A stretch of DNA of 64,000 bases. Source: Paludibacteraceae bacterium. GTDB lineage: Bacteria > Bacteroidota > Bacteroidia > Bacteroidales > Paludibacteraceae. The stretch is taken from positions 62,001 through 126,000 of the forward strand of contig JAFVTU010000017.1 in NCBI GenBank assembly GCA_017503075.1. Direction: 5' to 3'. The notes beneath the pieces were generated by a model, which worked only from the letters and a program-made list of their open reading frames with translations, was not told the DNA's origin and ran no database searches. The position numbers and the translations under genes were made by a program. Shown one piece after another: positions 1 through 64,000 of this stretch; position 1 is the stretch's first letter; each line of letters begins with the position of its first letter.

Positions 1-1180
1 TACAATCTGTGAGCATGTTAAGTCCGTAGAGGGTGAGAAGTATCATTGCGGACTTGCGTGCTTGATGTGTATTAAAATATGGAATACTAATCCATGCAAG
101 GATAAAGAAGATCATTCCAATAACACCGATTTCCATCCATTCTGTAAGATATTGATTATGTGCTGCAAAACTAATTTTTGCATAATTCACAAGTCCTTTT
201 TCTACAAATTTTTTTTGCAAATAAGGTGTGCTTTGTCCAGCACCCAAACCATACAATGAATAATCTTCGGGAGAGTCTAAAGCCGTCCCCCATATATTCA
301 AACGAACATTCTCACCCTTCTCAACATTTCGAATAGACATTAATCGTGTATAGTCAAACTCTTGCATGCGAGGGTGTTGGCTCAATGCAAATAATCCTAC
401 TGCGCATGCGAATATAATAAGTGCAATCTTATAGCGAATATGACGGATAGGTAATTTATATAGCAACCATATAGAGATTAGGGCAACACCTGACAGGATA
501 GATGCTCGTGAGCCCGTTGCTATTATAAAACTGATCATCATAACTATTCCACCAATAATCAGGAACCATCCTTTATATTTCCCAAATTTGCTCAAGATAT
601 CTTTGCGGATATATAAAAGTGCCATTATGCCCATCATTTCCGTACTACAAAGGAAGAGACGGTGTTTAATGCTGGATATTTTATCAGCAAAAAAGTCAAA
701 TGTAAGTGGTTTGAGAGTGTGAGGTACGATATCAAAATTAAATATATTGGCGTTGAAAACCCAGAAAAGTGTGAATGTATATATCGCGACTGCGGCAACG
801 CATGATATGGCAAGTACTTTGCAGATTTGCTTCCAATCATATAGCGAGTTCACTCCCCAAATACCTACAGGAACAAGTAACCCAAAGAATAGGTATCGCT
901 CCAACTGCCATCCATAAGCATCTATATCTGCAGCCCAAAGGCCAGAGATTATCTTCCACAAATACCACACACCGAACATGAGGAAAGGTATTGCTTTGCG
1001 CCAATCTTCCTTACTCGGCTTGCTACAGAAATGCCCCTCTAATACCCATGTTGCGAACCACGCAACGCTAGCATATCGCAGAAATATCTGTGGGAATGGT
1101 AACAGTGCAACTGTCACCAAGAATAGGGAATAATTAAGTTGTCCGACTGCAGATTGGTATTTTTTTAGCAAATTAGTCAT
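1..1180 (-). CDS. O-antigen ligase / polymerase family membrane protein (partial, C-terminus off window)
   Basis: Reading the minus strand from an ATG at 1180 gives 393 codons with no stop before the window edge. The product is very hydrophobic, with about nine or ten membrane segments. A long polar loop near residues 285-345 carries NVRLNIWGTALD and GLGAGQS, followed by AAHNQYLTEW. This loop is typical of the Wzy_C/O-antigen ligase family, which joins O-antigen or related glycans to lipid A core, or polymerises repeat units, at the periplasmic face of the inner membrane. It overlaps the next gene by 8 bp and lies upstream of no other gene seen here, so it is probably co-transcribed with the glycosyltransferases. 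Ligase and polymerase cannot be told apart from sequence alone. Confidence 0.8.
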   Translation of the reverse strand, partial: MTNLLKKYQSAVGQLNYSLFLVTVALLPFPQIFLRYASVAWFATWVLEGHFCSKPSKEDWRKAIPFLMFGVWYLWKIISGLWAADIDAYGWQLERYLFFGLLVPVGIWGVNSLYDWKQICKVLAISCVAAVAIYTFTLFWVFNANIFNFDIVPHTLKPLTFDFFADKISSIKHRLFLCSTEMMGIMALLYIRKDILSKFGKYKGWFLIIGGIVMMISFIIATGSRASILSGVALISIWLLYKLPIRHIRYKIALIIFACAVGLFALSQHPRMQEFDYTRLMSIRNVEKGENVRLNIWGTALDSPEDYSLYGLGAGQSTPYLQKKFVEKGLVNYAKISFAAHNQYLTEWMEIGVIGMIFFILAWISIPYFNTHQARKSAMILLTLYGLNMLTDC

Positions 1181-2585
1181 ATAAATTGGTTATTCCTTGT
1201 TTGACATGTTTCCACCAACGGTGCGTGATGATATAGTTAATGGCGAAGTTCTTATCTATGCCCAGGACTTGCGCAAAAGTAGCCCCAAGGATATAGAGTG
1301 CCTCTTTATCAATATTGAGTCGCTCAAATAGCTGTAATCCTTTTTTTAGTGGCATCGTTTTGTAGAACTTGATACGATTGAGATCTATAATCTCAATTTT
1401 GCTGCCATCTTCATTGAAAAGTATATTCCCGCCTGAATAGTCTTGATGAAAGACTCCGCGTTGGTATAGTTCCGCAGTAAATTGTCCTATAGCTTGTAGA
1501 ACCCGTTCACGATTAGGAAATGATTTATTGTGAATCAAATCGTTGAATGTGTATTCACACTCCGATTCTTGGCATACATACCAGCTTTCGCGGAGTATGC
1601 CACAATAGCGCACTTCACGATAGGCAATGGGTGGTGGTGTGAACCCAACTAAGCACTGAGCATACTCATAACTACGTTGTGCTTTTGACTTACAGAACAA
1701 TCCATAGATAATACCTCTCCATAATGACGGGGTGGCGAATTGCTTGGAAATGAGTCCATTATGATTTCGAAGGATATTTCGCTTAGCATAGATGATTTCG
1801 CCCTTCTCCCAGTCAGAATAGTTGCCTTGTTGTCTTTCGCTGCGGAAGAAATTGATTATGCGTGACCATGAACGGTGGTAATGCAACGGTCCCCCTAAAT
1901 ATCTTTGCATGTATACTGAATGTCGATGATTGATAGCATCAACGATACGTTTCTTTTTTCCTTTAGCAAGGCTGCGGCGAGAATTTGCAGAAATGCGGTA
2001 GTAGAAAAGTATTTCGTCAAGTTTGTAGAATGTGCCACCGAGCTCCATCATACTCAACCAAAAATCCCAATCTTCGCGGTATATCTCTTCTTCGCAGTAT
2101 CCCCCGCATCGTTCCCAATCTGCTTTGCGATACAACGCGGTGGCAGGAATCATATTCTTTCGTGCGAGTAGGGCATGACTGAATTTAGGTAATTCCCATT
2201 CTTTGTTGACAGCCCCAAACATCCAACATCGACAACCTACTACGCGTATATTGTCATTTTTCTCCATTACTTCAACGGCTTGCTGAATAAATGTATCGCC
2301 TATCTTATCATCTGCATCTACGGGTAAGATATACGTTCCTTGGGCAGATTGAATCGCCTTATTGCGTGCAGCTGAGACACCTTGATTAGCTTGTGCAATA
2401 ACCACACAATTTGGATGATAGGTGCAATAATCTTGAGCAATGTTTAGGCTGTTGTCTTGGCTACCATCATCTACCATCACAATTTCAATTGGGCGATATG
2501 TAGATGCAATGATGCTATCCAACGTCTCTTTGAGGAAAGGCGCTGCGTTATATATAGGTACTATGACGCTAACCAAAGGATTCAT
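1173..2585 (-). CDS. GT2 glycosyltransferase fused to a Kdo/WaaP-like sugar kinase domain
   Basis: Residues 1-225 are a GT-A glycosyltransferase family 2 domain: SVIVPIYN at the start, DDG at 39-41 and the metal-binding DADD at 90-93. Residues 250-470 resemble the lipopolysaccharide kinase (Kdo/WaaP) family. The likely phosphate-binding lysine is in LISKQF, the catalytic loop is HQDYSGGNILF with H380 and D382, and the metal-binding aspartate is D401 in IDLNR. The two domains are in one frame with no sign of a frameshift, so a single protein may both transfer and phosphorylate a core sugar. It overlaps the upstream GT2 gene by 4 bp and the ligase by 8 bp. The exact sugar is unknown. Confidence 0.85.
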   Translation of the reverse strand: MNPLVSVIVPIYNAAPFLKETLDSIIASTYRPIEIVMVDDGSQDNSLNIAQDYCTYHPNCVVIAQANQGVSAARNKAIQSAQGTYILPVDADDKIGDTFIQQAVEVMEKNDNIRVVGCRCWMFGAVNKEWELPKFSHALLARKNMIPATALYRKADWERCGGYCEEEIYREDWDFWLSMMELGGTFYKLDEILFYYRISANSRRSLAKGKKKRIVDAINHRHSVYMQRYLGGPLHYHRSWSRIINFFRSERQQGNYSDWEKGEIIYAKRNILRNHNGLISKQFATPSLWRGIIYGLFCKSKAQRSYEYAQCLVGFTPPPIAYREVRYCGILRESWYVCQESECEYTFNDLIHNKSFPNRERVLQAIGQFTAELYQRGVFHQDYSGGNILFNEDGSKIEIIDLNRIKFYKTMPLKKGLQLFERLNIDKEALYILGATFAQVLGIDKNFAINYIITHRWWKHVKQGITNLYD

Positions 2586-3301
2586 ATTCGGTCTTTCTTC
2601 TGGGTGATCTTACGCCAATAGTAGAGTAATGGGTTGGTATATTTCAGTCGTTTCCATGGTCGTGAGGCATGAGGAAAATGCAGAACAGGATTATCTAGCA
2701 TCAACAAATTGCGCAGACCAAGTTGTATTGACCAGTGTGATATTGTCACATCAAACCAATTTTTGGTAGGGTCTAGTAGTCGAAAATCAGCTTTATGCAG
2801 CAGCTCGTTGGTGAGCAGTGTGCAGCAAAATGAGAAACGTTTTTTTGAATTAATTGTCTTTTTTGCCACGAAACGGTAATGTAAGTGTCGCAAATAGTGA
2901 TATGGGAAGTTGTACCCCCCATTCTCATCAATTGTCACCGCAGCAACCATACCAACACCTTCTTGCACTTCTGCTAACATCTTATCTAGTGTTTCCGATT
3001 GTACAAATACATCGCTTTCTACAATAACAAGATGACGATTGGTCGCTAAAGCTTCTTGTTGAGCTAGTTGTAGGACTAATCGATAGTTGGGCGATGGGTG
3101 GTCGGTTAGGTCGGAGATATGTATAACTTGAGTGTTTGTTTCTGAGCAGATTAGATCCAATCGCTTTGCATTTTCGGGCAAAGAGTTGTCATCATATATG
3201 CATAGTGTGTGCCCGCTATCCACGATGGAACGAATGGCTTTTTCTGCTATTTCCAGCGAGTCTTTGATTGGCATGATAATATGTAGTTTCTCACTTACCA
3301 T
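2582..3301 (-). CDS. glycosyltransferase family 2 protein
   Basis: This 239-residue protein has the GT-A fold pattern of family 2: HIIMPIKDSLEIAEKAI at the N-terminus, an acidic YDDNS near residue 37, and VIVESDVFV near residue 93 in the position of the DxD metal site. No membrane segment is evident, so it should act at the cytoplasmic face on a lipid-linked or core acceptor. It overlaps both neighbours (4 bp with the GT2-kinase, 7 bp with the downstream end of wzi), which indicates tight operon packing in the surface polysaccharide cluster. Acceptor and donor cannot be inferred. Confidence 0.8.
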   Translation of the reverse strand: MVSEKLHIIMPIKDSLEIAEKAIRSIVDSGHTLCIYDDNSLPENAKRLDLICSETNTQVIHISDLTDHPSPNYRLVLQLAQQEALATNRHLVIVESDVFVQSETLDKMLAEVQEGVGMVAAVTIDENGGYNFPYHYLRHLHYRFVAKKTINSKKRFSFCCTLLTNELLHKADFRLLDPTKNWFDVTISHWSIQLGLRNLLMLDNPVLHFPHASRPWKRLKYTNPLLYYWRKITQKKDRI

Positions 3302-4770
3302 TGTGTAATAATTCCTTGTTTGCGAATTGTTACCATAGCACCAATTTGATTTCCGAACTGCGAACCAAAATCACCTGCAATAGAAATACCGAAATCCAAT
3401 CCCCAAGCTTTTTGTACGTGTTTGCTAACTTCCAATAGTGCTGCTGTATTTCGTGATAATAGCAGTTTAGATGTATTGTCATTACCAAAGTTACGCACAT
3501 GCGAACATAGCACACGGTATTTGAATCCGCTAATGTCACCTCTTATTCCTACATGATGTAATCGCACCCGACTATTTAATGTGTAGATGGTACCATCAGA
3601 GTTATACAAAGGCGAGGTAATGAATGGTGTTCCCATTGAACGGTAGAAGTAGTTCCACCCATTCCGAAATACAATATTACGATAGTACGAGTCGTTTGCT
3701 CCATAGCATAGACCATCTCTATCATGCCATGGTCCAGATTGGTCGGTTGTATTCATATATTCATATGTAACACCTTGAATAAATGGCCAGCGTGTTTGCT
3801 GCAATGATACACCCCATATGCCGTCAGGAAGGTTTTGCCCCAATCCAATAAATGCAAAATTATCATCGAAAAAGTTTTGCCAATATGCTGTCACATTCCA
3901 TCCATCTCCTTTAGCTGTAAGTGCCAATTGTTGACTGCCCACATGATTGCCTTGCGCGTTTGTTTGGTCATTGACCATAGTGCCTCCTGCTTGTGCAGTA
4001 AATACATTGATAAACGATTTCAAATCGCTACCCACATCTCCATAGACGGGGGAGATACCTCCCCATTCGGCAGCATGATGAAATTCGTAACTAATGTTTA
4101 CGGGTAATTTCCCTCCGAATCGAAACCCAACAAACTTATGATGTAAGCGACATCCTTGAATGTATACATTGTCTGGCATCCACGCATGAGTTATTCCACC
4201 TTTCAATTCCATATAACCATATAAGCCGGGGAAAGGGATATAATCTTCTATACCGATGGTGATGCGTGGTAAGGGTTGGCTGTTGCCAGAGAAAATTATA
4301 CTGCCACTTGATAATTGTGGGTCTATAGACTCATATGTAATGGGGTTGATACCGGCAGTCACATCAATAATGTACAATCGAAAATGTGCGTACAGTTGAT
4401 TGAAATATCCTGTAAACGTCTTCATATATGGCGCAAATGATATAGGGATGTCACTCTGAACGCGTCCTGTAACTTGCACTGCAAAATCATAGTCATACCA
4501 CCTTTTGGGTTGAGTAGCGGGCTTGTTAATACCTGCAGATATATTTCCACTATAAGGTGAGGCTGATATATTCCCATTATGGTTGCTTTGAATCCAAAAG
4601 GGTGCATAATCACCAGAAGACGCCACTCCTAATATTTCTGTTCCATAATATAGTGTGTCGCCTTTGATATTATCATGTGTTAATCCTAAAGGCCACCAAG
4701 TCCAATCTTGTGCTATGGATGGACTTGCAAAAAATATGAAGCTGATATATAAGAGTGTTCTATTTCTCAT
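3295..4770 (-). CDS. Wzi family capsule assembly outer membrane protein
   Basis: The start at 4770 gives [21 protein letters not shown], a clean signal peptide. An in-frame ATG at 4788 would add six residues ahead of the signal and is less likely. The mature protein of about 470 residues is rich in alternating aromatic and polar strands. The early segment YGTEILGVASSGDYAPFW and the later repeats of amphipathic strands fit the PF14052 Wzi family of 18-stranded beta-barrels, which hold capsule or other surface glycans at the outer membrane. It overlaps the Kelch gene by 11 bp. The adjacent glycosyltransferases and ligase suggest a surface glycan pathway. Confidence 0.8.
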   Translation of the reverse strand: MRNRTLLYISFIFFASPSIAQDWTWWPLGLTHDNIKGDTLYYGTEILGVASSGDYAPFWIQSNHNGNISASPYSGNISAGINKPATQPKRWYDYDFAVQVTGRVQSDIPISFAPYMKTFTGYFNQLYAHFRLYIIDVTAGINPITYESIDPQLSSGSIIFSGNSQPLPRITIGIEDYIPFPGLYGYMELKGGITHAWMPDNVYIQGCRLHHKFVGFRFGGKLPVNISYEFHHAAEWGGISPVYGDVGSDLKSFINVFTAQAGGTMVNDQTNAQGNHVGSQQLALTAKGDGWNVTAYWQNFFDDNFAFIGLGQNLPDGIWGVSLQQTRWPFIQGVTYEYMNTTDQSGPWHDRDGLCYGANDSYYRNIVFRNGWNYFYRSMGTPFITSPLYNSDGTIYTLNSRVRLHHVGIRGDISGFKYRVLCSHVRNFGNDNTSKLLLSRNTAALLEVSKHVQKAWGLDFGISIAGDFGSQFGNQIGAMVTIRKQGIITQW

Positions 4771-5752
4771 ATATACAATATAAGTCATCGCATACTTGCA
4801 TATTCTCGTTCTCTCCTAAGCCAACAAATACACGCTTATCTACACTAAAGGCTATATGATTCATAAACCCGCGATTGGGTAAGTTACCTACATGTACCCA
4901 ATTGTTCGTGAGTGGATTATATTGTTGAATGTCATTAAGGATTTCTCCCGTAGTATTTATGCCTCCCCAATGTATTCCTCCAATTATATATATATAAGTC
5001 TCTGTTGCTGTACATGTGGCAATAGTGCGTTTGTGACCTGGCACACTTTTTCGCTTTAACCATTTTCCTTCAGGCAAAAATTCGCCCCACCAATTGAGAC
5101 TATGTGTTCGAAATCCTGTACCTGCAAAATAGCGTCCTTGGCAGGATGCTCCAATCCCGCCAAAACTTCGAACAGGAAACGTTAACGGATTTCTATCCAA
5201 ATGTACATCAATAAATTCCCAGGTATCGCTCATTATTTCGTAGCGGTACATATCACGCTCATATGTATAACAAAAACCATAACCTATGTACAATTCTCCA
5301 TCACCAACCATGCTGATAGCTCTATCTGTTGTGTTCCCAGGAAATTTACTCAGTTGCTTCCATTGGTTATTTATTGGGTCATACGACCACCAATCCGTTA
5401 AGTAGCCTGTAGAGTTATAGTATAAACCATTGAATCCGAGTCCAATGTATGCTATACCATCACACACGCATGACGTGGCGTTTACTCTACTTTGAAGAGG
5501 CGTGATGCCAAGAGATTCCCATATGTCTTTTTGGGGATCATATTTCCATAAGTCATTTAGGTAATTTCCTTCGGAATCTCTTCCTCCAAATACATATGCA
5601 TAGTTATCAATTACAAAACTGGTAGCAGACGCACGTGGAGATGGAATTGATGCGCATTGGGTAATAGTGTATTGAACATCGGGATTTGACATTTCGCATG
5701 CTACAAACATTCCCGTTACAATACTTAATATCCAATATTTTGCTATTTTCAT
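4760..5752 (-). CDS. Kelch-repeat beta-propeller lipoprotein
   Basis: The first 20 residues form a lipoprotein signal ending GMFVAC, with Cys19 as the likely lipidation site. The remaining 310 residues contain about six Kelch-type repeats. Examples are [20 protein letters not shown] with a following [10 protein letters not shown] with DWWSYD, and [10 protein letters not shown] with DIQQYNP. Kelch propellers of this kind bind or modify sugars (for example NanM), but no catalytic signature is visible here. It sits between wzi and lptB, overlapping both (11 bp and 4 bp), which suggests a cell-surface or periplasmic role linked to envelope glycans. No specific function is assigned. Confidence 0.75.
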
Positions 5753-6495
5753 TCTTCTATCCTTGTTTTTTTCTTCAATTCAAAGTCCCTACCCAAATAG
5801 TTCTTTCTCACTACAGGGTTTGCAGCTAACTCTTCTGGAGTTCCGTGGAAAAGAATCTTACCTTCAAAGAGCAAATAGGCACGGTCGGTAATCATCAGTG
5901 TCTCATCTACGTTGTGATCAGTAATCAAAATACCGATATTTTTATCCTTCAATCGCCACACCACATCCTGAATCTCTTGCACCGCAATTGGGTCCACACC
6001 TGCAAAAGGCTCATCTAACATCACAAACTTCGGCTCAATAGCCAAACAACGTGCAATCTCAGTACGTCGGCGTTCACCACCAGACAAACGGTCGCCTAAA
6101 TTTTTGCGCACATGTCCCAAGTTAAACTCCTTTATCAGTTGTTCCAATTTCTCTTGTTGGTACTCTTTGGTGAAGTTGGTCATTTCCAATACCGACAAGA
6201 TATTGTCTTCTACACTCATTTTGCGGAACACACTAGCCTCTTGTGGTAGATAACCAATACCCAATTTCGCACGCTGGTACATAGGCATGCTAGTGATATC
6301 TAAATCATTGAGGAATATCTTTCCATTATTGGCAGTAACCAATCCTGTTGTCATGTAAAAGGTGGTCGTTTTACCAGCACCATTAGGACCCAACAAGCCC
6401 ACAATCTCCCCTTGCTCAAGGTAGATACTCACATCGTTCACCACAGTACGCTTGCCGTACTTCTTATACAAATGTTCTGTTCTCAATCTATCCAT
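5749..6495 (-). CDS. lptB: LPS export ABC transporter ATP-binding protein LptB
   Basis: This is a 248-residue ABC ATPase of the LptB branch. Walker A is GPNGAGKTT at about residue 36. The Q-loop region reads [17 protein letters not shown], which is characteristic of LptB. The signature is LSGGERRR, and the Walker B is [14 protein letters not shown] followed by the H-loop in ITDHNV. LptB powers the LptFG complex that extracts lipopolysaccharide from the inner membrane and pushes it along the Lpt bridge. The gene follows exonuclease III by 17 bp and overlaps the Kelch gene by 4 bp. The C-terminus ends in a basic tail ([10 protein letters not shown]). Confidence 0.93.
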
Positions 6496-6512
6496 ATCCT
6501 TGCCTTTCGCCT

Positions 6513-7277
6513 TTAACCTCTAACCTCTATACTAACTGGGCAATGGTCTGAATGCACTACTTCTGGTAATATCTTTGCATCCGTAACGCGTCCCTTCATT
6601 GGTTCACTAACCCAATGATAATCAATTCTCCATCCTACATTCCTTGCCCTAGAAGCAGCACGGAAACTCCACCAACTATACTTCTCTCCGCTTTGGTCAA
6701 ACATACGGAATGTGTCCACCATGCCGCTCGCTTCCCATCTATCTAGCCATGCGCGCTCTTCAGGTAGGAATCCACTTACTCCCACTTGCCTCTCTGGATG
6801 ATTGATGTCTATCGGCTTGTGCGCGATGTTATAGTCACCGCACACCACGATATTCGGACGTTCTTTGCGCAAATCATTAATCCACATCAAGAAATCTTCC
6901 AAGAAATCCATCTTGTATTCGTATTTGGGACCCTCTGCCTCGCCCGATGGGATATATACACAAATTACGGTCACATCACCATAGTCTGCACGAATCACAC
7001 GCCCCTGGCAGTCGTATTTCGGATTACCCATTCCCACCACTACGCGGTCGGGCTGAATACGCGTGAAGATAGCCACGCCCGAATAACCTTTCTTCTCTGC
7101 CGAGTGAATATAACTTTGATAACCAAGCTCTTGCATGGTCATCACATCTATCTGGTCGGGCTGAGCTTTGCTCTCTTGTATGCAGAATACGTCGGGCTGC
7201 TCTTCCGCAAGCCAGTCAAACAGCCCTTTGCTTATTGCGCTGCGAATGCCATTTAAATTATAGGAGATAATCTTCAT
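6513..7277 (-). CDS. xth: exodeoxyribonuclease III (ExoIII/AP endonuclease family)
   Basis: The start at 7277 gives [14 protein letters not shown], the usual N-terminus. The upstream ATG at 7289 would overlap the preceding gene and is not needed. The 254-residue protein keeps the family motifs: NLNGIR, IQESK with the metal-binding Glu, GDYNIAH with Asp/Asn, and the C-terminal SDHCP with the catalytic Asp-His pair. It removes nucleotides from 3' ends and cleaves abasic sites in base excision repair in the cytoplasm. Length and motifs are normal for a bacterial ExoA. Confidence 0.93.
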
Positions 7278-7278
7278 C

Positions 7279-8907
7279 TTAACGTACAATTTTCTTGCTA
7301 CCAGCTGTGGTCACTACCACATAGGTACCATGTGGTAAAATGTCTATATCTGTTGTTTCTTGCTTTTGACCCAAAATATTGTAAATAGCAATGATTGTTT
7401 CTTGTTGTTGCACTTGCTCTGTAGAAGTTGTTATACCACCTCTATATTTGAAGTATATCACTCCGTCTTGTTCGCTTATTTCTTCAATACTGTGGTCTGC
7501 GATTCCTAGATATTCCGTTGCACCTGCAGGGAATAGATCACCAGGTTTTCCGTCATAGCCACTTTGACGTGAGTTAGGTGTTTTTCCATCAGCTTCTATC
7601 AAATCCACACCCATGCGATTGGACGTGTTGTTAACTACATTAGTTAGCCAATTATTGTAAGTGTATTGCACTTTGGTTAGCATCAATCCATGCCCAGGCA
7701 GATATTCATCCCAACCTACTTGTTGGCGATTCTCTAGTAGATAAAAGGTCGTTGGACTAGGGTCGTTACCTTTCAGATTGTGTTGATCGCTGGTCGAAAT
7801 CAGCAAGGCACTATTGCTCTCTTGCAACTCTTCCAACTCTACGTTCTCCGCATTTACAATCACTCGTGGTGTCATCCATCCCATCATAAATCGTTCATAT
7901 GCTGAGTAAGCAGGTGGTGTGTTCATGTCATTGTTGTATGGACCATAGTCCAAAATGTCCCAACTACCCAAAGTTTTATGTGTTTGACCTTCAGTCGTAT
8001 ATAAATCAGGCAATCCTAACACGTGGCTAAATTCGTGGCAGAAAGTACCAATACCGGTGTGTTGATTGCTGAAATAGTCCAACTCATTGCCACAGGCATA
8101 CAAGTCCACATACTTACCATCCACCTTACAGGTAATTCCTGCCTCCAAGAGCCAATATGAGTGAGGCCAAATGGTATTCTCTTCTCCACCGTCTGCTTCG
8201 CCGTAGCCAGCATAAATCACATACACAAAATCCACATAACCATCCTTGTCGTTATCATACAAACTAAAATCCACGCTATCGTTCACTAATTGACATGCCT
8301 CTTTCACCATCGTCCATGGGGCATTGTCAAAATCGGTGGATGGATTATTTTTGCCGTAGTATGCCATATTTTTGCTCACCGTCACTGGACCTACCACATC
8401 AAATTGTGGACTATACTGTCCATTGGACGAGTCATAAAAATACTTCCATGCAGAGCCTTCTGATGTTACAAAATACTTTCTACCTCCGTAGTTATACGAA
8501 TAATCTCTTGTATAGTTCTTGCCAATCAGCATACTATCCATTTCTGCCTTATCTGTCGTAAAAGCCACATCGGTAAAATTCACCAATATCACCAATCCGC
8601 GAGGAGCTATGTTCAGCGGAGTAGCCACTTTTTGTGCTTGTGCCACACGGCTAGGTGCTGCCATCTGTTTAGTTCTTATCTCTTCTGCACTCAATGCTTC
8701 CGTCACTTGGTAAAACCCATTCTCATCCACTTTTAGCCATTCGCCTTTCGCATTGGTCATCCAACGAAAATGCTCATCACCATGTTGATATACAGTGATT
8801 TGACTGCCATCTGGCTGTGTCTTTACTATACCTCCTCTGCGTGCAGGTATTGCCCATGCCGAGCATACCATTAAGCTTAAAATTGCTATTAATCCTATTT
8901 TTTTCAT
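7279..8907 (-). CDS. secreted M6 family metalloprotease with T9SS sorting domain
   Basis: A signal peptide (MKKIGLIAILSLMVCSAWA) leads into an N-terminal region with PDGSQITVYQHGDEHFRW, which behaves as a propeptide-like domain, then a M6/immune-inhibitor-A type catalytic domain. The zinc motif is HEFSHVLGLPDLY. A second conserved block, DILDYGPYNNDMNTPPAYSA, supports the family. The last 60 residues (IYNILGQK, then LPHGTYVV and GSKKIVR) match the type A C-terminal sorting domain of the type IX secretion system, so export to the cell surface or medium is likely. An ATG two codons upstream (8913) is also possible. Related to the M6 protease at 49.9 kb. Confidence 0.9.
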   Translation of the reverse strand: MKKIGLIAILSLMVCSAWAIPARRGGIVKTQPDGSQITVYQHGDEHFRWMTNAKGEWLKVDENGFYQVTEALSAEEIRTKQMAAPSRVAQAQKVATPLNIAPRGLVILVNFTDVAFTTDKAEMDSMLIGKNYTRDYSYNYGGRKYFVTSEGSAWKYFYDSSNGQYSPQFDVVGPVTVSKNMAYYGKNNPSTDFDNAPWTMVKEACQLVNDSVDFSLYDNDKDGYVDFVYVIYAGYGEADGGEENTIWPHSYWLLEAGITCKVDGKYVDLYACGNELDYFSNQHTGIGTFCHEFSHVLGLPDLYTTEGQTHKTLGSWDILDYGPYNNDMNTPPAYSAYERFMMGWMTPRVIVNAENVELEELQESNSALLISTSDQHNLKGNDPSPTTFYLLENRQQVGWDEYLPGHGLMLTKVQYTYNNWLTNVVNNTSNRMGVDLIEADGKTPNSRQSGYDGKPGDLFPAGATEYLGIADHSIEEISEQDGVIYFKYRGGITTSTEQVQQQETIIAIYNILGQKQETTDIDILPHGTYVVVTTAGSKKIVR

Positions 8908-8923
8908 ATTCATCTTTTCTTTA

Positions 8924-8962
8924 AACTCTAAACTGTAGGCGTCTAGCGCCGTCCTCTAAACT
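8924..8962. repeat. variable-stem hairpin element, copy at M6/propeptide junction
   Basis: The sequence runs AAACTCTAAACTGTA, then stem GGCG (8938-8941), loop TCTAG, stem CGCC (8947-8950), then GTCCTCTAAA. This matches the flanks of the other hairpin copies in the window while the stem differs. Confidence 0.75.
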
Positions 8963-9251
8963 ACAATCGCTTCGATTGTTTCACTTTTCTGCATGTCGCC
9001 ACAATCCTTCCGTCTTTCTTTTTCTTGGCGTAGCAGATATATCCTTTTTTGTTTTCTTTCACGAGTGTCACGCCGTCTTCCAGCGTCATCCAATGTTTGC
9101 GTTCATCGCCATGCAAACGCACATACACGGTGTCGCCGTTCGGTTGTACTCGTTCTATCACGCCCTTGTATGCAGGCACTCGTGCTGGCTTCTGCTGCGC
9201 CCAAACGCACAAGGCACCACCAATCGCCAATATCAATAATAGTCGTTTCAT
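8961..9251 (-). CDS. small exported protein resembling the N-terminal region of M6 proteases
   Basis: This 96-residue protein has a signal peptide (MKRLLLILAIGGALCVWAQ). The mature part, GVIERVQPNGDTVYVRLHGD followed by ERKHWMTLEDG, aligns by eye with the N-terminal region of the M6 protease immediately downstream in the transcript (GIVKTQPDGSQITVYQHGDE, then HFRWMTNAKG) and with residues 30-55 of the 933-residue M6 protease. There is no protease domain and no sorting domain; it ends in a lysine-rich tail. It may be a free-standing propeptide acting as an inhibitor or chaperone, or a decayed protease remnant. The function is inferred only from similarity and position. Confidence 0.7.
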   Translation of the reverse strand: MKRLLLILAIGGALCVWAQQKPARVPAYKGVIERVQPNGDTVYVRLHGDERKHWMTLEDGVTLVKENKKGYICYAKKKKDGRIVATCRKVKQSKRL

Positions 9252-9252
9252 A

Positions 9253-9339
9253 TTCTAACCTCTAACCTCTAACCTTTAACCTCTAAACTCTAAACTGTAG
9301 CCCAAAGGGCGTTCTCTAAACGGAGCGCGCAGCGCTCTT
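9253..9339. repeat. tandem 7-8 bp repeats plus two hairpins at the mlaF 3' end
   Basis: From 9255 the units TAACCTC/TAACCTT recur five to six times, then CTAAACTGTA leads into hairpin GCCC-AAA-GGGC (9300-9310) followed by GTTCTCTAAA. A second hairpin GAGCGC-GCA-GCGCTC lies at 9323-9337. The second hairpin is inside the mlaF reading frame and encodes its last residues (SAARSV), and the mlaF stop codon lies in the repeat. Confidence 0.75.
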
Positions 9340-10158
9340 TACCTTCTTAAACAACTCGCTCGCAAACACAAAGTCATTCAACGCCTCATTCTCTGCATGG
9401 AATATCTCGTGCCTGCTACCTTGCCACTCTTTCACGCCATTGCGTAGGAACACGATATTATCGCCAATCTCCATAATCGAGTTCATGTCGTGGCTATTCA
9501 CAATGGTACAAATATTATACTCTTGCGTGATGTCTTGTATCAGTTGGTCAATCACCAAACTGGTCTTCGGGTCTAGTCCCGAGTTGGGCTCATCGCAGAA
9601 CAGATACCGTGGATTCAACGCTATCGCTCTCGCAATCGCCACACGCTTTTGCATACCACCACTAATTTCGCTTGGCATCAGTCCAAAAGCTCTCTCTGGC
9701 ATGTTCACACGTGTCAAGCAGAATCGCGCTCTCTCCACCATCTCTTCCTTGTCCATCTGCGAGAACATCTCCAGTGGAAATAGCACATTCTCCTGCACCG
9801 TCATGCTATCAAACAATGCCGCTCCTTGAAACAGCATTCCCACTTCTCTGTGCAGCATCCGCACCTCTTTCTCCGTCATCCCTGCCAAGTTCCTTTGAAC
9901 AACCTGCCCATTACCAATAGGCGCTTGCGCCGTCCTATAGCCCGCAGGGCGTCCCATATCCGTACTTGACCTTGTGTCAAATAATATCTCACCTTCATCT
10001 ATCTGGTGCAGTCCAATCATCGATTTCATCAGCACAGTCTTTCCGCTTCCCGACTGACCGATAATCATATTCACCTTGCCGTCCTCAAAGTCCGCAGAAA
10101 TATGGTCCAGCACCACATTCCCGTCAAAACTCTTTACGACATCCTTTACCTGTATCAT
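9316..10158 (-). CDS. mlaF: MlaF-like lipid-transport ABC ATPase with a repeat-derived insertion
   Basis: This is a 280-residue ABC ATPase of the Mla/Ttg2 branch: Walker A GQSGSGKT near residue 34, the Q-loop in VGMLFQGAALFDSMTV (typical of MlaF), signature ISGGMQKR, Walker B YLFCDEPNSGLDP and H-loop VNSHDM. It forms an inner membrane complex with the MlaE permease encoded just upstream and moves phospholipids between membranes. Between ILFD and MTEKE there are about 25 extra residues; those at 67-81 (GRPAGYRTAQAPIGN) are encoded by two copies of the intergenic hairpin repeat. The C-terminal SAARSV is also repeat-encoded. The core motifs are intact, so it is probably functional. Confidence 0.9.
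   Translation of the reverse strand: MIQVKDVVKSFDGNVVLDHISADFEDGKVNMIIGQSGSGKTVLMKSMIGLHQIDEGEILFDTRSSTDMGRPAGYRTAQAPIGNGQVVQRNLAGMTEKEVRMLHREVGMLFQGAALFDSMTVQENVLFPLEMFSQMDKEEMVERARFCLTRVNMPERAFGLMPSEISGGMQKRVAIARAIALNPRYLFCDEPNSGLDPKTSLVIDQLIQDITQEYNICTIVNSHDMNSIMEIGDNIVFLRNGVKEWQGSRHEIFHAENEALNDFVFASELFKKVKSAARSV
9914..9957. repeat. hairpin repeat pair inside the mlaF coding sequence
   Basis: Hairpin GGCGC-TT-GCGCC (9920-9931) is followed by GTCCTATA, then hairpin GCCC-GCA-GGGC (9940-9950) and GTCC. These are the same flanks (TAG before, GTCC after) as in the intergenic copies. The insertion keeps the reading frame. Confidence 0.8.
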
Positions 10159-10167
10159 AAAACTCTC

Positions 10168-10226
10168 GCCTTTAACCTTTAACCTTTAGCCGCTTGCGGC
10201 GTCCTATAGCCTCAAAGAGGCGTCCT
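10168..10226. repeat. hairpin repeat pair between mlaE and mlaF
   Basis: TTTAACC units are followed by hairpin GCCGC-TT-GCGGC (10189-10200), GTCCTATA, hairpin GCCTC-AAA-GAGGC (10209-10221) and GTCC, ending at the mlaE stop codon. Confidence 0.8.
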
Positions 10227-10973
10227 TTAATTAAGCATCAAATTTGTCAGCACCACATCCATCAGCAGCACTACAATACTACTATTCACCACCGCTTTCG
10301 TACTCGCTTTACCTACTTCCAGCGCACCGCCTCTCGCGTAGTAGCCGTAGTATGACGCCATACTCGCAATGATAAATGCGAAGATCACTGTCTTGATAAA
10401 CGAGTACCACACATAAAACGGTATAAACGCATACTGAATACCCAGCAGATACTCCGACACAGGTAGCACATTCGTAATCGCACTAATGCCATAACCGCCT
10501 AACAAACCCGTGAACATAGACAGTGTCACCAACAGCGGCATCATCAGCATAAACGCCACTATCTTTGGCAATATCAGGTAGTTAGCCGAGTTTACACCCA
10601 TGATTTCCATGGCGTCAATCTGCTCTGTGATACGCATCGTACCAATCTCCGAAGCCATGTTGCTGCCCACCTTACCTGCGAGCAGCAAGCACAAAATCGT
10701 ACTTGAAAACTCCAGCAAGATACAGTCACGTGTCACCAATCCTGTCGAATACGCTGGCAACAGCGGATTCTCCGTGTTCAACTTCGTCTGCAAGGTCATA
10801 ATCGCACCCATAAACACGCTCACAATCAGCGTAATCAGTATCGACTCCAAACCCTGCTTTCCCATCTCTTTGCTCATCTGCCGCCAGAACATACGCCCTT
10901 TATCAGGCACACGAAACACCTTGCCCATCAGCAAGCAATACTCACCTATGCTATAAAAAAATCGCTGTATCAT
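10227..10973 (-). CDS. mlaE: MlaE family lipid ABC transporter permease
   Basis: The 248-residue membrane protein has five to six hydrophobic segments. Conserved MlaE family features include the N-terminal amphipathic stretch, GAIMTLQTKL, the EIGTMRITEQIDAMEIMGVN block near the middle (the family's coupling region) and the C-terminal GKASTKAVVNSSIVVL. It partners the adjacent ATPase to move phospholipids at the inner membrane and maintain outer membrane asymmetry. An MCE-domain partner is not present in the window. It is separated from mlaF by about 70 bp filled by hairpin repeats. Confidence 0.92.
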   Translation of the reverse strand: MIQRFFYSIGEYCLLMGKVFRVPDKGRMFWRQMSKEMGKQGLESILITLIVSVFMGAIMTLQTKLNTENPLLPAYSTGLVTRDCILLEFSSTILCLLLAGKVGSNMASEIGTMRITEQIDAMEIMGVNSANYLILPKIVAFMLMMPLLVTLSMFTGLLGGYGISAITNVLPVSEYLLGIQYAFIPFYVWYSFIKTVIFAFIIASMASYYGYYARGGALEVGKASTKAVVNSSIVVLLMDVVLTNLMLN

Positions 10974-10980
10974 AATTCCT

Positions 10981-11100
10981 TTCCTTTAACCTCTAACCTT
11001 TAACCTCTAACCTTTAGCTCGCCTCGCGAGCGTCCTATAGGCACTTTGTGCCGTCCTATAGCGCAGCGTCCACTAAACAGTAGGGCTTTGCCCGTCTTGC
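10981..11100. repeat. hairpin repeat array between hpt and mlaE (four units)
   Basis: TAACCTC/TAACCTT units from 10986 lead into GCTCGC-CTC-GCGAGC (11017-11031) GTCC, GGCAC-TTT-GTGCC (11040-11052) GTCC, a short GC-GCA-GC unit followed by GTCC, and GGGC-TTT-GCCC (11083-11093) GTC. Stems differ in every unit but remain complementary, and flanks stay constant. This is the densest copy of the family in the window. Confidence 0.85.
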
Positions 11101-11104
11101 AGCA

Positions 11105-11647
11105 TCAATTACCGCGTAGCACATACAACGATGGCAAGTTCCTTCCTTTCTCGTCATAGTCCAACCCATAACCCAATACGAACTTGGTTGGGATCTCCAT
11201 GCCAATGTATTTAGGCGCCGCATCGGGATACTGTAGTGCTTCTGGTTTGAACAAAAATGATGCCACTTCCACACTATTTGCACCCGCATTTTTCAAATAT
11301 GTAATGAAGCCGTGCATCGTCAAACCAGTATCCACAATGTCCTCCATCACAATCACATCGCGACCTTCTAGATTCACTGCAAGAGGCGACAACAACTTTA
11401 CATCACCTGTCGTTTTTGTCCCCTCGTACGATTTCAATCGCACAAAAGTGATTTCTGCGGACAGTTCAATCTGCTTAAACAGATCCGATGCAAACATAAA
11501 TGCACCATTCAGTATGCATATAAATAGAGGCTCCTTGTCTGCATAATCTTTGTTTATACGCTCTGCCACTTTTTTTACACATTCGGCTATTTCATGAGCA
11601 GAGACATACTCATCAAAGATGCGACCATTTACTTCTACACTTGCCAT
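11105..11647 (-). CDS. hpt: hypoxanthine phosphoribosyltransferase
   Basis: This is a 180-residue type I phosphoribosyltransferase. The PRPP-binding loop is VIVMEDIVDTGLTM near residues 97-110, the flexible loop carries RLKSYEGTKTTGDV, and the C-terminal FVLGYGLDYDEKGRNLP is typical of Hpt. It converts hypoxanthine and guanine to IMP and GMP in purine salvage. It has its own promoter (CAAAGTTA, read as TAACTTTG on the minus strand, at 11710-11717) about 60 bp upstream of the start. It could lead an hpt-mlaE-mlaF unit, although the repeats between the genes may affect read-through. Confidence 0.93.
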   Translation of the reverse strand: MASVEVNGRIFDEYVSAHEIAECVKKVAERINKDYADKEPLFICILNGAFMFASDLFKQIELSAEITFVRLKSYEGTKTTGDVKLLSPLAVNLEGRDVIVMEDIVDTGLTMHGFITYLKNAGANSVEVASFLFKPEALQYPDAAPKYIGMEIPTKFVLGYGLDYDEKGRNLPSLYVLRGN

Positions 11648-11709
11648 AACATCAATTTATCTTTTTCTGTTTCACGTTTCCTGTTTTCCGTTTTTGTAAA
11701 AAACGCCCG

Positions 11710-11717
11710 CAAAGTTA
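11710..11717 (-). promoter_or_regulatory. -7 box TAACTTTG for hpt
   Basis: On the minus strand the sequence TAACTTTGCGGG fits the Bacteroidetes TAnnTTTG element, 63 bp upstream of the hpt ATG, with a poly-A/T stretch upstream. Confidence 0.7.
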
Positions 11718-11819
11718 CTACTTTTTTTTGACATACACAACACTTCCGTTATTTTTCTATCCTTTTTCATTATTCCTCCCTTTTCGCAAGTGTGTCACTG
11801 CAACCGCCATGCAGCAGTA

Positions 11820-11935
11820 AATATTAGGTGGTTAGTAGGTTATTAGTAGGTGATTAGTAGGTTATTCAGCGGTCATAGCAGAGATTTCACAATGTTCTAA
11901 ACCCTAAACAATAGCCCGCTTACGGGCGTCCACTA
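11820..11935. repeat. 11-bp degenerate tandem repeat plus one hairpin unit
   Basis: Between 11826 and 11868 the unit TTAGTAGGT(T/G)A recurs about four times. After a 40 bp gap, CTAAACAATA leads into hairpin GCCCG-CTTA-CGGGC (11914-11927) and GTCCACTAAAC, matching the hairpin family. The stretch 11648-12026 holds this, the hpt promoter and the pgm promoter, and no gene. Confidence 0.7.
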
Positions 11936-11940
11936 AACAA

Positions 11941-11987
11941 AAAAATCGCATTTCCCTTGCATATATGCGATTTTTTTCGTACCTTTG
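11941..11987 (+). promoter_or_regulatory. pgm promoter embedded in a hairpin
   Basis: The -7 box TACCTTTG is at 11980-11987 and a -33 TTG at 11957-11959, 20 bp apart. The -33 lies in the loop of an inverted repeat AAAAATCGCA (11941-11950) / TGCGATTTTT (11966-11975). The same arrangement and almost the same sequence occurs on the minus strand at 57933-57980. Confidence 0.75.
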
Positions 11988-12026
11988 CACCCGATAAATT
12001 ATGCCAACTTTAAAAATACATTCAAT

Positions 12027-13802
12027 ATGAAAAACGAAGAACTCGAAAAAGTATTAGCCATTGCTGAGCAATGGACCAAAGAGCCTTATGATGCGGACAC
12101 CCGCGCTGCGGTCAAAGCCATGATTGAGGCAGAAGACAAAACCGAACTCATCGATAGTTTCTATCGCACACTCGAATTTGGTACGGGTGGTCTCCGTGGA
12201 CTTATGGGGCCTGGTACCAACCGCATGAACCAATACATCGTGGCACAAGCCACCCAAGGCTATGCCAACTATCTCCTCAAGGTACAACGCGAAGGCGGTT
12301 TCACTACCCTCAAGGGCGACACCGTGAGCGTCGTAGTAGGTCACGACTGTCGTAATAACGGCCGCCTCTTTGCGGAAACAGTAGCTGCGGTATTTGCTGC
12401 CAACGGCATCAAGGTATATCTCTTTGAGAGCCTACGCCCAACACCAGAGGTTAGCTTCGCTATCCGTCACCTTTCGGCTCAAGGTGGTGTCAATGTAACC
12501 GCCAGCCACAACCCCAAAGAGTACAACGGCTACAAGGCTTATTGGGAGGACGGTAGCCAAGTGCTCCAACCACATGATCAAGGTATCATCGACGAGGTAA
12601 ACAAAGTGACTCTCGCAGACGTGAAAATGACTGGCAATGAGCATCTTATCGAGATCATTGGTGGCGAGATGGACTACGACTACATGCAAGCGGTTAAGAC
12701 TGTCATGATCGACCAAGAGACCATCCTCCGTCAAAAAGACCTCAATATCGTTTATACCCCTCTCCACGGTGCAGGACGCCAAATCATCCCAATGTGCCTT
12801 CGCTCTTGGGGATTCGAGAATATCCACGTAGTGCCTGAGCAAATGGTCATCGATGGCAACTTCTCTACCGTACAAAGTCCTAACCCAGAGAACGCTGAGG
12901 CAATGACTATGGGTATGAACCTCGGCACCCAACTCAACGCCGACCTCGTCATCGCTTCTGACCCAGATGCCGACCGTATCGCTATTGTTTGCCGCAACGA
13001 CAAAGGCGAGTGGACCATCATCAACGGCAACCAAACCTGTATGATGTACTGCTACTACATCATCAATAATATGAAGAAACTCGGCAAACTCCGCCCAGAG
13101 CACTACCTCGTTAAGACCATCGTTACCAGCGAGTTAATCCGTAAGATGGCAGATGCACAAGGTGTGACTTTGACCGACGAATATACAGGCTTCAAATGGA
13201 TTGCTAACCGTATCCGCGAGTGGGAAGGCACACGCAAATACATCGGTGGTGGCGAAGAGAGCTTTGGCTTCTTGCCTTATGATGCAGTCCGCGATAAATG
13301 TTCTCCTTCTGCTATCTGCCTCATCTGCGAGATTGCAGCTTATGCCAAGGACAACGGCATGACCCTCTACGATTATCTCCTTAATATGTATATGGAGTAC
13401 GGCTTCCAACGCGAGACTACTATCAATGTGGTTCGTCCTGGTAAGTCAGGTGCCGAGGAGATTCAAGCCATGATGGTCAACTACCGCCAAAATCCTCCTG
13501 TGGAGATTGCAGGCGAGAAAGTGATTAAGTCTAAAGACTTCAAGACCCTCGTTCAACGCGAATTGGTGAATGGCGAGTGGGTAGAGACACCTATCACGAT
13601 GGCACTCAATGCGACCAGCAATGTGCTCCAATACTTCACCGAAGGTGGCATGAAGATCTCTGTCCGCCCAAGTGGTACCGAACCAAAGATTAAGTTCTAC
13701 TTCGAGATCCCAGCTCAAATGCCAACTCCAGCCGACTACGACAAAGCCGTAGCCGAAGCCGAAGCCAAAGTTCCAGCGATCAAAGCAAGTCTAGGTATCT
13801 AA
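12027..13802 (+). CDS. pgm: phosphoglucomutase/phosphomannomutase (alpha-D-phosphohexomutase)
   Basis: The ATG at 12027 gives MKNEELEKVLAIAEQW, 40 bp after the -7 box; reading further upstream in frame runs into the promoter. The 591-residue enzyme has the four family sites: TASHNP with the phosphoserine near residue 146, the metal loop DPDADR near 309, the sugar-binding GGEESFG near 410, and the phosphate-binding RPSGTEPKIKFY near 547. It interconverts hexose 1- and 6-phosphates in the cytoplasm for glycolysis and nucleotide-sugar synthesis. The length fits the PgcA-type enzymes of Bacteroidetes. Codon use is strongly biased, as expected for high expression. Confidence 0.93.
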   Translation: MKNEELEKVLAIAEQWTKEPYDADTRAAVKAMIEAEDKTELIDSFYRTLEFGTGGLRGLMGPGTNRMNQYIVAQATQGYANYLLKVQREGGFTTLKGDTVSVVVGHDCRNNGRLFAETVAAVFAANGIKVYLFESLRPTPEVSFAIRHLSAQGGVNVTASHNPKEYNGYKAYWEDGSQVLQPHDQGIIDEVNKVTLADVKMTGNEHLIEIIGGEMDYDYMQAVKTVMIDQETILRQKDLNIVYTPLHGAGRQIIPMCLRSWGFENIHVVPEQMVIDGNFSTVQSPNPENAEAMTMGMNLGTQLNADLVIASDPDADRIAIVCRNDKGEWTIINGNQTCMMYCYYIINNMKKLGKLRPEHYLVKTIVTSELIRKMADAQGVTLTDEYTGFKWIANRIREWEGTRKYIGGGEESFGFLPYDAVRDKCSPSAICLICEIAAYAKDNGMTLYDYLLNMYMEYGFQRETTINVVRPGKSGAEEIQAMMVNYRQNPPVEIAGEKVIKSKDFKTLVQRELVNGEWVETPITMALNATSNVLQYFTEGGMKISVRPSGTEPKIKFYFEIPAQMPTPADYDKAVAEAEAKVPAIKASLGI

Positions 13803-13855
13803 TGAGGTTTAGTATGTGATGTCTCTTGTTCGTTACCTATCTGTTACCTGACAAA

Positions 13856-13892
13856 GACGGCAACGACACGGCAACGAGACGGCAACGACAGC
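13856..13892. repeat. ACGGCAACG tandem repeat
   Basis: Downstream of pgm the 10-12 bp unit (G)ACGGCAACGA occurs three times in a row. It resembles the other locus-specific short tandem repeats of this genome. Confidence 0.7.
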
Positions 13893-13970
13893 ACCCTTTA
13901 CCGAGAGAAAGTAAAGAAATATATATCAGATAAAAAATATTTTGCCTATGAAACATTAGTGTGTAGTTGA

Positions 13971-14163
13971 TACGCACATCGTGAAATAAAGAAAAAGCGT
14001 TTTAGCATTATCCTCTAATCGAAAAGTTTGGCGACTGAAAGACAGAAGAGATAATAGTTAAAATGCTCGTGTGTAAGCACGGGCTTTTAGTTATTCTTCT
14101 GTCGGGTTACGCCAAACACCTTCGATTGGAATTCTAAAAGTACCGTGCTTTTTTATGTGCGTA
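13971..14163 (+). ncRNA. candidate 193-nt structured RNA, one long nested hairpin (6S-like shape)
   Basis: Eight segments pair in strict nested order. They are TACGCACAT (13971) with ATGTGCGTA (14155); AAAAAGC (13992) with GCTTTTT (14147); TTTTAG (14000) with CTAAAA (14134); TCC (14011) with GGA (14128); AATCGAA (14017) with TTCGATT (14121); GTTTGGCG (14026) with CGCCAAAC (14110); GACAGAAGA (14041) with TCTTCTGTC (14095); and an apical helix ending CGTG (14068) with CACG (14078), loop TGTAAG. An internal bubble ACTGAAA/GGGTTA lies between two strong helices. Size and rod shape resemble 6S RNA. A leader for the next gene or a small hairpin element are alternatives. The strand is assumed from the neighbouring genes, and no clear -7 box was found upstream. 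Confidence 0.55.
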
Positions 14164-14229
14164 CCCAAAATTAGAATCACCTAAAGGGTACAACAAACAC
14201 AACCAATATTAATGACAAGATTCAATAAG

Positions 14230-14613
14230 ATGAAAAAAATATTTGTAAGTATCTTTTTTTTATTTTTAGTTATATCTGCATATGGAGAGCGTATTACCAT
14301 AGAATCATACGCAGGTATAGAGGTTTCTAATATTACACCACAGAATGATGGAGCATATATTGTAAGTTTGTATAATGCAAACTATTATTCCCATGCCGGT
14401 ATGTATGATTATTGTGCCTTTACTTGGTACTTGTCATATAAAGGACAACGTGTCAGTGATTATTACAATAGTCATATACGTTGTCAAAGTGGGGAAGAAA
14501 AAACTGTTTATGCATGGCCTAATGAAGTTCCAAAAGGAAATGAAAAGTATGTTACAGTACAATTTGGAAGAGAGCAAAAACAAATAGTAAAAGATCGCCG
14601 AGACGATGATTAA
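14230..14613 (+). CDS. small exported protein, tandem paralogue 1
   Basis: The start at 14230 gives MKKIFVSIFFLFLVISAYG, a clean signal peptide; the ATG at 14212 adds six residues and is less likely. The mature part of about 108 residues has no recognised domain. It shares the pattern TWYLSYKGQRVSDY, EKTVYAWP, EVPKG.EKYVTVQFG and the C-terminal KDRRDDD with the next gene, so the two arose by duplication. The pattern of beta-strand-like segments suggests a small Ig-like or beta-sandwich fold in the periplasm or on the surface; this is inference. It lies 67 bp after the structured RNA. Confidence 0.7.
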   Translation: MKKIFVSIFFLFLVISAYGERITIESYAGIEVSNITPQNDGAYIVSLYNANYYSHAGMYDYCAFTWYLSYKGQRVSDYYNSHIRCQSGEEKTVYAWPNEVPKGNEKYVTVQFGREQKQIVKDRRDDD

Positions 14614-14680
14614 TAAATTCATTTAAAAACCATTAAAGTTGCGCACGACACGGATATTAGTGTAATGAATTATGAAAAAA
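14590..14680. repeat. direct repeat copy 1 (gene end plus promoter region)
   Basis: About 90 bp covering the last codons of paralogue 1, its stop and the spacer to paralogue 2 is nearly identical to 15061-15152. It includes TAAAGTTGCGCACGACACGG, where TAAAGTTG is one base from the TAnnTTTG box. Confidence 0.85.
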
Positions 14681-15085
14681 GTTTTTTTTAGTTTATTATT
14701 AGTGATTATTTTCTTACCATTGTATGGGCAGGCGTATAGATCAATGAGAATATCACCAGCTGAATACAATACGATACAATCACATGAGGGAATTGATGTT
14801 GTGTCTATTGCGCCACAAACTAATGGTTCGTATGTGGTGGAGTTCTATAATTCGAACTATAATGACTCGGGGTATTATACATCTTATAATTTTACTTGGT
14901 ACCTGTCGTATAAAGGCAAACGCGTGAGTGACTATTTTGACACTACTATTCGTTGTCGCAAGTCTGGAGAAAAAACTGTTTATGCTTGGCCAGAGGATGT
15001 TCCAAAAGGCTATGAGAAGTATGTAACAGTACAATTTGGAAAAGAACAAAAACCGATAGTAAAAGATCGCCGAGACGATGATTAA
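14672..15085 (+). CDS. small exported protein, tandem paralogue 2
   Basis: This 137-residue protein has a signal peptide (MKKVFFSLLLVIIFLPLYGQ) and is clearly homologous to the upstream gene: SIAPQTNGSYVVEFYNSNY, TWYLSYKGKRVSDY, EKTVYAWP, VPKGYEKYVTVQFG and the identical end KDRRDDD. It has an extra segment after the signal (AYRSMRISPAEYNTIQ). The function is unknown. The spacer before it is a duplicate of the spacer before the third gene, so each copy may carry its own promoter. Confidence 0.7.
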   Translation: MKKVFFSLLLVIIFLPLYGQAYRSMRISPAEYNTIQSHEGIDVVSIAPQTNGSYVVEFYNSNYNDSGYYTSYNFTWYLSYKGKRVSDYFDTTIRCRKSGEKTVYAWPEDVPKGYEKYVTVQFGKEQKPIVKDRRDDD

Positions 15086-15152
15086 TAAATTTATTTAAAA
15101 ACCATTAAAGTTGCGCACGACACGGATAATAGTGCAATGAATTATGAAAAAA
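15061..15152. repeat. direct repeat copy 2 (gene end plus promoter region)
   Basis: Second copy of the 90 bp direct repeat, with a few differences (for example GGATATTAGTG versus GGATAATAGTG). It places the same promoter-like sequence before the third gene. Confidence 0.85.
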
Positions 15153-15581
15153 ATATGTATTCTTATGTTTGCTCTAATGAGCAGTGTTGTTGGTTTTGCT
15201 CAATTGTTAGAAGTAAAAGGCGTTGAGACAAAATTAGTTATCTATGATGGTCCGAAATATGAGGCTTGCGTTGATTTTTATTATGATAGGTATAAATCCT
15301 CCACAAAATGGTTTGGTTATTCTTTTTACAATATGAACAGTATTCCTGTTTCAGTAGAGGCAGAATTGTATAAGGAAGGTAGACTTGTAACTACGAAAAC
15401 GTTTAATCTAAAATCGAATGAAACTTACATCTGGAAACATGAGGGTTATTATGAACACTTTAAGGTTAATGAGTATAATGGGGGAACTGAAGACTGGACG
15501 GACAACAAAATAGCCCCAGGAGAGCATGAGTATGGTCCTGGGGATTATTATGTGAAATACAAAGCGTATAAAATTTTGTAA
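15144..15581 (+). CDS. small exported protein of unknown function
   Basis: The 145-residue product has a signal peptide (MKKICILMFALMSSVVGFAQ) and a mature part rich in Tyr, Lys and Glu. It shares no long stretch with the two upstream paralogues, but has the same size, the same upstream repeat and a similar alternation of short strands (FGYSFYNMNSIPVSVEAELY), so it may be a diverged third member. No domain is recognised. It is followed by a strong terminator at 15623-15655, which closes the three-gene group. Confidence 0.65.
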   Translation: MKKICILMFALMSSVVGFAQLLEVKGVETKLVIYDGPKYEACVDFYYDRYKSSTKWFGYSFYNMNSIPVSVEAELYKEGRLVTTKTFNLKSNETYIWKHEGYYEHFKVNEYNGGTEDWTDNKIAPGEHEYGPGDYYVKYKAYKIL

Positions 15582-15622
15582 TATGATTCATAGTTATTTA
15601 AGGTTTGCTTCTTAAATATAAC

Positions 15623-15655
15623 AAAAATCGTTCTCCTTTCGGGAACGATTTTTTT
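15623..15655 (+). terminator. intrinsic terminator after the small exported genes
   Basis: AAAAATCGTTC and GAACGATTTTT form an 11-bp stem around a 9-nt loop, followed by a T run. The arms are symmetric enough to act in both directions. Confidence 0.85.
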
Positions 15656-15660
15656 ATTCT

Positions 15661-15708
15661 GAGCCTTTAAACTCTAAACTATAGCTCGCTCAGCGAGCGT
15701 CCTCTAAC
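15661..15708. repeat. hairpin repeat after the Dabb gene
   Basis: TTTAAACTCTAAACTATA leads into hairpin GCTCGC-TCA-GCGAGC (15684-15698), then GTCCTCTAACC. The stem repeats that of 11017-11031 but with a different loop. Confidence 0.8.
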
Positions 15709-16014
15709 CTACTCCTCGTAATCCACAGCGCTACGTGCTGCTTTACACTTGCCGATATACTGTGCCACTTTCACATGCTCTGGATGGGTAGCATACGCAT
15801 CCAAATCCTCCCATGTCTTGAAGGTGCAAGTCAAGCAAATATCGTGGTCGGTGTTCTTTGCGTTAGGGATATTGATACCCACCGTCTCATCCACCAATAC
15901 ATCAATCTTCTCGCGCAATGCGAGCAAGCCATCACGAATAATCTGGGCATTCTCCAATTTCGTCTTGCCCTCCGCCTCGTCTAACAGACGAAAAAATACT
16001 ACATGCTTTACCAT
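15709..16014 (-). CDS. Dabb (stress-responsive A/B barrel) domain protein
   Basis: This 101-residue single-domain protein matches the dimeric alpha/beta barrel (Dabb) family: MVKHVVFFRLLDEAEG at the start, DICLTCTFKTWEDLDAYATH and PEHVKVAQYIGKCKAARSAVDYE. Members are small cytoplasmic proteins, often induced by stress; the reaction, if any, is unknown for this branch. The gene overlaps the end of the M13 peptidase by 7 bp, so the two are probably translated from one message. Confidence 0.88.
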   Translation of the reverse strand: MVKHVVFFRLLDEAEGKTKLENAQIIRDGLLALREKIDVLVDETVGINIPNAKNTDHDICLTCTFKTWEDLDAYATHPEHVKVAQYIGKCKAARSAVDYEE

Positions 16015-18026
16015 ATTGAAACTCGTTTTTGTGGTTCAAGATACATAGGCGACTCCTCGGTCACATTCCATGCCTCATACCATGCGCCGATATGTGGCAA
16101 AGCGCCATTCACGCGCCACATGCCAAGTGAGTGAGGGTCACTCTTCGTGCGTTGCAATACTTCCTCTGGACGGATATTACCTGCCCATACATTCGCATAC
16201 GCCAAGAAGAATCGTTGCTCTGCAGTGAAACCATCTTTCTCGCCTACAGCCTCTTCGCCTGATAGCCTTTTCGCCTCTTGTGCGTTCTGGAACGCCTGAT
16301 ATGCCACTTGCAAACCACCGTGGTCAGCGATATTCTCGCCCAAAGTAAAGGCACCATTCGCATATACGCCAGGGGCCACCTCAATGGCGTTGAAATACTC
16401 CTCCATCACTTTCGTGCGCTCCTCAAAGCGTGCACGATCTTCCTCTGTCCACCAGTTGATCAGGTTACCGTCTTTGTCAAACTGACTACCTTGGTCGTCA
16501 AAGCCGTGGGTCATCTCATGACCAATCACCACGCCAATCGCACCATAGTTAAACGCATCGTCCGCGTTCATATCGAAGAATGGGTATTGCAGAATACCTG
16601 CAGGGAAACAAATCTCGTTGGTCGCAGGGTTGTAATATGCGTTCACGGTTTGTGGGGTCATAAACCATTTATCCTTGTCCACAGGCTTGCCCAAGAATGA
16701 CAACGAATAATCTTGCTCAAACTTTGCAGCACGCTGAATATTAGCATAATAGGTCAACTTAGGGTTAATCTCCAAAGCGGTATAATCGCGCCATTTATCT
16801 GGATAACCAATCTTCACGGTGAAGGTGTTCAATTTCTCCATGGCTTTCTCTTTGGTCTCATCCGACATCCACTCCAGGGCTTGAATTCTTTCACCCAATG
16901 CCACTTGTAAGTTCTTCACCAAACCTATCATACGCTCTTTGTTCTCCTCTGGGAAGTATTTCTCCACATACATTTGTCCCACAGCTTCGCCCAATGTGCC
17001 GTTCACCATCGCCACCGCGCGTTTCCAGAGTGGGGTGGGCTCTTGTCTTCCGCTCAAGATGCGACCGTAGAACTCAAAGTTCTGCATAAAAATCTCCTCT
17101 GTCAAGAAGTCCGCACTGCCGTCAATCACTTGCCATGTAAACAAAGTCTTCATATCCTCCAATGACTCCTCTGCCAGCATTTTTCCTGCCTCTTGCAAGT
17201 GACGCACTTGACCTACTGACAAACTATCAGGAGCGATGTTTAACCCAGCAAAATATACTTTCCAATCCACTTCAGGAACCAATTTTTGCAACTCCTCTAC
17301 CGACATCTTGTTGTAGTTTGCCACTGGGTCACGCAATTCTACATTGCTCAGCGCAGCGTTTGCCAAACGAGTTTCCAAACGAAGTACGGTTTGTGCTTTC
17401 TCGGCTGCGTTCTCCTGACCAAACAGCTCAAACATCTTCTCCACATGCTTCACATACTCCTCGCGGATATGTTTCGTATGCTCGTCCTCATCGATATAAT
17501 AATCTTTCTGGCTGAGCGCAAAACCAGCTTGGTACTCGTTCAGGATATTCATGCTTGAATTCATAGCATCGGCATCCACATACATAGCCCATAGCCCAAA
17601 GTCCATCGCTTTGCCCAATACTTCCGACCATTGCGCCTTATCGGTCACATTCTCAATCTCTTGCAGTACGGGTAATACGGGCGCGATACCCTCTTGATTG
17701 CGGCGTGCGGTGTCCATCGACAGGTTATATACGTCACCAATCTTTTGAGGAATACTACCCATCTTATGTGTCCCTGCTGCGATGTCAGCAATCAGTCCGT
17801 TCACTTGCTCGAGATTGCTCAATCCCAACTTGTCAAACGAGCCAAAACGGCTGTATTCATCGGGAATAGGGTTGTTTTTCATCCATCCACCGCAAGCGTA
17901 TTGGTAGAAGTCATTTTGTGCCACTGCGGTCGTATCCAAGTTCTCCAGATGAATACCCGTAGTCTGTTGCTTTGTGCATGCTGTTAGTGCCATAAGCGAT
18001 AATAAAAATACAATTGGTTTGTTCAT
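16008..18026 (-). CDS. pepO: M13 family zinc metallopeptidase (PepO/neprilysin-like) lipoprotein
   Basis: The start at 18026 gives MNKPIVFLLSLMALTAC, a lipoprotein signal with lipobox LTAC. Longer upstream reading frame runs into hairpin repeats and lacks a signal, so it is rejected. The 672-residue protein has the M13 N-terminal mark QNDFYQYACGGW, the zinc site HEMTH in VIGHEMTHGFDDQGSQFD, the third ligand in ENIADHGG, and the late NAYYNP block. It is expected to cleave peptides at the periplasmic or outer surface. The promoter is at 18155-18162. Confidence 0.93.
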   Translation of the reverse strand: MNKPIVFLLSLMALTACTKQQTTGIHLENLDTTAVAQNDFYQYACGGWMKNNPIPDEYSRFGSFDKLGLSNLEQVNGLIADIAAGTHKMGSIPQKIGDVYNLSMDTARRNQEGIAPVLPVLQEIENVTDKAQWSEVLGKAMDFGLWAMYVDADAMNSSMNILNEYQAGFALSQKDYYIDEDEHTKHIREEYVKHVEKMFELFGQENAAEKAQTVLRLETRLANAALSNVELRDPVANYNKMSVEELQKLVPEVDWKVYFAGLNIAPDSLSVGQVRHLQEAGKMLAEESLEDMKTLFTWQVIDGSADFLTEEIFMQNFEFYGRILSGRQEPTPLWKRAVAMVNGTLGEAVGQMYVEKYFPEENKERMIGLVKNLQVALGERIQALEWMSDETKEKAMEKLNTFTVKIGYPDKWRDYTALEINPKLTYYANIQRAAKFEQDYSLSFLGKPVDKDKWFMTPQTVNAYYNPATNEICFPAGILQYPFFDMNADDAFNYGAIGVVIGHEMTHGFDDQGSQFDKDGNLINWWTEEDRARFEERTKVMEEYFNAIEVAPGVYANGAFTLGENIADHGGLQVAYQAFQNAQEAKRLSGEEAVGEKDGFTAEQRFFLAYANVWAGNIRPEEVLQRTKSDPHSLGMWRVNGALPHIGAWYEAWNVTEESPMYLEPQKRVSIW

Positions 18027-18054
18027 ATTTTTTTGTTCTTTTGTGTTGTCTATT

Positions 18055-18135
18055 CCTCTAAACAGTAGCTTGCTCTGCAAGCGTCCTGTAGCGAAGCGTC
18101 CCCTAAATAGTAGCCCCAAGGGCGTCCACTAAACA
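18055..18135. repeat. hairpin repeat array upstream of pepO (three units)
   Basis: CTAAACAGTA leads into GCTTGC-TCT-GCAAGC (18068-18082) GTCC, a minimal GC-GAA-GC unit with GTCC, then CTAAATAGTA and GCCC-CAA-GGGC (18113-18123) GTCC. It lies in the leader of pepO between promoter and start codon. Confidence 0.85.
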
Positions 18136-18154
18136 GGCGCTACCATTTCCCCTG

Positions 18155-18162
18155 CAAAAGTA
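18155..18162 (-). promoter_or_regulatory. -7 box TACTTTTG for pepO
   Basis: Minus-strand TACTTTTGCAGG matches TAnnTTTG, about 130 bp upstream of the pepO ATG. The long leader holds the hairpin array. Confidence 0.65.
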
Positions 18163-18213
18163 CTCACTTTTCTCGAAATATACAAATAATTTTGTATGTT
18201 TTTTGTTTTTTAT

Positions 18214-18244
18214 TTGCACACTTGCATATTTTTTTGTACCTTTG
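18214..18244 (+). promoter_or_regulatory. promoter of the DUF4143-type ATPase gene
   Basis: TTG at 18214-18216 and TACCTTTG at 18237-18244 are 20 bp apart, with a T tract before the -7 box. It fixes the ATPase start at the ATG of 18289. Confidence 0.75.
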
Positions 18245-18288
18245 CAGCGTGGAAAGAATGGTTTAATCCGAAATCTAAGTTAGGAACT

Positions 18289-19476
18289 ATGTTAGAAGCT
18301 TTTCGAAAAACGCATGATTACCTAGTAGAGCATGTTCAGGTGCCAGCACGCCGTGTGCTCCAAGATGAGATTAATTGGAGTGACCGCCTTATTGCTATCA
18401 AAGGCGGACGTGGTGTGGGCAAAACGGATTTTTTGCTCAACTATGTCAAGGAACAACGACGACTAAATCCCGACGAGAGTAGGCATACGCTCTATGTCAA
18501 TTTCAACGACTTCTACTTCACCGAGCATTCCTTGCTTGAGTTGGCGGGGCAGTTCGTGGCCGCAGGGGGCAAGACCCTTTTGGTGGATCAAGCGTTCAAA
18601 GACCCTAATTGGTCGCACGAACTGGCACAATGCTACTATCGCTATCCTAACTTGCAGATTATCTTCATCGCTTCAGCGGTCATGCGACTCGTGGAGGACA
18701 ACAAGGATATAGGTTCCATCGTGCATCCATACAACCTTCGTGGATATAGTTTCCGCGAGTATCTCAATATCACACTTGGTCTCAAACTGCCTGTGTATTC
18801 TCTCGAGGATATCCTCAAGCACCATGTGGAGATTGCGCAAAAGATATGCCAGGTTGTTAAGCCACTACAGTATTTCGATGACTATTTGCACCATGGCTAT
18901 TATCCGCTCTTCCTTGAGCAACATGACTTCTCCGAGTCGCTCTTGAAGATGATGAATATGATGCTGGATGTAGATATCTTGCTCATCAAGCAAATTGAGG
19001 TTAGTTCCTTGCCAAAGCTTCGCAAACTGCTATACCTTATGCTCCAGCAAACACCTTGTGCGCTCAATGTCAGCAGTCTCGCAGAAGCCATTGACTGCTC
19101 GCGTTCGACCACGATGAACTATATCAAATACCTCAAGGACGCGCGCCTGTTGAATCTGCTCTACCCAGAGGGCAAGCAGTTCCCGCTCAAGCCTACTAAG
19201 GTATATATGCAAAACCCGAACTTGTGTTATGCTACTTGCACACGCGAACCGGATAAGCAATCGGTAGCCGAGACGTTCTTCTACGCCACCTTGCACGGCA
19301 ACCACAAGATCAACGCCACCGATCGTAGTGCAATGTTCATCATCGATGGCAAGTACTACATGGACGCTTGTGCTACCACGCCAAGCAAGACGGGTATCCG
19401 CTACTGCGCTATCGGCGACCTCGAAGTCGGCAGCCAAAAGAACATCCCGCTCTGGCTCTTTGGCTTCCTATATTAA
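18289..19476 (+). CDS. AAA ATPase of the DUF4143 / ATP-binding family
   Basis: The start at 18289 lies 45 bp after the promoter; earlier in-frame codons precede the transcription start. The 395-residue protein has Walker A GGRGVGKT (39-46), a Walker B-like segment LQIIFIASAV with the sensor-type S/A, and the family mark YNLRGYSFREYLNI. The C-terminal half includes a winged-helix-like part (LAEAIDCSRSTTMNYIKYL) and a PD-(D/E)xK-like tail, as usual for these proteins. They are common in Bacteroidetes and have no settled role. No partner gene is evident next to it. Confidence 0.85.
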   Translation: MLEAFRKTHDYLVEHVQVPARRVLQDEINWSDRLIAIKGGRGVGKTDFLLNYVKEQRRLNPDESRHTLYVNFNDFYFTEHSLLELAGQFVAAGGKTLLVDQAFKDPNWSHELAQCYYRYPNLQIIFIASAVMRLVEDNKDIGSIVHPYNLRGYSFREYLNITLGLKLPVYSLEDILKHHVEIAQKICQVVKPLQYFDDYLHHGYYPLFLEQHDFSESLLKMMNMMLDVDILLIKQIEVSSLPKLRKLLYLMLQQTPCALNVSSLAEAIDCSRSTTMNYIKYLKDARLLNLLYPEGKQFPLKPTKVYMQNPNLCYATCTREPDKQSVAETFFYATLHGNHKINATDRSAMFIIDGKYYMDACATTPSKTGIRYCAIGDLEVGSQKNIPLWLFGFLY

Positions 19477-19483
19477 GCCCTGC

Positions 19484-19622
19484 GGGCTGAGGAGTTATGC
19501 TTGCATGAAACCCAGCTGTGCTGAAGAGTTAGCTTCGCTGAACTTCACAAGGTAACCCTTCATGAACGAAGCGAAATAACCATTCACGAAGTAAATATCA
19601 GCGGCTTGCCGCTAACGAACAT
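19484..19622. repeat. hairpin array between the ATPase gene and nifJ
   Basis: Hairpins follow each other with short spacers: GCCC-TGC-GGGC, TGC-TT-GCA, CAGC-TGT-GCTG, AGC-TTC-GCT and, at the end, AGCGGC-TT-GCCGCT. Spacers repeat the theme TGAGGAGTTA / TGAAGAGTTA. Between the last two hairpins the unit AACCNTTCAYGAACGAAG recurs in degenerate form. The flanks differ from the GTCC family, so this looks like a second flavour of the same kind of element. Confidence 0.75.
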
Positions 19623-19643
19623 AATTATTAAATTATTACTACA

Positions 19644-22600
19644 ATGAACAAAGAAAAAAAGTATTTAACCCTTGATGGTAACGCTGCTGCGGCGCATATT
19701 GCGTATATGTTCACCGAGGTAGCTGCCATCTATCCTATCACCCCATCTTCTCCTATGGCGGAGAACGTGGACGAGTGGGCTGCTGCAGGTCGCAAGAACC
19801 TCTTCGGCGAGACAGTGTTGGTACAAGAGATGCAATCTGAGGCAGGTGCTGCAGGTGCTGTGCACGGCGCACTCAACGCAGGTGCTCTCACTACCACTTT
19901 CACTGCCAGCCAAGGTCTGCTCCTCATGATTCCTAACATGTACAAGATCGCGGGTGAGCTCATCCCATCTGTTTTCCACGTGTCTGCTCGTACATTGGCA
20001 AGCCACGCCCTCTGTATCTTCGGCGACCACCAAGACGTGATGTCTTGCCGCCAAACGGGCTTCGCTATGTTGGCTGAAGGTAGCGTACAAGAGGTCATGG
20101 ACCTCGCAGGTGTGGCTCACCTTGCTACTATCAAGAGCCGCGTGCCATTCCTCAACTTCTTCGACGGTTTCCGCACCTCTCATGAGTACCAAAAGGTAGA
20201 GGTAGTAGATATGGAAGACTTGCGTCCTCTCCTCGATATGAAGGCGCTCCAAGAGTTCCGCGATCGCGCACTCTCTCCTATGCGTCCTGTTATGCGTGGT
20301 ATGGCTGAGAACCCAGACGTGTTCTTCGCGCACCGCGAGAGCTGCAACCCATACTACAACGAGGTGGCTGACATCGTTAGCGACTATATGGACGAAATCT
20401 CTAAGATTACCGGCCGCACCTATCGCCCATTCACCTACTACGGTGCTCCTGACGCTGAGAACATCATCATCTGTATGGGTTCTGCATGCGAGGCTATCCG
20501 CGAGGTGATCGACTACGAGGCAGAGAAGGGCAACAAGCTCGGTATGATCAACGTACATCTCTACCGCCCATTCTCACTCAAGTACCTCAAAGAGGCATTG
20601 CCTGCTTCTGTGAAACGTATCTGCGTGCTCGACCGCACCAAAGAGCCAGGTGCTAATGGCGAACCATTGTACCTCGACGTGAAAGACGCACTCCAAGAGC
20701 TCGGCCTTGGCGATATCCTCGTAGTAGGTGGCCGTTATGGCCTCGGTTCCAACGATACCACTCCAGCGCAAATCATCGCTGCTTACGAGAACCTCGCTTT
20801 GCCTATGCCTAAGAACCACTTCACCCTCGGCGTAGAGGATGATGTTACCTTCACTTCTCTCCCAGTGGGCGCAGAGGTGGCTATGGGTGGCAAGGGCATG
20901 TTCCAAGCTAAGTTCTACGGACTTGGTGCCGACGGTACCGTAGGTGCTAACAAGAACTCCGTGAAGATTATCGGCGAGACTACCGACAAGTACTGCCAAG
21001 CATACTTCTCTTACGACTCTAAGAAGTCAGGTGGTTTCACTTGCTCACACCTCCGTTTTGGTGACGAACCAATCCACTCTACTTACCTCGTTACTACTCC
21101 TAACTTCGTGGCTTGCCACGTACAAGCATACTTGCAGATGTACGACGTAACCCGCGGTCTCCAAAAGGGTGGTACCTTCCTGCTCAATACTATCTGGGAA
21201 GGCGAGGAACTCGCAAAGAACTTGCCAAACAAAGTGAAGAAATACTTCGCTGACAACGATATCAAGGTGTACTACATCAACGCTACCAAGATTGCTCGCG
21301 AGATTGGTCTTGGCAACCGTACCAACACCATCCTCCAATCTGCTTTCTTCCGTATCACGGGCGTTATTCCTGTAGAGCAAGCTATCGAGGAGATGAAGCA
21401 CTTCATCGTGAAGTCCTATGGCAAGAAGGGCGAGGATGTAGTCAACAAGAACTACGCTGCGGTGGACCGCGGTGGCGAGTACCAACAACTCGTTGTTGAC
21501 CCTGCATGGTCTGCTCTTGACAATAGCCAATCGCCAATTGCCAATAGCCAAAACGAACCTGAGTTCATTACCAACGTCGTTCGCCCAATCAACGCACAGG
21601 ACGGCGACCTCCTTCCTGTATCTGCTTTCAAGGGCGTAGAGGACGGTACATGGCCTGCTGGTACAGCTAAGTACGAGAAACGCGGTGTATCGGCTTTCGT
21701 TCCTGAGTGGACTGCTGAGAACTGTATCGAGTGTAACAAGTGTGCATATGTCTGCCCTCACGCATGTATCCGCCCATTCGTAATGGACGAGGAAGAGGTG
21801 AAGGGTATCCAAGGCACCACACGCGAGATGAAAGCACCTGCGGCTATGAAGGGTATGCACTTCCGCATGCAAGTGGGCGTACTCGACTGCCTTGGCTGCG
21901 GCAACTGCGTGGACGTTTGTCCTGGTCATCCTAAGACTGGCAAAGCCCTCCAAATGGTGCCACTCGAGAGCCAAATGCTCGAGGCACAAAACTGGGCTTA
22001 CTGCACCGATAACGTGAAGTCTAAACAACACCTCGTAGATATCCAATCTAATGTCAAGAACAGCCAGTTCGCTACTCCTCTCTTCGAGTTCTCTGGTGCT
22101 TGCTCGGGTTGCGGTGAGACTCCATACCTCAAGCTCATCAGCCAACTCTTTGGCGACCGTGAGATCGTAGCCAACGCTACGGGTTGTACCTCTATCTACT
22201 CGGGTTCTGTTCCTTCTACTCCTTATACCACCAACGCACAGGGTCATGGTCCTGCATGGTCTAACTCCCTCTTCGAGGACTTCTGCGAGTACGGTCTCGG
22301 TATGCAAATCGCTCACCGCAAGATCCGCGAGCGTTTGGCGGCTCTCTTCACCAAGGCACTCAGCTGCACTTGCTGCACCGAGGAGATGAAGGCGATGTTC
22401 CAAGAGTGGCTTGACAACCAAAACGATGCTACTATCACTAACCGCCTCTACGAACCTATCGTAGCTGCTTGCGAGGCATGCGGTTGCGATACTTGCAAAG
22501 AGATCCTCAACTACAAAGACCATATCGTTAAACGCAGCCAATGGATTGTCGGTGGCGACGGTGCTTCTTACGATATCGGTTACGGCGGTCTTGACCATGT

Positions 22601-23204
22601 GATTGCTTCTGGCGAAGATGTGAATATCCTCGTTCTCGATACCGAGGTTTATTCTAATACGGGTGGCCAAGCATCTAAATCTACTCCTATCGGCGCTATC
22701 GCTAAGTTCGCTGCTGCGGGCAAACGCGTACGCAAGAAAGACTTGGGTATGATTGCTACCACCTATGGTTATGTCTATGTAGCTCAAATCGCTATGGGTG
22801 CAGACCAAGCACAAACCCTCAAAGCTATCCGCGAGGCAGAGGCATATCCTGGACCATCACTTGTGATTGCATACGCTCCATGTATCAACCACGGTCTGAA
22901 GGCAGGTATGGGTAAGAGCCAAGCCGAGGAGGCGAAGGCAGTTGAGTGTGGTTACTGGCACTTGTGGCGTTACAACCCAGCACTTGAGGCAGAGGGCAAG
23001 AACCCATTCTCACTCGACTCTAAGGAGCCACAATGGGATAAGTTCCAAGACTACTTGATGGGTGAGGTTCGTTTCGCTTCAGTGGCTAAGCAATACCCTG
23101 AGGAGGCAGCCGAGCTCTTCGCTGCCGCTCGCGAGAACGCTCAATGGCGCTACCGCAGCTACCTGCGTATGTTGTCCACAAATTGGGACAACACTCAAGA
23201 GTAA
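19644..23204 (+). CDS. nifJ: pyruvate:ferredoxin (flavodoxin) oxidoreductase
   Basis: This 1186-residue single-chain enzyme oxidises pyruvate to acetyl-CoA and CO2 and reduces ferredoxin or flavodoxin, a central step in anaerobic metabolism. The order is: pyrimidine-binding domain (YPITPSSPMAE near residue 31), domain II/III, two [4Fe-4S] sites (CIECNKCAYVCP near 693 and CLGCGNCVDVCP near 750), a third Cys pair (CSGCG near 823) and the TPP site GDGASYDIGYGGLDHV near 972. Residues about 627-640 (DNSQSPIANSQNE) are encoded by short CCAAT-type repeats and look like inserted linker. Codon use is highly biased, which explains the long antisense open frames. A terminator follows. Confidence 0.95.
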   Translation: MNKEKKYLTLDGNAAAAHIAYMFTEVAAIYPITPSSPMAENVDEWAAAGRKNLFGETVLVQEMQSEAGAAGAVHGALNAGALTTTFTASQGLLLMIPNMYKIAGELIPSVFHVSARTLASHALCIFGDHQDVMSCRQTGFAMLAEGSVQEVMDLAGVAHLATIKSRVPFLNFFDGFRTSHEYQKVEVVDMEDLRPLLDMKALQEFRDRALSPMRPVMRGMAENPDVFFAHRESCNPYYNEVADIVSDYMDEISKITGRTYRPFTYYGAPDAENIIICMGSACEAIREVIDYEAEKGNKLGMINVHLYRPFSLKYLKEALPASVKRICVLDRTKEPGANGEPLYLDVKDALQELGLGDILVVGGRYGLGSNDTTPAQIIAAYENLALPMPKNHFTLGVEDDVTFTSLPVGAEVAMGGKGMFQAKFYGLGADGTVGANKNSVKIIGETTDKYCQAYFSYDSKKSGGFTCSHLRFGDEPIHSTYLVTTPNFVACHVQAYLQMYDVTRGLQKGGTFLLNTIWEGEELAKNLPNKVKKYFADNDIKVYYINATKIAREIGLGNRTNTILQSAFFRITGVIPVEQAIEEMKHFIVKSYGKKGEDVVNKNYAAVDRGGEYQQLVVDPAWSALDNSQSPIANSQNEPEFITNVVRPINAQDGDLLPVSAFKGVEDGTWPAGTAKYEKRGVSAFVPEWTAENCIECNKCAYVCPHACIRPFVMDEEEVKGIQGTTREMKAPAAMKGMHFRMQVGVLDCLGCGNCVDVCPGHPKTGKALQMVPLESQMLEAQNWAYCTDNVKSKQHLVDIQSNVKNSQFATPLFEFSGACSGCGETPYLKLISQLFGDREIVANATGCTSIYSGSVPSTPYTTNAQGHGPAWSNSLFEDFCEYGLGMQIAHRKIRERLAALFTKALSCTCCTEEMKAMFQEWLDNQNDATITNRLYEPIVAACEACGCDTCKEILNYKDHIVKRSQWIVGGDGASYDIGYGGLDHVIASGEDVNILVLDTEVYSNTGGQASKSTPIGAIAKFAAAGKRVRKKDLGMIATTYGYVYVAQIAMGADQAQTLKAIREAEAYPGPSLVIAYAPCINHGLKAGMGKSQAEEAKAVECGYWHLWRYNPALEAEGKNPFSLDSKEPQWDKFQDYLMGEVRFASVAKQYPEEAAELFAAARENAQWRYRSYLRMLSTNWDNTQE
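21520..21560. repeat. CCAATAG-type repeat inside nifJ
   Basis: The unit AATAGCCAATCGCC followed by AATTGCCAATAGCC is in frame within nifJ. The 15-mer CAATAGCCAATCGCC recurs exactly in the regulator gene near 38050. Confidence 0.75.
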
Positions 23205-23236
23205 TTCAAGAATTCCTCTCAACAAGAGAATATGCA

Positions 23237-23269
23237 AAAGAGAGCCGTCCTTTTAGGTCGGCTCTCTTT
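23237..23269 (+). terminator. intrinsic terminator of nifJ
   Basis: AAAGAGAGCCG and CGGCTCTCTTT form an 11-bp stem with an 11-nt loop, 33 bp after the nifJ stop. Confidence 0.85.
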
Positions 23270-23270
23270 C

Positions 23271-23690
23271 GTGCATACGGTCTATCCAATCTTCAAGGTA
23301 CATTCCACCGATTTCTTTTCAAATATTTTTTTCTTTCAAAGGCCGCTTACGCGTGGGGAAGAAATTTCTCAGTCCGCTCTCTTCGTTCGCGTGTTTAAGC
23401 ATGTTTCGTCTGCCCAAACCATACTGCGTCCTTCGTCCGCAACATCTGCTTTGGCAGATGTGTCCTTCGCTCTCTTTGTTCACTACGGACTATCCGCCCC
23501 TTTCGGGTCGATGGAATGGCATTGCCTTTCCATATCCTTCTCATTTCCTCCCATTATACCTTCCCACAAAACACCGAGAGACGACCGAGAGATCACCGAG
23601 AGATGAGCGACTCAAAATTGCTGTGAATTTTGACCAAAATTTGCAATTTTCCCACCTCATTCCATTAGCCCCTACTATCCATCACTGTGT
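23271..23690. other. non-coding stretch with hairpins and short tandem repeats
   Basis: No gene is supported here. It contains an exact 8-bp hairpin ACATCTGC-TTTG-GCAGATGT (23442-23461) followed by GTCCTTCG, a CCC-TTTC-GGG hairpin near 23500, and three copies of a 10-bp unit ACCGAGAGAT between 23573 and 23606. These resemble the other repeat families of the window. Confidence 0.6.
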
Positions 23691-23708
23691 AAATTTTTCT
23701 GACATTCC

Positions 23709-23727
23709 GTGTAAAGTTTCTTTACAC
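23709..23727. promoter_or_regulatory. palindromic enhancer-type site upstream of tolC
   Basis: GTGTAAAGTTTCTTTACAC is a perfect palindrome around TTT. Its centre (23718) is 64 bp upstream of the -24 element. The core of 17 bp is identical to that at 27719-27735. It is the likely binding site of the NtrC-type regulator. Confidence 0.8.
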
Positions 23728-23781
23728 TTTCTCAATATGTCAAAAATCACAACCAGCACAATATCAATCGCTTAACATTTT

Positions 23782-23796
23782 TGGCACGCATATTGG
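23782..23796 (+). promoter_or_regulatory. sigma-54 promoter of tolC
   Basis: TGGCACGCATATTGG matches the -24/-12 consensus TGGCAC-N5-TTGC with one change at the last base. It lies 26 bp upstream of the tolC ATG at 23822. Confidence 0.8.
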
Positions 23797-23821
23797 GTTG
23801 TATATTGCAAAATCAACCAAT

Positions 23822-25171
23822 ATGTTAAAGCAATATACTATCCTTCTCCTCTTCTGTCTCTGCGCCGCCCATAGCGCAGCCACCTCCCTCTCCCTTCGTG
23901 ACTGCATGGAGTATGCCATCGCCCATTCTGCGAAAATGGAAATCCAACACGCCAACAACGACGATGCCCGCATCGCACGCCGCGAAGCCATCCTCCGTGC
24001 CTTCACACCCACTGTCCAAGGTGGCACATACGCCTCGCTGAACTTCGGACGCGGTATCGACCCCGAAACTAATAGTTATATCTCCACCACCTCGTTCAAC
24101 AACGGCTACTCCCTGTCGGGTGCTATCACACTGTTCAACGGTTTTTCGGCAGTCAATAACCTCAAAATCACCAAGACTGCCATCAAGATGGGCATCACGG
24201 AGGAGCAACAACTCCGTGACCAAATATGCCTCGCAGTCATGGAAGCATACTGCAATGTGCTCTATTTCACTCAGATGACCGAAGCCCTGCAAGTCCAAGT
24301 TGCTACCGCCACCAGCAACCTGCAATTGGCACAACGCCAAGAACAATTGGGGCAGAAAAGCCATGCCGATGTCATCCAACTCGAAGCTGACCTCGCCGAG
24401 CGTGAATATCAATATATCACCATGACCAACCAACTCAACGACGCCCGCATGACCCTCCAAGATCTTATGCTGTGGGAGGAGGACTACGAATTGCTCATCG
24501 ACCTCCAGAGCACCGAGAATCTAACAGCGAGCCACGCGAGCAGTCTAACAGCCGCAGGCGGTCTAGTATCTAACAGCAAAGCCCTTCACCACCCATCGGT
24601 CGAACTGGCTGCCTATCGCATGGCTAACGCCCAATTCGACCTCAACACGGCGCGTTGGCGATTGGCTCCGTCGCTCTCCCTCTCAGGCGGTTGGTCAACG
24701 GGTTACTACACCTATCCCCGTACCCAAGACTATGTAGCCATGCCTTTTGCCAGTCAGTTCATCAACAACAGCGGCGAGTATGTGCAGTTGTCCTTGTCTA
24801 TCCCAATCTACGATGGCTTGTCGCGCCAGTCGAATATCGTGCGCAAGAAAAACGCCTACCGCCGTGCCGAAGCCGAGTATCGCCAAACGCTGCGCGAGGT
24901 AGAGGCAGAGATGGCGCGTGCTGTGCAAGACCGTGATGGTGCAATGTCAGCCCTCAAGCAAGCCGACCGCCGAGCCAAAGCGCAGCAGGAAGCATACGCC
25001 ATCAATAGCAAGAAGTTCGAGCAAGGGCTTATCTCTCCCCTCGAACTCAAGACCTCATCAGACAACCACCTCAATGCCCAAGCCGAGCACCTCAACGCCC
25101 AGCTGAAGTACTTCATCAAATCCTGCGTAGTCCGCTACTACAACGGTATCCCTTATCTTGAACAACTATAA
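23822..25171 (+). CDS. tolC: TolC family outer membrane efflux protein
   Basis: The start at 23822 gives MLKQYTILLLFCLCAAHSAA, a signal peptide; the earlier ATG at 23798 lies too close to the sigma-54 promoter. The 449-residue protein has the two-fold repeat of outer membrane efflux proteins (LRDCMEYAIAHS near the start, long coiled-coil helices rich in Gln and Ala, and a second repeat with LSIPIYDGLSRQSNI). It should form the trimeric channel for the adaptor and ABC permeases encoded from 27.9 kb, with which it shares promoter type and enhancer. Residues about 232-254 (LTASHASSLTAAGGLVSNSK) derive from TCTAACA-type hairpin repeats. Confidence 0.9.
   Translation: MLKQYTILLLFCLCAAHSAATSLSLRDCMEYAIAHSAKMEIQHANNDDARIARREAILRAFTPTVQGGTYASLNFGRGIDPETNSYISTTSFNNGYSLSGAITLFNGFSAVNNLKITKTAIKMGITEEQQLRDQICLAVMEAYCNVLYFTQMTEALQVQVATATSNLQLAQRQEQLGQKSHADVIQLEADLAEREYQYITMTNQLNDARMTLQDLMLWEEDYELLIDLQSTENLTASHASSLTAAGGLVSNSKALHHPSVELAAYRMANAQFDLNTARWRLAPSLSLSGGWSTGYYTYPRTQDYVAMPFASQFINNSGEYVQLSLSIPIYDGLSRQSNIVRKKNAYRRAEAEYRQTLREVEAEMARAVQDRDGAMSALKQADRRAKAQQEAYAINSKKFEQGLISPLELKTSSDNHLNAQAEHLNAQLKYFIKSCVVRYYNGIPYLEQL
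24517..24590. repeat. TCTAACA-type hairpin repeat inside tolC
   Basis: Three units share CTAACA before and GTCTA or similar after a short stem-loop: GCGAGC-CAC-GCGAGC (imperfect), GCC-GCA-GGC (24551-24559) with GGTCTA, and GC-AAA-GC. The same flanks occur in the non-coding spacer at 27850-27895. Confidence 0.7.
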
Positions 25172-25257
25172 AGTAACGAAATGAGACGAAAATGGTGTGC
25201 TTTTTCCTATAAAATGCAAAAAATGAGCAAAAAATTACACTTTTTCGTAAAAATATT

Positions 25258-25287
25258 TTGATATTTGGAAAAATGGCATTATCTTTG
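25258..25287 (+). promoter_or_regulatory. promoter of higBA
   Basis: TTG at 25258-25260 and TATCTTTG at 25280-25287 are 19 bp apart. The transcript would start close to 25294, favouring the higB start at 25312. Confidence 0.75.
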
Positions 25288-25311
25288 CACTGAATTTTAA
25301 TGAATAAGACT

Positions 25312-25608
25312 ATGAGGGTCATTAAGAAACAGGCATTGGTTGAATACTATACAACGCATCCGCAAGCTAAAGACGCTTTAGAGGATTGGTACGCCAAGAC
25401 CGAAGATGCACAATGGAATAACTTTACAGACATCCGACAAACCTTTAATTCCGTGGACTATGTAGGCAATCAACATTATGTATTTAATATCAAAGGCAAT
25501 GATTTTCGACTGGTGGTAGTCATCAAATTTACCCCTCAATTAGTATATATTCGCTTTGTTGGCACGCATGCCGAATACGACAAAATAACAGATATTTCAA
25601 ATTTATAA
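25312..25608 (+). CDS. higB: HigB family type II toxin (mRNA interferase)
   Basis: The start at 25312 gives MRVIKKQALVEYYTTHPQA, the usual HigB N-terminus; the ATG at 25300 is almost at the transcription start. The 98-residue protein matches the HigB_toxin family (PF09907): DALEDWYAKTEDAQWNNFTDI, YVFNIKGNDFRLVVVIKF and YIRFVGTHAEYDKI, including the late His and Tyr of the fold. It is expected to cleave translated mRNA when free of its antitoxin. HigA is encoded 4 bp downstream. The pair sits in an AT-rich insert between the two halves of the efflux regulon. Confidence 0.9.
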   Translation: MRVIKKQALVEYYTTHPQAKDALEDWYAKTEDAQWNNFTDIRQTFNSVDYVGNQHYVFNIKGNDFRLVVVIKFTPQLVYIRFVGTHAEYDKITDISNL

Positions 25609-25612
25609 CGAT

Positions 25613-25981
25613 ATGACAGCTATCAAGACACAAAAAGAATACGAAGCAATGCTTGCTCGTATAGAAGAATTGCTTCCGTTGACATGGGGAGATAATATTC
25701 CAGAGGATAGCCCAGAAAATATCGAATTGGCGCTTATCTCTAACCTCGTGGCGGATTACGAGGATATACACTATCCGATAGGTAAACCTACATTAGTTGC
25801 TACTATCAAACTGCGTATGTTTGAGATGGAATTGACCCAAACCAAAGTGGCAGCAATGCTTGGTATCAGTGCTCCTCGTTTAAGTGAAATTATGCACGGT
25901 AAAGCAGAGCCTAGCCTCTCGCTCGCTCGAACAATAAGCCAAAAACTTAACATCTCCCCTTCTATTGTATTGGGAGTGTAA
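25613..25981 (+). CDS. higA: HigA family antitoxin (XRE helix-turn-helix)
   Basis: The 122-residue protein has an N-terminal acidic part (TWGDNIPEDSPENIEL) and a C-terminal XRE-type helix-turn-helix (MELTQTKVAAMLGISAPRLSEIMHGKAEPSLSLAR read in two helices). This is the form of HigA used with HigB_toxin partners in Bacteroidetes. It should bind and neutralise HigB and repress the higBA promoter. The start is 4 bp after the toxin stop, showing translational coupling. Confidence 0.9.
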   Translation: MTAIKTQKEYEAMLARIEELLPLTWGDNIPEDSPENIELALISNLVADYEDIHYPIGKPTLVATIKLRMFEMELTQTKVAAMLGISAPRLSEIMHGKAEPSLSLARTISQKLNISPSIVLGV

Positions 25982-25994
25982 CTCCCTGCAAATT

Positions 25995-26062
25995 AGGCGA
26001 CCACCATAAGACATCTATAGGAGATCTATGGGACTTCGGTGGGCTTTCTGTGGGACTTTTGT
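25995..26062. repeat. short degenerate repeats downstream of higA
   Basis: Units of the kind TGGGACTTYNGTGGG recur about three times (GGGACTTCGGTGGG, GCTTTCTGTGGGAC, TTTTGTG) after a related pair CATCTATAGGAGATCTATG. It is another locus-specific short tandem repeat with a period near 10-14 bp. Confidence 0.55.
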
Positions 26063-26096
26063 GACTATTAGGTTTATTAGAATAATATATGAGTTA

Positions 26097-26951
26097 TCAT
26101 ATAAAATCTCTACATAACTCATATATTGTTGTATAATATGCGTTCGAATGAAGAGTAGATCCATTACGCAAAGAATGGTTGGTGTGCAGTATGATATGTT
26201 TATCATTGCTACTATGATGAACATTTATAAATTCACCTTTCTTCATACCATTGGGATTAGATAAACTATTGCTATTATACCTAAGAATCGAACTCTTATC
26301 TTCGTATGAAGCGTACACCTCATCAGGTATCAACATGCCATCGTATGTATAGTAAAAATCCTCTTGTGTTCCTTTTCTAATTCCCATAAAATCGGTTATT
26401 TTATGCCCATCTTTTGACAGATAATAGTCATGATACCTATGAATAGCAAAGATAATAATAGGAAATTGTTGGAAGAAATCATGCCTTAAGATGCCTTGTT
26501 CAGAAATTCGTTGTTCTATTGAATTCGCGGTCTCGTCAAAGCGTTTATTGTAACTTTTATCTAAATTATAGGCACTTAATTCGGTTATGAAACAATATCG
26601 CCAAAAGTTATATGCTTCTCCTTTTTTCACTTTTTGTTCTTCAGGCAGAAACATATTTATCATAGTTTGATAACCATCCCATGTAGGACTATTATTTCCT
26701 CTTACTTGATAGCGTAAGAAATTGAACGGATTTAAAGGATTTAAGGTAATACCATTGGGTATTGTATCTATAGTTGTATCTTCTGCACAATTTTTCTTCC
26801 AATCATTAAAATTGTTATCTGTCATCTCTTTTTCAGATTCAGAGCATTCTTTACCAATAATAAGTATCTTGGCATTTGGATTGCCTTGACCGATGTAATC
26901 ATGCTCACTTTTAAGCAAGTCTAAAAAGGATTGAGGATAATTGTCGTACAT
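26097..26951 (-). CDS. uncharacterised protein with possible uracil-DNA glycosylase-like fold
   Basis: The 284-residue protein is cytoplasmic, with no signal or membrane segment. The N-terminal NPNAKILIIGKECSESEKE resembles the strand and loop that start the uracil-DNA glycosylase superfamily, and the late ILHTNHSLR could be the counterpart of the HPSP motif. Between them the match is weak, so this is only a suggestion. The gene is AT-rich and has its own promoter (TATCTTTG on the minus strand at 26971-26978). It sits with higBA and an LRR gene in an insert that splits the efflux regulon. Confidence 0.55.
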   Translation of the reverse strand: MYDNYPQSFLDLLKSEHDYIGQGNPNAKILIIGKECSESEKEMTDNNFNDWKKNCAEDTTIDTIPNGITLNPLNPFNFLRYQVRGNNSPTWDGYQTMINMFLPEEQKVKKGEAYNFWRYCFITELSAYNLDKSYNKRFDETANSIEQRISEQGILRHDFFQQFPIIIFAIHRYHDYYLSKDGHKITDFMGIRKGTQEDFYYTYDGMLIPDEVYASYEDKSSILRYNSNSLSNPNGMKKGEFINVHHSSNDKHIILHTNHSLRNGSTLHSNAYYTTIYELCRDFI

Positions 26952-26970
26952 AGGGTAAATAAATTTGGTG

Positions 26971-26978
26971 CAAAGATA
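26971..26978 (-). promoter_or_regulatory. -7 box TATCTTTG
   Basis: Minus-strand TATCTTTGCACC lies 20 bp upstream of the ATG at 26951, consistent with a very short leader. Confidence 0.7.
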
Positions 26979-27021
26979 GTGATTTATTTTGACATGAGCA
27001 AATTAAGTTATAGATCCAAAG

Positions 27022-27570
27022 TTATTCTCCCACTTCAACTGTAATATGCTTCAATTCTTTTAAGTGTTTCATCATAGAAAACCTTTTTTTATGTCCTTTT
27101 GGGACAACTATTTTTTTGATACTATTACATTCATCTGTCCACTCTTGATAGTCTATCCGTTTTATCGTTGAGGGTAAATGCAATTCTAAGTTAGAATAAC
27201 AACTTACACTAATACATAAAGGACATAATCTTTCTACTCCCTCGGGAATTATGAGTACTTTAGAAATAGAGTTCCTATTTATCAAAATAGAAAGAGAACC
27301 AAGTTGCTTTACACTTGATGGAATAAGAAAGTTTTTGCCCGTAACTACTAGCCGTGCAAGGCGTTTCCTTACAATACAATTACTATTGGCAGGTATTTCA
27401 TAATACTGATTTTTAGGTTCTATAATAAATTTATCAATTGTAGAAGTTAAAAAAGCTCCTGGTTCTATATTCTTAACAAATCTCGAAATATAGACTTCTT
27501 CAATGTTGGAATCTTCAATTGCACGATGCCTAATATTTATACAAGTATTTGGAAATATAAGTTTCTTCAT
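27022..27570 (-). CDS. BspA-type leucine-rich repeat protein (no signal peptide)
   Basis: The start at 27570 gives MKKLIFPNTCINIRHRAI and follows a -7 box at 27595-27602; the longer frame from 27624 crosses that promoter. The 182-residue protein has LRR_5 (BspA/TpLRR) repeats: SNIEEVYISRFVKNIEPGAF, LVVTGKNFLIPSSVKQLG, VLIIPEGVERLCPL and ELHLPSTIKRID. No signal peptide or sorting domain is visible, unlike most surface BspA proteins, so it may act inside the cell. It is AT-rich and probably belongs to the acquired insert. The function is unknown. Confidence 0.7.
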   Translation of the reverse strand: MKKLIFPNTCINIRHRAIEDSNIEEVYISRFVKNIEPGAFLTSTIDKFIIEPKNQYYEIPANSNCIVRKRLARLVVTGKNFLIPSSVKQLGSLSILINRNSISKVLIIPEGVERLCPLCISVSCYSNLELHLPSTIKRIDYQEWTDECNSIKKIVVPKGHKKRFSMMKHLKELKHITVEVGE

Positions 27571-27594
27571 AACAATAATAATTTTAACCGCAGG

Positions 27595-27602
27595 CAAAGG
27601 TA
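27595..27602 (-). promoter_or_regulatory. -7 box TACCTTTG for the LRR gene
   Basis: Minus-strand TACCTTTGCCTG, 25 bp upstream of the ATG at 27570. Confidence 0.7.
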
Positions 27603-27659
27603 CAACAAATATCTTACATACCAAAGCTGAGCAGAACTTGACCCATAAAAAGTAAAAAA

Positions 27660-27735
27660 TGTAAAGTAGAGTTTACACAATAACCAAACTAATATTGTCA
27701 AATCCCTTTACACTCAATTGTAAAGTTTCTTTACA
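27660..27735. promoter_or_regulatory. enhancer-type sites upstream of the efflux operon
   Basis: The main site TGTAAAGTTTCTTTACA is at 27719-27735, centre 27727, exactly 64 bp upstream of the -24 element as at tolC. Extra half-sites flank it: TGTAAA...TTTACA at 27660-27677 and CTTTACA at 27706-27712. This cluster of sites is typical for sigma-54 activators. Confidence 0.8.
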
Positions 27736-27790
27736 TATGAGCGAAGTGCTAAAAATAGCATTTAGCTAACTATCAGTGACTTACGTATTT

Positions 27791-27805
27791 TGGCACGCAG
27801 TTTGC
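27791..27805 (+). promoter_or_regulatory. sigma-54 promoter of the adaptor-permease operon
   Basis: TGGCACGCAGTTTGC is a full match to the -24/-12 consensus TGGCAC-N5-TTGC. It is about 100 bp upstream of the adaptor start. Confidence 0.85.
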
Positions 27806-27842
27806 CAATAAGAATATAAGAACGCGCTGCGCGATGAAAGGC

Positions 27843-27899
27843 ATAGTCTAACATCCAACAGCATAGCGGTCTAACAGTAAAACGGTCTAACATCTAAAT
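27843..27899. repeat. TCTAACA-type repeat in the efflux operon leader
   Basis: Units TCTAACATCCAACA, GC-ATA-GC, GGTCTAACA, GT-AAA-AC, GGTCTAACATCTAA follow in a row. The very short variable stem-loops sit in the same flanks as the repeat inside tolC. Confidence 0.7.
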
Positions 27900-27906
27900 A
27901 AACATC

Positions 27907-29163
27907 ATGGATAAAATCATCGAAAAGAAAAAAGGCATTGCCCGTGCCTTTACCCTCAAAGCACTGCCCTATTGGTTGGGCTCAGCAGTGGCTGTACTGC
28001 TCATTGTTCTCCTTGCGCGTAGCAGCAATGTTGCTATGCGTATCGACCCCGACACGCTCACCATTGCTACCGTTACCGAAGGCGAGTTCAACGACTACAT
28101 TCGTCTCAATGGACAAGTGCAACCTATGACCACTATCCAACTCTCGCCACTCGAAGGCGGTGTCGTGCAAGAGATCATCGTGGAAGAGGGTGCACATGTC
28201 AAGGCAGGCGACCGCATACTGGTGCTCAGCAACGACAACCTCGACCTGCAAATCCTCAACTCCGAAGCCGAACTCGCTGAGAAAGAGAACCTTCTACGCA
28301 ACACCCTCATCTCTATGGAGCAGCAGAAACTCAGTCTGGAGCAAGAGCGGTTGCAACTGGCTATGGAAGTAGAACGTACACGCCGTACTGCCGAAGCGCA
28401 GCGTGCCCTGTATGCCGACCAACTCATTGCTCGTGAGGAATACCTCCGTGCGGAGGAGGACCACCGTCTGGCACAACAACGCCTGCAACTGGTCAATCAC
28501 CGTGCTGAGCAAGATAGTCTCTACCGCAGCGTGCAAGTAAGCCAGATGCAAGAGAGTCTTGCTAACATGCGCCTCAATATGCAGATGATTCGCCGCCGCA
28601 AAGACAACCTCACTATCAAAGCACCTATTGATGGCGAACTTGGACTATTGGAAGCCACACTCGGACAATCCATTGCCCAAGGCACCAAGATTGGACAAAT
28701 CAACGACCTTGGCAACTACAAGATTGAGGCACAACTTGATGAGCATTATATCGACCGTGTGGCGGCAGGCTTAGAGGCGACTTTCGAGCGCCGCGATGAA
28801 CAGTTCCGTGCGGTAGTGCGCAAGGTCTATCCAGAGGTGCGCAATGGTAAGTTCCGTGCCGACTTGAAGTTCGTGGGCGCACAGCCCGACAATATCCGCA
28901 GCGGTCAGACATATTATCTGAATTTGCAACTGGGTGAATCGGAACAAGCCATGCTTATCCCTCGTGGCGCATTCTTCCAGACCACAGGCGGACGATGGAT
29001 CTATGTGATGGATGCGGACGGCAAGGGTGCTACTCGCCGTGATATTCGCCTCAGTCGCCAAAATCCGCAGTACTACGAAGTCATCGAAGGCCTCCACCCC
29101 GGCGACCGTGTCATCATCTCTGGCTACGAGAAATTTGGCAATAGTGAAAAACTGAAATTCTGA
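27907..29163 (+). CDS. HlyD-family periplasmic adaptor (membrane fusion protein)
   Basis: The 418-residue protein has an N-terminal membrane anchor (residues 20-42). A barrel-sandwich part follows (GQVQPMTTIQLSPLEGGVVQEI, then VKAGDRILVLSN), then a long coiled coil from about 115 to 225, the second half of the sandwich (TIKAPIDGELGLL) and a beta-barrel and membrane-proximal domain ending GDRVIISGYEKF. It should link the ABC permeases in the inner membrane to TolC. It is the first gene of a sigma-54 operon and is followed 7 bp later by the first permease. Confidence 0.92.
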   Translation: MDKIIEKKKGIARAFTLKALPYWLGSAVAVLLIVLLARSSNVAMRIDPDTLTIATVTEGEFNDYIRLNGQVQPMTTIQLSPLEGGVVQEIIVEEGAHVKAGDRILVLSNDNLDLQILNSEAELAEKENLLRNTLISMEQQKLSLEQERLQLAMEVERTRRTAEAQRALYADQLIAREEYLRAEEDHRLAQQRLQLVNHRAEQDSLYRSVQVSQMQESLANMRLNMQMIRRRKDNLTIKAPIDGELGLLEATLGQSIAQGTKIGQINDLGNYKIEAQLDEHYIDRVAAGLEATFERRDEQFRAVVRKVYPEVRNGKFRADLKFVGAQPDNIRSGQTYYLNLQLGESEQAMLIPRGAFFQTTGGRWIYVMDADGKGATRRDIRLSRQNPQYYEVIEGLHPGDRVIISGYEKFGNSEKLKF

Positions 29164-29170
29164 TAACTAT

Positions 29171-31534
29171 ATGAAATCCTTTCTTAATTTCCTTAAGCAA
29201 AACAAGCTCTACACCTTCATTGAGGTGGTGGGTATGGCTATTGCGTTGGCGTTTGTCGTCTTTATCGCTACATTTGTGACCTCGCAACTCACACGAGACA
29301 ACGAAGTCAAAGGGCGCAATGTCTATGTCAGTCGCTCCGAACGCATGTTTATCGGTTGCGGCACTATCAAAGAACAACTCGAAGGACGCTTCTCCGAAGT
29401 GCAGTCCATCTGCCGTATGTTCGATACAGAGATCTTCGGTGGCATCGAAATGAGCATGCGCTATACGACTACCACTGGTCACTCAGCTACCAGCAATGAT
29501 GACCGTGCAGATGCGTTAGTAGTGGATGAGAATTTCTTCCAACTATTGCCTTATCCACTGCTCGAAGGCACAGCCGAATCCGTACTTGCCACCACACAAT
29601 CGGTGGTTATCAGTGAGTCCTTTGCGCGTATCTTCTCGCCCAACGAGAGTCCAATGGGCAAGACCATTGAGATATACGTGGAAGGCAATACTGCCACACT
29701 CACTGTTTCGGGCGTGTTCCGCGATATTACCAATAGCGTCATTCGCTCGCCTAAAATCATCTACCGCATTGACCAACTTCAGCAACTCACAGACCAAGTC
29801 ATTCAAAATGGCTCAGGTGCGGTAGTTACATTCTTTCAACTCGTACCCAATGCGGATGTCGCTGCCCTTTCTAAGGAGATGGAGAAGATTGTTAGAGAGC
29901 AGGACTATATCTACAAATATGGTGTTTTCCACGATTTTTATCTCATTCCTTTTGAGGATATTCAATACTCCGACCTTTCTGCTCCGTTGCCATTCGTTAA
30001 TCTGGTCAATCGTGATTTCTTTTCGCTCTTTTTCGCGGCAGGGTTATTGCTCCTCATCTTTGCAGTACTCAACTATATCTCGCTGACAGTAGCGCAGATT
30101 GGTTTCCGTGCACGCGAGATGGCTACTCGCCGTTTGGTGGGTGCACAACGCTGGCAAATCGTGCTGAAATATATCCTCGAATCGTTCTCGCTTACGGTGG
30201 TATCTTTCGGTTTGGCACTTCTCATGGCGCACCTCGTAGCACCGTATTTCAGCGAACTCATCGGACAAACCGTTGCGCCATTCGAGCATATCACTTGGGG
30301 CGTGATACTCATGATGATAGCTCTGGTATTGCTACTCTCTATTCTCTCGGGTGTCATTCCTGCACTCATGGTGCTGAAGTATCACCCCATTGATGTGGTG
30401 CGCGGTTCGTTTGAGAAAGACAATCGCATGGTACTCGGACGCATACTGATTATTGTGCAAAACATAGTGGCTATCATCACGCTTGCCGTGGCTGTGGTCA
30501 TGTTTGTGCAACTCCATCATATGCAGAGCAAGCCCCAAGGGTATGAACGCCAGAACCGCCTGCGTATCAGTGGTGCCAACACTCCCGCAGATTATCTGGT
30601 AGAAGAACTCAAACAACTCGCTTGTGTGGAGAAGGTGGGTTGGGTACAATTCGAACCATTTACCTTTGGTACAACGGGTATGGGTCTTATGTTTGGCGGG
30701 CAGGAGTTCAAACTCGATGTGTACTATGGCGACCAAACGGCATTTGAGATTCTTGGCTTTGGGGTCATTCGCCAGAATGCCGATCCTATCGAACCTGCCG
30801 CATGGCTACCCGAATCGTTGATTGCACCACTCGGAGTGGACTATGATTGTACCATGCTTGTGCAAGACAATAATTATGGTATTCCTGTTTGTGGTATCAT
30901 CAAAGATTTTCAGAAAGGTATGCCTGGCATTGCTCCTACGTCCGATTGGCCTGTTGTTCCTTGGATAATGAACATGGACGAGCCTGCCGATTTCCGCATA
31001 TTGCGCCAACTGATCGTGCAAGTGTCTGGCGATGAGAACGAGGCCGTAAAGCAAATAGCCGAGTTCTACCGCCAACACGATAGCGATGAAGAAATATCGG
31101 TCAATACCTACAACTACCTTGTCAGCCACATGTACGACAAGCAGAACAACAACGCCAAACTGATTGCGCTCTTTACGCTGCTGACCTTGTTGCTGTCTTC
31201 GTTGGCTATGCTGGCTATGAGTACCTACTACGCCAAACAGCACACACGCAACACGGCTATTCACAAGGTGATGGGTTGTGATAATAGCACTATATATTTC
31301 CGCACCGTGCGCACGTTCCTCTCTTCTATCCTTATCGCAGCCGTGATTGCAGTGCCTTGTGCATGGCTCATCGCGCAACGATGGTTGGAGACCTACGACT
31401 ACCGTATCGCCAATTCCGCGTGGTACTATATCCTCACCGCCCTTGCGGTCATACTCCTCGCGGTACTGTCTATCACGTGGCAGGCCGTCCGCCTGATGAA
31501 CACCAATCCTGTGGAGGCGTTGAAGGGGAAGTAG
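29171..31534 (+). CDS. FtsX-like ABC permease (first of two)
   Basis: The 787-residue protein has one N-terminal membrane segment (residues 16-38), a periplasmic MacB_PCD-type domain, three central segments (about 280-410), a second periplasmic domain and three C-terminal segments. The marks AREMATRRLVGAQRWQIVLK and TNPVEALKGK at the end are typical of MacB/FtsX permeases. It lacks a fused ATPase, which is encoded separately downstream. The double-unit form (eight membrane segments) is usual in Bacteroidetes. It should export a small or peptide-like substrate, or extract lipoproteins; the substrate is unknown. Confidence 0.9.
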   Translation: MKSFLNFLKQNKLYTFIEVVGMAIALAFVVFIATFVTSQLTRDNEVKGRNVYVSRSERMFIGCGTIKEQLEGRFSEVQSICRMFDTEIFGGIEMSMRYTTTTGHSATSNDDRADALVVDENFFQLLPYPLLEGTAESVLATTQSVVISESFARIFSPNESPMGKTIEIYVEGNTATLTVSGVFRDITNSVIRSPKIIYRIDQLQQLTDQVIQNGSGAVVTFFQLVPNADVAALSKEMEKIVREQDYIYKYGVFHDFYLIPFEDIQYSDLSAPLPFVNLVNRDFFSLFFAAGLLLLIFAVLNYISLTVAQIGFRAREMATRRLVGAQRWQIVLKYILESFSLTVVSFGLALLMAHLVAPYFSELIGQTVAPFEHITWGVILMMIALVLLLSILSGVIPALMVLKYHPIDVVRGSFEKDNRMVLGRILIIVQNIVAIITLAVAVVMFVQLHHMQSKPQGYERQNRLRISGANTPADYLVEELKQLACVEKVGWVQFEPFTFGTTGMGLMFGGQEFKLDVYYGDQTAFEILGFGVIRQNADPIEPAAWLPESLIAPLGVDYDCTMLVQDNNYGIPVCGIIKDFQKGMPGIAPTSDWPVVPWIMNMDEPADFRILRQLIVQVSGDENEAVKQIAEFYRQHDSDEEISVNTYNYLVSHMYDKQNNNAKLIALFTLLTLLLSSLAMLAMSTYYAKQHTRNTAIHKVMGCDNSTIYFRTVRTFLSSILIAAVIAVPCAWLIAQRWLETYDYRIANSAWYYILTALAVILLAVLSITWQAVRLMNTNPVEALKGK

Positions 31535-31555
31535 ATAGGATATTCATACGGTATG

Positions 31556-31640
31556 CCTATACTAATCTATCGTTTATCTAACGTATATCTATCGTGTATC
31601 TATCGTATATCTAACGTAATTGATAGCGAGAAGATAGCAA
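31556..31640. repeat. TATCTATCGT / TATCTAACGT tandem repeat
   Basis: Between the first permease and the ATPase a degenerate 10-bp unit (TATCTATCGT, TATCTAACGT) recurs about six times, ending in GATAGCGAGAAGATAGC. Confidence 0.75.
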
Positions 31641-31679
31641 AAAAAGAAGAATATATTAACAAACTAAAACAATACAATT

Positions 31680-32360
31680 ATGATTCAAGTAACTAATCTC
31701 AGCAAAGTGTTTCGTACAGAAGAAATCGAAACCACAGCACTCAACAATGTGTCATTCACTATCAACAAAGGCGAGTTCGTTGCCATCATGGGACCTTCGG
31801 GTTGTGGTAAGTCCACGCTGCTCAATATCCTTGGTTTGCTCGATAACCCAAGTGGCGGCAGTTACAACCTACTCGGCACCGAAGTAGCCAATCTGCGTGA
31901 GCGCGAACGCACCAACTATCGCAAAGGAAACATTGGCTTTGTGTTCCAGTCCTTCAACCTCATCGACGAACTGAATGTCTATGAGAATGTCGAACTGCCA
32001 TTGAAGTACCTCAACATCTCGGCATCGGAGCGCAAACGCCGTGTGACAGAGATACTCAAACGCATGAATATCAGTCACCGTGCAGGGCACTATCCCCAGC
32101 AGTTATCGGGTGGACAACAACAACGTGTAGCCATCGCGCGTGCCGTAGTGGCAAATCCTCAACTGATCCTTGCCGATGAGCCCACAGGTAACCTCGATTC
32201 GCGCAATGGTAAAGAGGTGATGGATCTGCTCTGCCAACTCAACGCCGAAGGCACCACCGTGGTGATGGTAACCCACTCACAACGCGATGCCTCCGCGGCG
32301 CAACGCATCATCAATCTGTTCGATGGAGAAATCGTCCGCGATGTAACAAAAGAACTATAA
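31680..32360 (+). CDS. MacB/LolD-type ABC ATPase
   Basis: The 226-residue protein has Walker A GPSGCGKST (38-46), Q-loop FVFQSFNLIDELNVYENV, signature LSGGQQQR, Walker B LILADEPTGNLD and H-loop VTHSQ. The LNVYENVELPLKYL stretch is characteristic of the MacB/LolD/FtsE group that serves FtsX-type permeases. It probably drives both permeases flanking it. A repeat separates it from the upstream permease and an inverted repeat from the downstream one. Confidence 0.92.
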   Translation: MIQVTNLSKVFRTEEIETTALNNVSFTINKGEFVAIMGPSGCGKSTLLNILGLLDNPSGGSYNLLGTEVANLRERERTNYRKGNIGFVFQSFNLIDELNVYENVELPLKYLNISASERKRRVTEILKRMNISHRAGHYPQQLSGGQQQRVAIARAVVANPQLILADEPTGNLDSRNGKEVMDLLCQLNAEGTTVVMVTHSQRDASAAQRIINLFDGEIVRDVTKEL

Positions 32361-32405
32361 AAAGACAACGAACTCTTTTATATAAGAAGACAACATCAAC
32401 AACTT

Positions 32406-32469
32406 GCGCGCCAATCAAAAGCACCCCAAAAAGCAAGCTTTTTCGGGGACCCCGCACATCCTGGCGCGC
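32406..32469. repeat. compound inverted repeat between ATPase and second permease
   Basis: Outer arms GCGCGCCA (32406-32413) and TGGCGCGC (32462-32469) enclose an inner hairpin with CCCC, AAAAAGC, loop AA, GCTTTTT and, after one bulged C, GGGG (32424-32448). As an mRNA element it would lie just upstream of the second permease. Confidence 0.75.
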
Positions 32470-32483
32470 TCAAAGAAGAAAAT

Positions 32484-34895
32484 ATGAAATTTTCAAAGTT
32501 ATTAAATATTTTGGGAATGACGGCGGCGTTTGCTGCGCTGTATATCATTCTCGTGCAGGTGCATTACGACCTGACCTATAACCGCGCTATCCCCGACTCC
32601 GAGCGCGTGTATCTGATGACATTGCCCTCATTTGGTGCAGGCGAAACGAAACAACAGTCGTTCCTCGCACGTCCATTTGCAGAGTATTTCTTGGAAGAGA
32701 ACATCTATGTAGAAGCATACGGCGTTGCTCAATTGGATGATGTGAACAAAGTAAATGTCATCGTGGGCGAAGGCACAGCAGCGAAAACACATAGCGTAAC
32801 CTTTGCTCAAATGACCTCGGGCGCACTGAAGACCTTTGGCATTCAACCTGTTATGGGTTCGCTGGAGGACATAGGAGAAGGTGGCTATGTGGCTATTAGC
32901 GAAACGGCTGCCGAGCGATTGGGCGTGGCAGTGGATAGTGTTCTACAATTGGAGAGTTGGGGGCAAACGAACTACTTTGTGGTGCGTGCAATATACAAAG
33001 ATCTGCCCGTTGCCAGCGACCTAAAGAACATTGAAGTGATTCGTTGCAATCAACTGGAGGAGCAAGATTTGAACTCCACCAGCAATTGGTCGTACCAGTA
33101 TTTTGTGAAACTCCGTTCGACAGAGGATAAAGCACTCTGCGAGGAGGTAATTTCCAAAAAGTATGCGGAGATAATGGCGCAAGAACTGAAACGCTACCGT
33201 GGTATGCAGCATAGCGACCCATCGTTCTACAAGCAGTTGGATAAGTTGGAGACGTTTATCGATGATATTCATTGCACCTTGATGCCTATTCGTGATTTGT
33301 ACTATGACGACACGCTGGAGTGGAGCGTAGGACAGGAACAAGGCAACAAGACCAGTACGATTACGCTGATGATTGTGGCTGCGTTGATAGTGATTATCAC
33401 GCTGATTAACTATGTGAACTTCTTCTTTGCGCAAGTGCCAATGCGTATTCGTGGGGTGAACACACGCAAGATATTGGGCAGTTCGCGTGCAGCATTAGTG
33501 GGGCGTTTCTTGGCAGAATCGGCTGTGCTGGTGGCGATTGCATTGGTGTTGGCGGTAGTGGTGGTGCTGCTGTTCTGCTCGACAGAGTGGGTGCATTATA
33601 TCTCTTGCGACTTGGCGTTAAGTAAAAATATGGTTGTTGCGGTGCTAACCGTGGGCATTGCTTTGGTGATGACGCTCATGGCGGGTCTCTATCCTGCCAT
33701 GTACGCCACCTCCTTCCCACCAGCACTGGCGATTAAGGGTTCGTTTGGTATGTCGCAAAAAGGCAAGTCGCTGCGTTACGCACTGATTGGTTTGCAGTTC
33801 GTGATTTCGATTGCGTTCATCATCTGCGCGATATTCCTGAAGAAACAACACAGCTACATGATGAACTATGACATGGGCTTCAACAAGGAGTGTCTTATCA
33901 CGGCGAACATTCCGCTGAATAGTTTGGACGAACGCGATGCGTTTAGCAGCGAGTTGCTCAATAACCCAAATATCAAGGAGGTAGCATGGTCGCAAGACCG
34001 AATGGTGGCAGATATGCGCATGACGTGGGGTCGTTGGCGTAATGGCGAACAGATGATGATAAATGTCATGCCTGTGTCGTGGAACTACCTGCAAGTGATG
34101 GGCATAGAGGTGTTTGAAGGGCGCGATTTCTTGCCTTCGGATGAGAAGGGCAATGGGGCAATCATTCTCAACGAGTATGCCAAAAAGAAGTACAACCTCA
34201 ATCTGGAGGAGGTAATAGAGTGGAATGGTACGCCCTTCCCTGCGACGGGTTTCTGCCGCGACTTCCACTTCAAACCACTACACGAGGAGAGCGATGCGTT
34301 TGCGTTCTATATCTATGATACAGAGATACAAAATAGATACTATACTACGCCACACCTCACGCTGCGCACCATTGAGAATGCAGATATAAAGGCGGTGTTT
34401 GATGCCATCCGTGCTACCACCGACAAGATTCTGCCTGACTACGGCAGCGAGAAAGTGAAAATCAACTTCTTCAACGAGGAACTGGGTGAGAACTACCAAA
34501 AAGAGCAACAACTGACTACAACGATCTCATTGTTCACGATGTTGGCGATTATTATTTCGCTGATGGGTGTGTTAGGATTGGTGATTTTCGAAACGCAATA
34601 CCGCCGCAAGGAGATTGGTATCCGCCGTGTGAACGGTGCCACTGTGCGTGAGATCTTGGTGATGTTCAACCGTAAGTTTATGATTATTGTGGGCATTTGT
34701 TTCCTCATCGCTGCGCCGATTAGCTACTTTATTACGGACTATTACTATAGCACTTTTGCGTACCGTGCACCGATAGCTGTGTGGGTGTTTGTGGTAGCGT
34801 TGTTGGCTGTGCTCGTCATCACAACGCTGGTCGTCACCCTCGCCAGCCTCCGCACCGCGACCTCCAACCCCGTGGAAGCACTGAGGACGGAGTAA
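32484..34895 (+). CDS. FtsX-like ABC permease (second)
   Basis: The 803-residue permease has the same layout as the first: N-terminal segment, periplasmic domain, three middle segments (about 290-415), a second periplasmic domain and three C-terminal segments. The marks are MRIRGVNTRKILGSSRAALVGRF, YRRKEIGIRRVNGATVREIL and the final TSNPVEALRTE. It is related to but clearly diverged from the first permease, so the transporter may be a heterodimer or two complexes sharing one ATPase. A terminator follows, closing the operon. Confidence 0.9.
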   Translation: MKFSKLLNILGMTAAFAALYIILVQVHYDLTYNRAIPDSERVYLMTLPSFGAGETKQQSFLARPFAEYFLEENIYVEAYGVAQLDDVNKVNVIVGEGTAAKTHSVTFAQMTSGALKTFGIQPVMGSLEDIGEGGYVAISETAAERLGVAVDSVLQLESWGQTNYFVVRAIYKDLPVASDLKNIEVIRCNQLEEQDLNSTSNWSYQYFVKLRSTEDKALCEEVISKKYAEIMAQELKRYRGMQHSDPSFYKQLDKLETFIDDIHCTLMPIRDLYYDDTLEWSVGQEQGNKTSTITLMIVAALIVIITLINYVNFFFAQVPMRIRGVNTRKILGSSRAALVGRFLAESAVLVAIALVLAVVVVLLFCSTEWVHYISCDLALSKNMVVAVLTVGIALVMTLMAGLYPAMYATSFPPALAIKGSFGMSQKGKSLRYALIGLQFVISIAFIICAIFLKKQHSYMMNYDMGFNKECLITANIPLNSLDERDAFSSELLNNPNIKEVAWSQDRMVADMRMTWGRWRNGEQMMINVMPVSWNYLQVMGIEVFEGRDFLPSDEKGNGAIILNEYAKKKYNLNLEEVIEWNGTPFPATGFCRDFHFKPLHEESDAFAFYIYDTEIQNRYYTTPHLTLRTIENADIKAVFDAIRATTDKILPDYGSEKVKINFFNEELGENYQKEQQLTTTISLFTMLAIIISLMGVLGLVIFETQYRRKEIGIRRVNGATVREILVMFNRKFMIIVGICFLIAAPISYFITDYYYSTFAYRAPIAVWVFVVALLAVLVITTLVVTLASLRTATSNPVEALRTE

Positions 34896-34901
34896 AGAGA
34901 G

Positions 34902-34938
34902 AAATGGGTGGATGAAACAGGGAAATCCACCCATTTTT
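34902..34938 (+). terminator. intrinsic terminator of the efflux operon
   Basis: AAATGGGTGGAT and ATCCACCCATTT form a 12-bp stem with an 11-nt loop followed by T residues. Confidence 0.85.
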
Positions 34939-34959
34939 GTTTGAAAACAAAAAGATTAT

Positions 34960-34990
34960 TTGCATATTTCAAAAAAAAACGCTATCTTTG
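34960..34990 (+). promoter_or_regulatory. promoter of the ATPase/nuclease pair
   Basis: TTG at 34960-34962 and TATCTTTG at 34983-34990 are 20 bp apart, with an A tract between. It lies 29 bp upstream of the ATPase ATG. Confidence 0.75.
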
Positions 34991-35018
34991 CGGCGAAAAT
35001 TGGTAAAAGTATACTTAT

Positions 35019-36308
35019 ATGAAAGATGTTGAGGTTTCAATCAGTAAATTTAAAGCTGTAAATAAAGCTGATATAATGTTGAATGGTATAACTGTCTTAT
35101 CTGGTGTAAATAGTTCTGGAAAGAGTACTATTTCTAAATTATTGTACTATACCTTTAAGTATGCCAATGAGTTCGAAACAATAGTAAGGGAAATTGTTAG
35201 GGAAAAATTAGACGATATTGATGGCTTTGCTTTTCGTTTATCATATGAAAGCAAGGGATTGGGTGATGAAAATGGAGAATTGAAAAAAATATTCCGTCTA
35301 TACAATAGCAGTGATATTACTCTTGAGCACAAGAAAGAGGCTTTATTAAAATTGCTTAATAAGAGCCGAGATTTATTAAACTCTGAAGAAAATATTAAGG
35401 ATAGTCAAGATAGATTTTCGCAAGATCGATATATCCAAATTGTGAAAAAATTGTTAGAAACAACGGAAGACAAGTCTTTAGACGACTATTTTGATGATGT
35501 TATTAAGTTAGTAAAGAAAATTTTCTCGGATGCAGGCAAACTTCTTGAAAATAGAGATTATACAATATTTAAGAATTTTTTAGAGGAAAAGTTAGGAAAT
35601 TCGATAGATACTATACGAATTAATGAATATGGATATTCTTTTGTAGGCATTGATGTAAAAACAATCCCGATAATGGAGTATATTCAACAAGTTATCTATA
35701 TAGATACTCCTGTGATTGTAGGCGCAGTTAGTGACTTTGTATCGGATTATTGGGATGATTTAGATTCACTTTTGCAAAAAAAGCCAGTAATATCCAAAAA
35801 GATTTTTAGTGAAATGGTGGAGAGTATAATTCGTGGTAAGGCTTCTTATGATGAGGATATTATGCATATGTATCGTTACCACCGTATGGATGATAAAGTT
35901 TTTAATTTATTTGATAGCGCAACAGGTATTAAATCATTCTCTATTCTTCAAATGTTATTAAATAATGGTTCTATCAATAAAAATACATTGTTAATTATAG
36001 ATGAACCAGAAGCCCACCTCCATCCACAATGGATTGTTGAGTATGCGAGACTTATTGTTCTTATGCATAAACATATAGGAACAAAATTTTTCATAGCTTC
36101 TCATAGTACTGATTTTGTCAGTGCAATTAAATACATTTCAACAAAGGAAGAATGTCTTGATTCTCTATCTTATTATTTAAGCGAAGAAGATAAAGATAAT
36201 CCATATACCTATAATTATCGCTCTTTGAATACGGACATAGAACCTATTTTTGAGTCATTCAATAAATCATTTGCTTTAATAGAGGAATATGGAGCAGATA
36301 ATGACTAA
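35019..36308 (+). CDS. AAA_15/AAA_21-type ABC-like ATPase (putative defence ATPase)
   Basis: The 429-residue protein has an SMC/OLD-like ABC ATPase head. Walker A is GVNSSGKST (29-37). A helical insertion of about 180 residues follows. The signature region reads TGIKSFSILQMLL, Walker B is LLIIDEPEAHLHPQW near residue 327, and the H-loop is in FFIASHSTDFV. Such ATPases work as sensors or motors in phage defence systems (Septu, Gabija, PARIS, retron cassettes). The downstream gene overlaps by 8 bp and encodes a likely PD-(D/E)xK nuclease, which supports a two-gene system. The pair is AT-rich relative to its neighbours. Confidence 0.8.
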   Translation: MKDVEVSISKFKAVNKADIMLNGITVLSGVNSSGKSTISKLLYYTFKYANEFETIVREIVREKLDDIDGFAFRLSYESKGLGDENGELKKIFRLYNSSDITLEHKKEALLKLLNKSRDLLNSEENIKDSQDRFSQDRYIQIVKKLLETTEDKSLDDYFDDVIKLVKKIFSDAGKLLENRDYTIFKNFLEEKLGNSIDTIRINEYGYSFVGIDVKTIPIMEYIQQVIYIDTPVIVGAVSDFVSDYWDDLDSLLQKKPVISKKIFSEMVESIIRGKASYDEDIMHMYRYHRMDDKVFNLFDSATGIKSFSILQMLLNNGSINKNTLLIIDEPEAHLHPQWIVEYARLIVLMHKHIGTKFFIASHSTDFVSAIKYISTKEECLDSLSYYLSEEDKDNPYTYNYRSLNTDIEPIFESFNKSFALIEEYGADND

Positions 36309-36789
36309 ATATAGGTTTGAAACACCCACTATACATCTTGTTGCTGGTGCAAAATCGACTGATATACAAGGTATGCATATATTGTTGCAACAGGAAGGAT
36401 GTCCTAATGGTGAAAACAAATTTACAGATGAGCCTAAAGCAATATACTTAGATGCTCTTCAAGAACGCATTGCAAAGCATAACAAAACAGACAAAAAGTC
36501 TTCTGTTGATTATGTAATTTGCGTTGCTAATCATAGAGTAATGCTAGCCGAAGCAAAGTTTAAAGTAGGAAAAGTAGAAAATATTGATAAAAAAGAATTG
36601 GAGAAGAAGATCAATGATACCAAGTCCATTCTACGCATGGATGATTATTCTTTTTTAGAAAAAAACTTTATACTCTTTAAGAGTGAAACATTACAACCAA
36701 CTAAAATAGGTAAACTTGCACGAAAGTTTTCGAATAGTCCTAAGTATAAATTTATAACTGCTACTGAGTTTTATGGTTTATTCGAATAG
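36301..36789 (+). CDS. putative PD-(D/E)xK nuclease-like partner of the ATPase
   Basis: The ATG at 36301 sits in ATGACTAA, overlapping the ATPase stop; an ATG at 36289 is possible. The 162-residue protein has no family name that I recognise. The stretch VDYVICVANHRVMLAEAKFK places D70, E84 and K86 as in a D-x13-ExK active site on consecutive strands, with helix-rich flanks, so a PD-(D/E)xK nuclease fold is plausible. The N-terminal part contains TDEPKAIYLDALQERIAKH. The operon overlap with the ATPase indicates a joint function. No HNH or TOPRIM motif is visible. Confidence 0.6.
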   Translation: MTKYRFETPTIHLVAGAKSTDIQGMHILLQQEGCPNGENKFTDEPKAIYLDALQERIAKHNKTDKKSSVDYVICVANHRVMLAEAKFKVGKVENIDKKELEKKINDTKSILRMDDYSFLEKNFILFKSETLQPTKIGKLARKFSNSPKYKFITATEFYGLFE

Positions 36790-36815
36790 CATCTCGCTAA
36801 TAACTCTATAACTCA

Positions 36816-36845
36816 AACGACCGCCCTCATTGTTATGCGGTCGTT
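36816..36845. other. inverted repeat after the nuclease gene
   Basis: AACGACCGC and GCGGTCGTT form a 9-bp stem with a 12-nt loop. There is no T run, so it is a weak terminator candidate or RNA end stabiliser. Confidence 0.5.
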
Positions 36846-36869
36846 GATGTTCAAAGACTATAAAATCCT

Positions 36870-37577
36870 ATGAATATATTAATTATTGGCGCTACTTCTG
36901 GCATTGGAAAAGAATTGCTGAATCAGTATGTCGTCCAAGAGCATTCTGTAATAGCATGTGGCAGAAGGGAGAATATTCTAAATGAACTATTAACACAAAA
37001 TTCCTCAGTACAAGGAGTGCAATTAGATATTTGTGACATTGATTCTACTAGCCAAACTATTTCTGGCTTGTTTGCTCAAACGAGGATAGACATAGCTATT
37101 GTAACTGCTGGAATTGGTGATTTGAATCCGACTTTAGATAATACTATAGAACTAAATACATTGCAAACTAATGTTACTGCTTGGACCAATTGTGTTGACT
37201 TGTTGTATAAGTCATTTCAAAAGCAAAGTTTCGGGCATTTAGTTTTAATAACATCAGTTGGAGGATTACGAGGCGAACCAGCAGCACCTGCATATTCTGC
37301 ATCCAAGGCATATCAAATGAATTACGCAGAGGCACTCAAGAAGAAAGCATTTAAAAATTTGCCATCTCTCACAATTACTGAAATTCGTCCTGGCTTAGTA
37401 GATACAGCAATGGCAAAAGGGGACGGATTGTTTTGGGTAATGCCTACAAATGTAGTTGTGAAGCAAATTCTTCGTGCGATAAATAAAAAACAAGCAACGT
37501 GCATTGTTACCAAACGCTGGCGTATCGTACATTTTATCATGCGGATTCTCCCTTGGGGATTATATAAACGAATATAG
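36870..37577 (+). CDS. short-chain dehydrogenase/reductase (SDR)
   Basis: The 235-residue protein has the classical SDR marks: nucleotide-binding GATSGIGKE near residue 7, the Asn-containing TAGIGD block, Ser in ITSVGG and the catalytic YSASK, followed by EIRPGLVDTAMA. It should reduce or oxidise a small substrate with NAD(P)H; the basic CGRREN after strand 2 suggests NADPH. The last part is hydrophobic and basic, as in membrane-associated SDRs. It lies between the putative defence pair and the regulator gene, with no visible link to either. Confidence 0.88.
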   Translation: MNILIIGATSGIGKELLNQYVVQEHSVIACGRRENILNELLTQNSSVQGVQLDICDIDSTSQTISGLFAQTRIDIAIVTAGIGDLNPTLDNTIELNTLQTNVTAWTNCVDLLYKSFQKQSFGHLVLITSVGGLRGEPAAPAYSASKAYQMNYAEALKKKAFKNLPSLTITEIRPGLVDTAMAKGDGLFWVMPTNVVVKQILRAINKKQATCIVTKRWRIVHFIMRILPWGLYKRI

Positions 37578-37619
37578 TATCACCAAGTCTAAATGTGAAT
37601 CGGAACAAAGAAAACACGA

Positions 37620-39020
37620 ATGAAATCCAAAGCCAAAATACTTGTCGTGGACGACAACAAAGGTATTCGCGCAGCGCTGGAGATGTTGCTGCCGCGATTC
37701 TTTGCTGAGGTGGAGATGCTGTCTTCGCCTAAGTCGTTGCAATCCACCATCCGCGAACTGCAACCCGATGTGGTGCTGCTCGATATGAACTTCCAAACCG
37801 CTATCAACACGGGCAACGAAGGACTTTACTGGCTCTCCGAAATCAAACAGTTTGCACCCAATATCGAAGTGGTGCTCTTCACCGCCTACGGCGATATTCA
37901 ACTCGCAGTAGAGGGCATGAAACGCGGAGCGTTCGATTTCATTGTCAAACCTTGGGATAACAACAAACTCGTTGAGACTCTTACCCTTGCGTACCAACAG
38001 AAAATTAAACGCACAGGCAAGAAATCTCCAAGCTCATCGCCCATAACCAATAGCCAATCGCCCAAAATGCACTGGGGTTCCAGCCCTGCCATGACTACTA
38101 TCCGCAAGCAATTGGAGAAAGTGGCTACCACCGATGCATCTATCCTCATCACGGGCGAGAATGGTACGGGTAAGGATGTCCTTGCCAACGAGATCCACCG
38201 CCTCTCGGTGCGTGCCAACCGTCCGATGGTGTGCGTGGACGCAGGCGCTATTACCGAAACACTCTTCGAGAGCGAACTGTTCGGACATGTCAAAGGTGCT
38301 TTCACTGATGCACATGCCGACAAAATGGGTAAGTTCGAGCAAGCCAACGGCGGTACGCTCTTCCTCGATGAGATTGGCAATATCCCATTGCACTTGCAAG
38401 CGAAACTCTTGCGCGTGCTGCAAAACCGTTCTATCGTGCGTGTAGGTGACACCAAAGAGATACCCATTGATATCCGTCTTATCTGTGCTACCAACCGCGA
38501 CATTCCGCAAATGGTACAGGACGGCACCTTCCGCGAGGACTTGTACTATCGCATCAACACGATGCACCTGCAACTCCCACCGTTGCGCCAACGCCAAGAC
38601 GAGATTCTGCCGCTGGCTGAACGTTTCATGCAAACTTATGCCGAACGCTACCACCGCAATGTGAATGCGTTGGCACCCGAAGCGCAACAAGCCCTGCTGG
38701 CACATACTTGGTCGGGCAATATCCGCGAACTCAACAACTGCATAGAAAAAGCCGTCATCCTCTCCGAAGGCGACACACTCACCCTTGCTGATTTGCAACT
38801 GCCGTTGCCATCTAGTACCCAATATCCAATAGGCGGAACGCCGTCCAATAGCCAATATCCAACAGCCGACAGCGCAGCTGTAGAGACTTTAGAAACCGTC
38901 GAAGAGCGTGCTATCCGCAACGCTATGGCGCAACACGATGGCAATTTGTCTTTAGTCGCCAAAGCTCTCAACATCAGCCGCCCAACCCTCTACGCCAAAC
39001 TGAAAAAGTACGGGATATAA
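37620..39020 (+). CDS. sigma-54-dependent NtrC-family response regulator
   Basis: The 466-residue protein has a receiver domain (1-120: D11, D12, phospho-acceptor D55, K110), an AAA+ domain (about 150-375: Walker A GENGTGKD, the sigma-54 contact loop GAFTDA at 226-231, Walker B GGTLFLDEIG) and a Fis-type helix-turn-helix at the end (LSLVAKALNISRPTLYAKL). It is the natural candidate to act at the TGTAAAG palindromes and sigma-54 promoters of tolC and the efflux operon. Both interdomain linkers (residues 137-150 and about 396-422) are built from CCAATA-type repeats, and one includes a hairpin unit. The kinase gene follows after 2 bp. Confidence 0.93.
   Translation: MKSKAKILVVDDNKGIRAALEMLLPRFFAEVEMLSSPKSLQSTIRELQPDVVLLDMNFQTAINTGNEGLYWLSEIKQFAPNIEVVLFTAYGDIQLAVEGMKRGAFDFIVKPWDNNKLVETLTLAYQQKIKRTGKKSPSSSPITNSQSPKMHWGSSPAMTTIRKQLEKVATTDASILITGENGTGKDVLANEIHRLSVRANRPMVCVDAGAITETLFESELFGHVKGAFTDAHADKMGKFEQANGGTLFLDEIGNIPLHLQAKLLRVLQNRSIVRVGDTKEIPIDIRLICATNRDIPQMVQDGTFREDLYYRINTMHLQLPPLRQRQDEILPLAERFMQTYAERYHRNVNALAPEAQQALLAHTWSGNIRELNNCIEKAVILSEGDTLTLADLQLPLPSSTQYPIGGTPSNSQYPTADSAAVETLETVEERAIRNAMAQHDGNLSLVAKALNISRPTLYAKLKKYGI
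38030..38066. repeat. CCAATAG-type repeat, first linker of the regulator
   Basis: It encodes SSSPITNSQSPK between receiver and AAA+ domains and contains CAATAGCCAATCGCC, the 15-mer also present in nifJ. Confidence 0.75.
38810..38875. repeat. CCAATA-type repeat with hairpin, second linker of the regulator
   Basis: CCCAATATCCAATA leads into hairpin GGCG-GAA-CGCC (38832-38842) and GTCCAATAGCCAATATCC. The TAG before and GTCC after the stem are the constant flanks of the intergenic hairpin family. Confidence 0.8.
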
Positions 39021-39022
39021 TC

Positions 39023-40225
39023 ATGGATACACCTTTCATCATACTCACTTGCCTTGCCACTGCTATTGTGGTGGGAGTCGTTGTGGGGGTAGTGGTGAAA
39101 CAACGATTGCAAAAGAAAATCAATTACATGCTCGATGCGCTCGAAGATAAGGAACTCAACTTCCGATTCAACGAGCAAGGCATTCGGAATAGAAGCTTCA
39201 ACAAAACACTCAACCGCCTGCGTGACCTTTTTGATAAGGAACGCCACGAAATCAGCGAACAAGAACGCTACTTCGGGCAGATGCTCGACCATGTGCAAAC
39301 GGGTATCATCACCGTCACGGACAACCGAGTGACCTATCACAACAAAACAGCCCTCTCGCTCTTGGGATTGCTGACCTTCAGTAGTATTCGCCAATTGGAT
39401 AATATCCATCCATCGCTTGCGGAAGCGTTTCGACAAGTGTCAGCCAATAGCGAACAACGCGCTACTTTCTTTACTGAACGAGGCGAACGCACCATCATTC
39501 TCACAGCCACCGAAGCTACAATACATGGCAAAACAATAAAGATCATTGCCTTTAACGATATTAGCAATGAGATTGCCGAAAACGAGGAGTTGGCATGGTC
39601 TCGCCTAATCCGTGTACTCACACACGAGATTATGAATACCATCACGCCTATCGCTTCGCTCAGCGAAACACTCTCCAAAGACCCTGCTTCGCCTGATTTG
39701 GTAATGGGCTTGCAGACGATTTCAACCTCCTCTAAGGACCTCATCAAATTCGTCAACACCTACCGCAGTCTGACACGAGTAGCAACGCCAGTTAGAAAAC
39801 CATTTTACTTGCGCGAACTCATGGAGCGTGTGGAGCAACTGACCAAACAGCAGATAGATGCCGCAGGTGCACGCTATCAGTACACCGAACTGACCGATGA
39901 TATTCTGCTATATGCGGATGAGGGACAAATCTCGCAGGTGGTAGTCAATCTTATTAGCAATGCCTTGCAGGCGGAGGCTACCCAAATCACCATCACAGCC
40001 AAGATTGATGATTTCGATGCAGTCGTAATAGATGTCTGCAATAATGGTCATCCTATCAGTCCTGATAGTCAGGAGCAGATATTCATTCCATTCTTCACCA
40101 CCAAACCCGAAGGCTCTGGTATCGGCTTGAGCCTCTCCCGCCAAATCATGCGCCTCCACAATGGCAGCATCCGCCTCGTTCGCAGCAACGAAAAGGGAAC
40201 AATCTTTACTCTCATTTTTAGATAG
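39023..40225 (+). CDS. sensor histidine kinase, partner of the NtrC-type regulator
   Basis: The 400-residue protein has one N-terminal membrane segment (5-26), a short coiled region, a PAS-like domain (about 84-185) and a kinase core. The phosphorylated histidine is H201 in RVLTHEIMNTITPIASLSE. The ATP-binding part has the N-box VVNLISNALQAE, the G1 box DVCNNGHP and G2 GSGIGLSLS. With only one membrane segment and a PAS domain it probably senses an internal or membrane signal. Gene order regulator-kinase with a 2-bp gap indicates one operon. Confidence 0.92.
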   Translation: MDTPFIILTCLATAIVVGVVVGVVVKQRLQKKINYMLDALEDKELNFRFNEQGIRNRSFNKTLNRLRDLFDKERHEISEQERYFGQMLDHVQTGIITVTDNRVTYHNKTALSLLGLLTFSSIRQLDNIHPSLAEAFRQVSANSEQRATFFTERGERTIILTATEATIHGKTIKIIAFNDISNEIAENEELAWSRLIRVLTHEIMNTITPIASLSETLSKDPASPDLVMGLQTISTSSKDLIKFVNTYRSLTRVATPVRKPFYLRELMERVEQLTKQQIDAAGARYQYTELTDDILLYADEGQISQVVVNLISNALQAEATQITITAKIDDFDAVVIDVCNNGHPISPDSQEQIFIPFFTTKPEGSGIGLSLSRQIMRLHNGSIRLVRSNEKGTIFTLIFR

Positions 40226-40244
40226 CGAGTGCATTGAAAAAAGC

Positions 40245-40325
40245 CATAGATGTGCTACGGATGTGATAGTGATGTGCCACTTTCAACCCGTTATGAACCC
40301 ATCAAGAACCCGTAACCTCCGGGGA
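40245..40325. repeat. degenerate short repeats between kinase and bcp
   Basis: GATGTGCTACG, GATGTGATAGT, GATGTGCCAC and then AACCCGTTATG, AACCCATCAAG, AACCCGTAACC: two different units of 10-11 bp, three copies each. Confidence 0.65.
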
Positions 40326-40349
40326 AAATCAAGTGTAATACTTAAATGT

Positions 40350-40796
40350 TTACCTCAACAACTGTGCAGCGTGGTTCTTAGTGTCCACCTTCTCGATGAG
40401 TTGCGTGAGGATGCCTTGCTCATCAAAAACAAACGTCTTGCGCAATGTACCCACACAAGTCTTGCCGCACATCTTCTTCTCGCCCCATGCGCCAAATGCT
40501 TGCAACATCTCCGTAGAGGGATCAGAGAGCAAAGGAAAAGGTAATTCGTATTTGGCAATGAAGTTCTGGTGCGACTTCTGGCTATCTTTGCTCACGCCAT
40601 ACACTTGATACCCTTCTGCCAAAAAACGCTGGTAGTTGTCGCGCAAGTTGCATGCTTCCGCAGTACAACCTGGGGTGCTATCCTTTGGATAGAAGTAAAT
40701 GACGGTTTTCTTACCCACCAACTGCTCGTTGGTAACAATATTTCCATTTTGATCTGCCACGCTAAATGCAGGCATTTTGTCTCCGATTAGTAACAT
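40350..40796 (-). CDS. bcp: thiol peroxidase, BCP/PrxQ type
   Basis: The 148-residue peroxiredoxin has the PrxQ mark FYPKDSTPGCTAEAC, with the peroxidatic Cys followed four residues later by the resolving Cys. Later it has GVSKDSQKSHQNF and PFPLLSD. It reduces hydrogen peroxide and organic peroxides using thioredoxin in the cytoplasm, fitting an anaerobe that must survive oxygen. It is convergent with the kinase gene and is preceded by the htpG terminator. Full length. Confidence 0.93.
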   Translation of the reverse strand: MLLIGDKMPAFSVADQNGNIVTNEQLVGKKTVIYFYPKDSTPGCTAEACNLRDNYQRFLAEGYQVYGVSKDSQKSHQNFIAKYELPFPLLSDPSTEMLQAFGAWGEKKMCGKTCVGTLRKTFVFDEQGILTQLIEKVDTKNHAAQLLR

Positions 40797-40880
40797 AGTT
40801 TCAATTATTTGTAGGGTTTATAAGTCAAAATTTATTGTATATATATATGTCTGTACAATAATCATGCCACTGGTGCCGAT

Positions 40881-40911
40881 AAAAAAACGCGAACAATCGG
40901 TCCGCGTTTTT
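40881..40911 (-). terminator. intrinsic terminator of htpG
   Basis: On the minus strand AAAAACGCG and CGCGTTTTTTT pair around an 11-nt loop, 23 bp after the htpG stop. Confidence 0.85.
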
Positions 40912-40933
40912 GATAGGTGTATGTGGATTGCTA

Positions 40934-43018
40934 TTATAACAACTCCACGGAGCGATTGACAAACTTAGCCAACGCCTCGCCCTTCAATTGACCAGCAGCC
41001 AACATGGCAATATCAATCAATTGGTGAAGTTTGTCGCTGCTTGCAGCGTAGGTGCTGTATTGCTCCTTGAGTTGTTGCTTGAGTGCAGCCAACTCCTTGG
41101 TCACGTTGGTCACAGCGTCCTTCTCCTCTTGCGTGAGGTCGGCATCTTTCTTGCCCTTCTGTGCCTCTTGCAGGGTCTTTTCCTCGGCTTGCTTAGCTGC
41201 AATCTGCTCTATGATAGGCGCAGTACCTTCGGCGCATGCGTCGGTAATCTCTGCAAGCAGGGCTTTCACCTTGTCGTTAGCCGTATTGATGACCAAATTG
41301 TATTGGTCAGGCATATTGCCATAGAACGACATACCTTGTTGATGAGCCGACATCTCCTTCATACGGCGCATGAACTCGTTTTGGGTGAGGAAAACAGGAA
41401 GTGCGTCTGCTGACACGGCTTCCAAACTTACATCATAGCGGGTTTTATCGGTTTTAGGCAACTGAGATTCGAAACTGTAGCGCAATGCATCTTCCTCATT
41501 GGCTGTCAGTTCCACTTTGGCTTTGTCTTCTTTTTGAATGATATTCTCAATGACATCTGAGTCCACGCGCACGAAACGAATCATCTGCTTCTTGTCGTCG
41601 CTGCCATCGCCATAGCTCTTTTGCTCGAATTGCGACATAGCGTGTACATCCAGTTCGCCGTCCATGAGGAGTACGTCATAGCCCTTCTCCTTGGCGCGCT
41701 GAATATAGGCGTAGCTGGCATCAGCATCTTGTGCATACAGCATGATGAGGTCGCCGTTCTTGTCGGTTTGAGCTTCTTTGACTTGGGCCTTGTACTCCTC
41801 GAAAGTGAAGTACTTGCTGTCAATATTCTTGAGCAATGCAAAGCCCACAGCACGATCGTAGAACTTATCATCGCTGAGCATACCGTATTGGATAAAGAGC
41901 TTGATGTCGTCCCACTTCTTCTCAAAGTCCTCGCGGTCGTTGCGGAAGATCTCTGCCAATTTGTCAGCCACCTTCTTGGTGATATGAGAAGAGATCTTCT
42001 TCACATTGTTGTCACTTTGCAAGTACGAACGGCTGACATTCAGCGGAATATCTGGCGAGTCGATTACACCGTGGAGGAGGGTTAAATATTGTGGTACGAT
42101 ATTCTCCACCTCATCGGTTACGAACACTTGGTTGCAATAGAGCTGAATCTTATTGCGCTGAATATCAATATTATTCTTGATACGTGGGAAGTAGAGGATA
42201 CCCGTGAGATTGAATGGATAATCCACATTGAGGTGGATATGGAAAAGTGGCTCATCCATTTGATGAGGATAGAGTTGGTGATAGAACTTCTGATAATCCT
42301 CATCGGTGAGGTCCGCAGGCTTACGTGTCCATGCAGGATTGACATCGTTGATGATATTATCCTCGTCGGTCTCTACTTGCTTACCGTCCTTCCACTCTTT
42401 CTTCTTGCCGAAAGCAATCTCTACAGGGAGGAACTTGCAGTACTTGGTGAGCAATCCCTCTACGGTTGCATCTTCCAGATACTGAGCGTATTCGTCGTTG
42501 ATATGCAACACAATGTCTGTTCCGCGCTCTGACTTGATGGTATCTTCCATCGTGTACTCAGGCGAACCATCACATGACCAGTGAACGGCTTTGGCGTCCT
42601 CTTGGTAACTGAGGGAGAAGATCTCCACCTTGTCTGCTACCATGAAGGCAGAGTAGAAGCCCAAACCGAAGTGACCGATGATGGCTTCTGCTTTGTCTTT
42701 GTATTTATTCACAAACTCTTCTGCACCAGAGAAAGCGATTTGATTGATATACTTGTCCACCTCCTCGGCGGTCATACCGATACCATGATCTTGTACGGTG
42801 AGGGTCTTTTTCTTTTTATCTATAAGTACGCGTACGCGCGTATCACCCAACTCGCCTTTGGCTTCGCCTACAGAGGCGAGGGTGCGGAGTTTTTGGGTTG
42901 CATCGACTGCATTACTAATCAACTCACGGAGAAAAATCTCGTGGTCAGAATAAAGAAATTTCTTGATGATGGGGAAAATATTTTGCGATGTTACCCCGAT
43001 GTTTCCTTTCTTGCTCAT
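40934..43018 (-). CDS. htpG: molecular chaperone HtpG (Hsp90)
   Basis: The start at 43018 gives MSKKGNIGVTSQN, the usual Bacteroidetes HtpG N-terminus; an upstream in-frame extension runs through AAATGTTCT repeats and is not coding. The 694-residue chaperone has the GHKL ATP site (LRELISNAVDA, DHGIGM, the lid GHFGLGFYSAFMVAD), the middle domain with the catalytic Arg loop, and a C-terminal dimer domain; it lacks a cytosolic EEVD tail as expected for bacteria. It helps fold and maintain client proteins under stress. A monocistronic unit is likely. Confidence 0.95.
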   Translation of the reverse strand: MSKKGNIGVTSQNIFPIIKKFLYSDHEIFLRELISNAVDATQKLRTLASVGEAKGELGDTRVRVLIDKKKKTLTVQDHGIGMTAEEVDKYINQIAFSGAEEFVNKYKDKAEAIIGHFGLGFYSAFMVADKVEIFSLSYQEDAKAVHWSCDGSPEYTMEDTIKSERGTDIVLHINDEYAQYLEDATVEGLLTKYCKFLPVEIAFGKKKEWKDGKQVETDEDNIINDVNPAWTRKPADLTDEDYQKFYHQLYPHQMDEPLFHIHLNVDYPFNLTGILYFPRIKNNIDIQRNKIQLYCNQVFVTDEVENIVPQYLTLLHGVIDSPDIPLNVSRSYLQSDNNVKKISSHITKKVADKLAEIFRNDREDFEKKWDDIKLFIQYGMLSDDKFYDRAVGFALLKNIDSKYFTFEEYKAQVKEAQTDKNGDLIMLYAQDADASYAYIQRAKEKGYDVLLMDGELDVHAMSQFEQKSYGDGSDDKKQMIRFVRVDSDVIENIIQKEDKAKVELTANEEDALRYSFESQLPKTDKTRYDVSLEAVSADALPVFLTQNEFMRRMKEMSAHQQGMSFYGNMPDQYNLVINTANDKVKALLAEITDACAEGTAPIIEQIAAKQAEEKTLQEAQKGKKDADLTQEEKDAVTNVTKELAALKQQLKEQYSTYAASSDKLHQLIDIAMLAAGQLKGEALAKFVNRSVELL

Positions 43019-43033
43019 AAGTGTATTTAGTTT

Positions 43034-43073
43034 TAAATGTTTCAAATGTTCTAAATGTTCTAAAAGTTCTAAG
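43034..43073. repeat. AAATGTTCT tandem repeat upstream of htpG
   Basis: Five degenerate copies of a 9-10 bp unit (AAATGTTTC, AAATGTTCT, AAATGTTCT, AAAAGTTCT) lie in the htpG leader. Confidence 0.7.
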
Positions 43074-43244
43074 GGTAGTAGTACAAAAAGTTTGCCAAAG
43101 TGCGAGATACTGCCAAAATGGCATGAAATTTGGTCTTGCGACATTTTGATATAAAAATTGGCACTAAAACGAGCAAAAAATGTTTAAAAACATATTTTTT
43201 CGCACTTTTTTGTCAGAAAATTTGGTGGAATAAAAAAAAAGTAG

Positions 43245-43252
43245 TAATTTTG
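43245..43252 (+). promoter_or_regulatory. -7 box TAATTTTG of the SusC/SusD operon
   Basis: GTAGTAATTTTGCGCG follows an A tract and fits TAnnTTTG. The leader to the SusC start is about 150 nt and shows no clear gene. The spacer 43019-43404 also holds the htpG leader with its repeat. Confidence 0.7.
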
Positions 43253-43404
43253 CGCGAATTTTATCGCTAAGATAATAGGTGCCTTTTATAGATACAGTGA
43301 TTACATATGTGAGACTATTAGACGATTTTATGAAAAAAGCGCTAGTTTTCTTGGTTGATTATGAATTTTTAGATATAGATATAAACAAAAAAAATTAGGT
43401 ATAA

Positions 43405-46400
43405 ATGAAAAAGATTTTTACGGTTTTAACATTATGCTTGGTTAGCCTTTTTGCATTGGCTGATAAGCAGATTAGTGGCGTAGTCTTGGATTCACAAGAT
43501 CAACCTGTGATAGGTGCATCGGTGATGGTAAAGGGTACCAGCATAGGTACTATTACTGACTACGATGGTGAATTTATCTTGGAGGTTAACGATGATGCCA
43601 AGGTATTAGTTGTTAGTTTCGTGGGTATGCAAACTCAAGAGGTTGCTATTAAAGAGCGAATGACTATTGTTCTTCATGAAGCTACTGAGGTGATTCAGGA
43701 AGTAGTCGTGACGGGTTACGGTAACGTGTCAAAAGGTAGTTTCGCTGGTTCCGCACAAGCTGTTAATGCTGAAACGATTGAGAATAAAAGTCCATCTGAG
43801 ATTTCTAAAGCTTTGGCAGGTGAAGTTGCAGGTGTGCAGGTGGTTACGACTTCTGGTCAGCCAGGTACGAATGCATCTATTCGTATTCGTGGTATAGGTA
43901 CTATTAATGGAGGTGGTTCTCCTCTGTATGTTGTAGATGGTGTGCCTTATGCGGGTGATATCTCTGCTATTGATCCAGGTGATATAGCTTCTACTACCAT
44001 CTTGAAAGATGCTACTGCTACTTCACTTTATGGTAGTCGTGGTGCGCATGGTGTTGTTGTGATTACTACCAAGAAAGGTAACTCTGGCGAGGAAGGCAAG
44101 ATTGACGTAGATGTGAAATATGGTGCTAATATGCACTTGCTTCCAATGTATGAGGTTGTTACAAGTCCTCAAGAATATGTGGAAATGGCATGGATGGGAT
44201 TGTATAATGCCAGTGGTCGTGCTACTGAACCTGGCCGCTTGCAAGATGCTAGCAAGTTGTTGTTTGGACCAAAAGGTATTCCTGTCGTTTATAACTTGTG
44301 GGATGCTCCAGGAAATCAATTAATAGGATCGGATGGTAAATTCCGTTCTGATGTACATCTTAAACCAGGTTATGAGAATATGACCTCTTGGGAGGATGCT
44401 ATTTTCCGTGTGGGTCAAAAGGCGGATGCTACATTACGCATTTCAGGTGGTACGGAGAAAGTGACATATTATACATCATTGGGATACTTGAAAGATGAAG
44501 GTTATTATATTGGGTCTGACTACGATCGTTTTACTATTCGAAGTAATGTGGACTTCAAACCAAAAAAATGGTTGAAGGGTAATCTGAATGCTAGTTATGC
44601 ATATTCTACAATGAATGCTGCAGGTCAAGATGGCAATATGAATAATGGTTTTGCTTATGTGAATGGTATGCCTGCTGTATATCCAGTGTATTTGTATAAC
44701 GAAGATGGTACAATCAAGCATGATGATAGAACTGGAGGGCTTGCGTTTGACTATGGTATGCATGAGGGTTCTGGTCGTGGCTTTGGATCAGGTATCAACC
44801 CTGCGGGTTCGCTTTTGTATGATCGTGATCATACCATGCAACATCACTTTACTGCGGCAGGTATGTTAGAGGTGAAATTCTACAAAGATCTTAAATTGAC
44901 GGTTAATGCTGGTTTGACATATTTAGGCGCAACAAACTCTGAGTTTACAAACGCATATTATGGAGATGCTGCGGGTATTGGTCGTATTTATAAGACTCAA
45001 ACCAATCGCTTGGCATTTATGTCTAACCAGTTGTTGGAGTATAACAAGATGATTGATGACCACTCTATCCGTGTGATGGCTGGTCACGAGAGCAACTTGA
45101 CACGTACATCGCAAATGTATGGTAGTATGGCACATGTGGCAGCTAAAGGTGGCGACAATGTCTTGGAGTGGGGTAATGCTGTACAAATGTCTGGTATGAC
45201 ATCTGCCACTAGTACAGTGGCGCTTGAGTCTTATCTCGCAACAGCTTCCTATATATATGATGAACGCTATGGCTTGACTGCTAACTATCGCGCTGATGGT
45301 TCTAGTAAGTTTGCTAAAGGTCATCGTTGGGGACATTTTGGTTCTGTAGGTGCTACTTGGATGTTTACGAATGAACCATTTATGGAATCTGTAAGTGAGT
45401 GGATTAGCAATGGTAAATTGCGTCTCAGTTGGGGATTGTTGGGTAACCAGGATGGTGTTTCTGCAAATCTCTACCAAGATCAATATTCTATCCAATATGT
45501 GGATGGTACAGTAGCATACGTTTGGGAATATAAGGGCAATCCTGATTTGACTTGGGAGCGCAGTCAAGTTGTAGACCTTGGTTTAGAATTTGATTTCCAT
45601 AAATATTTGACACTAGAGATGGATTACTTCTATAAGTTGACCGACAATATGTTATTCCCACGTTATGTGGCGCCTTCTTTAGGTTATAGTTATGAATACC
45701 TCAATGGCGGTGAACTGGAGAACCAAGGTGTGGAAATTCAATTGAATGTACATGCTGTAGATACGCGTAATGTGAAATTGGATATTCGTCTCAATGGTGC
45801 ACATTACACAAATAATGTGAAGTCATTGCCTGATTATATATCTTCTGACACAGAGATGATTATGAATGGAGGTATGGCAGTAGGTCATGGCTTGTATGAT
45901 TGGAATTTGCCTACTTATGCAGGTGTAGATGCTGAGACAGGTCAAGCTATGTATGTGGCATATTATGATGCTAATTTGGGTTCATTTGGAACAAGTAATT
46001 CTGCCGATGCGTTGCAAGCTACTGGTAAAAATGGTAATAACTACATTAGCAATGTATATGAGTATCGTCAAAAATATCCAGACGCTGATATACAAACAGA
46101 AAATGTAACTGGTTATCAATCAGCATATGCTGGTTCAGATTATGTGGGTAAAAGTGCGATTCCAGATTTTGCAGGTGGTTTTGGTATAGATTTAGAAGCA
46201 TATGGTGTAACCCTTGCAGTAACTTGCTCATATGGTATAGGTGGTTGGGGCTACGATAATACTTATGCTCAATTGATGAGTTCTGATAAAGCGGGTAGTT
46301 ACAACTGGCATACTGATATGCGTGGTGCATGGAATCGTATGATGACTGATGAGCAGAAACAAGCTGTAGCTGACTTGGGTGCGGCAGGTATTCCTCGTTT

Positions 46401-46683
46401 GTCTAATGGTGCTGATCGTTATGCAAATATGGCTTCTACTCGTTTCTTGACATCAAGCTCGTTCTTGTCACTCAATAATATCCGCGTGGGTTATACTTTC
46501 CCTAAAAAGTGGATGGAAAAGATTAAAATTAATAGTTTAAATATCTATGTATCTGCTGATAACTTGGCTATCTGGAGTGCTCGTAAGGGTTACAATCCAA
46601 TGTCTGACTTTGCAGCAACAACAGATTCATACCAATATACTCCACTTTCTACTATTATGGGTGGTATCAAGTTGCAATTCTAA
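43405..46683 (+). CDS. SusC/RagA family TonB-linked outer membrane transporter
   Basis: The 1092-residue protein has a signal peptide (MKKIFTVLTLCLVSLFALA), a carboxypeptidase-D-like domain (GVVLDSQDQPVIGASVMVKG, about 24-95), the TonB-box region EVVVTGYGN, a plug (about 110-225, with the SusC mark SIRIRGIGTINGGGSPLYVV and DATATSLYGSRGAHGVVVI) and a C-terminal beta-barrel ending LSTIMGGIKLQF. It transports oligomers across the outer membrane together with the SusD lid encoded next. No glycosidase gene is nearby, while two protease genes follow, so peptides are a likely substrate (compare RagAB). Confidence 0.95.
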   Translation: MKKIFTVLTLCLVSLFALADKQISGVVLDSQDQPVIGASVMVKGTSIGTITDYDGEFILEVNDDAKVLVVSFVGMQTQEVAIKERMTIVLHEATEVIQEVVVTGYGNVSKGSFAGSAQAVNAETIENKSPSEISKALAGEVAGVQVVTTSGQPGTNASIRIRGIGTINGGGSPLYVVDGVPYAGDISAIDPGDIASTTILKDATATSLYGSRGAHGVVVITTKKGNSGEEGKIDVDVKYGANMHLLPMYEVVTSPQEYVEMAWMGLYNASGRATEPGRLQDASKLLFGPKGIPVVYNLWDAPGNQLIGSDGKFRSDVHLKPGYENMTSWEDAIFRVGQKADATLRISGGTEKVTYYTSLGYLKDEGYYIGSDYDRFTIRSNVDFKPKKWLKGNLNASYAYSTMNAAGQDGNMNNGFAYVNGMPAVYPVYLYNEDGTIKHDDRTGGLAFDYGMHEGSGRGFGSGINPAGSLLYDRDHTMQHHFTAAGMLEVKFYKDLKLTVNAGLTYLGATNSEFTNAYYGDAAGIGRIYKTQTNRLAFMSNQLLEYNKMIDDHSIRVMAGHESNLTRTSQMYGSMAHVAAKGGDNVLEWGNAVQMSGMTSATSTVALESYLATASYIYDERYGLTANYRADGSSKFAKGHRWGHFGSVGATWMFTNEPFMESVSEWISNGKLRLSWGLLGNQDGVSANLYQDQYSIQYVDGTVAYVWEYKGNPDLTWERSQVVDLGLEFDFHKYLTLEMDYFYKLTDNMLFPRYVAPSLGYSYEYLNGGELENQGVEIQLNVHAVDTRNVKLDIRLNGAHYTNNVKSLPDYISSDTEMIMNGGMAVGHGLYDWNLPTYAGVDAETGQAMYVAYYDANLGSFGTSNSADALQATGKNGNNYISNVYEYRQKYPDADIQTENVTGYQSAYAGSDYVGKSAIPDFAGGFGIDLEAYGVTLAVTCSYGIGGWGYDNTYAQLMSSDKAGSYNWHTDMRGAWNRMMTDEQKQAVADLGAAGIPRLSNGADRYANMASTRFLTSSSFLSLNNIRVGYTFPKKWMEKIKINSLNIYVSADNLAIWSARKGYNPMSDFAATTDSYQYTPLSTIMGGIKLQF

Positions 46684-46707
46684 TTGATAATGAAAGGAGA
46701 AAAGATT

Positions 46708-48381
46708 ATGAAAACAAGAAGTAATATATTTGTATTGATGTTGATGGTGGCATTGCTTGCCACTTCTTGCTCTGAAAGTTTTTTGGATCAACCACCTTAT
46801 GGTAGTACTTTGACCCAGGCGCAGTATGAGCAATTGGATAACACCCTCGAAGGTTCTGTTCGTGGTATTTATTCGATGATGTATGTTGTGAGTGATCACG
46901 ATTTGTTTGGTCAACGAGGAATTGATTTGGCTACAGACTTGCTATCAGGTGATATCGCTTTGACTGCATATACCTATGGCTGGTTCTATGTAGATGAGCA
47001 AGGTCAAACAGCGGTATATCGTACGGGTTATGTTTGGAACTACTATTATGGTATGCTGCGTAATATCAATAAGGTAATTAATATCGCAAATGTTCAAAGC
47101 GATATCATGAAGCGTGTGGCAGAGTTTGGTTTGCCCAATACGTATAACGAAAAGGATGAAGTTTATTATACTATTGTTGACGGTGATACGTTGACAACCT
47201 ATTCGTTGTTAGAAGCTGATATTGCTGGGTATTATGCACAAGCATTAACAATGCGTGCATATTGTTACAGCAACCTGATTAATCTCTATGCTCGTACCAA
47301 TACTCAATTGCGTGGAGCATGGGAGGATGAAGTGGTTTGTCCTATCTATAATGAGAATAATCTAGAAGATGCCCAACCTGTGGCTACCTTGAAGGAGGCT
47401 TATCGACAAGTAGAGAGTGATTTGACCTTAGCGATTAGTTATTTTGATGCATTTGCAGAAACCTATACTCGTGAGTCTAAATTAATGGTTGATGGTAGCG
47501 TCGCTCGTGGTTTGTTGGCGTATTCATACTTGAATAAAGCTGTTCCAAGCTTGCCTTCTGGTAGAGGTAATTATGAGAGTGCGCTTAAGTATGCAAAAGA
47601 GGTTATTGATAGTGGGGATTACAAAATCATTAGCAATGATAATGTATTGACAACAGGTTTTAATAATGTAAGTGATAACTCTTGGATGTGGGGACAAGAT
47701 GTTACTACGGAGACAGCTGGTGGTTTGGCATCGTTCTTTGGTCAAGTAGATATCCACTCTTATAGTTACGCTTGGGCTGGTGATACCAAAGTGATTGATG
47801 AGAATCTTCATAAGGAAATACCCGAATATGATATTCGTAAGAAGTGGTTCAATGATGGTACTAAAAATGCTACTTTTAAACTCTGCCCTGATGGAAAGTT
47901 TTTCTCTGCTAAGAATCCTATTTCAACAGCAGATGCAGATATTGACCGTGAATGGTTGAGTGATAATGTGTTTATGCGTATAGAGAGCATGTATTTGATT
48001 GCAGCAGAGGCTTCTTATCGTTTGCAAGATTATACGGGAGCAATTGATTATTTGCGTGCGATTACTGATCAGCGAGTAGATACTACAGCTACTGCAGCTA
48101 CCGAGTACGCTGCTTATGTGGCAAGTTTAGATGCAGCCAACCTATTGGCTCAAATCGAATATAACTGGCGCGTAGAGATGTGGGGTGAAGGATATGCTTT
48201 GCAAACCTTCCGTCGTTTGTCTCCAGAGACAGTGCAAGGCGTTGATGGTCGTAAGCGTGGCGGTAATCATGCTTATGATGCAGGTGCAGCAATGGACGCT
48301 AATGCTAGTAAGTTTACCTTCCAAATTCCTAGCAGCGAGACCAGTTATAACCCTCACTATGGAACAAAACTTCCTGAATGA
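46708..48381 (+). CDS. SusD/RagB family nutrient-binding outer membrane lipoprotein
   Basis: The start at 46708 follows AAAGGAGAAAAG and gives a signal peptide with lipobox ATSC (MKTRSNIFVLMLMVALLATSC); the ATG at 46684 is less likely. The 557-residue protein has the RagB/SusD layout: SFLDQPPYGS near the mature N-terminus, TPR-like helices (YYAQALTMRAYCYSNLINLY) and the late VEMWGEGYALQTFRR with YNPHYGTKLPE. It forms the lid over the SusC barrel and binds substrate at the surface. Confidence 0.95.
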   Translation: MKTRSNIFVLMLMVALLATSCSESFLDQPPYGSTLTQAQYEQLDNTLEGSVRGIYSMMYVVSDHDLFGQRGIDLATDLLSGDIALTAYTYGWFYVDEQGQTAVYRTGYVWNYYYGMLRNINKVINIANVQSDIMKRVAEFGLPNTYNEKDEVYYTIVDGDTLTTYSLLEADIAGYYAQALTMRAYCYSNLINLYARTNTQLRGAWEDEVVCPIYNENNLEDAQPVATLKEAYRQVESDLTLAISYFDAFAETYTRESKLMVDGSVARGLLAYSYLNKAVPSLPSGRGNYESALKYAKEVIDSGDYKIISNDNVLTTGFNNVSDNSWMWGQDVTTETAGGLASFFGQVDIHSYSYAWAGDTKVIDENLHKEIPEYDIRKKWFNDGTKNATFKLCPDGKFFSAKNPISTADADIDREWLSDNVFMRIESMYLIAAEASYRLQDYTGAIDYLRAITDQRVDTTATAATEYAAYVASLDAANLLAQIEYNWRVEMWGEGYALQTFRRLSPETVQGVDGRKRGGNHAYDAGAAMDANASKFTFQIPSSETSYNPHYGTKLPE

Positions 48382-48451
48382 TTTTGACACCAACTAAAAT
48401 AATAATAATAACTATTAGTTCAACTAATTTAACTTTTAAATTTTTTAAGTT

Positions 48452-49696
48452 ATGAAAAAGAGTTTATTTTTCGCGCTATTTGCGTGTGTAGCTCTCGCAT
48501 TCGTGGGCTGCGAACCTGAAAATGATCCTAACAAAGTAACTGGTATTGCTGTTGCTCCTAGTGAGCTTGCTATGGTTCCTGGTGAGGAGTTCCGTCTTTC
48601 AGTAGTTGCTATTCCAGCAACAGCTACATTAGATGAAAGTAGTGTTGTAACATGGGTATCTTCTGATACTACTGTTGCAGTCGTTAATGACAAAGGTGTT
48701 GTTACTGCTGTAGGTTATGGTAGAGCTAATGTAACTGCAACTTGTGGTGAGTTTACTGGTGTATGCGCTGTATGGGTTAAAACATATTATGAGAACCTTT
48801 CATTCACCAATGCTGTCATGTGGTCTGTAGATACTACTGCTTTCGGTGGAGAGGTTCATGAGATATGGACTTCTGATAGCTCTGAATCTTTCAACTGCTA
48901 TCTTTCTATGGCTGAGTTGTGGCTCTGTTCTGATGGTTTCTATGTTAACGAATCTGGTTACTTGGATGGTGCAGAACTTGCTTCATACATTACCGTATAT
49001 GCTCCAATGTGGTATGGTACTAGTTATTTGAACCCTGAGAAAGGCGGTGTGCAATTTGTACTTGGCAATTGGAAACTTGAAAACCTCCCTGCTGATAGTG
49101 TAAAGGCTCATATTGGTGTTCCTGGTACTTTGAACGAAGATGCTTATATGACATATATGAATATGGCACTTCAAGAATACAATGCTGAAAACTATCAAAT
49201 GTTTAGTACTTATCTTGCTTTGATTGGTGGTTATGTGGGATATCCTGAGGGATGGCCAGTAGCAATTGCTGGTGCAACCATGACAACTATGGAGTATTCT
49301 GTAGATGAAGAGACAGGTGAAGGTGGTTATTCATACTCTTACATGCCTGATGGTATCGTAACTGAGGGTGTATGGAGTTTGAATGGCGAAGGTGTTTCTG
49401 CATACATGTGCGGTATGGACTACAACTATCTTAAGTTCCGTGAAATTGCAAACAATGCTGACTATGCTTGGGGTTGCAACTGGATTGAGCAAGAAGATGG
49501 TACATTTGCATGGGGTGATGAGTATGTTATGCACTGGGGTGAAGAAGTTACTTACCAATATGGTGAGCTTCCAACAGCTGAGGCACAAAAGATGGAGCCA
49601 TTGCATCTCCCTGTTTTGACAATTGATTATCCAGAGGTTGCTGAACGCATTAAGAAACAACTCCAAGAGAACAATGCTTTGAGAGTTAAGAAATAA
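48452..49696 (+). CDS. lipoprotein with bacterial Ig-like (Big_2) domain, SusCD-linked
   Basis: The 414-residue lipoprotein (lipobox VGC, Cys20) has a Big_2 domain at about 28-108 (VTGIAVAPSELAMVPGEEFRL, then TWVSSDTTVAVVNDKGVVTAVGYGRANVTA) and an uncharacterised remainder rich in Trp, Tyr and Gly. It lies 70 bp after SusD and before a terminator, so it belongs to the SusCD operon and probably is a surface-exposed accessory binding protein. The C-terminal part resembles no enzyme family that I recognise. Confidence 0.75.
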   Translation: MKKSLFFALFACVALAFVGCEPENDPNKVTGIAVAPSELAMVPGEEFRLSVVAIPATATLDESSVVTWVSSDTTVAVVNDKGVVTAVGYGRANVTATCGEFTGVCAVWVKTYYENLSFTNAVMWSVDTTAFGGEVHEIWTSDSSESFNCYLSMAELWLCSDGFYVNESGYLDGAELASYITVYAPMWYGTSYLNPEKGGVQFVLGNWKLENLPADSVKAHIGVPGTLNEDAYMTYMNMALQEYNAENYQMFSTYLALIGGYVGYPEGWPVAIAGATMTTMEYSVDEETGEGGYSYSYMPDGIVTEGVWSLNGEGVSAYMCGMDYNYLKFREIANNADYAWGCNWIEQEDGTFAWGDEYVMHWGEEVTYQYGELPTAEAQKMEPLHLPVLTIDYPEVAERIKKQLQENNALRVKK

Positions 49697-49758
49697 TCAT
49701 CTAAATTAGTTGGTATAATAAGCGGTTACTATTGGACTTAAATCGCTTATAGAATGAG

Positions 49759-49790
49759 GGAGTTGTCATTGTGATGACTCCTTCTTTTTT
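49759..49790 (+). terminator. intrinsic terminator of the SusCD operon
   Basis: GGAGTTGTCAT and ATGACTCC pair with bulged bases around loop TGTG, followed by CTTCTTTTTT. Confidence 0.75.
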
Positions 49791-49852
49791 ATTTTATTTG
49801 TTAATATTTTGTAATATGATTACTAATACTTGTATATTCAATATTTTTTTAG

Positions 49853-49860
49853 TACCTTTG
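49853..49860 (+). promoter_or_regulatory. -7 box TACCTTTG of the protease operon
   Basis: Located 14 bp before the ATG at 49874, with a T tract upstream and TTG near the -33 position; the leader is very short. Confidence 0.75.
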
Positions 49861-49873
49861 CACGCTAAAACCT

Positions 49874-52675
49874 ATGAAAAGATTAATCTATATAGTATTG
49901 TTGTCTTGTGTGGTAAATTTGGCATATGCTGTGATAGCTACGCCAGAGCCACTATTACGCCAATTGCCTGATGGTACATGGATGAAAGTTTATCTTCACG
50001 GAGATGAAAACTATCACTATTTGACAACTCTTACTGGAGAACGCATTCCTGGTACTGAGTTAGGTGATGTACCTATGGAATTAGGTTCTATTTATGCGAG
50101 TCGTGCGCCTCAAGCAGAAATGTTGGACTCAAAAGTACCTTCAAGAGGAAAAGTAAAAGTTCCTGTGATATTATTAAATTATAAGGATCTATCCTTTACT
50201 ATGGTGAATCCTCAAGATGATTTTTCAGACTTCTATAATGGAGCGGGAGGCACTAATAGAAATGCCACAGGGTCGGTACACGATTATTTTGTCTGTGCTT
50301 CAGACTCGCTTTTAGACTTAGAGTTTGATGTGTATGGCCCATATACAGTTAGCAAAGATATGGCTTACTATGGTGGGAATACATCTTCGAGCCATATGAA
50401 GAATGTGGATGACCTTGTACATGAAGCCGCTCAATTAGCCAGTGAAGCTGGCGTTGATTTTTCACAATATGATAATGATAATGATGGTGTTGTAGATAAC
50501 TTGTCAATTGTAGTAGCTGGCTACAATGAAGCAGAGGGAGGCGATGAGAATACCATATGGCCTCATTACAGTCAAGTGTATGGTTCTAAAAGCTACTCTG
50601 GTAAAAAGATAATTGGATATTTGGTGATTTCTGAGTATCGTGGTAGTGGTGGTAAGCAACAAGCAGGCATAGGTACCTATTGTCATGAATTTGGACATGC
50701 CTTGGGGCTTCCTGATTTATACGACACACAAAATTCATCTCGCTATACTGTTGGTACATGGGATATAATGTGTTCTGGGAGTTATAATAATAATGGTTGT
50801 ACCCCTCCTTCCTATAGCGCGTTTGAACGTTTTGCAATGGGGTGGCTGACACCTATACAGTTAAAGGAGGTAGGAGATTATACATTACAGCCATTGATAG
50901 AATCTAATACGGCTTATTTGATTGCTGCTGATGAACACAACCTATCATCGATGTCGCCTTCTCCTAATGAATATTTCCTTTTAGAAAACCGCCAAGCAGT
51001 GGGATGGGATGCTAATACAGAAGCTTTGGTTGGTACAGGTATGTTAGTATCTCATATTACATTTAATCATAATACTTGGAATCGTAATACATTTAATAAT
51101 GGGAATATTTTGGGGTATGCGATTGTTGGTGCTTATGATAGTTCACCTAATCAAAGTACACCATTAGACCTTTTTCCAGGAAAGGCAAAAATTACTTCTT
51201 GGCTTCCCACTTTGAATAATAGTACGCAATTAATAGACCAACAAGTACAAAATATCAAAGAAAGAGGTGATTTATCTATTCGTTTTTCGTTTGGACCTCC
51301 AACAAAAGATGGTATCTTCTTTTCTTCCGATACAATTCAAACATTGGTTACAACGTATGATGCCAAAGCATATGAATATGATACTGCTCAAATAGATGTT
51401 GTCGTAAGAAATATGCCAAATGATACGTTGTTAATTTATGCTACCAATGACTATTTTGAATGTTCTATAGATAGTGGCTTGTCTTGGGGAGATAATAAAA
51501 CACACGTACTTCAACCAATACCCAATGATAGTGTGTTTACTTTCCATGTGTTGATTCGTCATACTCCACATAGACAAGATTGTAATGTTAAGTCAGGATT
51601 TATTACGGTTGAAAGTATGCATTCTTTTAAAATGCAGCAATTAGAAGTAAATGGCTACTCTCCTCGCCCTGTTTATATTTCCAAACCAGAACTATTGCAG
51701 CCAGATAATATATCTACAACTTCTTTTAGAGCGCATTGGGTAGTACAAGAGGACGCGGAGTACTATTATTTAACACTTTTTAGTCTTTTAAATCAACCAC
51801 AAGTAGATGTGGAAACATTTGATGATTTTGATTCAAATTCGCTTATAGAACAATCTGGATGGATGTCTAATTTTGTGCGTACTACATCTATTATGTCAGA
51901 GTCAAAATTAGCAGTCAAATTCATAAATACAGGAGAATATGTTCTCAGTAAAGAATATCTGTTACCACCAGATTCGCTTCGTTTTTGGATTTCAAACGAT
52001 TATGTGTTTGTCTCTGGTGAAACACAAGGTGGAACAATGTTGTTGGAGGGTAGAGCTGCCAATGGTAAGTGGATGAAAATTGATAACATTCGTATTATGA
52101 ACACAACAAGGGATTTAGTTAAGAAATATGCTTTATCTCCAAAAGATGCGTTTATCCAATTCCGCTTTACATATACATACAAAGCAGGAGAAGGAGGCGT
52201 GGCATTAGATGGTTTTGAAGCACATATGGATAAAACAATTCAATATGTGTCACAAGGTACTCAATTAGAAGTACCTGGAATAATGAATGAAGCTATTATG
52301 GCAGACTTGAAACCGAATACTACTTATTATTTTGCAGTACAAGCTTATGAACACAAAAGTTGTAATGAGAATTATTCAAAACTATCTGATTTCCAAGAGA
52401 TAAGAACTTTAAATAAAATCGAAGAAACACCTTCTTTGAAAGTTATACGAAGTAATGATGGCATATGTGTCGTACAATTGCCCGATATGGCTGATGGCTT
52501 ATCTGATTTGTATGTTTATACGGCGCAAGGAACATTAGTAGCAATAATAGACGTCCCATATGCAACAATGCAAGTCGCTTTGCCTGATTTACAAGACAAT
52601 ACAATGTATCTTCTCAAATTGTCAAATAAAAAGATTAATAGAAAAGATGCATCTGGGAAATTTGTAACATTTTAA
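49874..52675 (+). CDS. secreted M6 family metalloprotease, multidomain, likely T9SS cargo
   Basis: The 933-residue protein has a signal peptide (to about residue 19), the propeptide-like LRQLPDGTWMKVYLHGDENY, and a M6 catalytic domain with zinc site HEFGHALGLPDLYD near residue 275 and GTWDIMCSGSYNNNGCTPP. A domain of about 200 residues follows, and then a fibronectin III-like part in which YISKPELLQPDNISTTSFRA and the end of a later strand are recognisable. The last 70 residues (LYVYTAQGTLVAIIDVPY, then MYLLKLSNKK) resemble a type A T9SS sorting domain. It is larger than the M6 protease at 7.3 kb. The C10 protease gene follows after 11 bp. Confidence 0.88.
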   Translation: MKRLIYIVLLSCVVNLAYAVIATPEPLLRQLPDGTWMKVYLHGDENYHYLTTLTGERIPGTELGDVPMELGSIYASRAPQAEMLDSKVPSRGKVKVPVILLNYKDLSFTMVNPQDDFSDFYNGAGGTNRNATGSVHDYFVCASDSLLDLEFDVYGPYTVSKDMAYYGGNTSSSHMKNVDDLVHEAAQLASEAGVDFSQYDNDNDGVVDNLSIVVAGYNEAEGGDENTIWPHYSQVYGSKSYSGKKIIGYLVISEYRGSGGKQQAGIGTYCHEFGHALGLPDLYDTQNSSRYTVGTWDIMCSGSYNNNGCTPPSYSAFERFAMGWLTPIQLKEVGDYTLQPLIESNTAYLIAADEHNLSSMSPSPNEYFLLENRQAVGWDANTEALVGTGMLVSHITFNHNTWNRNTFNNGNILGYAIVGAYDSSPNQSTPLDLFPGKAKITSWLPTLNNSTQLIDQQVQNIKERGDLSIRFSFGPPTKDGIFFSSDTIQTLVTTYDAKAYEYDTAQIDVVVRNMPNDTLLIYATNDYFECSIDSGLSWGDNKTHVLQPIPNDSVFTFHVLIRHTPHRQDCNVKSGFITVESMHSFKMQQLEVNGYSPRPVYISKPELLQPDNISTTSFRAHWVVQEDAEYYYLTLFSLLNQPQVDVETFDDFDSNSLIEQSGWMSNFVRTTSIMSESKLAVKFINTGEYVLSKEYLLPPDSLRFWISNDYVFVSGETQGGTMLLEGRAANGKWMKIDNIRIMNTTRDLVKKYALSPKDAFIQFRFTYTYKAGEGGVALDGFEAHMDKTIQYVSQGTQLEVPGIMNEAIMADLKPNTTYYFAVQAYEHKSCNENYSKLSDFQEIRTLNKIEETPSLKVIRSNDGICVVQLPDMADGLSDLYVYTAQGTLVAIIDVPYATMQVALPDLQDNTMYLLKLSNKKINRKDASGKFVTF

Positions 52676-52686
52676 TTTATAAAAAT

Positions 52687-53778
52687 ATGAAAAAGAGCGT
52701 TTTTTTACAGATTTTGACGGTTGGTACAATGTTGATTGCATCTACAGTGTTGAATGCTAAAACATTACAACCAGTTTATTTTGATATGCCAAGTGCTAAT
52801 GCTCAACGTTTAGCAGAAATGACAGATGATGTAACATCGTTTTTTACACAGTATGAATATGCAATGCAGCGAGTTGATGCAGGTGAAGATATTTCAGCAT
52901 ATTTTGTGCTTGAAACGGCTGAGGATCCTACCGATTCTGTAAGCCATTTGTTAGGTAATATTAACTATGATCAAGGAACTCCATACAATGATTTGTGCCC
53001 AATGATTAATGGACGTCGTGCATTAACTGGTTGTGTCGCAACTGCTATGGCACAAATTATGCGTTATTATTCCTTTCCTAATGCAGGAACGGGACAGGTA
53101 ACATACACAGGTAGCAATGGCGCAAAAACAATTGACTTGTCTGATTATCAGTTTGATTGGGATCTAATCTTAAATGATTATTCGGGTAAATATACAGATC
53201 CTCAAGGTGAAGCTGTCGCAAAATTGATGTTGGCTTGTGGAGCTGCGTTAAATATGAATTATAGCGCAGAAGGAAGTGGGTCACACTTGGATAAGGCAAT
53301 GAAGGCATTTAGGAATAACTTTGCATACAGTAAAAAGATAGGTCATTTTGATTCTACAAATGACTATGATCCAGAGGGATTGATTATGTATGATTGGGCT
53401 CCTGCTATTCGAGAACAACATCAGAAAGGTCATCCTGTCATGTATGCAGGTAGTCCTGCGTCTGGTATGTCTGGACATGCTTTTGTTATTGACGGATACA
53501 AAGTAATAGATGGTGTCTATTACTATCATATTAATTGGGGATGGTCAGGAGCTTATAATGGATATTATTTGCTCATGAATTTAAAACCAAATGAAGATAA
53601 TTATGCTGGTTATGGCTGTGATATGGTAATCAATATATATCCAGATGGATGGACTGATGTGGAGGATGTTGTTGTACCGAATTATAATAATAACAAAGTT
53701 TACAATCTCCTCGGGCTTGAGGTTGACGAGAACTACAAGGGTATCGTTATCAAGAACGGTAAGAAGTTCATCCAATAA
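52687..53778 (+). CDS. C10 family (streptopain-like) cysteine protease with T9SS sorting tail
   Basis: The 363-residue protein has a signal peptide (to about 24). The catalytic Cys116 is in TGCVATAMAQIMRYY, His264 in SGHAFVIDGY, and NWGWSG is the late conserved block of peptidase family C10. The end (KVYNLLGLEV, KGIVIKNGKKFIQ) fits a short type A T9SS sorting domain. The prodomain is short compared with SpeB, with little between the signal and the catalytic part. It forms one operon with the M6 protease and lies next to SusCD, suggesting that peptides are released outside and imported. Confidence 0.9.
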   Translation: MKKSVFLQILTVGTMLIASTVLNAKTLQPVYFDMPSANAQRLAEMTDDVTSFFTQYEYAMQRVDAGEDISAYFVLETAEDPTDSVSHLLGNINYDQGTPYNDLCPMINGRRALTGCVATAMAQIMRYYSFPNAGTGQVTYTGSNGAKTIDLSDYQFDWDLILNDYSGKYTDPQGEAVAKLMLACGAALNMNYSAEGSGSHLDKAMKAFRNNFAYSKKIGHFDSTNDYDPEGLIMYDWAPAIREQHQKGHPVMYAGSPASGMSGHAFVIDGYKVIDGVYYYHINWGWSGAYNGYYLLMNLKPNEDNYAGYGCDMVINIYPDGWTDVEDVVVPNYNNNKVYNLLGLEVDENYKGIVIKNGKKFIQ

Positions 53779-53801
53779 TCTCTCAATGAGATAAAATAAA
53801 G

Positions 53802-53830
53802 AACGCGACTCCAATGGGGTCGCGTTTTTT
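53802..53830 (+). terminator. intrinsic terminator of the protease operon
   Basis: AACGCGAC and GTCGCGTT pair around a 9-nt loop, followed by TTTT. Confidence 0.85.
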
Positions 53831-53873
53831 GTGTTTGCATATATTTTGCATCTATGGGTGTTCTGTATAGGTA

Positions 53874-53920
53874 ACGAATAGTGCGGTTATTGTCCGGTTA
53901 TTGTGCGGTGCGAGTGGGGA
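53874..53920. repeat. GTGCGGTTATT short repeat
   Basis: GTGCGGTTATTGTCCGGTTATTGTGCGG holds three copies of a 10-11 bp unit, of which I quote the core CGGTTATTGT. It lies just downstream of the M16 peptidase gene. Confidence 0.65.
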
Positions 53921-53931
53921 ATTTTGTGTGT

Positions 53932-55194
53932 TTAATCGTATAATAGGGTGTAGATCGTTTCGGGGGCGAATACTTCGTTGGCGACGTCTTGGAGTTGGGT
54001 GGGGGTGATGGTCTGTATGCGAGCGAAGGTGTCTTGCCACGCAGGGGCATGGTGGTGATAAAGCATCTGCTTTGCCATAGCGAGGGCATTATTCTCCTGA
54101 TTCTCAGCAGAAATAGCCATCTGTCCTTCCAACTGGCGCAGGGCGCGCTGGAGTTGGGTACTAGTTAGCGTAGTGTCACGCAATTGCTTGAGTTCCTTAT
54201 GGCAGAGCTCAAGGCATTGGTCCTTGTGTTGTGGTTCGCAGGCGAGGTAGATGTTCCAATAGCCCGTGTCGCTGAGTGGTACTGCTTGTGAATCAATATT
54301 ATATACCAGTCCATATTTCTCGCGCAGACTCAAATACAATCGGCTAGACATACTGCCACCGCCAAGGATATTATTGAGCAAGTACATGGTCAGTTGTTTG
54401 GGATGACCGATAGGGTAGGCATGTGAGCCAAGCATAAGGTGGGTTTGGTGGGTGTGGCGGCGGTAGGTGCGGGTGAGGGACGCTTCGCTATGGGATATAT
54501 GTGAGGAGGCGATAGAAATGCTAGAAGCACTAGATATACTAGAAGTACTAGATATACTAGTGATTTCTCCTAATTCTTTTTCGGCGGCGGAGATGACTTG
54601 TTGGGTAGTGACATTGCCGAGGACAAAGAGCACCATGCGCTCAGAGCGGTAGTGCTGTTGCATCCAATTGAGCGCGATATCGGGTGACTTGGAGATGCGG
54701 CGAAGGGTCTTCTTTGTGCCAAGGATAGGCATAGCCAGTGAACTACCCTCAAAAATCATGTTTTCGAAGTCGTCGTAGATGAGTTCGCTGGGTGAGTCGT
54801 TGTAACTCTCTATCTCATCGAGGATGACGGTGAGCTCCTTGTCGGTTTCCTTTTTATGAAATGTTGGGCGAAGCACCATATCCGCTAGCAGATGGAGGGT
54901 AGTGCGGAAGTGTTGGCGCAGGGTGGCCGCATAGAAAGTGGTTTCTTCTTTGGTGGTATAGGCATTGATTTCGCCGCCGATTCCCTCGATATGATTGATG
55001 ATTTGGCGAGCAGTGTAGTGCTGCGTACCTTTGAAGACACAATGCTCGATGTAATGCGCCATGCCGTTCTCGTTGGGGAGTTCGTGGCGTGTGCCTGCGC
55101 CAACCATTATGCCGACATAAACGACAGGAGAAGTGGTCTTGCGGTGGACAATTTGCAGCCCATTTGGTAAATTATGATAAAAAGTTTCGTACAT
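53932..55194 (-). CDS. M16 family zinc peptidase (pitrilysin-like)
   Basis: The 420-residue protein has the inverted zinc motif HYIEH (H47, E50, H51) in NGMAHYIEHCVFKGT, then INAYTTKEETTFYA and the second conserved Glu region. The second half is the inactive M16 repeat (LYLSLREKYGLVYNID). There is no signal peptide, so it may act in the cytoplasm or periplasm; its family degrades peptides. Residues 208-232 are Ser/Ile rich (SSTSSISSASS) and come from a CTAGATATACTAGAAG-type repeat in the DNA. Confidence 0.92.
   Translation of the reverse strand: MYETFYHNLPNGLQIVHRKTTSPVVYVGIMVGAGTRHELPNENGMAHYIEHCVFKGTQHYTARQIINHIEGIGGEINAYTTKEETTFYAATLRQHFRTTLHLLADMVLRPTFHKKETDKELTVILDEIESYNDSPSELIYDDFENMIFEGSSLAMPILGTKKTLRRISKSPDIALNWMQQHYRSERMVLFVLGNVTTQQVISAAEKELGEITSISSTSSISSASSISIASSHISHSEASLTRTYRRHTHQTHLMLGSHAYPIGHPKQLTMYLLNNILGGGSMSSRLYLSLREKYGLVYNIDSQAVPLSDTGYWNIYLACEPQHKDQCLELCHKELKQLRDTTLTSTQLQRALRQLEGQMAISAENQENNALAMAKQMLYHHHAPAWQDTFARIQTITPTQLQDVANEVFAPETIYTLLYD
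54520..54565. repeat. CTAGAAGCACTAGATATA repeat inside the M16 gene
   Basis: ACTAGATATACTAGAAGTACTAGATATACTAG (quoted in parts: CTAGATATA and CTAGAAGYA) alternates 9-bp units in frame, giving the Ser-rich linker. Confidence 0.75.
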
Positions 55195-55219
55195 ATTTGG
55201 TTATATCAAAAAAAAGTAG

Positions 55220-55227
55220 TACTTTTG
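55220..55227 (+). promoter_or_regulatory. -7 box TACTTTTG of tRNA-Leu
   Basis: TACTTTTGCAGC after an A tract, 33 bp upstream of the tRNA. Confidence 0.75.
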
Positions 55228-55259
55228 CAGCCGAATTGGAAATTAATCCTCCGATTTCT

Positions 55260-55341
55260 GCGGCATTGGCGGAATTGGTAGACGCGCTAGACTTAGGATC
55301 TAGTTTCGAGAGGAGTGAAGGTTCGAGTCCTTTATGCCGCA
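55260..55341 (+). tRNA. tRNA-Leu (anticodon UAG)
   Basis: The acceptor arms GCGGCAT (55260) and ATGCCGC (to 55340) pair exactly, with discriminator A. The D-loop has the AATTGGTAGA pattern, the anticodon loop CTTAGGA gives UAG, a variable arm is present and the T-arm reads GGTTCGAGTCC. The CCA end is not encoded. A terminator follows at once. Confidence 0.95.
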
Positions 55342-55345
55342 CATC

Positions 55346-55367
55346 GGGTTGAAAGACCCAATTTTTT
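55346..55367 (+). terminator. terminator of tRNA-Leu
   Basis: GGGT, loop TGAAAG, ACCC, then AATTTTTT. Confidence 0.7.
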
Positions 55368-55393
55368 GTAATTAATAATTAACATTTAATATT

Positions 55394-55948
55394 ATGCGTA
55401 AGTTTTATATCTTGTTAGTTCTAGTGGTTGTTGCGGGTGCAATGACCAGTTGTTTGGAGTACAAAGAGCCTCAATATAGTCCTCAGATTTATCGTTCGGA
55501 ATTTTATGTAAATCCTCAGTTTCAGGGTGATACTGTGGTAGGTGCCAAAGATACATTGGATCTTATCTATGATGCAGATGATGATTCGTATGAATTGGAT
55601 ACTGTGTATTTGGGTGATACTGTGATGTTTGCGAGTACATTCTATACTGTGACCAATAATCTTGTGGCTGTGGAAATGAAATGGGATACTACGGAAATGG
55701 ACTTGTGGTATTTAACAACGGCTGATATTGATAAAGCACTATTGAAAACGGATACTGTAGGAAATCTTACATGTACAATGCGTTTCAATCCAGGTTATAA
55801 CCGTGTGACCTTCCCTATTTATTTTACCCCTAAGGAGCGAGGCGGTATGAAACTGAAGTTATCGGTTGAGAGTGATTCGGATTTTCCGATGCATTCCGTG
55901 TTGATCTATATCCCCGCTATAGCGGCGCCAGTGGAATCAGAGGAATAG
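55394..55948 (+). CDS. uncharacterised lipoprotein
   Basis: The 184-residue protein has a lipoprotein signal with lipobox MTSC (Cys20). The mature part is acidic at first (DLIYDADDDSYELDTVYLGD) and then has several beta-strand-like stretches ending in LIYIPAIAAP. It may be an Ig-like surface domain, but no family is recognised. It stands alone behind the tRNA gene and ends convergently, with no gap, against mazG. Confidence 0.65.
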   Translation: MRKFYILLVLVVVAGAMTSCLEYKEPQYSPQIYRSEFYVNPQFQGDTVVGAKDTLDLIYDADDDSYELDTVYLGDTVMFASTFYTVTNNLVAVEMKWDTTEMDLWYLTTADIDKALLKTDTVGNLTCTMRFNPGYNRVTFPIYFTPKERGGMKLKLSVESDSDFPMHSVLIYIPAIAAPVESEE

Positions 55949-56731
55949 TTATTCCATTGTTTTGGCTTCTTGCCAAAGTGCTTCCATTTGATCTAGGGTC
56001 ATCTCTTTGAGGGATAGACCCTTTTCTTTTGCCTTTTGCTCAACGTAGTTGAAACGGCGGATGAACTTGGCATTGGTTTTCTCTAGTGCGTTGTCAGGAC
56101 GAACATTATATAGGCGAGCAGCGTTTACGAGCGCAAAGAACAAGTCGCCCATCTCTTCGGTGGCTTTCTCCTCGTCCATATTCTCGACTTCTGCCTCGAA
56201 CTCAGCGATTTCCTCTTTGACCTTTGCCCATACGTCTTCGCACTTCTCCCAATCGAAGCCTACATTGGCTACTTTGTCCTGTATGCGATATGCTTTGACG
56301 AGAGCAGGTAGTGCATCAGGGATGCCTGCGAGGACGGTTTTGTTGCCGCCTTTCTCTTTGAGTTTGACTTGTTCCCAAAGTTTGCAGACATCTTCTGCAT
56401 TCTTGGCTGCCTGTTCGCCATACACATGTGGATGGCGGAAGATGAGTTTGTCGCAGATTTTATTGCATACGTCAGCTATATCAAAAGCTTCTTGCTCGCT
56501 GCCAATCTTGGCATAGAAGACCACGTGGAGCAGTACGTCGCCGAGTTCCTTGCTGATCTCATTCATGTCGTTTTGAATGAGAGCAGACGCCAGTTCGTAG
56601 GTCTCTTCGATGGTGTTCTGACGGAGGGATTCGAAGGTTTGCTTTCTGTCCCAAGGGCATTTCTCTCGGAGTTCGTCCATGACCGTAAGTAGTCGGTCGA
56701 AAGCTGCAAGTTGTTGTTGTCGAGTGTGCAT
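55949..56731 (-). CDS. mazG: nucleoside triphosphate pyrophosphohydrolase MazG
   Basis: The 260-residue protein has two MazG domains. The first has CPWDRKQTFESLRQNTIEETYELASA and the metal-binding ELGDVLLHVVFYAKI; the second has EEMGDLFFALVNAARL. It hydrolyses non-canonical or all NTPs to NMP and pyrophosphate, lowering damage from aberrant nucleotides and ppGpp. Length and motif order are normal. It abuts the convergent lipoprotein gene directly and follows lpxH by about 18 bp, in the same direction. Confidence 0.95.
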   Translation of the reverse strand: MHTRQQQLAAFDRLLTVMDELREKCPWDRKQTFESLRQNTIEETYELASALIQNDMNEISKELGDVLLHVVFYAKIGSEQEAFDIADVCNKICDKLIFRHPHVYGEQAAKNAEDVCKLWEQVKLKEKGGNKTVLAGIPDALPALVKAYRIQDKVANVGFDWEKCEDVWAKVKEEIAEFEAEVENMDEEKATEEMGDLFFALVNAARLYNVRPDNALEKTNAKFIRRFNYVEQKAKEKGLSLKEMTLDQMEALWQEAKTME

Positions 56732-56737
56732 AGTGTT

Positions 56738-56785
56738 GTGTAGAATTGTTTAGAGTGGTGTAGAGTTGTGTAGTGTGGTGTTGCC
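56738..56785. repeat. TGTAGAGTTG tandem repeat overlapping the lpxH end
   Basis: The 10-11 bp unit TGTAGAATTG / TGTAGAGTTG / TGTAGTGTGG recurs. The lpxH stop lies inside, and the last residues of LpxH (HNSTPL) are encoded by it. A similar unit (GTGTAGAATTGTGTAG) occurs inside rsmH. Confidence 0.7.
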
Positions 56786-57541
56786 TTGGTTGTCCATTTG
56801 GGCGTAGGTGAACTGCTGCCAGCAGTCGCCGAGGATGATGATGCGACTATCGCGGCTGAGCATTAGGTCGAGTTCGATATGGCGGTGACCAAAGATATAG
56901 TAGTCGTGGTGATTGCCCTGTTGCTCTTGCTCTTTGGCAAAAAGTACTAATTCCTCTTTGTCCTCACCTTTGTAAGGACAAGGGCGAGCCAACTCCTTCA
57001 GGCGGCTGTTTTTTGCCCAGTTATAGCCGAAAGCGTTGCCCCAAGTAGGGGGTAGCAAACGGAAAAGTGTTTGCAAGATGGGGTTATGGAAGACCTTACG
57101 CAAGAAGATGAAGGATTTAATTTTCTTTTGTAAGGGCTTGGGTACCTGTGATATATAGTTGCTAGGTACAAGCCCGTCGCCATGAGCAATGAAGAGGCGT
57201 TTGCCGTGGATGGTGATGCTTTCGGGTCTGCGGTGTATGATTGCGCCTGTTTGTTTGGCAAGCCAACCGAACGTCCATATATCGTGGTTGCCAATGAAGA
57301 AGTGAAGTTGTATGCCCTTGTTGGTGAGTGACTTAAGTTTGTCGAGGATAGGTCGGTATTGCTCTTTGCTGCGGTCGCGCCAGAAATACTCGCACCAGAA
57401 GTCAAAGATGTCTCCGAGCAAGTAGATGGCTGTGGCATCCTTCTCCATTTCGTTGAGTATGGAGATGATGGTTTGCTGATGGGCTAATGGATCGTTGATA
57501 GCCCTCGAACCAAGGTGTGCGTCGGAGAGGAAGTATGTCAT
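56750..57541 (-). CDS. lpxH: UDP-2,3-diacylglucosamine diphosphatase (LpxH-type)
   Basis: The 263-residue metallophosphoesterase has FLSDAHLG (metal ligands D and H), GDIFDFW, GNHDIW, HGDG and GHRH, in the order and spacing of the LpxH/YbbF group. It cleaves UDP-2,3-diacylglucosamine to lipid X in lipid A synthesis. The extra residues at the C-terminus come from a short repeat. It could instead be a related Bacteroidetes phosphoesterase of the same fold, but the lipid A role fits best. Confidence 0.88.
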   Translation of the reverse strand: MTYFLSDAHLGSRAINDPLAHQQTIISILNEMEKDATAIYLLGDIFDFWCEYFWRDRSKEQYRPILDKLKSLTNKGIQLHFFIGNHDIWTFGWLAKQTGAIIHRRPESITIHGKRLFIAHGDGLVPSNYISQVPKPLQKKIKSFIFLRKVFHNPILQTLFRLLPPTWGNAFGYNWAKNSRLKELARPCPYKGEDKEELVLFAKEQEQQGNHHDYYIFGHRHIELDLMLSRDSRIIILGDCWQQFTYAQMDNQGNTTLHNSTPL

Positions 57542-57542
57542 G

Positions 57543-57592
57543 TTTAGTGAACGCGGCAGAGCCGCTACTGTTTAGTGTTTAGAGTTTAGTGG
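57543..57592. repeat. hairpin repeat between lpxH and the SufT-like gene (reverse orientation)
   Basis: GAAC, hairpin GCGGC-AGA-GCCGC (57553-57565), TACTG and TTTAGTGTTTAGAG units. This is the reverse complement of the usual TAG-stem-loop-stem-GTCC layout. Confidence 0.8.
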
Positions 57593-57907
57593 TTAGAGGA
57601 AGCCGAGTTCGAGTTTGGCTTCTTCAGACATCATGTCTTTGTTCCATTCGGGGTTGAAGACGATGTTTACGTTCACTTCGTTGATGCCATCTACTGAACC
57701 GACTTTCTGCTTGACATCCTCTACGAGGAAGTCTGCAGCAGGGCAGTTGGGTGCGGTGAGGGTCATGTCTATATTGCAGATACCGTCGCCTGGGAGGTCG
57801 ATGCGGTAGATAAGACCTAATTCGTATATATTGACAGGTATCTCGGGGTCATAAACCGTCTTAATCATTCGTAGTACCTGCTCTTCCAGTTCTAAAAATT
57901 CGTTCAT
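57593..57907 (-). CDS. MIP18/DUF59 family protein (SufT/PaaD-like)
   Basis: The start at 57907 gives MNEFLELEEQVLRMIKTVYD and follows a promoter; the longer frame crosses it. The 104-residue protein has DPEIPVNIYELGLIY and TAPNCPAADF, the two marks of the DUF59 family, including the reactive Cys. Members help insert or mature Fe-S clusters. The gene has its own promoter embedded in a hairpin. Confidence 0.9.
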   Translation of the reverse strand: MNEFLELEEQVLRMIKTVYDPEIPVNIYELGLIYRIDLPGDGICNIDMTLTAPNCPAADFLVEDVKQKVGSVDGINEVNVNIVFNPEWNKDMMSEEAKLELGFL

Positions 57908-57932
57908 TTGATATAATCTCACAAATAGCGTA

Positions 57933-57980
57933 CAAAGGTACGGAAAAAATCGCATATGCGCAAGTGCTTTGCGATTTTTT
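57933..57980 (-). promoter_or_regulatory. hairpin-embedded promoter of the SufT-like gene
   Basis: On the minus strand the -7 box TACCTTTG is at 57933-57940, preceded by TTTTTTCCG. The -33 TTG lies in the loop of AAAAAATCGCA / TGCGATTTTTT (57944-57980). This copies the pgm promoter, including GCGATTTTTT and ATATGCG. Confidence 0.75.
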
Positions 57981-58050
57981 TTGTTTAGTGGCGGCAAAGA
58001 CCGCTATAGTTGAAAACTAAAAGGTGAAAACAGCAAGATGAAAGGATTAT

Positions 58051-58071
58051 TACCCCACTTTTCCCCACTAG
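58051..58071. promoter_or_regulatory. MraZ-box-like repeats, minus orientation
   Basis: On the minus strand GTGGGGAAAAGTGGGG is a tandem of TGGGG with a 10-bp repeat distance, as in MraZ sites. It lies 195 bp upstream of mraZ. The spacer 57908-58255 holds this, the next site and two promoters, and no gene. Confidence 0.55.
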
Positions 58072-58165
58072 TTTTAATAAGTTTTGTATCTAGTTGATAA
58101 TTAGAGTGTTGGGTTGTTGATAATTATTTTAAAAATATGTTGAAAATATTGTTGAAAAATTTTTT

Positions 58166-58181
58166 GTGGGGAAATGTGGGG
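58166..58181 (+). promoter_or_regulatory. MraZ-box-like repeats overlapping the mraZ -33 region
   Basis: GTGGGGAAATGTGGGG repeats TGGGG at a 10-bp distance. It overlaps the -33 position of the promoter whose -7 box is at 58200, consistent with self-repression. Confidence 0.65.
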
Positions 58182-58199
58182 AATATGAAATATTTTTTG

Positions 58200-58207
58200 T
58201 AACTTTG
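58200..58207 (+). promoter_or_regulatory. -7 box TAACTTTG of the mraZ-dcw operon
   Basis: TAACTTTGCAGCGG, about 48 bp upstream of the mraZ ATG. Confidence 0.75.
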
Positions 58208-58255
58208 CAGCGGAATTCAGAGAAAACATGAATTTTGAATTAAGGAGTTTGAATT

Positions 58256-58714
58256 ATGAACACATTTATTGGAAACATAGAAGCACGGTTGGACGGGAAG
58301 GGTCGCGTGTTTGTTCCTGCAAGTTACAGAAAAATACTTGCAGAGATGGGTTCTACGCAAATTGTGATGCGTAGAGATACTGATAATGAGTGTGTTGTCT
58401 TCTATCCCGAACACGTTTGGCACAAGAAGGTGAGCGAACTGCGCGAAGCGTTGGATGAATGGGACCCAGAAGATCAGATGATATTGATGCAGTTTATGTC
58501 GGAGGCAGAGATGTTGGATATGGATAGCCAAGGACGTGTGCTGCTGCAAAAGAGAACTTTGGAAATGATTGATGCACAACAAGATATCCTATTCGTTGGT
58601 ATGCTGGACCGCTTTGCGATATGGAACCCAACCGTGTTCGCAGAGAAGCAAATGCCACAAAAAGACTTGGCCGAGCGCATCAGAATACGCATGAAATCCC
58701 AGCCTAAACTATAA
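58256..58714 (+). CDS. mraZ: transcriptional regulator MraZ
   Basis: The 152-residue protein has two AbrB-like halves, each with a DxxGR-type mark: NIEARLDGKGRVFVPASYR and MLDMDSQGRVLLQKRTLE. It usually forms a ring that binds TGGG repeats at its own promoter and represses the division and cell-wall cluster. It is the first gene of the dcw cluster, 17 bp before rsmH, with matching repeats upstream. Confidence 0.93.
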   Translation: MNTFIGNIEARLDGKGRVFVPASYRKILAEMGSTQIVMRRDTDNECVVFYPEHVWHKKVSELREALDEWDPEDQMILMQFMSEAEMLDMDSQGRVLLQKRTLEMIDAQQDILFVGMLDRFAIWNPTVFAEKQMPQKDLAERIRIRMKSQPKL

Positions 58715-58731
58715 ATTAAACCTAACCAACT

Positions 58732-59763
58732 ATGAATGAGATTTATCACATTCCCGCGATGCTGAGAGAGACAATCCAAGGGTTGAATATTCAACCCGAT
58801 GGATTGTATGTGGACGTGACCTTCGGTGGCGGAGGACACTCGAGGGCGATATTGGAAGCCCTTCGGGCTGTTCAGGATAGTGTAGAATTGTGTAGTGGGA
58901 AGTTGTACTCTTTTGATCAGGATTTGGATGCGTATGAGAATGCGATGCATTCGGATTTTGGGAATCGGGAATCAGGAATCGAGCGTCGGGATTCGCGATA
59001 CTCACATTGGCAGTTTGTGCATAGTAACTTCCGTTATCTGCGCAATTTTATGGATTATTATGGTGTGGAGCAGATAGATGGTTTGTTGGCAGACTTGGGA
59101 GTGTCGTTCCACCATTTTGATTGTCCAGAAAGAGGGTTTAGTTTTCGTTTCTCTGCTCCATTGGACATGCGTATGAATCAGACGGGAGGTAAGACGGCGG
59201 CGGATATTCTGAATACATACAGTGAAGAAGACCTCGCGCGCGTGTTATATATATATGGTGAGATGAATAATTCGCGTCAGTTGGCGAAGAAGATTGTCAA
59301 AGCACGAGGGCAGAAAGCGATAGAGCGGACGGAGGAGTTGGTGGAAGTGGTAATGGGACGCCCTGTAGGGGTAATGGACGCTGCTTCGCAGCTATTGGAT
59401 AATGGGTATCGGGAGCTGGATATACCTGCAGGAGCAAAGAAAGATTTGGCGAGATTGTTTCAAGCACTACGTATAGAGGTGAATGATGAAATGGGGGCAC
59501 TGAGAGAGATGTTGCTGGCAGCCAAAGACTTGCTGAAACCCGGAGGCAGGATAGTGATACTGACCTATCATTCGTTGGAAGATAGAATGGTGAAGAACTT
59601 TCTACGTTCGGGAAACTTGGAAGGGAAGATAGAGAAGGATTTTTATGGCAACATACTGAGTCCGTTTAAGGTGTTGGCAAAGGGAACTATGGCGAGTGCA
59701 GAGGAAGTAGAACGTAATCCAAGAGCTCGAAGTGCAAAATTGCGTGTAGCAGAAAAAATATAA
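58732..59763 (+). CDS. rsmH: 16S rRNA m4C1402 methyltransferase RsmH with two inserted segments
   Basis: The 343-residue protein has YVDVTFGGGGHSRAIL (SAM site), LYSFDQDLDAY, DGLLADLGVSFHHFD, PERGFSFRF and the end NPRARSAKLRVAEK, all typical of RsmH/MraW. Compared with the usual length near 305 it has two extra stretches, RAVQDSVELCSGK (about 44-56) and MHSDFGNRESGIERRDSRY (about 70-90). These coincide with short DNA repeats (GTGTAGAATTGTGTAG, GGGAATCGGGAATCAGGAAT). Both lie between conserved motifs, so activity is probably kept. Confidence 0.93.
   Translation: MNEIYHIPAMLRETIQGLNIQPDGLYVDVTFGGGGHSRAILEALRAVQDSVELCSGKLYSFDQDLDAYENAMHSDFGNRESGIERRDSRYSHWQFVHSNFRYLRNFMDYYGVEQIDGLLADLGVSFHHFDCPERGFSFRFSAPLDMRMNQTGGKTAADILNTYSEEDLARVLYIYGEMNNSRQLAKKIVKARGQKAIERTEELVEVVMGRPVGVMDAASQLLDNGYRELDIPAGAKKDLARLFQALRIEVNDEMGALREMLLAAKDLLKPGGRIVILTYHSLEDRMVKNFLRSGNLEGKIEKDFYGNILSPFKVLAKGTMASAEEVERNPRARSAKLRVAEKI
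58880..58990. repeat. two short-repeat segments inside rsmH
   Basis: GTGTAGAATTGTGTAG (58880-58895) recalls the repeat at 56740. GGGAATCGGGAATCAGGAAT with a further GGGATTCG (58959-58997) is a 7-bp tandem repeat. Confidence 0.7.
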
Positions 59764-59785
59764 AAAACTAAACTAGAAACAAGCT

Positions 59786-60094
59786 ATGAAATATTCTTTA
59801 CAAGATGTCCTAAGTGGCAATGTGCTGAACCAAGAGTGGTTTAAGCGGCAGTATAAACTGATTGTGATGATCAGTGTGTTGATATTTTTGTATATCTACA
59901 GTGGCTATCAGTCTCAGCGTCAACAACGTATGTTGAATGACCTGCAGAAAGAGTTGTTGGATGTTCAGATGACACAACTGACTGTGAATTCAGAGTTGAT
60001 GAATAAGAGTCGTCAGTCGTCTATAGTAACTCTGCTCCAAGAAAAGGGTAGTCAGTTGAAAGAAAATAAAACTCCAGTAATTAGAATACAATGA
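59786..60094 (+). CDS. ftsL: FtsL-like division protein
   Basis: The 102-residue protein has a cytoplasmic N-terminus of about 25 residues, one membrane segment (LIVMISVLIFLYIYSGY) and a periplasmic coiled coil (SQRQQRMLNDLQKELLDVQM). Position between rsmH and the PBP gene, size and topology fit FtsL of Bacteroidetes, which links with FtsB/FtsQ in the divisome. It overlaps the next gene by 4 bp. Confidence 0.8.
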   Translation: MKYSLQDVLSGNVLNQEWFKRQYKLIVMISVLIFLYIYSGYQSQRQQRMLNDLQKELLDVQMTQLTVNSELMNKSRQSSIVTLLQEKGSQLKENKTPVIRIQ

Positions 60095-61890
60095 GCGAGA
60101 ACCTTAAAAATACAATTTTGCGTTTTGCTATCGTGTTCGTGTTGATAGCATTGATGTTTTGCGTTGTATTTGTTCGCATTATTGTGTTGCAAACAGTTCA
60201 ACGCGACAAGTGGATGAGTGTCGTAGAACAAGAGAATAATTATAAGCCTATCAAGGCGTTGCGCGGTAATATATATGATTGCAAGGGGCAATTGTTAGCA
60301 ACTAGTGTACCTCAATATCGAATATATTTAGATACCCGTGTTCAGGCATTGCGCTTGAATAATGGCGCAGTGTTTTGGGAGTATGTAGATAGTATTGCCG
60401 ATGGGATGAGTAGGATAGTGGGTGATCAGTCCAAAGAGGAATATCGTAAGCGGATGATTGCTTCTTATCATAGTCGTAATAATCGAGGGAACTACATGCG
60501 ATTAACTAGTGAACGCATCTCCTATACCCAATTGAAAGAGATAAAAAAGTTGCCATTGATAAGTGGTGGGTTTTATAAAAGTGGATTCCAAGAGGAAGAG
60601 TTGAATTCGCGTGTCAAGCCGTTTAAGAGTTTAGGTGGAAGAACGATAGGCAATATTTACACCGTTAGTGGCGAGGCGAAGTCTGGTTTGGAGATGCGTT
60701 ATGACTCTTATTTGCGTGGCGAAGATGGTACTAGCGTGCGTCAAAGAGTGGCGGGTCGTTTGGAGAGAATACCTCTTGTGGAGGCGAAGAATGGTTGCGA
60801 TTTGCATACTACATTTGATGCTAATTTGATGGATATCTGTGAGACCTCGCTTCGCAAACGACTGGAGCATACAAGAGCCGAATGGGGATGTGTGGTACTG
60901 ATGGATGTGCAGACTGGCGAAATAAAAGCAATGAGTAATTTGGACCGTTTGGGTAATGATTCTTATGAAGAGATTGCTAATCACGCTGTTGTACGCATGG
61001 AGCCAGGTTCTACATTTAAGACCATTTCGTTGATGGCGGCGTTGGATGATGGTAAAGTGAAAATGGATGATTCTATTAGTGTGGATAAAGCAGGTTGGCT
61101 GTATCATGATGCAAAGATTTTGGATGCTCACCCTCGTGACACGGTCTATAGTATTCGTCAGGCCATGGCTGCTAGTAGTAATATAGCTTTGGCAAAAATT
61201 ATTACGATGGGGTACGGTGGTAGTGCAAAGAAGTTTGTGAAGAAATTACATGGCATGGGTTTGTGTGATAGTGTGGATTACACTATCCCTGGTGCTACTC
61301 AGGCTCTAATTAATGTTCCGAATGATACTGTTACTATAGCCAAGATGGCGTATGGTTATTCGGTGGAATTGAGTCCGTTACAGACATTAATGTTCTACAA
61401 TGGTATAGCTAATGATGGCAAGGTGATGAAGCCATTGTTTGTAAAGGAGATACGCCAAAATGGTAAAACTATAGAATCGTTTGAGAGTTGTGTGATAAAT
61501 AACGATATGTGTGATGCTTCTACGTTACGAGGGATAAGAGAATGTTTGCATGATGTGGTGTGGGATAATGATTTTGGCACCGCTTCTATTACTCCATGGA
61601 AAACTCGCAAGGCTCAGAGTGATTTGGTGTCTATAGCAGGTAAAACAGGAACAGCGCAAATCCATGAACAAGGATACACGAATCGTCGTCACCGAATGTC
61701 ATTTGTGGGATATTTTCCTGAAGATAATCCGCAATATTCTTGTATTTGTGTAATTCATGCTCCTCAAGGTGCATATGATTCAGGATTGGATTGTGGAATA
61801 GTAGTGCGTCAGATAGCAGAGAAGACAATGGCATATGCAGGGGAATATGTGCTGAAAAGGAACGAACAAGTATTGGTAGTGAACAAATAA
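60091..61890 (+). CDS. ftsI: penicillin-binding protein, division transpeptidase (FtsI/PBP3-type)
   Basis: The 599-residue class B PBP has one membrane segment near residues 8-32, a dimerisation domain (RGNIYDCKGQLLATS) and a transpeptidase domain. The active serine is in GSTFK (SxxK), the second motif is SSN and the third KTGTAQ. It crosslinks septal peptidoglycan. No PASTA domain is evident at the C-terminus, which ends soon after the KTG domain. The start overlaps the ftsL stop (ATGA). Confidence 0.93.
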   Translation: MSENLKNTILRFAIVFVLIALMFCVVFVRIIVLQTVQRDKWMSVVEQENNYKPIKALRGNIYDCKGQLLATSVPQYRIYLDTRVQALRLNNGAVFWEYVDSIADGMSRIVGDQSKEEYRKRMIASYHSRNNRGNYMRLTSERISYTQLKEIKKLPLISGGFYKSGFQEEELNSRVKPFKSLGGRTIGNIYTVSGEAKSGLEMRYDSYLRGEDGTSVRQRVAGRLERIPLVEAKNGCDLHTTFDANLMDICETSLRKRLEHTRAEWGCVVLMDVQTGEIKAMSNLDRLGNDSYEEIANHAVVRMEPGSTFKTISLMAALDDGKVKMDDSISVDKAGWLYHDAKILDAHPRDTVYSIRQAMAASSNIALAKIITMGYGGSAKKFVKKLHGMGLCDSVDYTIPGATQALINVPNDTVTIAKMAYGYSVELSPLQTLMFYNGIANDGKVMKPLFVKEIRQNGKTIESFESCVINNDMCDASTLRGIRECLHDVVWDNDFGTASITPWKTRKAQSDLVSIAGKTGTAQIHEQGYTNRRHRMSFVGYFPEDNPQYSCICVIHAPQGAYDSGLDCGIVVRQIAEKTMAYAGEYVLKRNEQVLVVNK

Positions 61891-61904
61891 AATAGTAAGG
61901 ATAC

Positions 61905-63389
61905 ATGAAGCTTTCTGAGTTGATAAAGTGTATAGACGTGTTGCGCGTAGTGGGCGACACGAACAGAGAGGTGGCTGATCTTCAATTTGACTCGCGCCGT
62001 GTGGGTGAGGGATGTTTGTTTGTGGCGCAAGTGGGTACAGCAGCCGATGGACACGCATATATTGAGCAATGTGTGGCGAAAGGGGCAGTGGCTGTGGTAC
62101 TGGAGAAAGAGGAATATATCAAGGACGATGGCGTATGCTATATCCTGGTGAAAAACAGCGATGAGGCGTTGGGCAAGATGGCGCACTATTGGTGTGGTGA
62201 ACCTAGCAAGCAACTGAAATTGGTGGGCGTGACTGGCACGAACGGCAAAACGACTACCGCAACATTGCTATATAAGCTTTTCAAAGCATTGGGATACAAA
62301 GCAGGACTGCTGTCAACGGTGGTGAATTATGTGGATGATGAGGCAGTGGCTGCGACGCATACGACGCCTAATGCATTGGAACTGAATGCATTGCTAGCTA
62401 GGATGGTAGCAGCAGGTTGTACGCATGCGTTTATGGAAGTGAGTAGCCACGCTATCGCTCAAGAGCGTATTGCAGGGTTGGAGTATGCAGGCGCGTTGTT
62501 CACGAATTTGACACGCGACCATTTGGATTATCACAAGACGTTTGATAACTACCGCGATACGAAAAAGATCTTGTTTGACCGATTGGGCAAAGAGGCGTTT
62601 GCAATAACGAATATTGATGATAGGAATGGATTAGTGATGACGCAAAACTGTCGCGGTCGCGTGCTGACTTATTCCACCCATAGCATGGCGGATTTCCGTG
62701 GCAAGATACTGGAGGAGGGCTTCGATGGTATGCTGCTGCGCGTACAGAGTACGTTGGGTGCGGTGAATACGGAAGTGTTTGTGCCGCTGGTAGGTCGGTT
62801 CAATGTGAGCAACTTGCTGTTGATCTATGGTGCTGCGGTGGCATTGGGTGAAGATGCAATGGAAGTGCTGCGTATCTTAAGTGGGTTGCAACCTGTGAAT
62901 GGTCGCTTTGAGACTATCCGCTCGCCAAAGGGCTGGACAGCAGTGATAGACTATGCGCACACCCCCGATGCGGTGGAGAATGTGCTGAAGACTATCAACG
63001 AGATTGTGGCAGCGAATATAGGGAAACAGTCTGCCCCCGCACAAGTGATTACAGTGGTGGGTTGCGGCGGCAATAGAGATAAAGGTAAACGTCCGATTAT
63101 GGCGAAGAGTGCATATCAATTGAGTACGCAACTGATTTTGACATCTGATAATCCTCGCGATGAAGAACCTGCTGATATTCTGAAAGATATGGCAGCAGGG
63201 CTGACAAACGAGGAACTGCGCCATACGCTGATTATAGAAGACCGCGAGTCGGCTATCAAGACGGCTTGCACCTTGGCTCGACAGGGCGATGTGATACTGG
63301 TGGCAGGCAAAGGACACGAAGATTATCAGATAGTTAAAGGTGTGAAGCACCACTTTGATGACCATGAAGTGGTGAGGGGATGTTTATAG
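61905..63389 (+). CDS. murE: UDP-MurNAc-tripeptide synthetase (meso-DAP adding)
   Basis: The 494-residue Mur ligase has the ATP-binding loop GTNGKTTT near residue 110, HTTPNALEL, the central SSHAIAQERIAG and Mur C-terminal domain GGNRDKGKRPIMAK. The motif DNPRDEEP near residue 410 marks enzymes that add meso-diaminopimelate. It acts in the cytoplasm on UDP-MurNAc-L-Ala-D-Glu. It follows the PBP gene by 14 bp in the same operon. Confidence 0.95.
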   Translation: MKLSELIKCIDVLRVVGDTNREVADLQFDSRRVGEGCLFVAQVGTAADGHAYIEQCVAKGAVAVVLEKEEYIKDDGVCYILVKNSDEALGKMAHYWCGEPSKQLKLVGVTGTNGKTTTATLLYKLFKALGYKAGLLSTVVNYVDDEAVAATHTTPNALELNALLARMVAAGCTHAFMEVSSHAIAQERIAGLEYAGALFTNLTRDHLDYHKTFDNYRDTKKILFDRLGKEAFAITNIDDRNGLVMTQNCRGRVLTYSTHSMADFRGKILEEGFDGMLLRVQSTLGAVNTEVFVPLVGRFNVSNLLLIYGAAVALGEDAMEVLRILSGLQPVNGRFETIRSPKGWTAVIDYAHTPDAVENVLKTINEIVAANIGKQSAPAQVITVVGCGGNRDKGKRPIMAKSAYQLSTQLILTSDNPRDEEPADILKDMAAGLTNEELRHTLIIEDRESAIKTACTLARQGDVILVAGKGHEDYQIVKGVKHHFDDHEVVRGCL

Positions 63390-63432
63390 TTTAGAGAACG
63401 TCGCAAAGCGGCTACAGTTTAGAGTTTAAAGG
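63386..63432. repeat. hairpin repeat between murE and mraY (reverse orientation)
   Basis: TATAGTTTAGAGAAC, then GTCGC-AAA-GCGGC (63400-63412, one mismatch), then TACAGTTTAGAGTTTA. It is again the reverse complement of the TAG/GTCC layout. Confidence 0.75.
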
Positions 63433-63440
63433 TAGGAGTT

Positions 63441-64000
63441 ATGATATACGAATTGTTTCAGTTATTAGGTAATGTGCCAGGGGCACGATTGATGAACTAC
63501 ATCTCGTTTCGCGCGATAGTGGCAGGTGTGATGGGTTTGTGTATAAGTATTTGGGTGGGTAATTGGTTTATCCAGTTGCTCAAACGCAAAAACATCTCCG
63601 AGACACAGCGCGATGAGAAGATTGACCCATTCAATGTGGCAAAGAAAGGGGTGCCTACGATGGGAGGCGTGGTGATTATTGCTGCCATGCTGATTCCATG
63701 TCTGTTGATGGGTAGACTGAGCAATGTGTATATGATTTTAATGCTCATCACTACGCTAATTTTAGGCACTTTGGGCTTTGCGGACGACTATATCAAGACT
63801 TTCCGAGGTAACAAAGAGGGACTGAATGGTTGGGTGAAGATTGCAGGGCAAATCACATTGGGTTTGATAGTAGGACTGACACTTCGCTATAGCCCAGAAG
63901 CCACGATGCACGAGCGCGTTACATCGCATATCGAGAACAATATCACGGTGTTTGAAAAGTCGCCTGAAGTGAAGTCCACCCGCACCACTATCCCATTTAT
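63441..64000 (+). CDS. mraY: phospho-MurNAc-pentapeptide transferase MraY (partial, runs off window)
   Basis: The ATG at 63441 follows GGTAGGAGTT. The 186 visible residues start MIYELFQLLGNVPGARLMNY and contain KKGVPTMGGVVII and GFADDYIKTFRGNKEGLNGW, the first two conserved loops of MraY, with DD as catalytic/metal residues. It makes lipid I at the inner membrane. The segment after the third membrane span (SPEATMHERVTSHIENN) is the periplasmic insert seen in Bacteroidetes MraY. Confidence 0.95.
   Translation, partial: MIYELFQLLGNVPGARLMNYISFRAIVAGVMGLCISIWVGNWFIQLLKRKNISETQRDEKIDPFNVAKKGVPTMGGVVIIAAMLIPCLLMGRLSNVYMILMLITTLILGTLGFADDYIKTFRGNKEGLNGWVKIAGQITLGLIVGLTLRYSPEATMHERVTSHIENNITVFEKSPEVKSTRTTIPF

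Follow-up and report, generated by a model that had tools for sequence, protein, structure and literature searches.

Why do the short hairpins scattered through this locus differ in stem sequence at almost every copy while their two arms remain complementary? The window, a 64-kb stretch of a Paludibacteraceae MAG that hosts the arrays discussed here, had been described in a first-pass annotation as carrying a family of such hairpins in a common layout, with either rewriting of both arms in place or selection on pairing proposed as the cause. The family does exist in that layout: each of the 16 named sites holds a hairpin, and 15 of them are perfect stems between TA and GT(C/T)(C/T), the exception being the copy at 63400, with one mismatch. 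Stems indeed vary between copies with pairing kept, and the copies far exceed chance. A strict scan of the window (TAG, then a perfect stem no shorter than 3 bp, then GTCC) gave 12 plus-strand and 2 minus-strand matches, one of the latter (29003, GAT) being a chance match, as against 0–2 in each of 20 second-order Markov resamplings. When GTCC was replaced by eight other trailing words, six gave 0–1 matches and CTTC and GTTC gave 3 each; GTTC is a variant of the GTCC tail. Among the stem cells of 17 window copies, 98.8% are paired, a level that 0 of 500 shuffles reached; the value partly follows from selection because stems were chosen as stems.

The plus-strand copies begin with a class 1 hairpin recovered by the strict scan, GGCG.tctag.CGCC (8938..8950), with CTCTAAACTGTA before and GTCCTCTAAAC after it, which shows no change in G098 and G118 when orthologous loci are compared. 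A heptad tract of the CTAACCT/CTAAACT type (9255..9299, plus strand; this and the other tracts were found by sequence reading, here with a 7-nt periodicity) runs into the perfect stem GCCC.aaa.GGGC (9300..9310, tail GTTC), where G098 has the loop taa in place of aaa and both G118 and G100 have gaa. Within an ABC ATPase gene (ORF 9316-10158, minus strand), the perfect stem GGCGC.tt.GCGCC (9920..9931), an insert missing in G098, G118, G100 and G112, is joined by an 8-nt linker to the strict match GCCC.gca.GGGC (9940..9950). A CTTTAAC tract (10166..10188) precedes the perfect stems GCCGC.tt.GCGGC (10189..10200) and, after an 8-nt linker, GCCTC.aaa.GAGGC (10209..10221); this array is the same in G098 and G100 and consists of heptads only in G118. 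A CCTTTAA/CCTCTAA tract (10983..11016) leads into two strict matches, GCTCGC.ctc.GCGAGC (11017..11031) and GGCAC.ttt.GTGCC (11040..11052), then a two-bp mini-hairpin, GC.gca.GC (11061..11067), the last two each after an 8-nt linker, and finally, after 15 nt, the perfect stem GGGC.ttt.GCCC (11083..11093, tail GTCT). The strict scan also recovered GCCCG.ctta.CGGGC (11914..11927), GCTCGCT.c.AGCGAGC (15684..15698), GCTTGC.tct.GCAAGC (18068..18082) and GCCC.caa.GGGC (18113..18123); a two-bp mini-hairpin, GC.gaa.GC (18091..18097), stands between the last two, with linkers of 8 and 15 nt.

The remaining plus-strand copy, GGCG.gaa.CGCC (38832..38842), lies within a sigma-54 response-regulator gene (37620-39020), in the linker ahead of the HTH, and reads GGCA.gaa.CGCC in G098, an uncompensated change. 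Four copies are on the minus strand: a two-bp GC.gaa.GC (54482..54488) within an M16 peptidase gene (53932-55194), whose slot in G098 holds a four-hairpin array; the perfect stem GCGGC.tct.GCCGC (57553..57565, tail GTTC), which is the same in G118 and has another repeat class in its place in G098; GCTGC.gaa.GCAGC (59380..59392) within an MraW-family methylase gene (58732-59763), followed by a decayed second unit at about 59357-59371; and the mismatched GCCGC.ttt.GCGAC (63400..63412), which is GCCGC.ttt.GCGGC in G098. The copies at 11061, 18091, 54482 and 59380 are additions to those first listed. Placement at gene junctions, also part of the original description, does not extend to the copies inside the ABC ATPase, response-regulator, M16 and MraW-family genes. 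Some copies are close to start codons.

What had been taken for flanks that hardly change is a series of 7-nt repeats of degenerate sequence, close to (A/C)C(T/A)NTAN. Two matching heptads precede 118 of 186 first hairpins (random, 7/500), and the base ahead of TA in these 186 is A in 55% and G in 39%. Linkers between hairpins measure 8+7n nt in 137 of 144 cases, and of 146 neighbours no more than 60 nt apart, 144 share one direction, giving a head-to-tail order. Neighbours 8 nt apart never have identical stems (0/116 against a shuffle mean of 10.2, five genomes), while reverse-complement neighbours (1 against 2.4 expected) do not differ significantly from chance. Stems are 2–7 bp long and start with G-C, the G of TAG being the first paired base and the C of CGTCC being paired as well. 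By our own sum over G000, G098 and G014, 212 of the 298 class 1 stems carry one of just nine stem words. Two other flank classes have the same layout as class 1; we do not claim classes 4 and 5, for which reversed-sequence controls gave 11 and 21 against 22 and 28. Contig C13 of G000 overlaps C29 and was left out of the flank-class, stem-word, loop, first-hairpin, neighbour and 137/144 linker counts; the element set comprises 341 copies with C13 and 329 without it.

Nor are the loops of the shortest stems arbitrary. GNA loops cap 86 of 125 stems of 2–4 bp and 7 of 108 longer stems (5–6 bp), and TNC, which is a GNA loop on the other strand, occurs in 2 of the 125 short stems. A GNA loop on at least two G-C pairs is a recipe for very stable DNA mini-hairpins (PMC4686876). 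By these rules on loops and neighbours, the fold itself seems to be selected, in keeping with the proposed selection on pairing, and single-stranded DNA is suggested as the form in which the hairpins fold. Two observations count against this reading: TNC loops reach 19 of 108 in long stems, partly through one repeated word of G014, and GNNA tetraloops, which are stable in DNA too, show no enrichment (4/53). Mismatches in stems were G.T in 16 cases and A.C in 11 (14 and 8 after hand filtering). With single-stranded DNA indicated as the selected form, the spread of such repeats becomes testable.

How, then, does stem diversity arise? Of the 269 alignment rows spanning hairpins, which are redundant (both directions, overlapping units), 151 are gapped within the hairpin and 63 are identical; 22 differ in the loop only, 23 are uncompensated, 5 compensated and 5 mixed. 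The last three groups were read by hand, and loop-adjacent, chance and misaligned rows were dropped. In our reading, this leaves seven uncompensated loci (the response-regulator copy at 38832, 63400, C29 at 27.8 kb, the M16 gene, a copy in G112 that lies upstream of the ABC gene, L086/L221, and C30 at 100 kb/L091) and two at which pairing was kept (GCGCC.ttt to GCGGC.ttc; GCCGC.ttt to GGCGC.atc). The expectation that stems change in pairs across related genomes is thus borne out at two loci and contradicted at seven, and even at those two, loop and stem appear to change jointly, as if one hairpin word had replaced another. Since orthologous changes that leave the length intact are mostly uncompensated, the data do not support rewriting of both arms in place as the chief origin of the varied stems. 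Many other differences between loci are whole units gained, lost or replaced. A hairpin in G000, for example, occupies the site of heptads in G098 with the outer flanks unchanged, and sibling genomes carry different repeat classes in the same slot with 95-97% identity around it. No clean empty site was seen at the orthologous loci, neither one with exact ends that would show a target-site duplication nor one with a fixed cleavage point. Same-slot replacement among sibling species is a fast source of spacers and of in-frame protein linkers. At the level of sequence, these comparisons establish the register, the head-to-tail order, the GNA rule, the unlikeness of neighbours, at least two more flank classes and fast slot turnover.

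We propose, as the best explanation of these data, that the arrays are selfish or near-neutral repeats in which modules of two kinds can stand in for each other. One is a degenerate heptad, roughly MCWNTAN in class 1; the other is a small hairpin, which would take the place of the heptad's last base. That such arrays, which resemble the cyanobacterial SDR and heptad repeats, spread through template switching linked to replication is our leading but tentative reading, to which we give somewhat less than an even chance. Hairpins on the TAG strand would fold in single-stranded DNA, probably at replication forks, and paused forks would switch template to other arrays while keeping the heptad register. 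To judge from the end states, such switching could copy hairpins as blocks, add or remove 7-nt units and swap whole arrays. Hairpins that fold alone, without cross-pairing to the next one, would be retained, and therefore many stem words could coexist; a copied hairpin would then drift and decay without compensation. We speculate that the pitch may be set by a protein that binds single strands at a 7-nt site, such as a cold-shock-type OB fold. Against template switching, it leaves the seeding of slots and the fixed GTCC tail unaccounted for. It is conceivable, though doubtful, that some process yet to be described, replication-linked or enzymatic, writes dispensable slots in the genus and rewrites them, with several heptad classes and single-stranded mini-hairpins governed by rules of stability and non-cross-pairing. 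Its modules would be defined by shape and 7-nt pitch, not by sequence, so that geometry would be inherited and sequence left free.

Three further explanations were weighed. The arrays would be non-autonomous mobile elements if a dedicated single-stranded DNA enzyme (HUH/Y1, RAYT-like) or another enzyme read the hairpin shape with its TA and GTCC flanks. The folding signature agrees with such an enzyme, as do the strand polarity and the high copy number, and relaxases and IS200/IS605 enzymes bind folded single-stranded hairpins, the relaxase contacts to the stem being non-specific (PMC8266576). Nevertheless, we consider it unlikely, as no fixed cleavage point was seen and 17 of the 21 array-rich genomes, including G014 (98% complete), lack a match to the Y1 transposase PF01797 at E<=0.001; these searches would miss a divergent enzyme, and not all of the MAGs are complete. 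RAYT/Y1 transposition is not favored on this ground. Snap-back, or hairpin-primed, synthesis would make perfect stems of arbitrary sequence de novo, to be followed by decay. The seven uncompensated loci against two favor it, in that perfect pairing seems to date from birth, and human Pol theta can start stem-loop synthesis from two base pairs (PMC11292364). Against it, nine words account for most class 1 stems, which means that existing words recur in many copies, and the constant GTCC tail is again left unaccounted for; we hold this route quite improbable.

The least probable reading in our estimate, and one already weakened, is that these are RNA elements (terminators, leaders, processing or translation signals) under selection for RNA structure, or spread via RNA intermediates. 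It can draw on the start codons near some copies, and movement through RNA has reportedly been proposed for cyanobacterial SDRs. Heptamer repeats upstream of starts were also proposed as regulator sites (PMC4679880). The GNA rule, however, fits DNA, and orthologous slots are often empty or hold another repeat. Two-bp RNA stems should not fold, on thermodynamic grounds. Rfam at gathering scores matched only a tRNA in the window, which speaks against a known RNA family, and a reverse transcriptase route is disfavored by 13 of the 21 array-rich genomes, in which RVT_1 found no match; 10 of these 21 lack matches to Y1 and RVT_1 alike. Antisense/sense counts relative to genes, from a simple ORF heuristic, are 36/26 in G000, 84/19 in G014 and 33/51 in G098, and we found no consistent orientation to genes or replication; the GC-skew correlation is negative in three genomes and confounded by the elements' composition and gene strand.

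To our knowledge, repeats of heptamers and small hairpins have long been reported without a mechanism. Among the closest systems are the cyanobacterial SDRs that Elhai et al. are said to have described in 2008: hairpins of 21-27 nt with compensatory changes, often within tandem heptamers, reportedly with nested insertions and no known transposase, the STRR heptamers being a related comparison. The present arrays share the short hairpin within tandem heptamers and the paired stem differences, which here are found among copies and mostly not at the same locus. They differ from SDRs in phylum and in letters, and their stem diversity looks like unit swapping instead of in-place compensation; the rules of 8+7n spacing, GNA loops and unlike neighbours come from measurements on the present arrays. 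Here the repeats occur at high copy in many close species and follow quantitative rules (loop against stem length, 8+7n, unlike neighbours). Integron attC sites are folded single-stranded DNA with variable stems, recognised by shape; here, unlike attC, no cassette per site was seen and stems are 2–7 bp.

PMC8266576 (which mentions attC sites) and PMC3116915 present REPIN/RAYT hairpins as strand-specific folded single-stranded DNA, a likeness to our elements, which in contrast form no REP doublets. GTAG and CGTC REPs are high-copy palindromes with a tag beside the hairpin, some inside genes, and the CGTC type is reported from Bacteroidetes without a dedicated transposase; stems of 5-13 bp (GTAG) and 8-9 bp (CGTC) have family-typical sequence and lie mainly in head-to-head dimers (PMC3733652). 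Stems here are shorter, free in sequence and head-to-tail, with the tag on the 3' side. The unpaired GTAG at the palindrome's 5' foot and the head-to-head or tail-to-tail pairs of GTAG REPs, and the unpaired CGTC and AT-initiated stems of CGTC REPs, have no counterpart in elements whose G and C are paired and whose stems start with G-C; as to the RAYT/Y1 transposase that accompanies GTAG REPs, most of the array-rich genomes (17 of 21) gave no match. TAACTGA heptamers, known from Beggiatoaceae, cyanobacteria and five Bacteroidetes, resemble ours in being intergenic tandem repeats, often near start codons and patchily distributed, with no mechanism known; one fixed heptamer there contrasts with degenerate heptads broken by hairpins here (PMC4679880).

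In the open-access literature we found no description of such arrays in Paludibacteraceae or other Bacteroidales. Viral contigs gave 4 matches to the three-unit pattern, none with an array by the array finder. Within the family, 22 of 358 genomes have many matches (19 candidates scored per genome), and another search listed 80 of its 114 stretches; G184, though array-rich, lies outside the 21-genome set of the enzyme searches. The carriers form a group of ruminant-gut bacteria with many short repeat arrays each, and the array model, searched per genome, matches 140 times in the host MAG and 143 times in a congener.

The 16 hairpins named in the first-pass annotation of the window are all present, 15 with perfect stems and one, at 63400, with a single mismatch. 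They form what we call class 1, in which a variable short stem-loop follows TA(G) and precedes GTCC among degenerate 7-nt repeats (heptads, approximately MCWNTAN). A strict scan of the 64 kb found 12 plus-strand and 2 minus-strand matches, one of them by chance, against 0–2 in 20 Markov-2 resamplings. A 33-position covariance model trained on 17 window copies gave at least 140 matches at E ≤ 1 in the host genome, G000 (2.06 Mb in 30 contigs, some duplicated, with 5.5% contamination; 150 of 558 candidates scored), and at least 143 at E ≤ 0.1 in the related genome G014 (150 of 685 scored). Among 358 family genomes surveyed, 49 reach E ≤ 0.001 with at least one match; with 19 candidates scored per genome, 22 genomes including the host carry at least 12 matches each, all from one genus by our count, and two other genera contribute one genome each with one match each. 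The array-carrying relatives are Paludibacteraceae MAGs of ruminants, and the genomes used are drafts. A three-unit pattern devoid of stem letters matched at least 114 stretches of the genome collection; among the 80 listed, 41 by our count are from Paludibacteraceae or Bacteroidales, with units confirmed by the finder in 40, and the remainder come from various other phyla, many being GC-rich. A dense local expansion in G014 (contig C17, about 69–79 kb; L094 9900–19000) uses few stem.loop words: GCCC.gaa, GCCGC.tcc, GGCGC.tcc and GCTCGC.tt.

The hairpins are set into the heptads in register. Upstream of first hairpins, self-match at lag 7 is 0.48 (0.26 for random stretches), compared with 0.21–0.30 at other lags up to 12; the periodicity is weaker downstream (0.33). 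Two matching heptads lie directly upstream in 118 of 186 cases versus 7 of 500 random stretches, and the hairpin replaces the last base of a heptad, giving NRTA-[G stem loop stem C]-GTCC. Same-strand linkers between successive hairpins in five genomes, the duplicate contig left out, measure 8 nt (116), 15 (16), 22 (3), 29 (2) or otherwise (7), so that 137 of 144 follow 8 + 7n. The same finder, which for the linker and neighbour counts as well admitted 2-bp stems only with GNA loops, returned 341 elements versus 21 on reversed sequence, and neighbours up to 60 nt apart share their direction in 144 of 146 cases. Because the element finders accept paired stems only, the pairing percentages do not count as independent evidence, and the gene calls used for orientation come from a simple ORF heuristic.

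How do the stems come to differ? The first-pass annotation, seeing both arms change together between copies, suggested a process that rewrites stems or selection on pairing alone; comparison of the same loci in relatives does not bear out rewriting in place as the main process. Orthologous hairpins aligned without gaps in 118 of 269 rows, 63 being identical and 22 differing in the loop; by our reading of the rows, stems changed without compensation at 7 loci and with pairing preserved at 2. In the ABC-transporter region, where close relatives are 90–95% identical, the junction between the ABC ATPase and MlaE permease genes holds the same two-hairpin array in G000, G098 and G100, heptads only in G118 and G112, AATTCTT-type repeats in G187, ACTCATA-type heptads in G014, and next to nothing in G116 and G117. 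Elsewhere, a slot within a 97%-identity alignment holds a class 1 hairpin in G118 and, in G098, a different repeat carrying palindromes of its own, and one G000 hairpin lies where G098 has heptads, the outer flanks being the same. Judged from these comparisons, stem diversity seems to arise when unlike units are copied and swapped, not through paired substitutions within a unit. Of 298 class 1 stems in G000, G098 and G014, 212 are one of nine words (GCCC, GC, GCCGC, GCTCGC, GGCGC, GGCG, GCGGC, GGC and GCCTC).

G000 (C30, 79.1 kb) and G098 (C7, 101.8 kb) have exactly the same two-hairpin array inside flanks that match at only 81%, which hints that the array by itself was recently exchanged or converted. 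In two MAGs with sides 99.5–99.8% identical (L136 5284–5444; L200 2164–3518), the array locus differs by about 1.2 kb comprising two small ORFs, by eye a putative toxin–antitoxin pair, with hairpin arrays and a duplicated sequence resembling a terminator at the flanks. The G000 contigs C13 and C29 share a 19.9-kb overlap, identical except that an ACACCTT-type heptad tract about 5244 nt in differs by 22 nt, which may be either an assembly overlap or a strain variant.

Adjacent stems are never identical across an 8-nt linker in the five genomes (0 of 116; null 10.2 ± 2.9, with zero reached in 0 of 10000 shuffles), nor among stems of at least 3 bp (0 versus 8.4 expected). With G014 left out the count is 0 of 60 versus 4.4, attained in 40 of 5000 shuffles; with loci of other species added it is 5 of 167, all 2-bp stems, against a null of 15.9. 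Linkers of at least 15 nt show no avoidance of identical stems (2 of 23 versus 2.1), and avoidance of reverse-complement neighbours is not significant. Identical neighbours might pair wrongly with each other over the linker, or slippage might remove them; in both cases adjacent unlike stems would persist, accounting for the initial view that nearly every stem is different.

Loop sequence depends on stem length. For these counts, as for the class and deduplicated sets, GNA was not required and 2-bp stems were restricted to GC, or GC and GG. In the five genomes, GNA loops occur in 38/48, 8/11, 40/66, 7/78 and 0/30 class 1 triloop hairpins with stems of 2, 3, 4, 5 and 6 bp, or 86/125 short (2–4 bp) versus 7/108 long (5–6 bp) stems (Fisher p = 3e-24 on copies; 17/39 versus 6/66 distinct stem/loop types, p = 6e-5). 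A deduplicated set with other species concurs (58/62, 8/9, 49/68, 7/86 and 0/22). TNC, the reading of GNA on the opposite strand, closes 2/125 short and 19/108 long stems, and part of the latter count comes from GCCGC.tcc, a word that recurs in a single G014 region; tetraloops in the five genomes have no GNNA excess (4/53). GNA-loop mini-hairpins are not known to be extraordinarily stable in RNA. DNA hairpins with a GNA loop and at least two G-C pairs are extraordinarily stable according to PMC4686876, GCGAAGC melting at 78 °C.

What spreads the arrays? Among 21 array-rich family genomes, 17 have no Y1_Tnp (PF01797) match at E ≤ 0.001, 13 have no RVT_1 match and 10 have neither; a common engine of these kinds does not appear in the sequences, with incomplete MAGs and divergent enzymes leaving room for one. 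We favor host replication as the engine. DNA synthesis would stall at folded hairpins, and heptads common to all arrays of a class would offer in-register microhomology for a template switch. A protein whose single-strand site spans 7 nt could set the pitch; PMC4679880 cites Bacillus subtilis CspB as a protein that binds heptamer repeats, each heptamer taking one molecule.

We take the arrays to be a variant of a known repeat kind; searches of the open-access literature gave no description of them in Paludibacteraceae or other Bacteroidales. Nearest is the cyanobacterial small dispersed repeat (SDR), a 21–27 nt hairpin often lying within tandem heptamers. The REPIN paper (PMC3116915) counts SDRs as one of the repeat kinds for which an origin is still to be elucidated. 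The GTAG and CGTC REPs (PMC3733652) are unlike the present arrays in tag, stem length and polarity, and the GTAG REPs also in transposase.

Listing the flanks around GCGNAGC mini-hairpins yielded other flank sets. Class 2 (CTACA-hairpin-GATC) has 74 elements versus 4 in reversed controls, linkers (n = 22) of 8 nt (12) and 15 nt (6), and the same GNA trend with rising stem length (25/33, 12/12, 3/6, 1/8). Class 3 (AACA-hairpin-GGTC) has 54 versus 10, linkers (n = 9) of 9 nt (5) and 16 nt (1), and a less clear trend (12/20, 6/10, 1/3, 1/3). Candidate flank classes 4 and 5 did not stand out clearly from their reversed controls. The common feature of the classes is layout, not letters. Two class 3-like hairpins lie in the window at 24551–24559 and 27861–27867. 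Another hairpin family, in which GGGGTCCCCGAA and TTGGGGTG enclose a variable inner stem, has 6 copies in the stretches scanned, with sites in the window at 32420–32453 (minus strand), on G000 C30, and in stretches L092 (about 5063) and L093 (about 6732 and 7495); two G014 copies sit within a class 1 hairpin loop, one at a site where the G000 orthologue lacks it. Some slots occupied by class 1 hairpins in G000 contain, in G098 and G187, a palindromic repeat of the CTCCCTT..AAGGGAG type.
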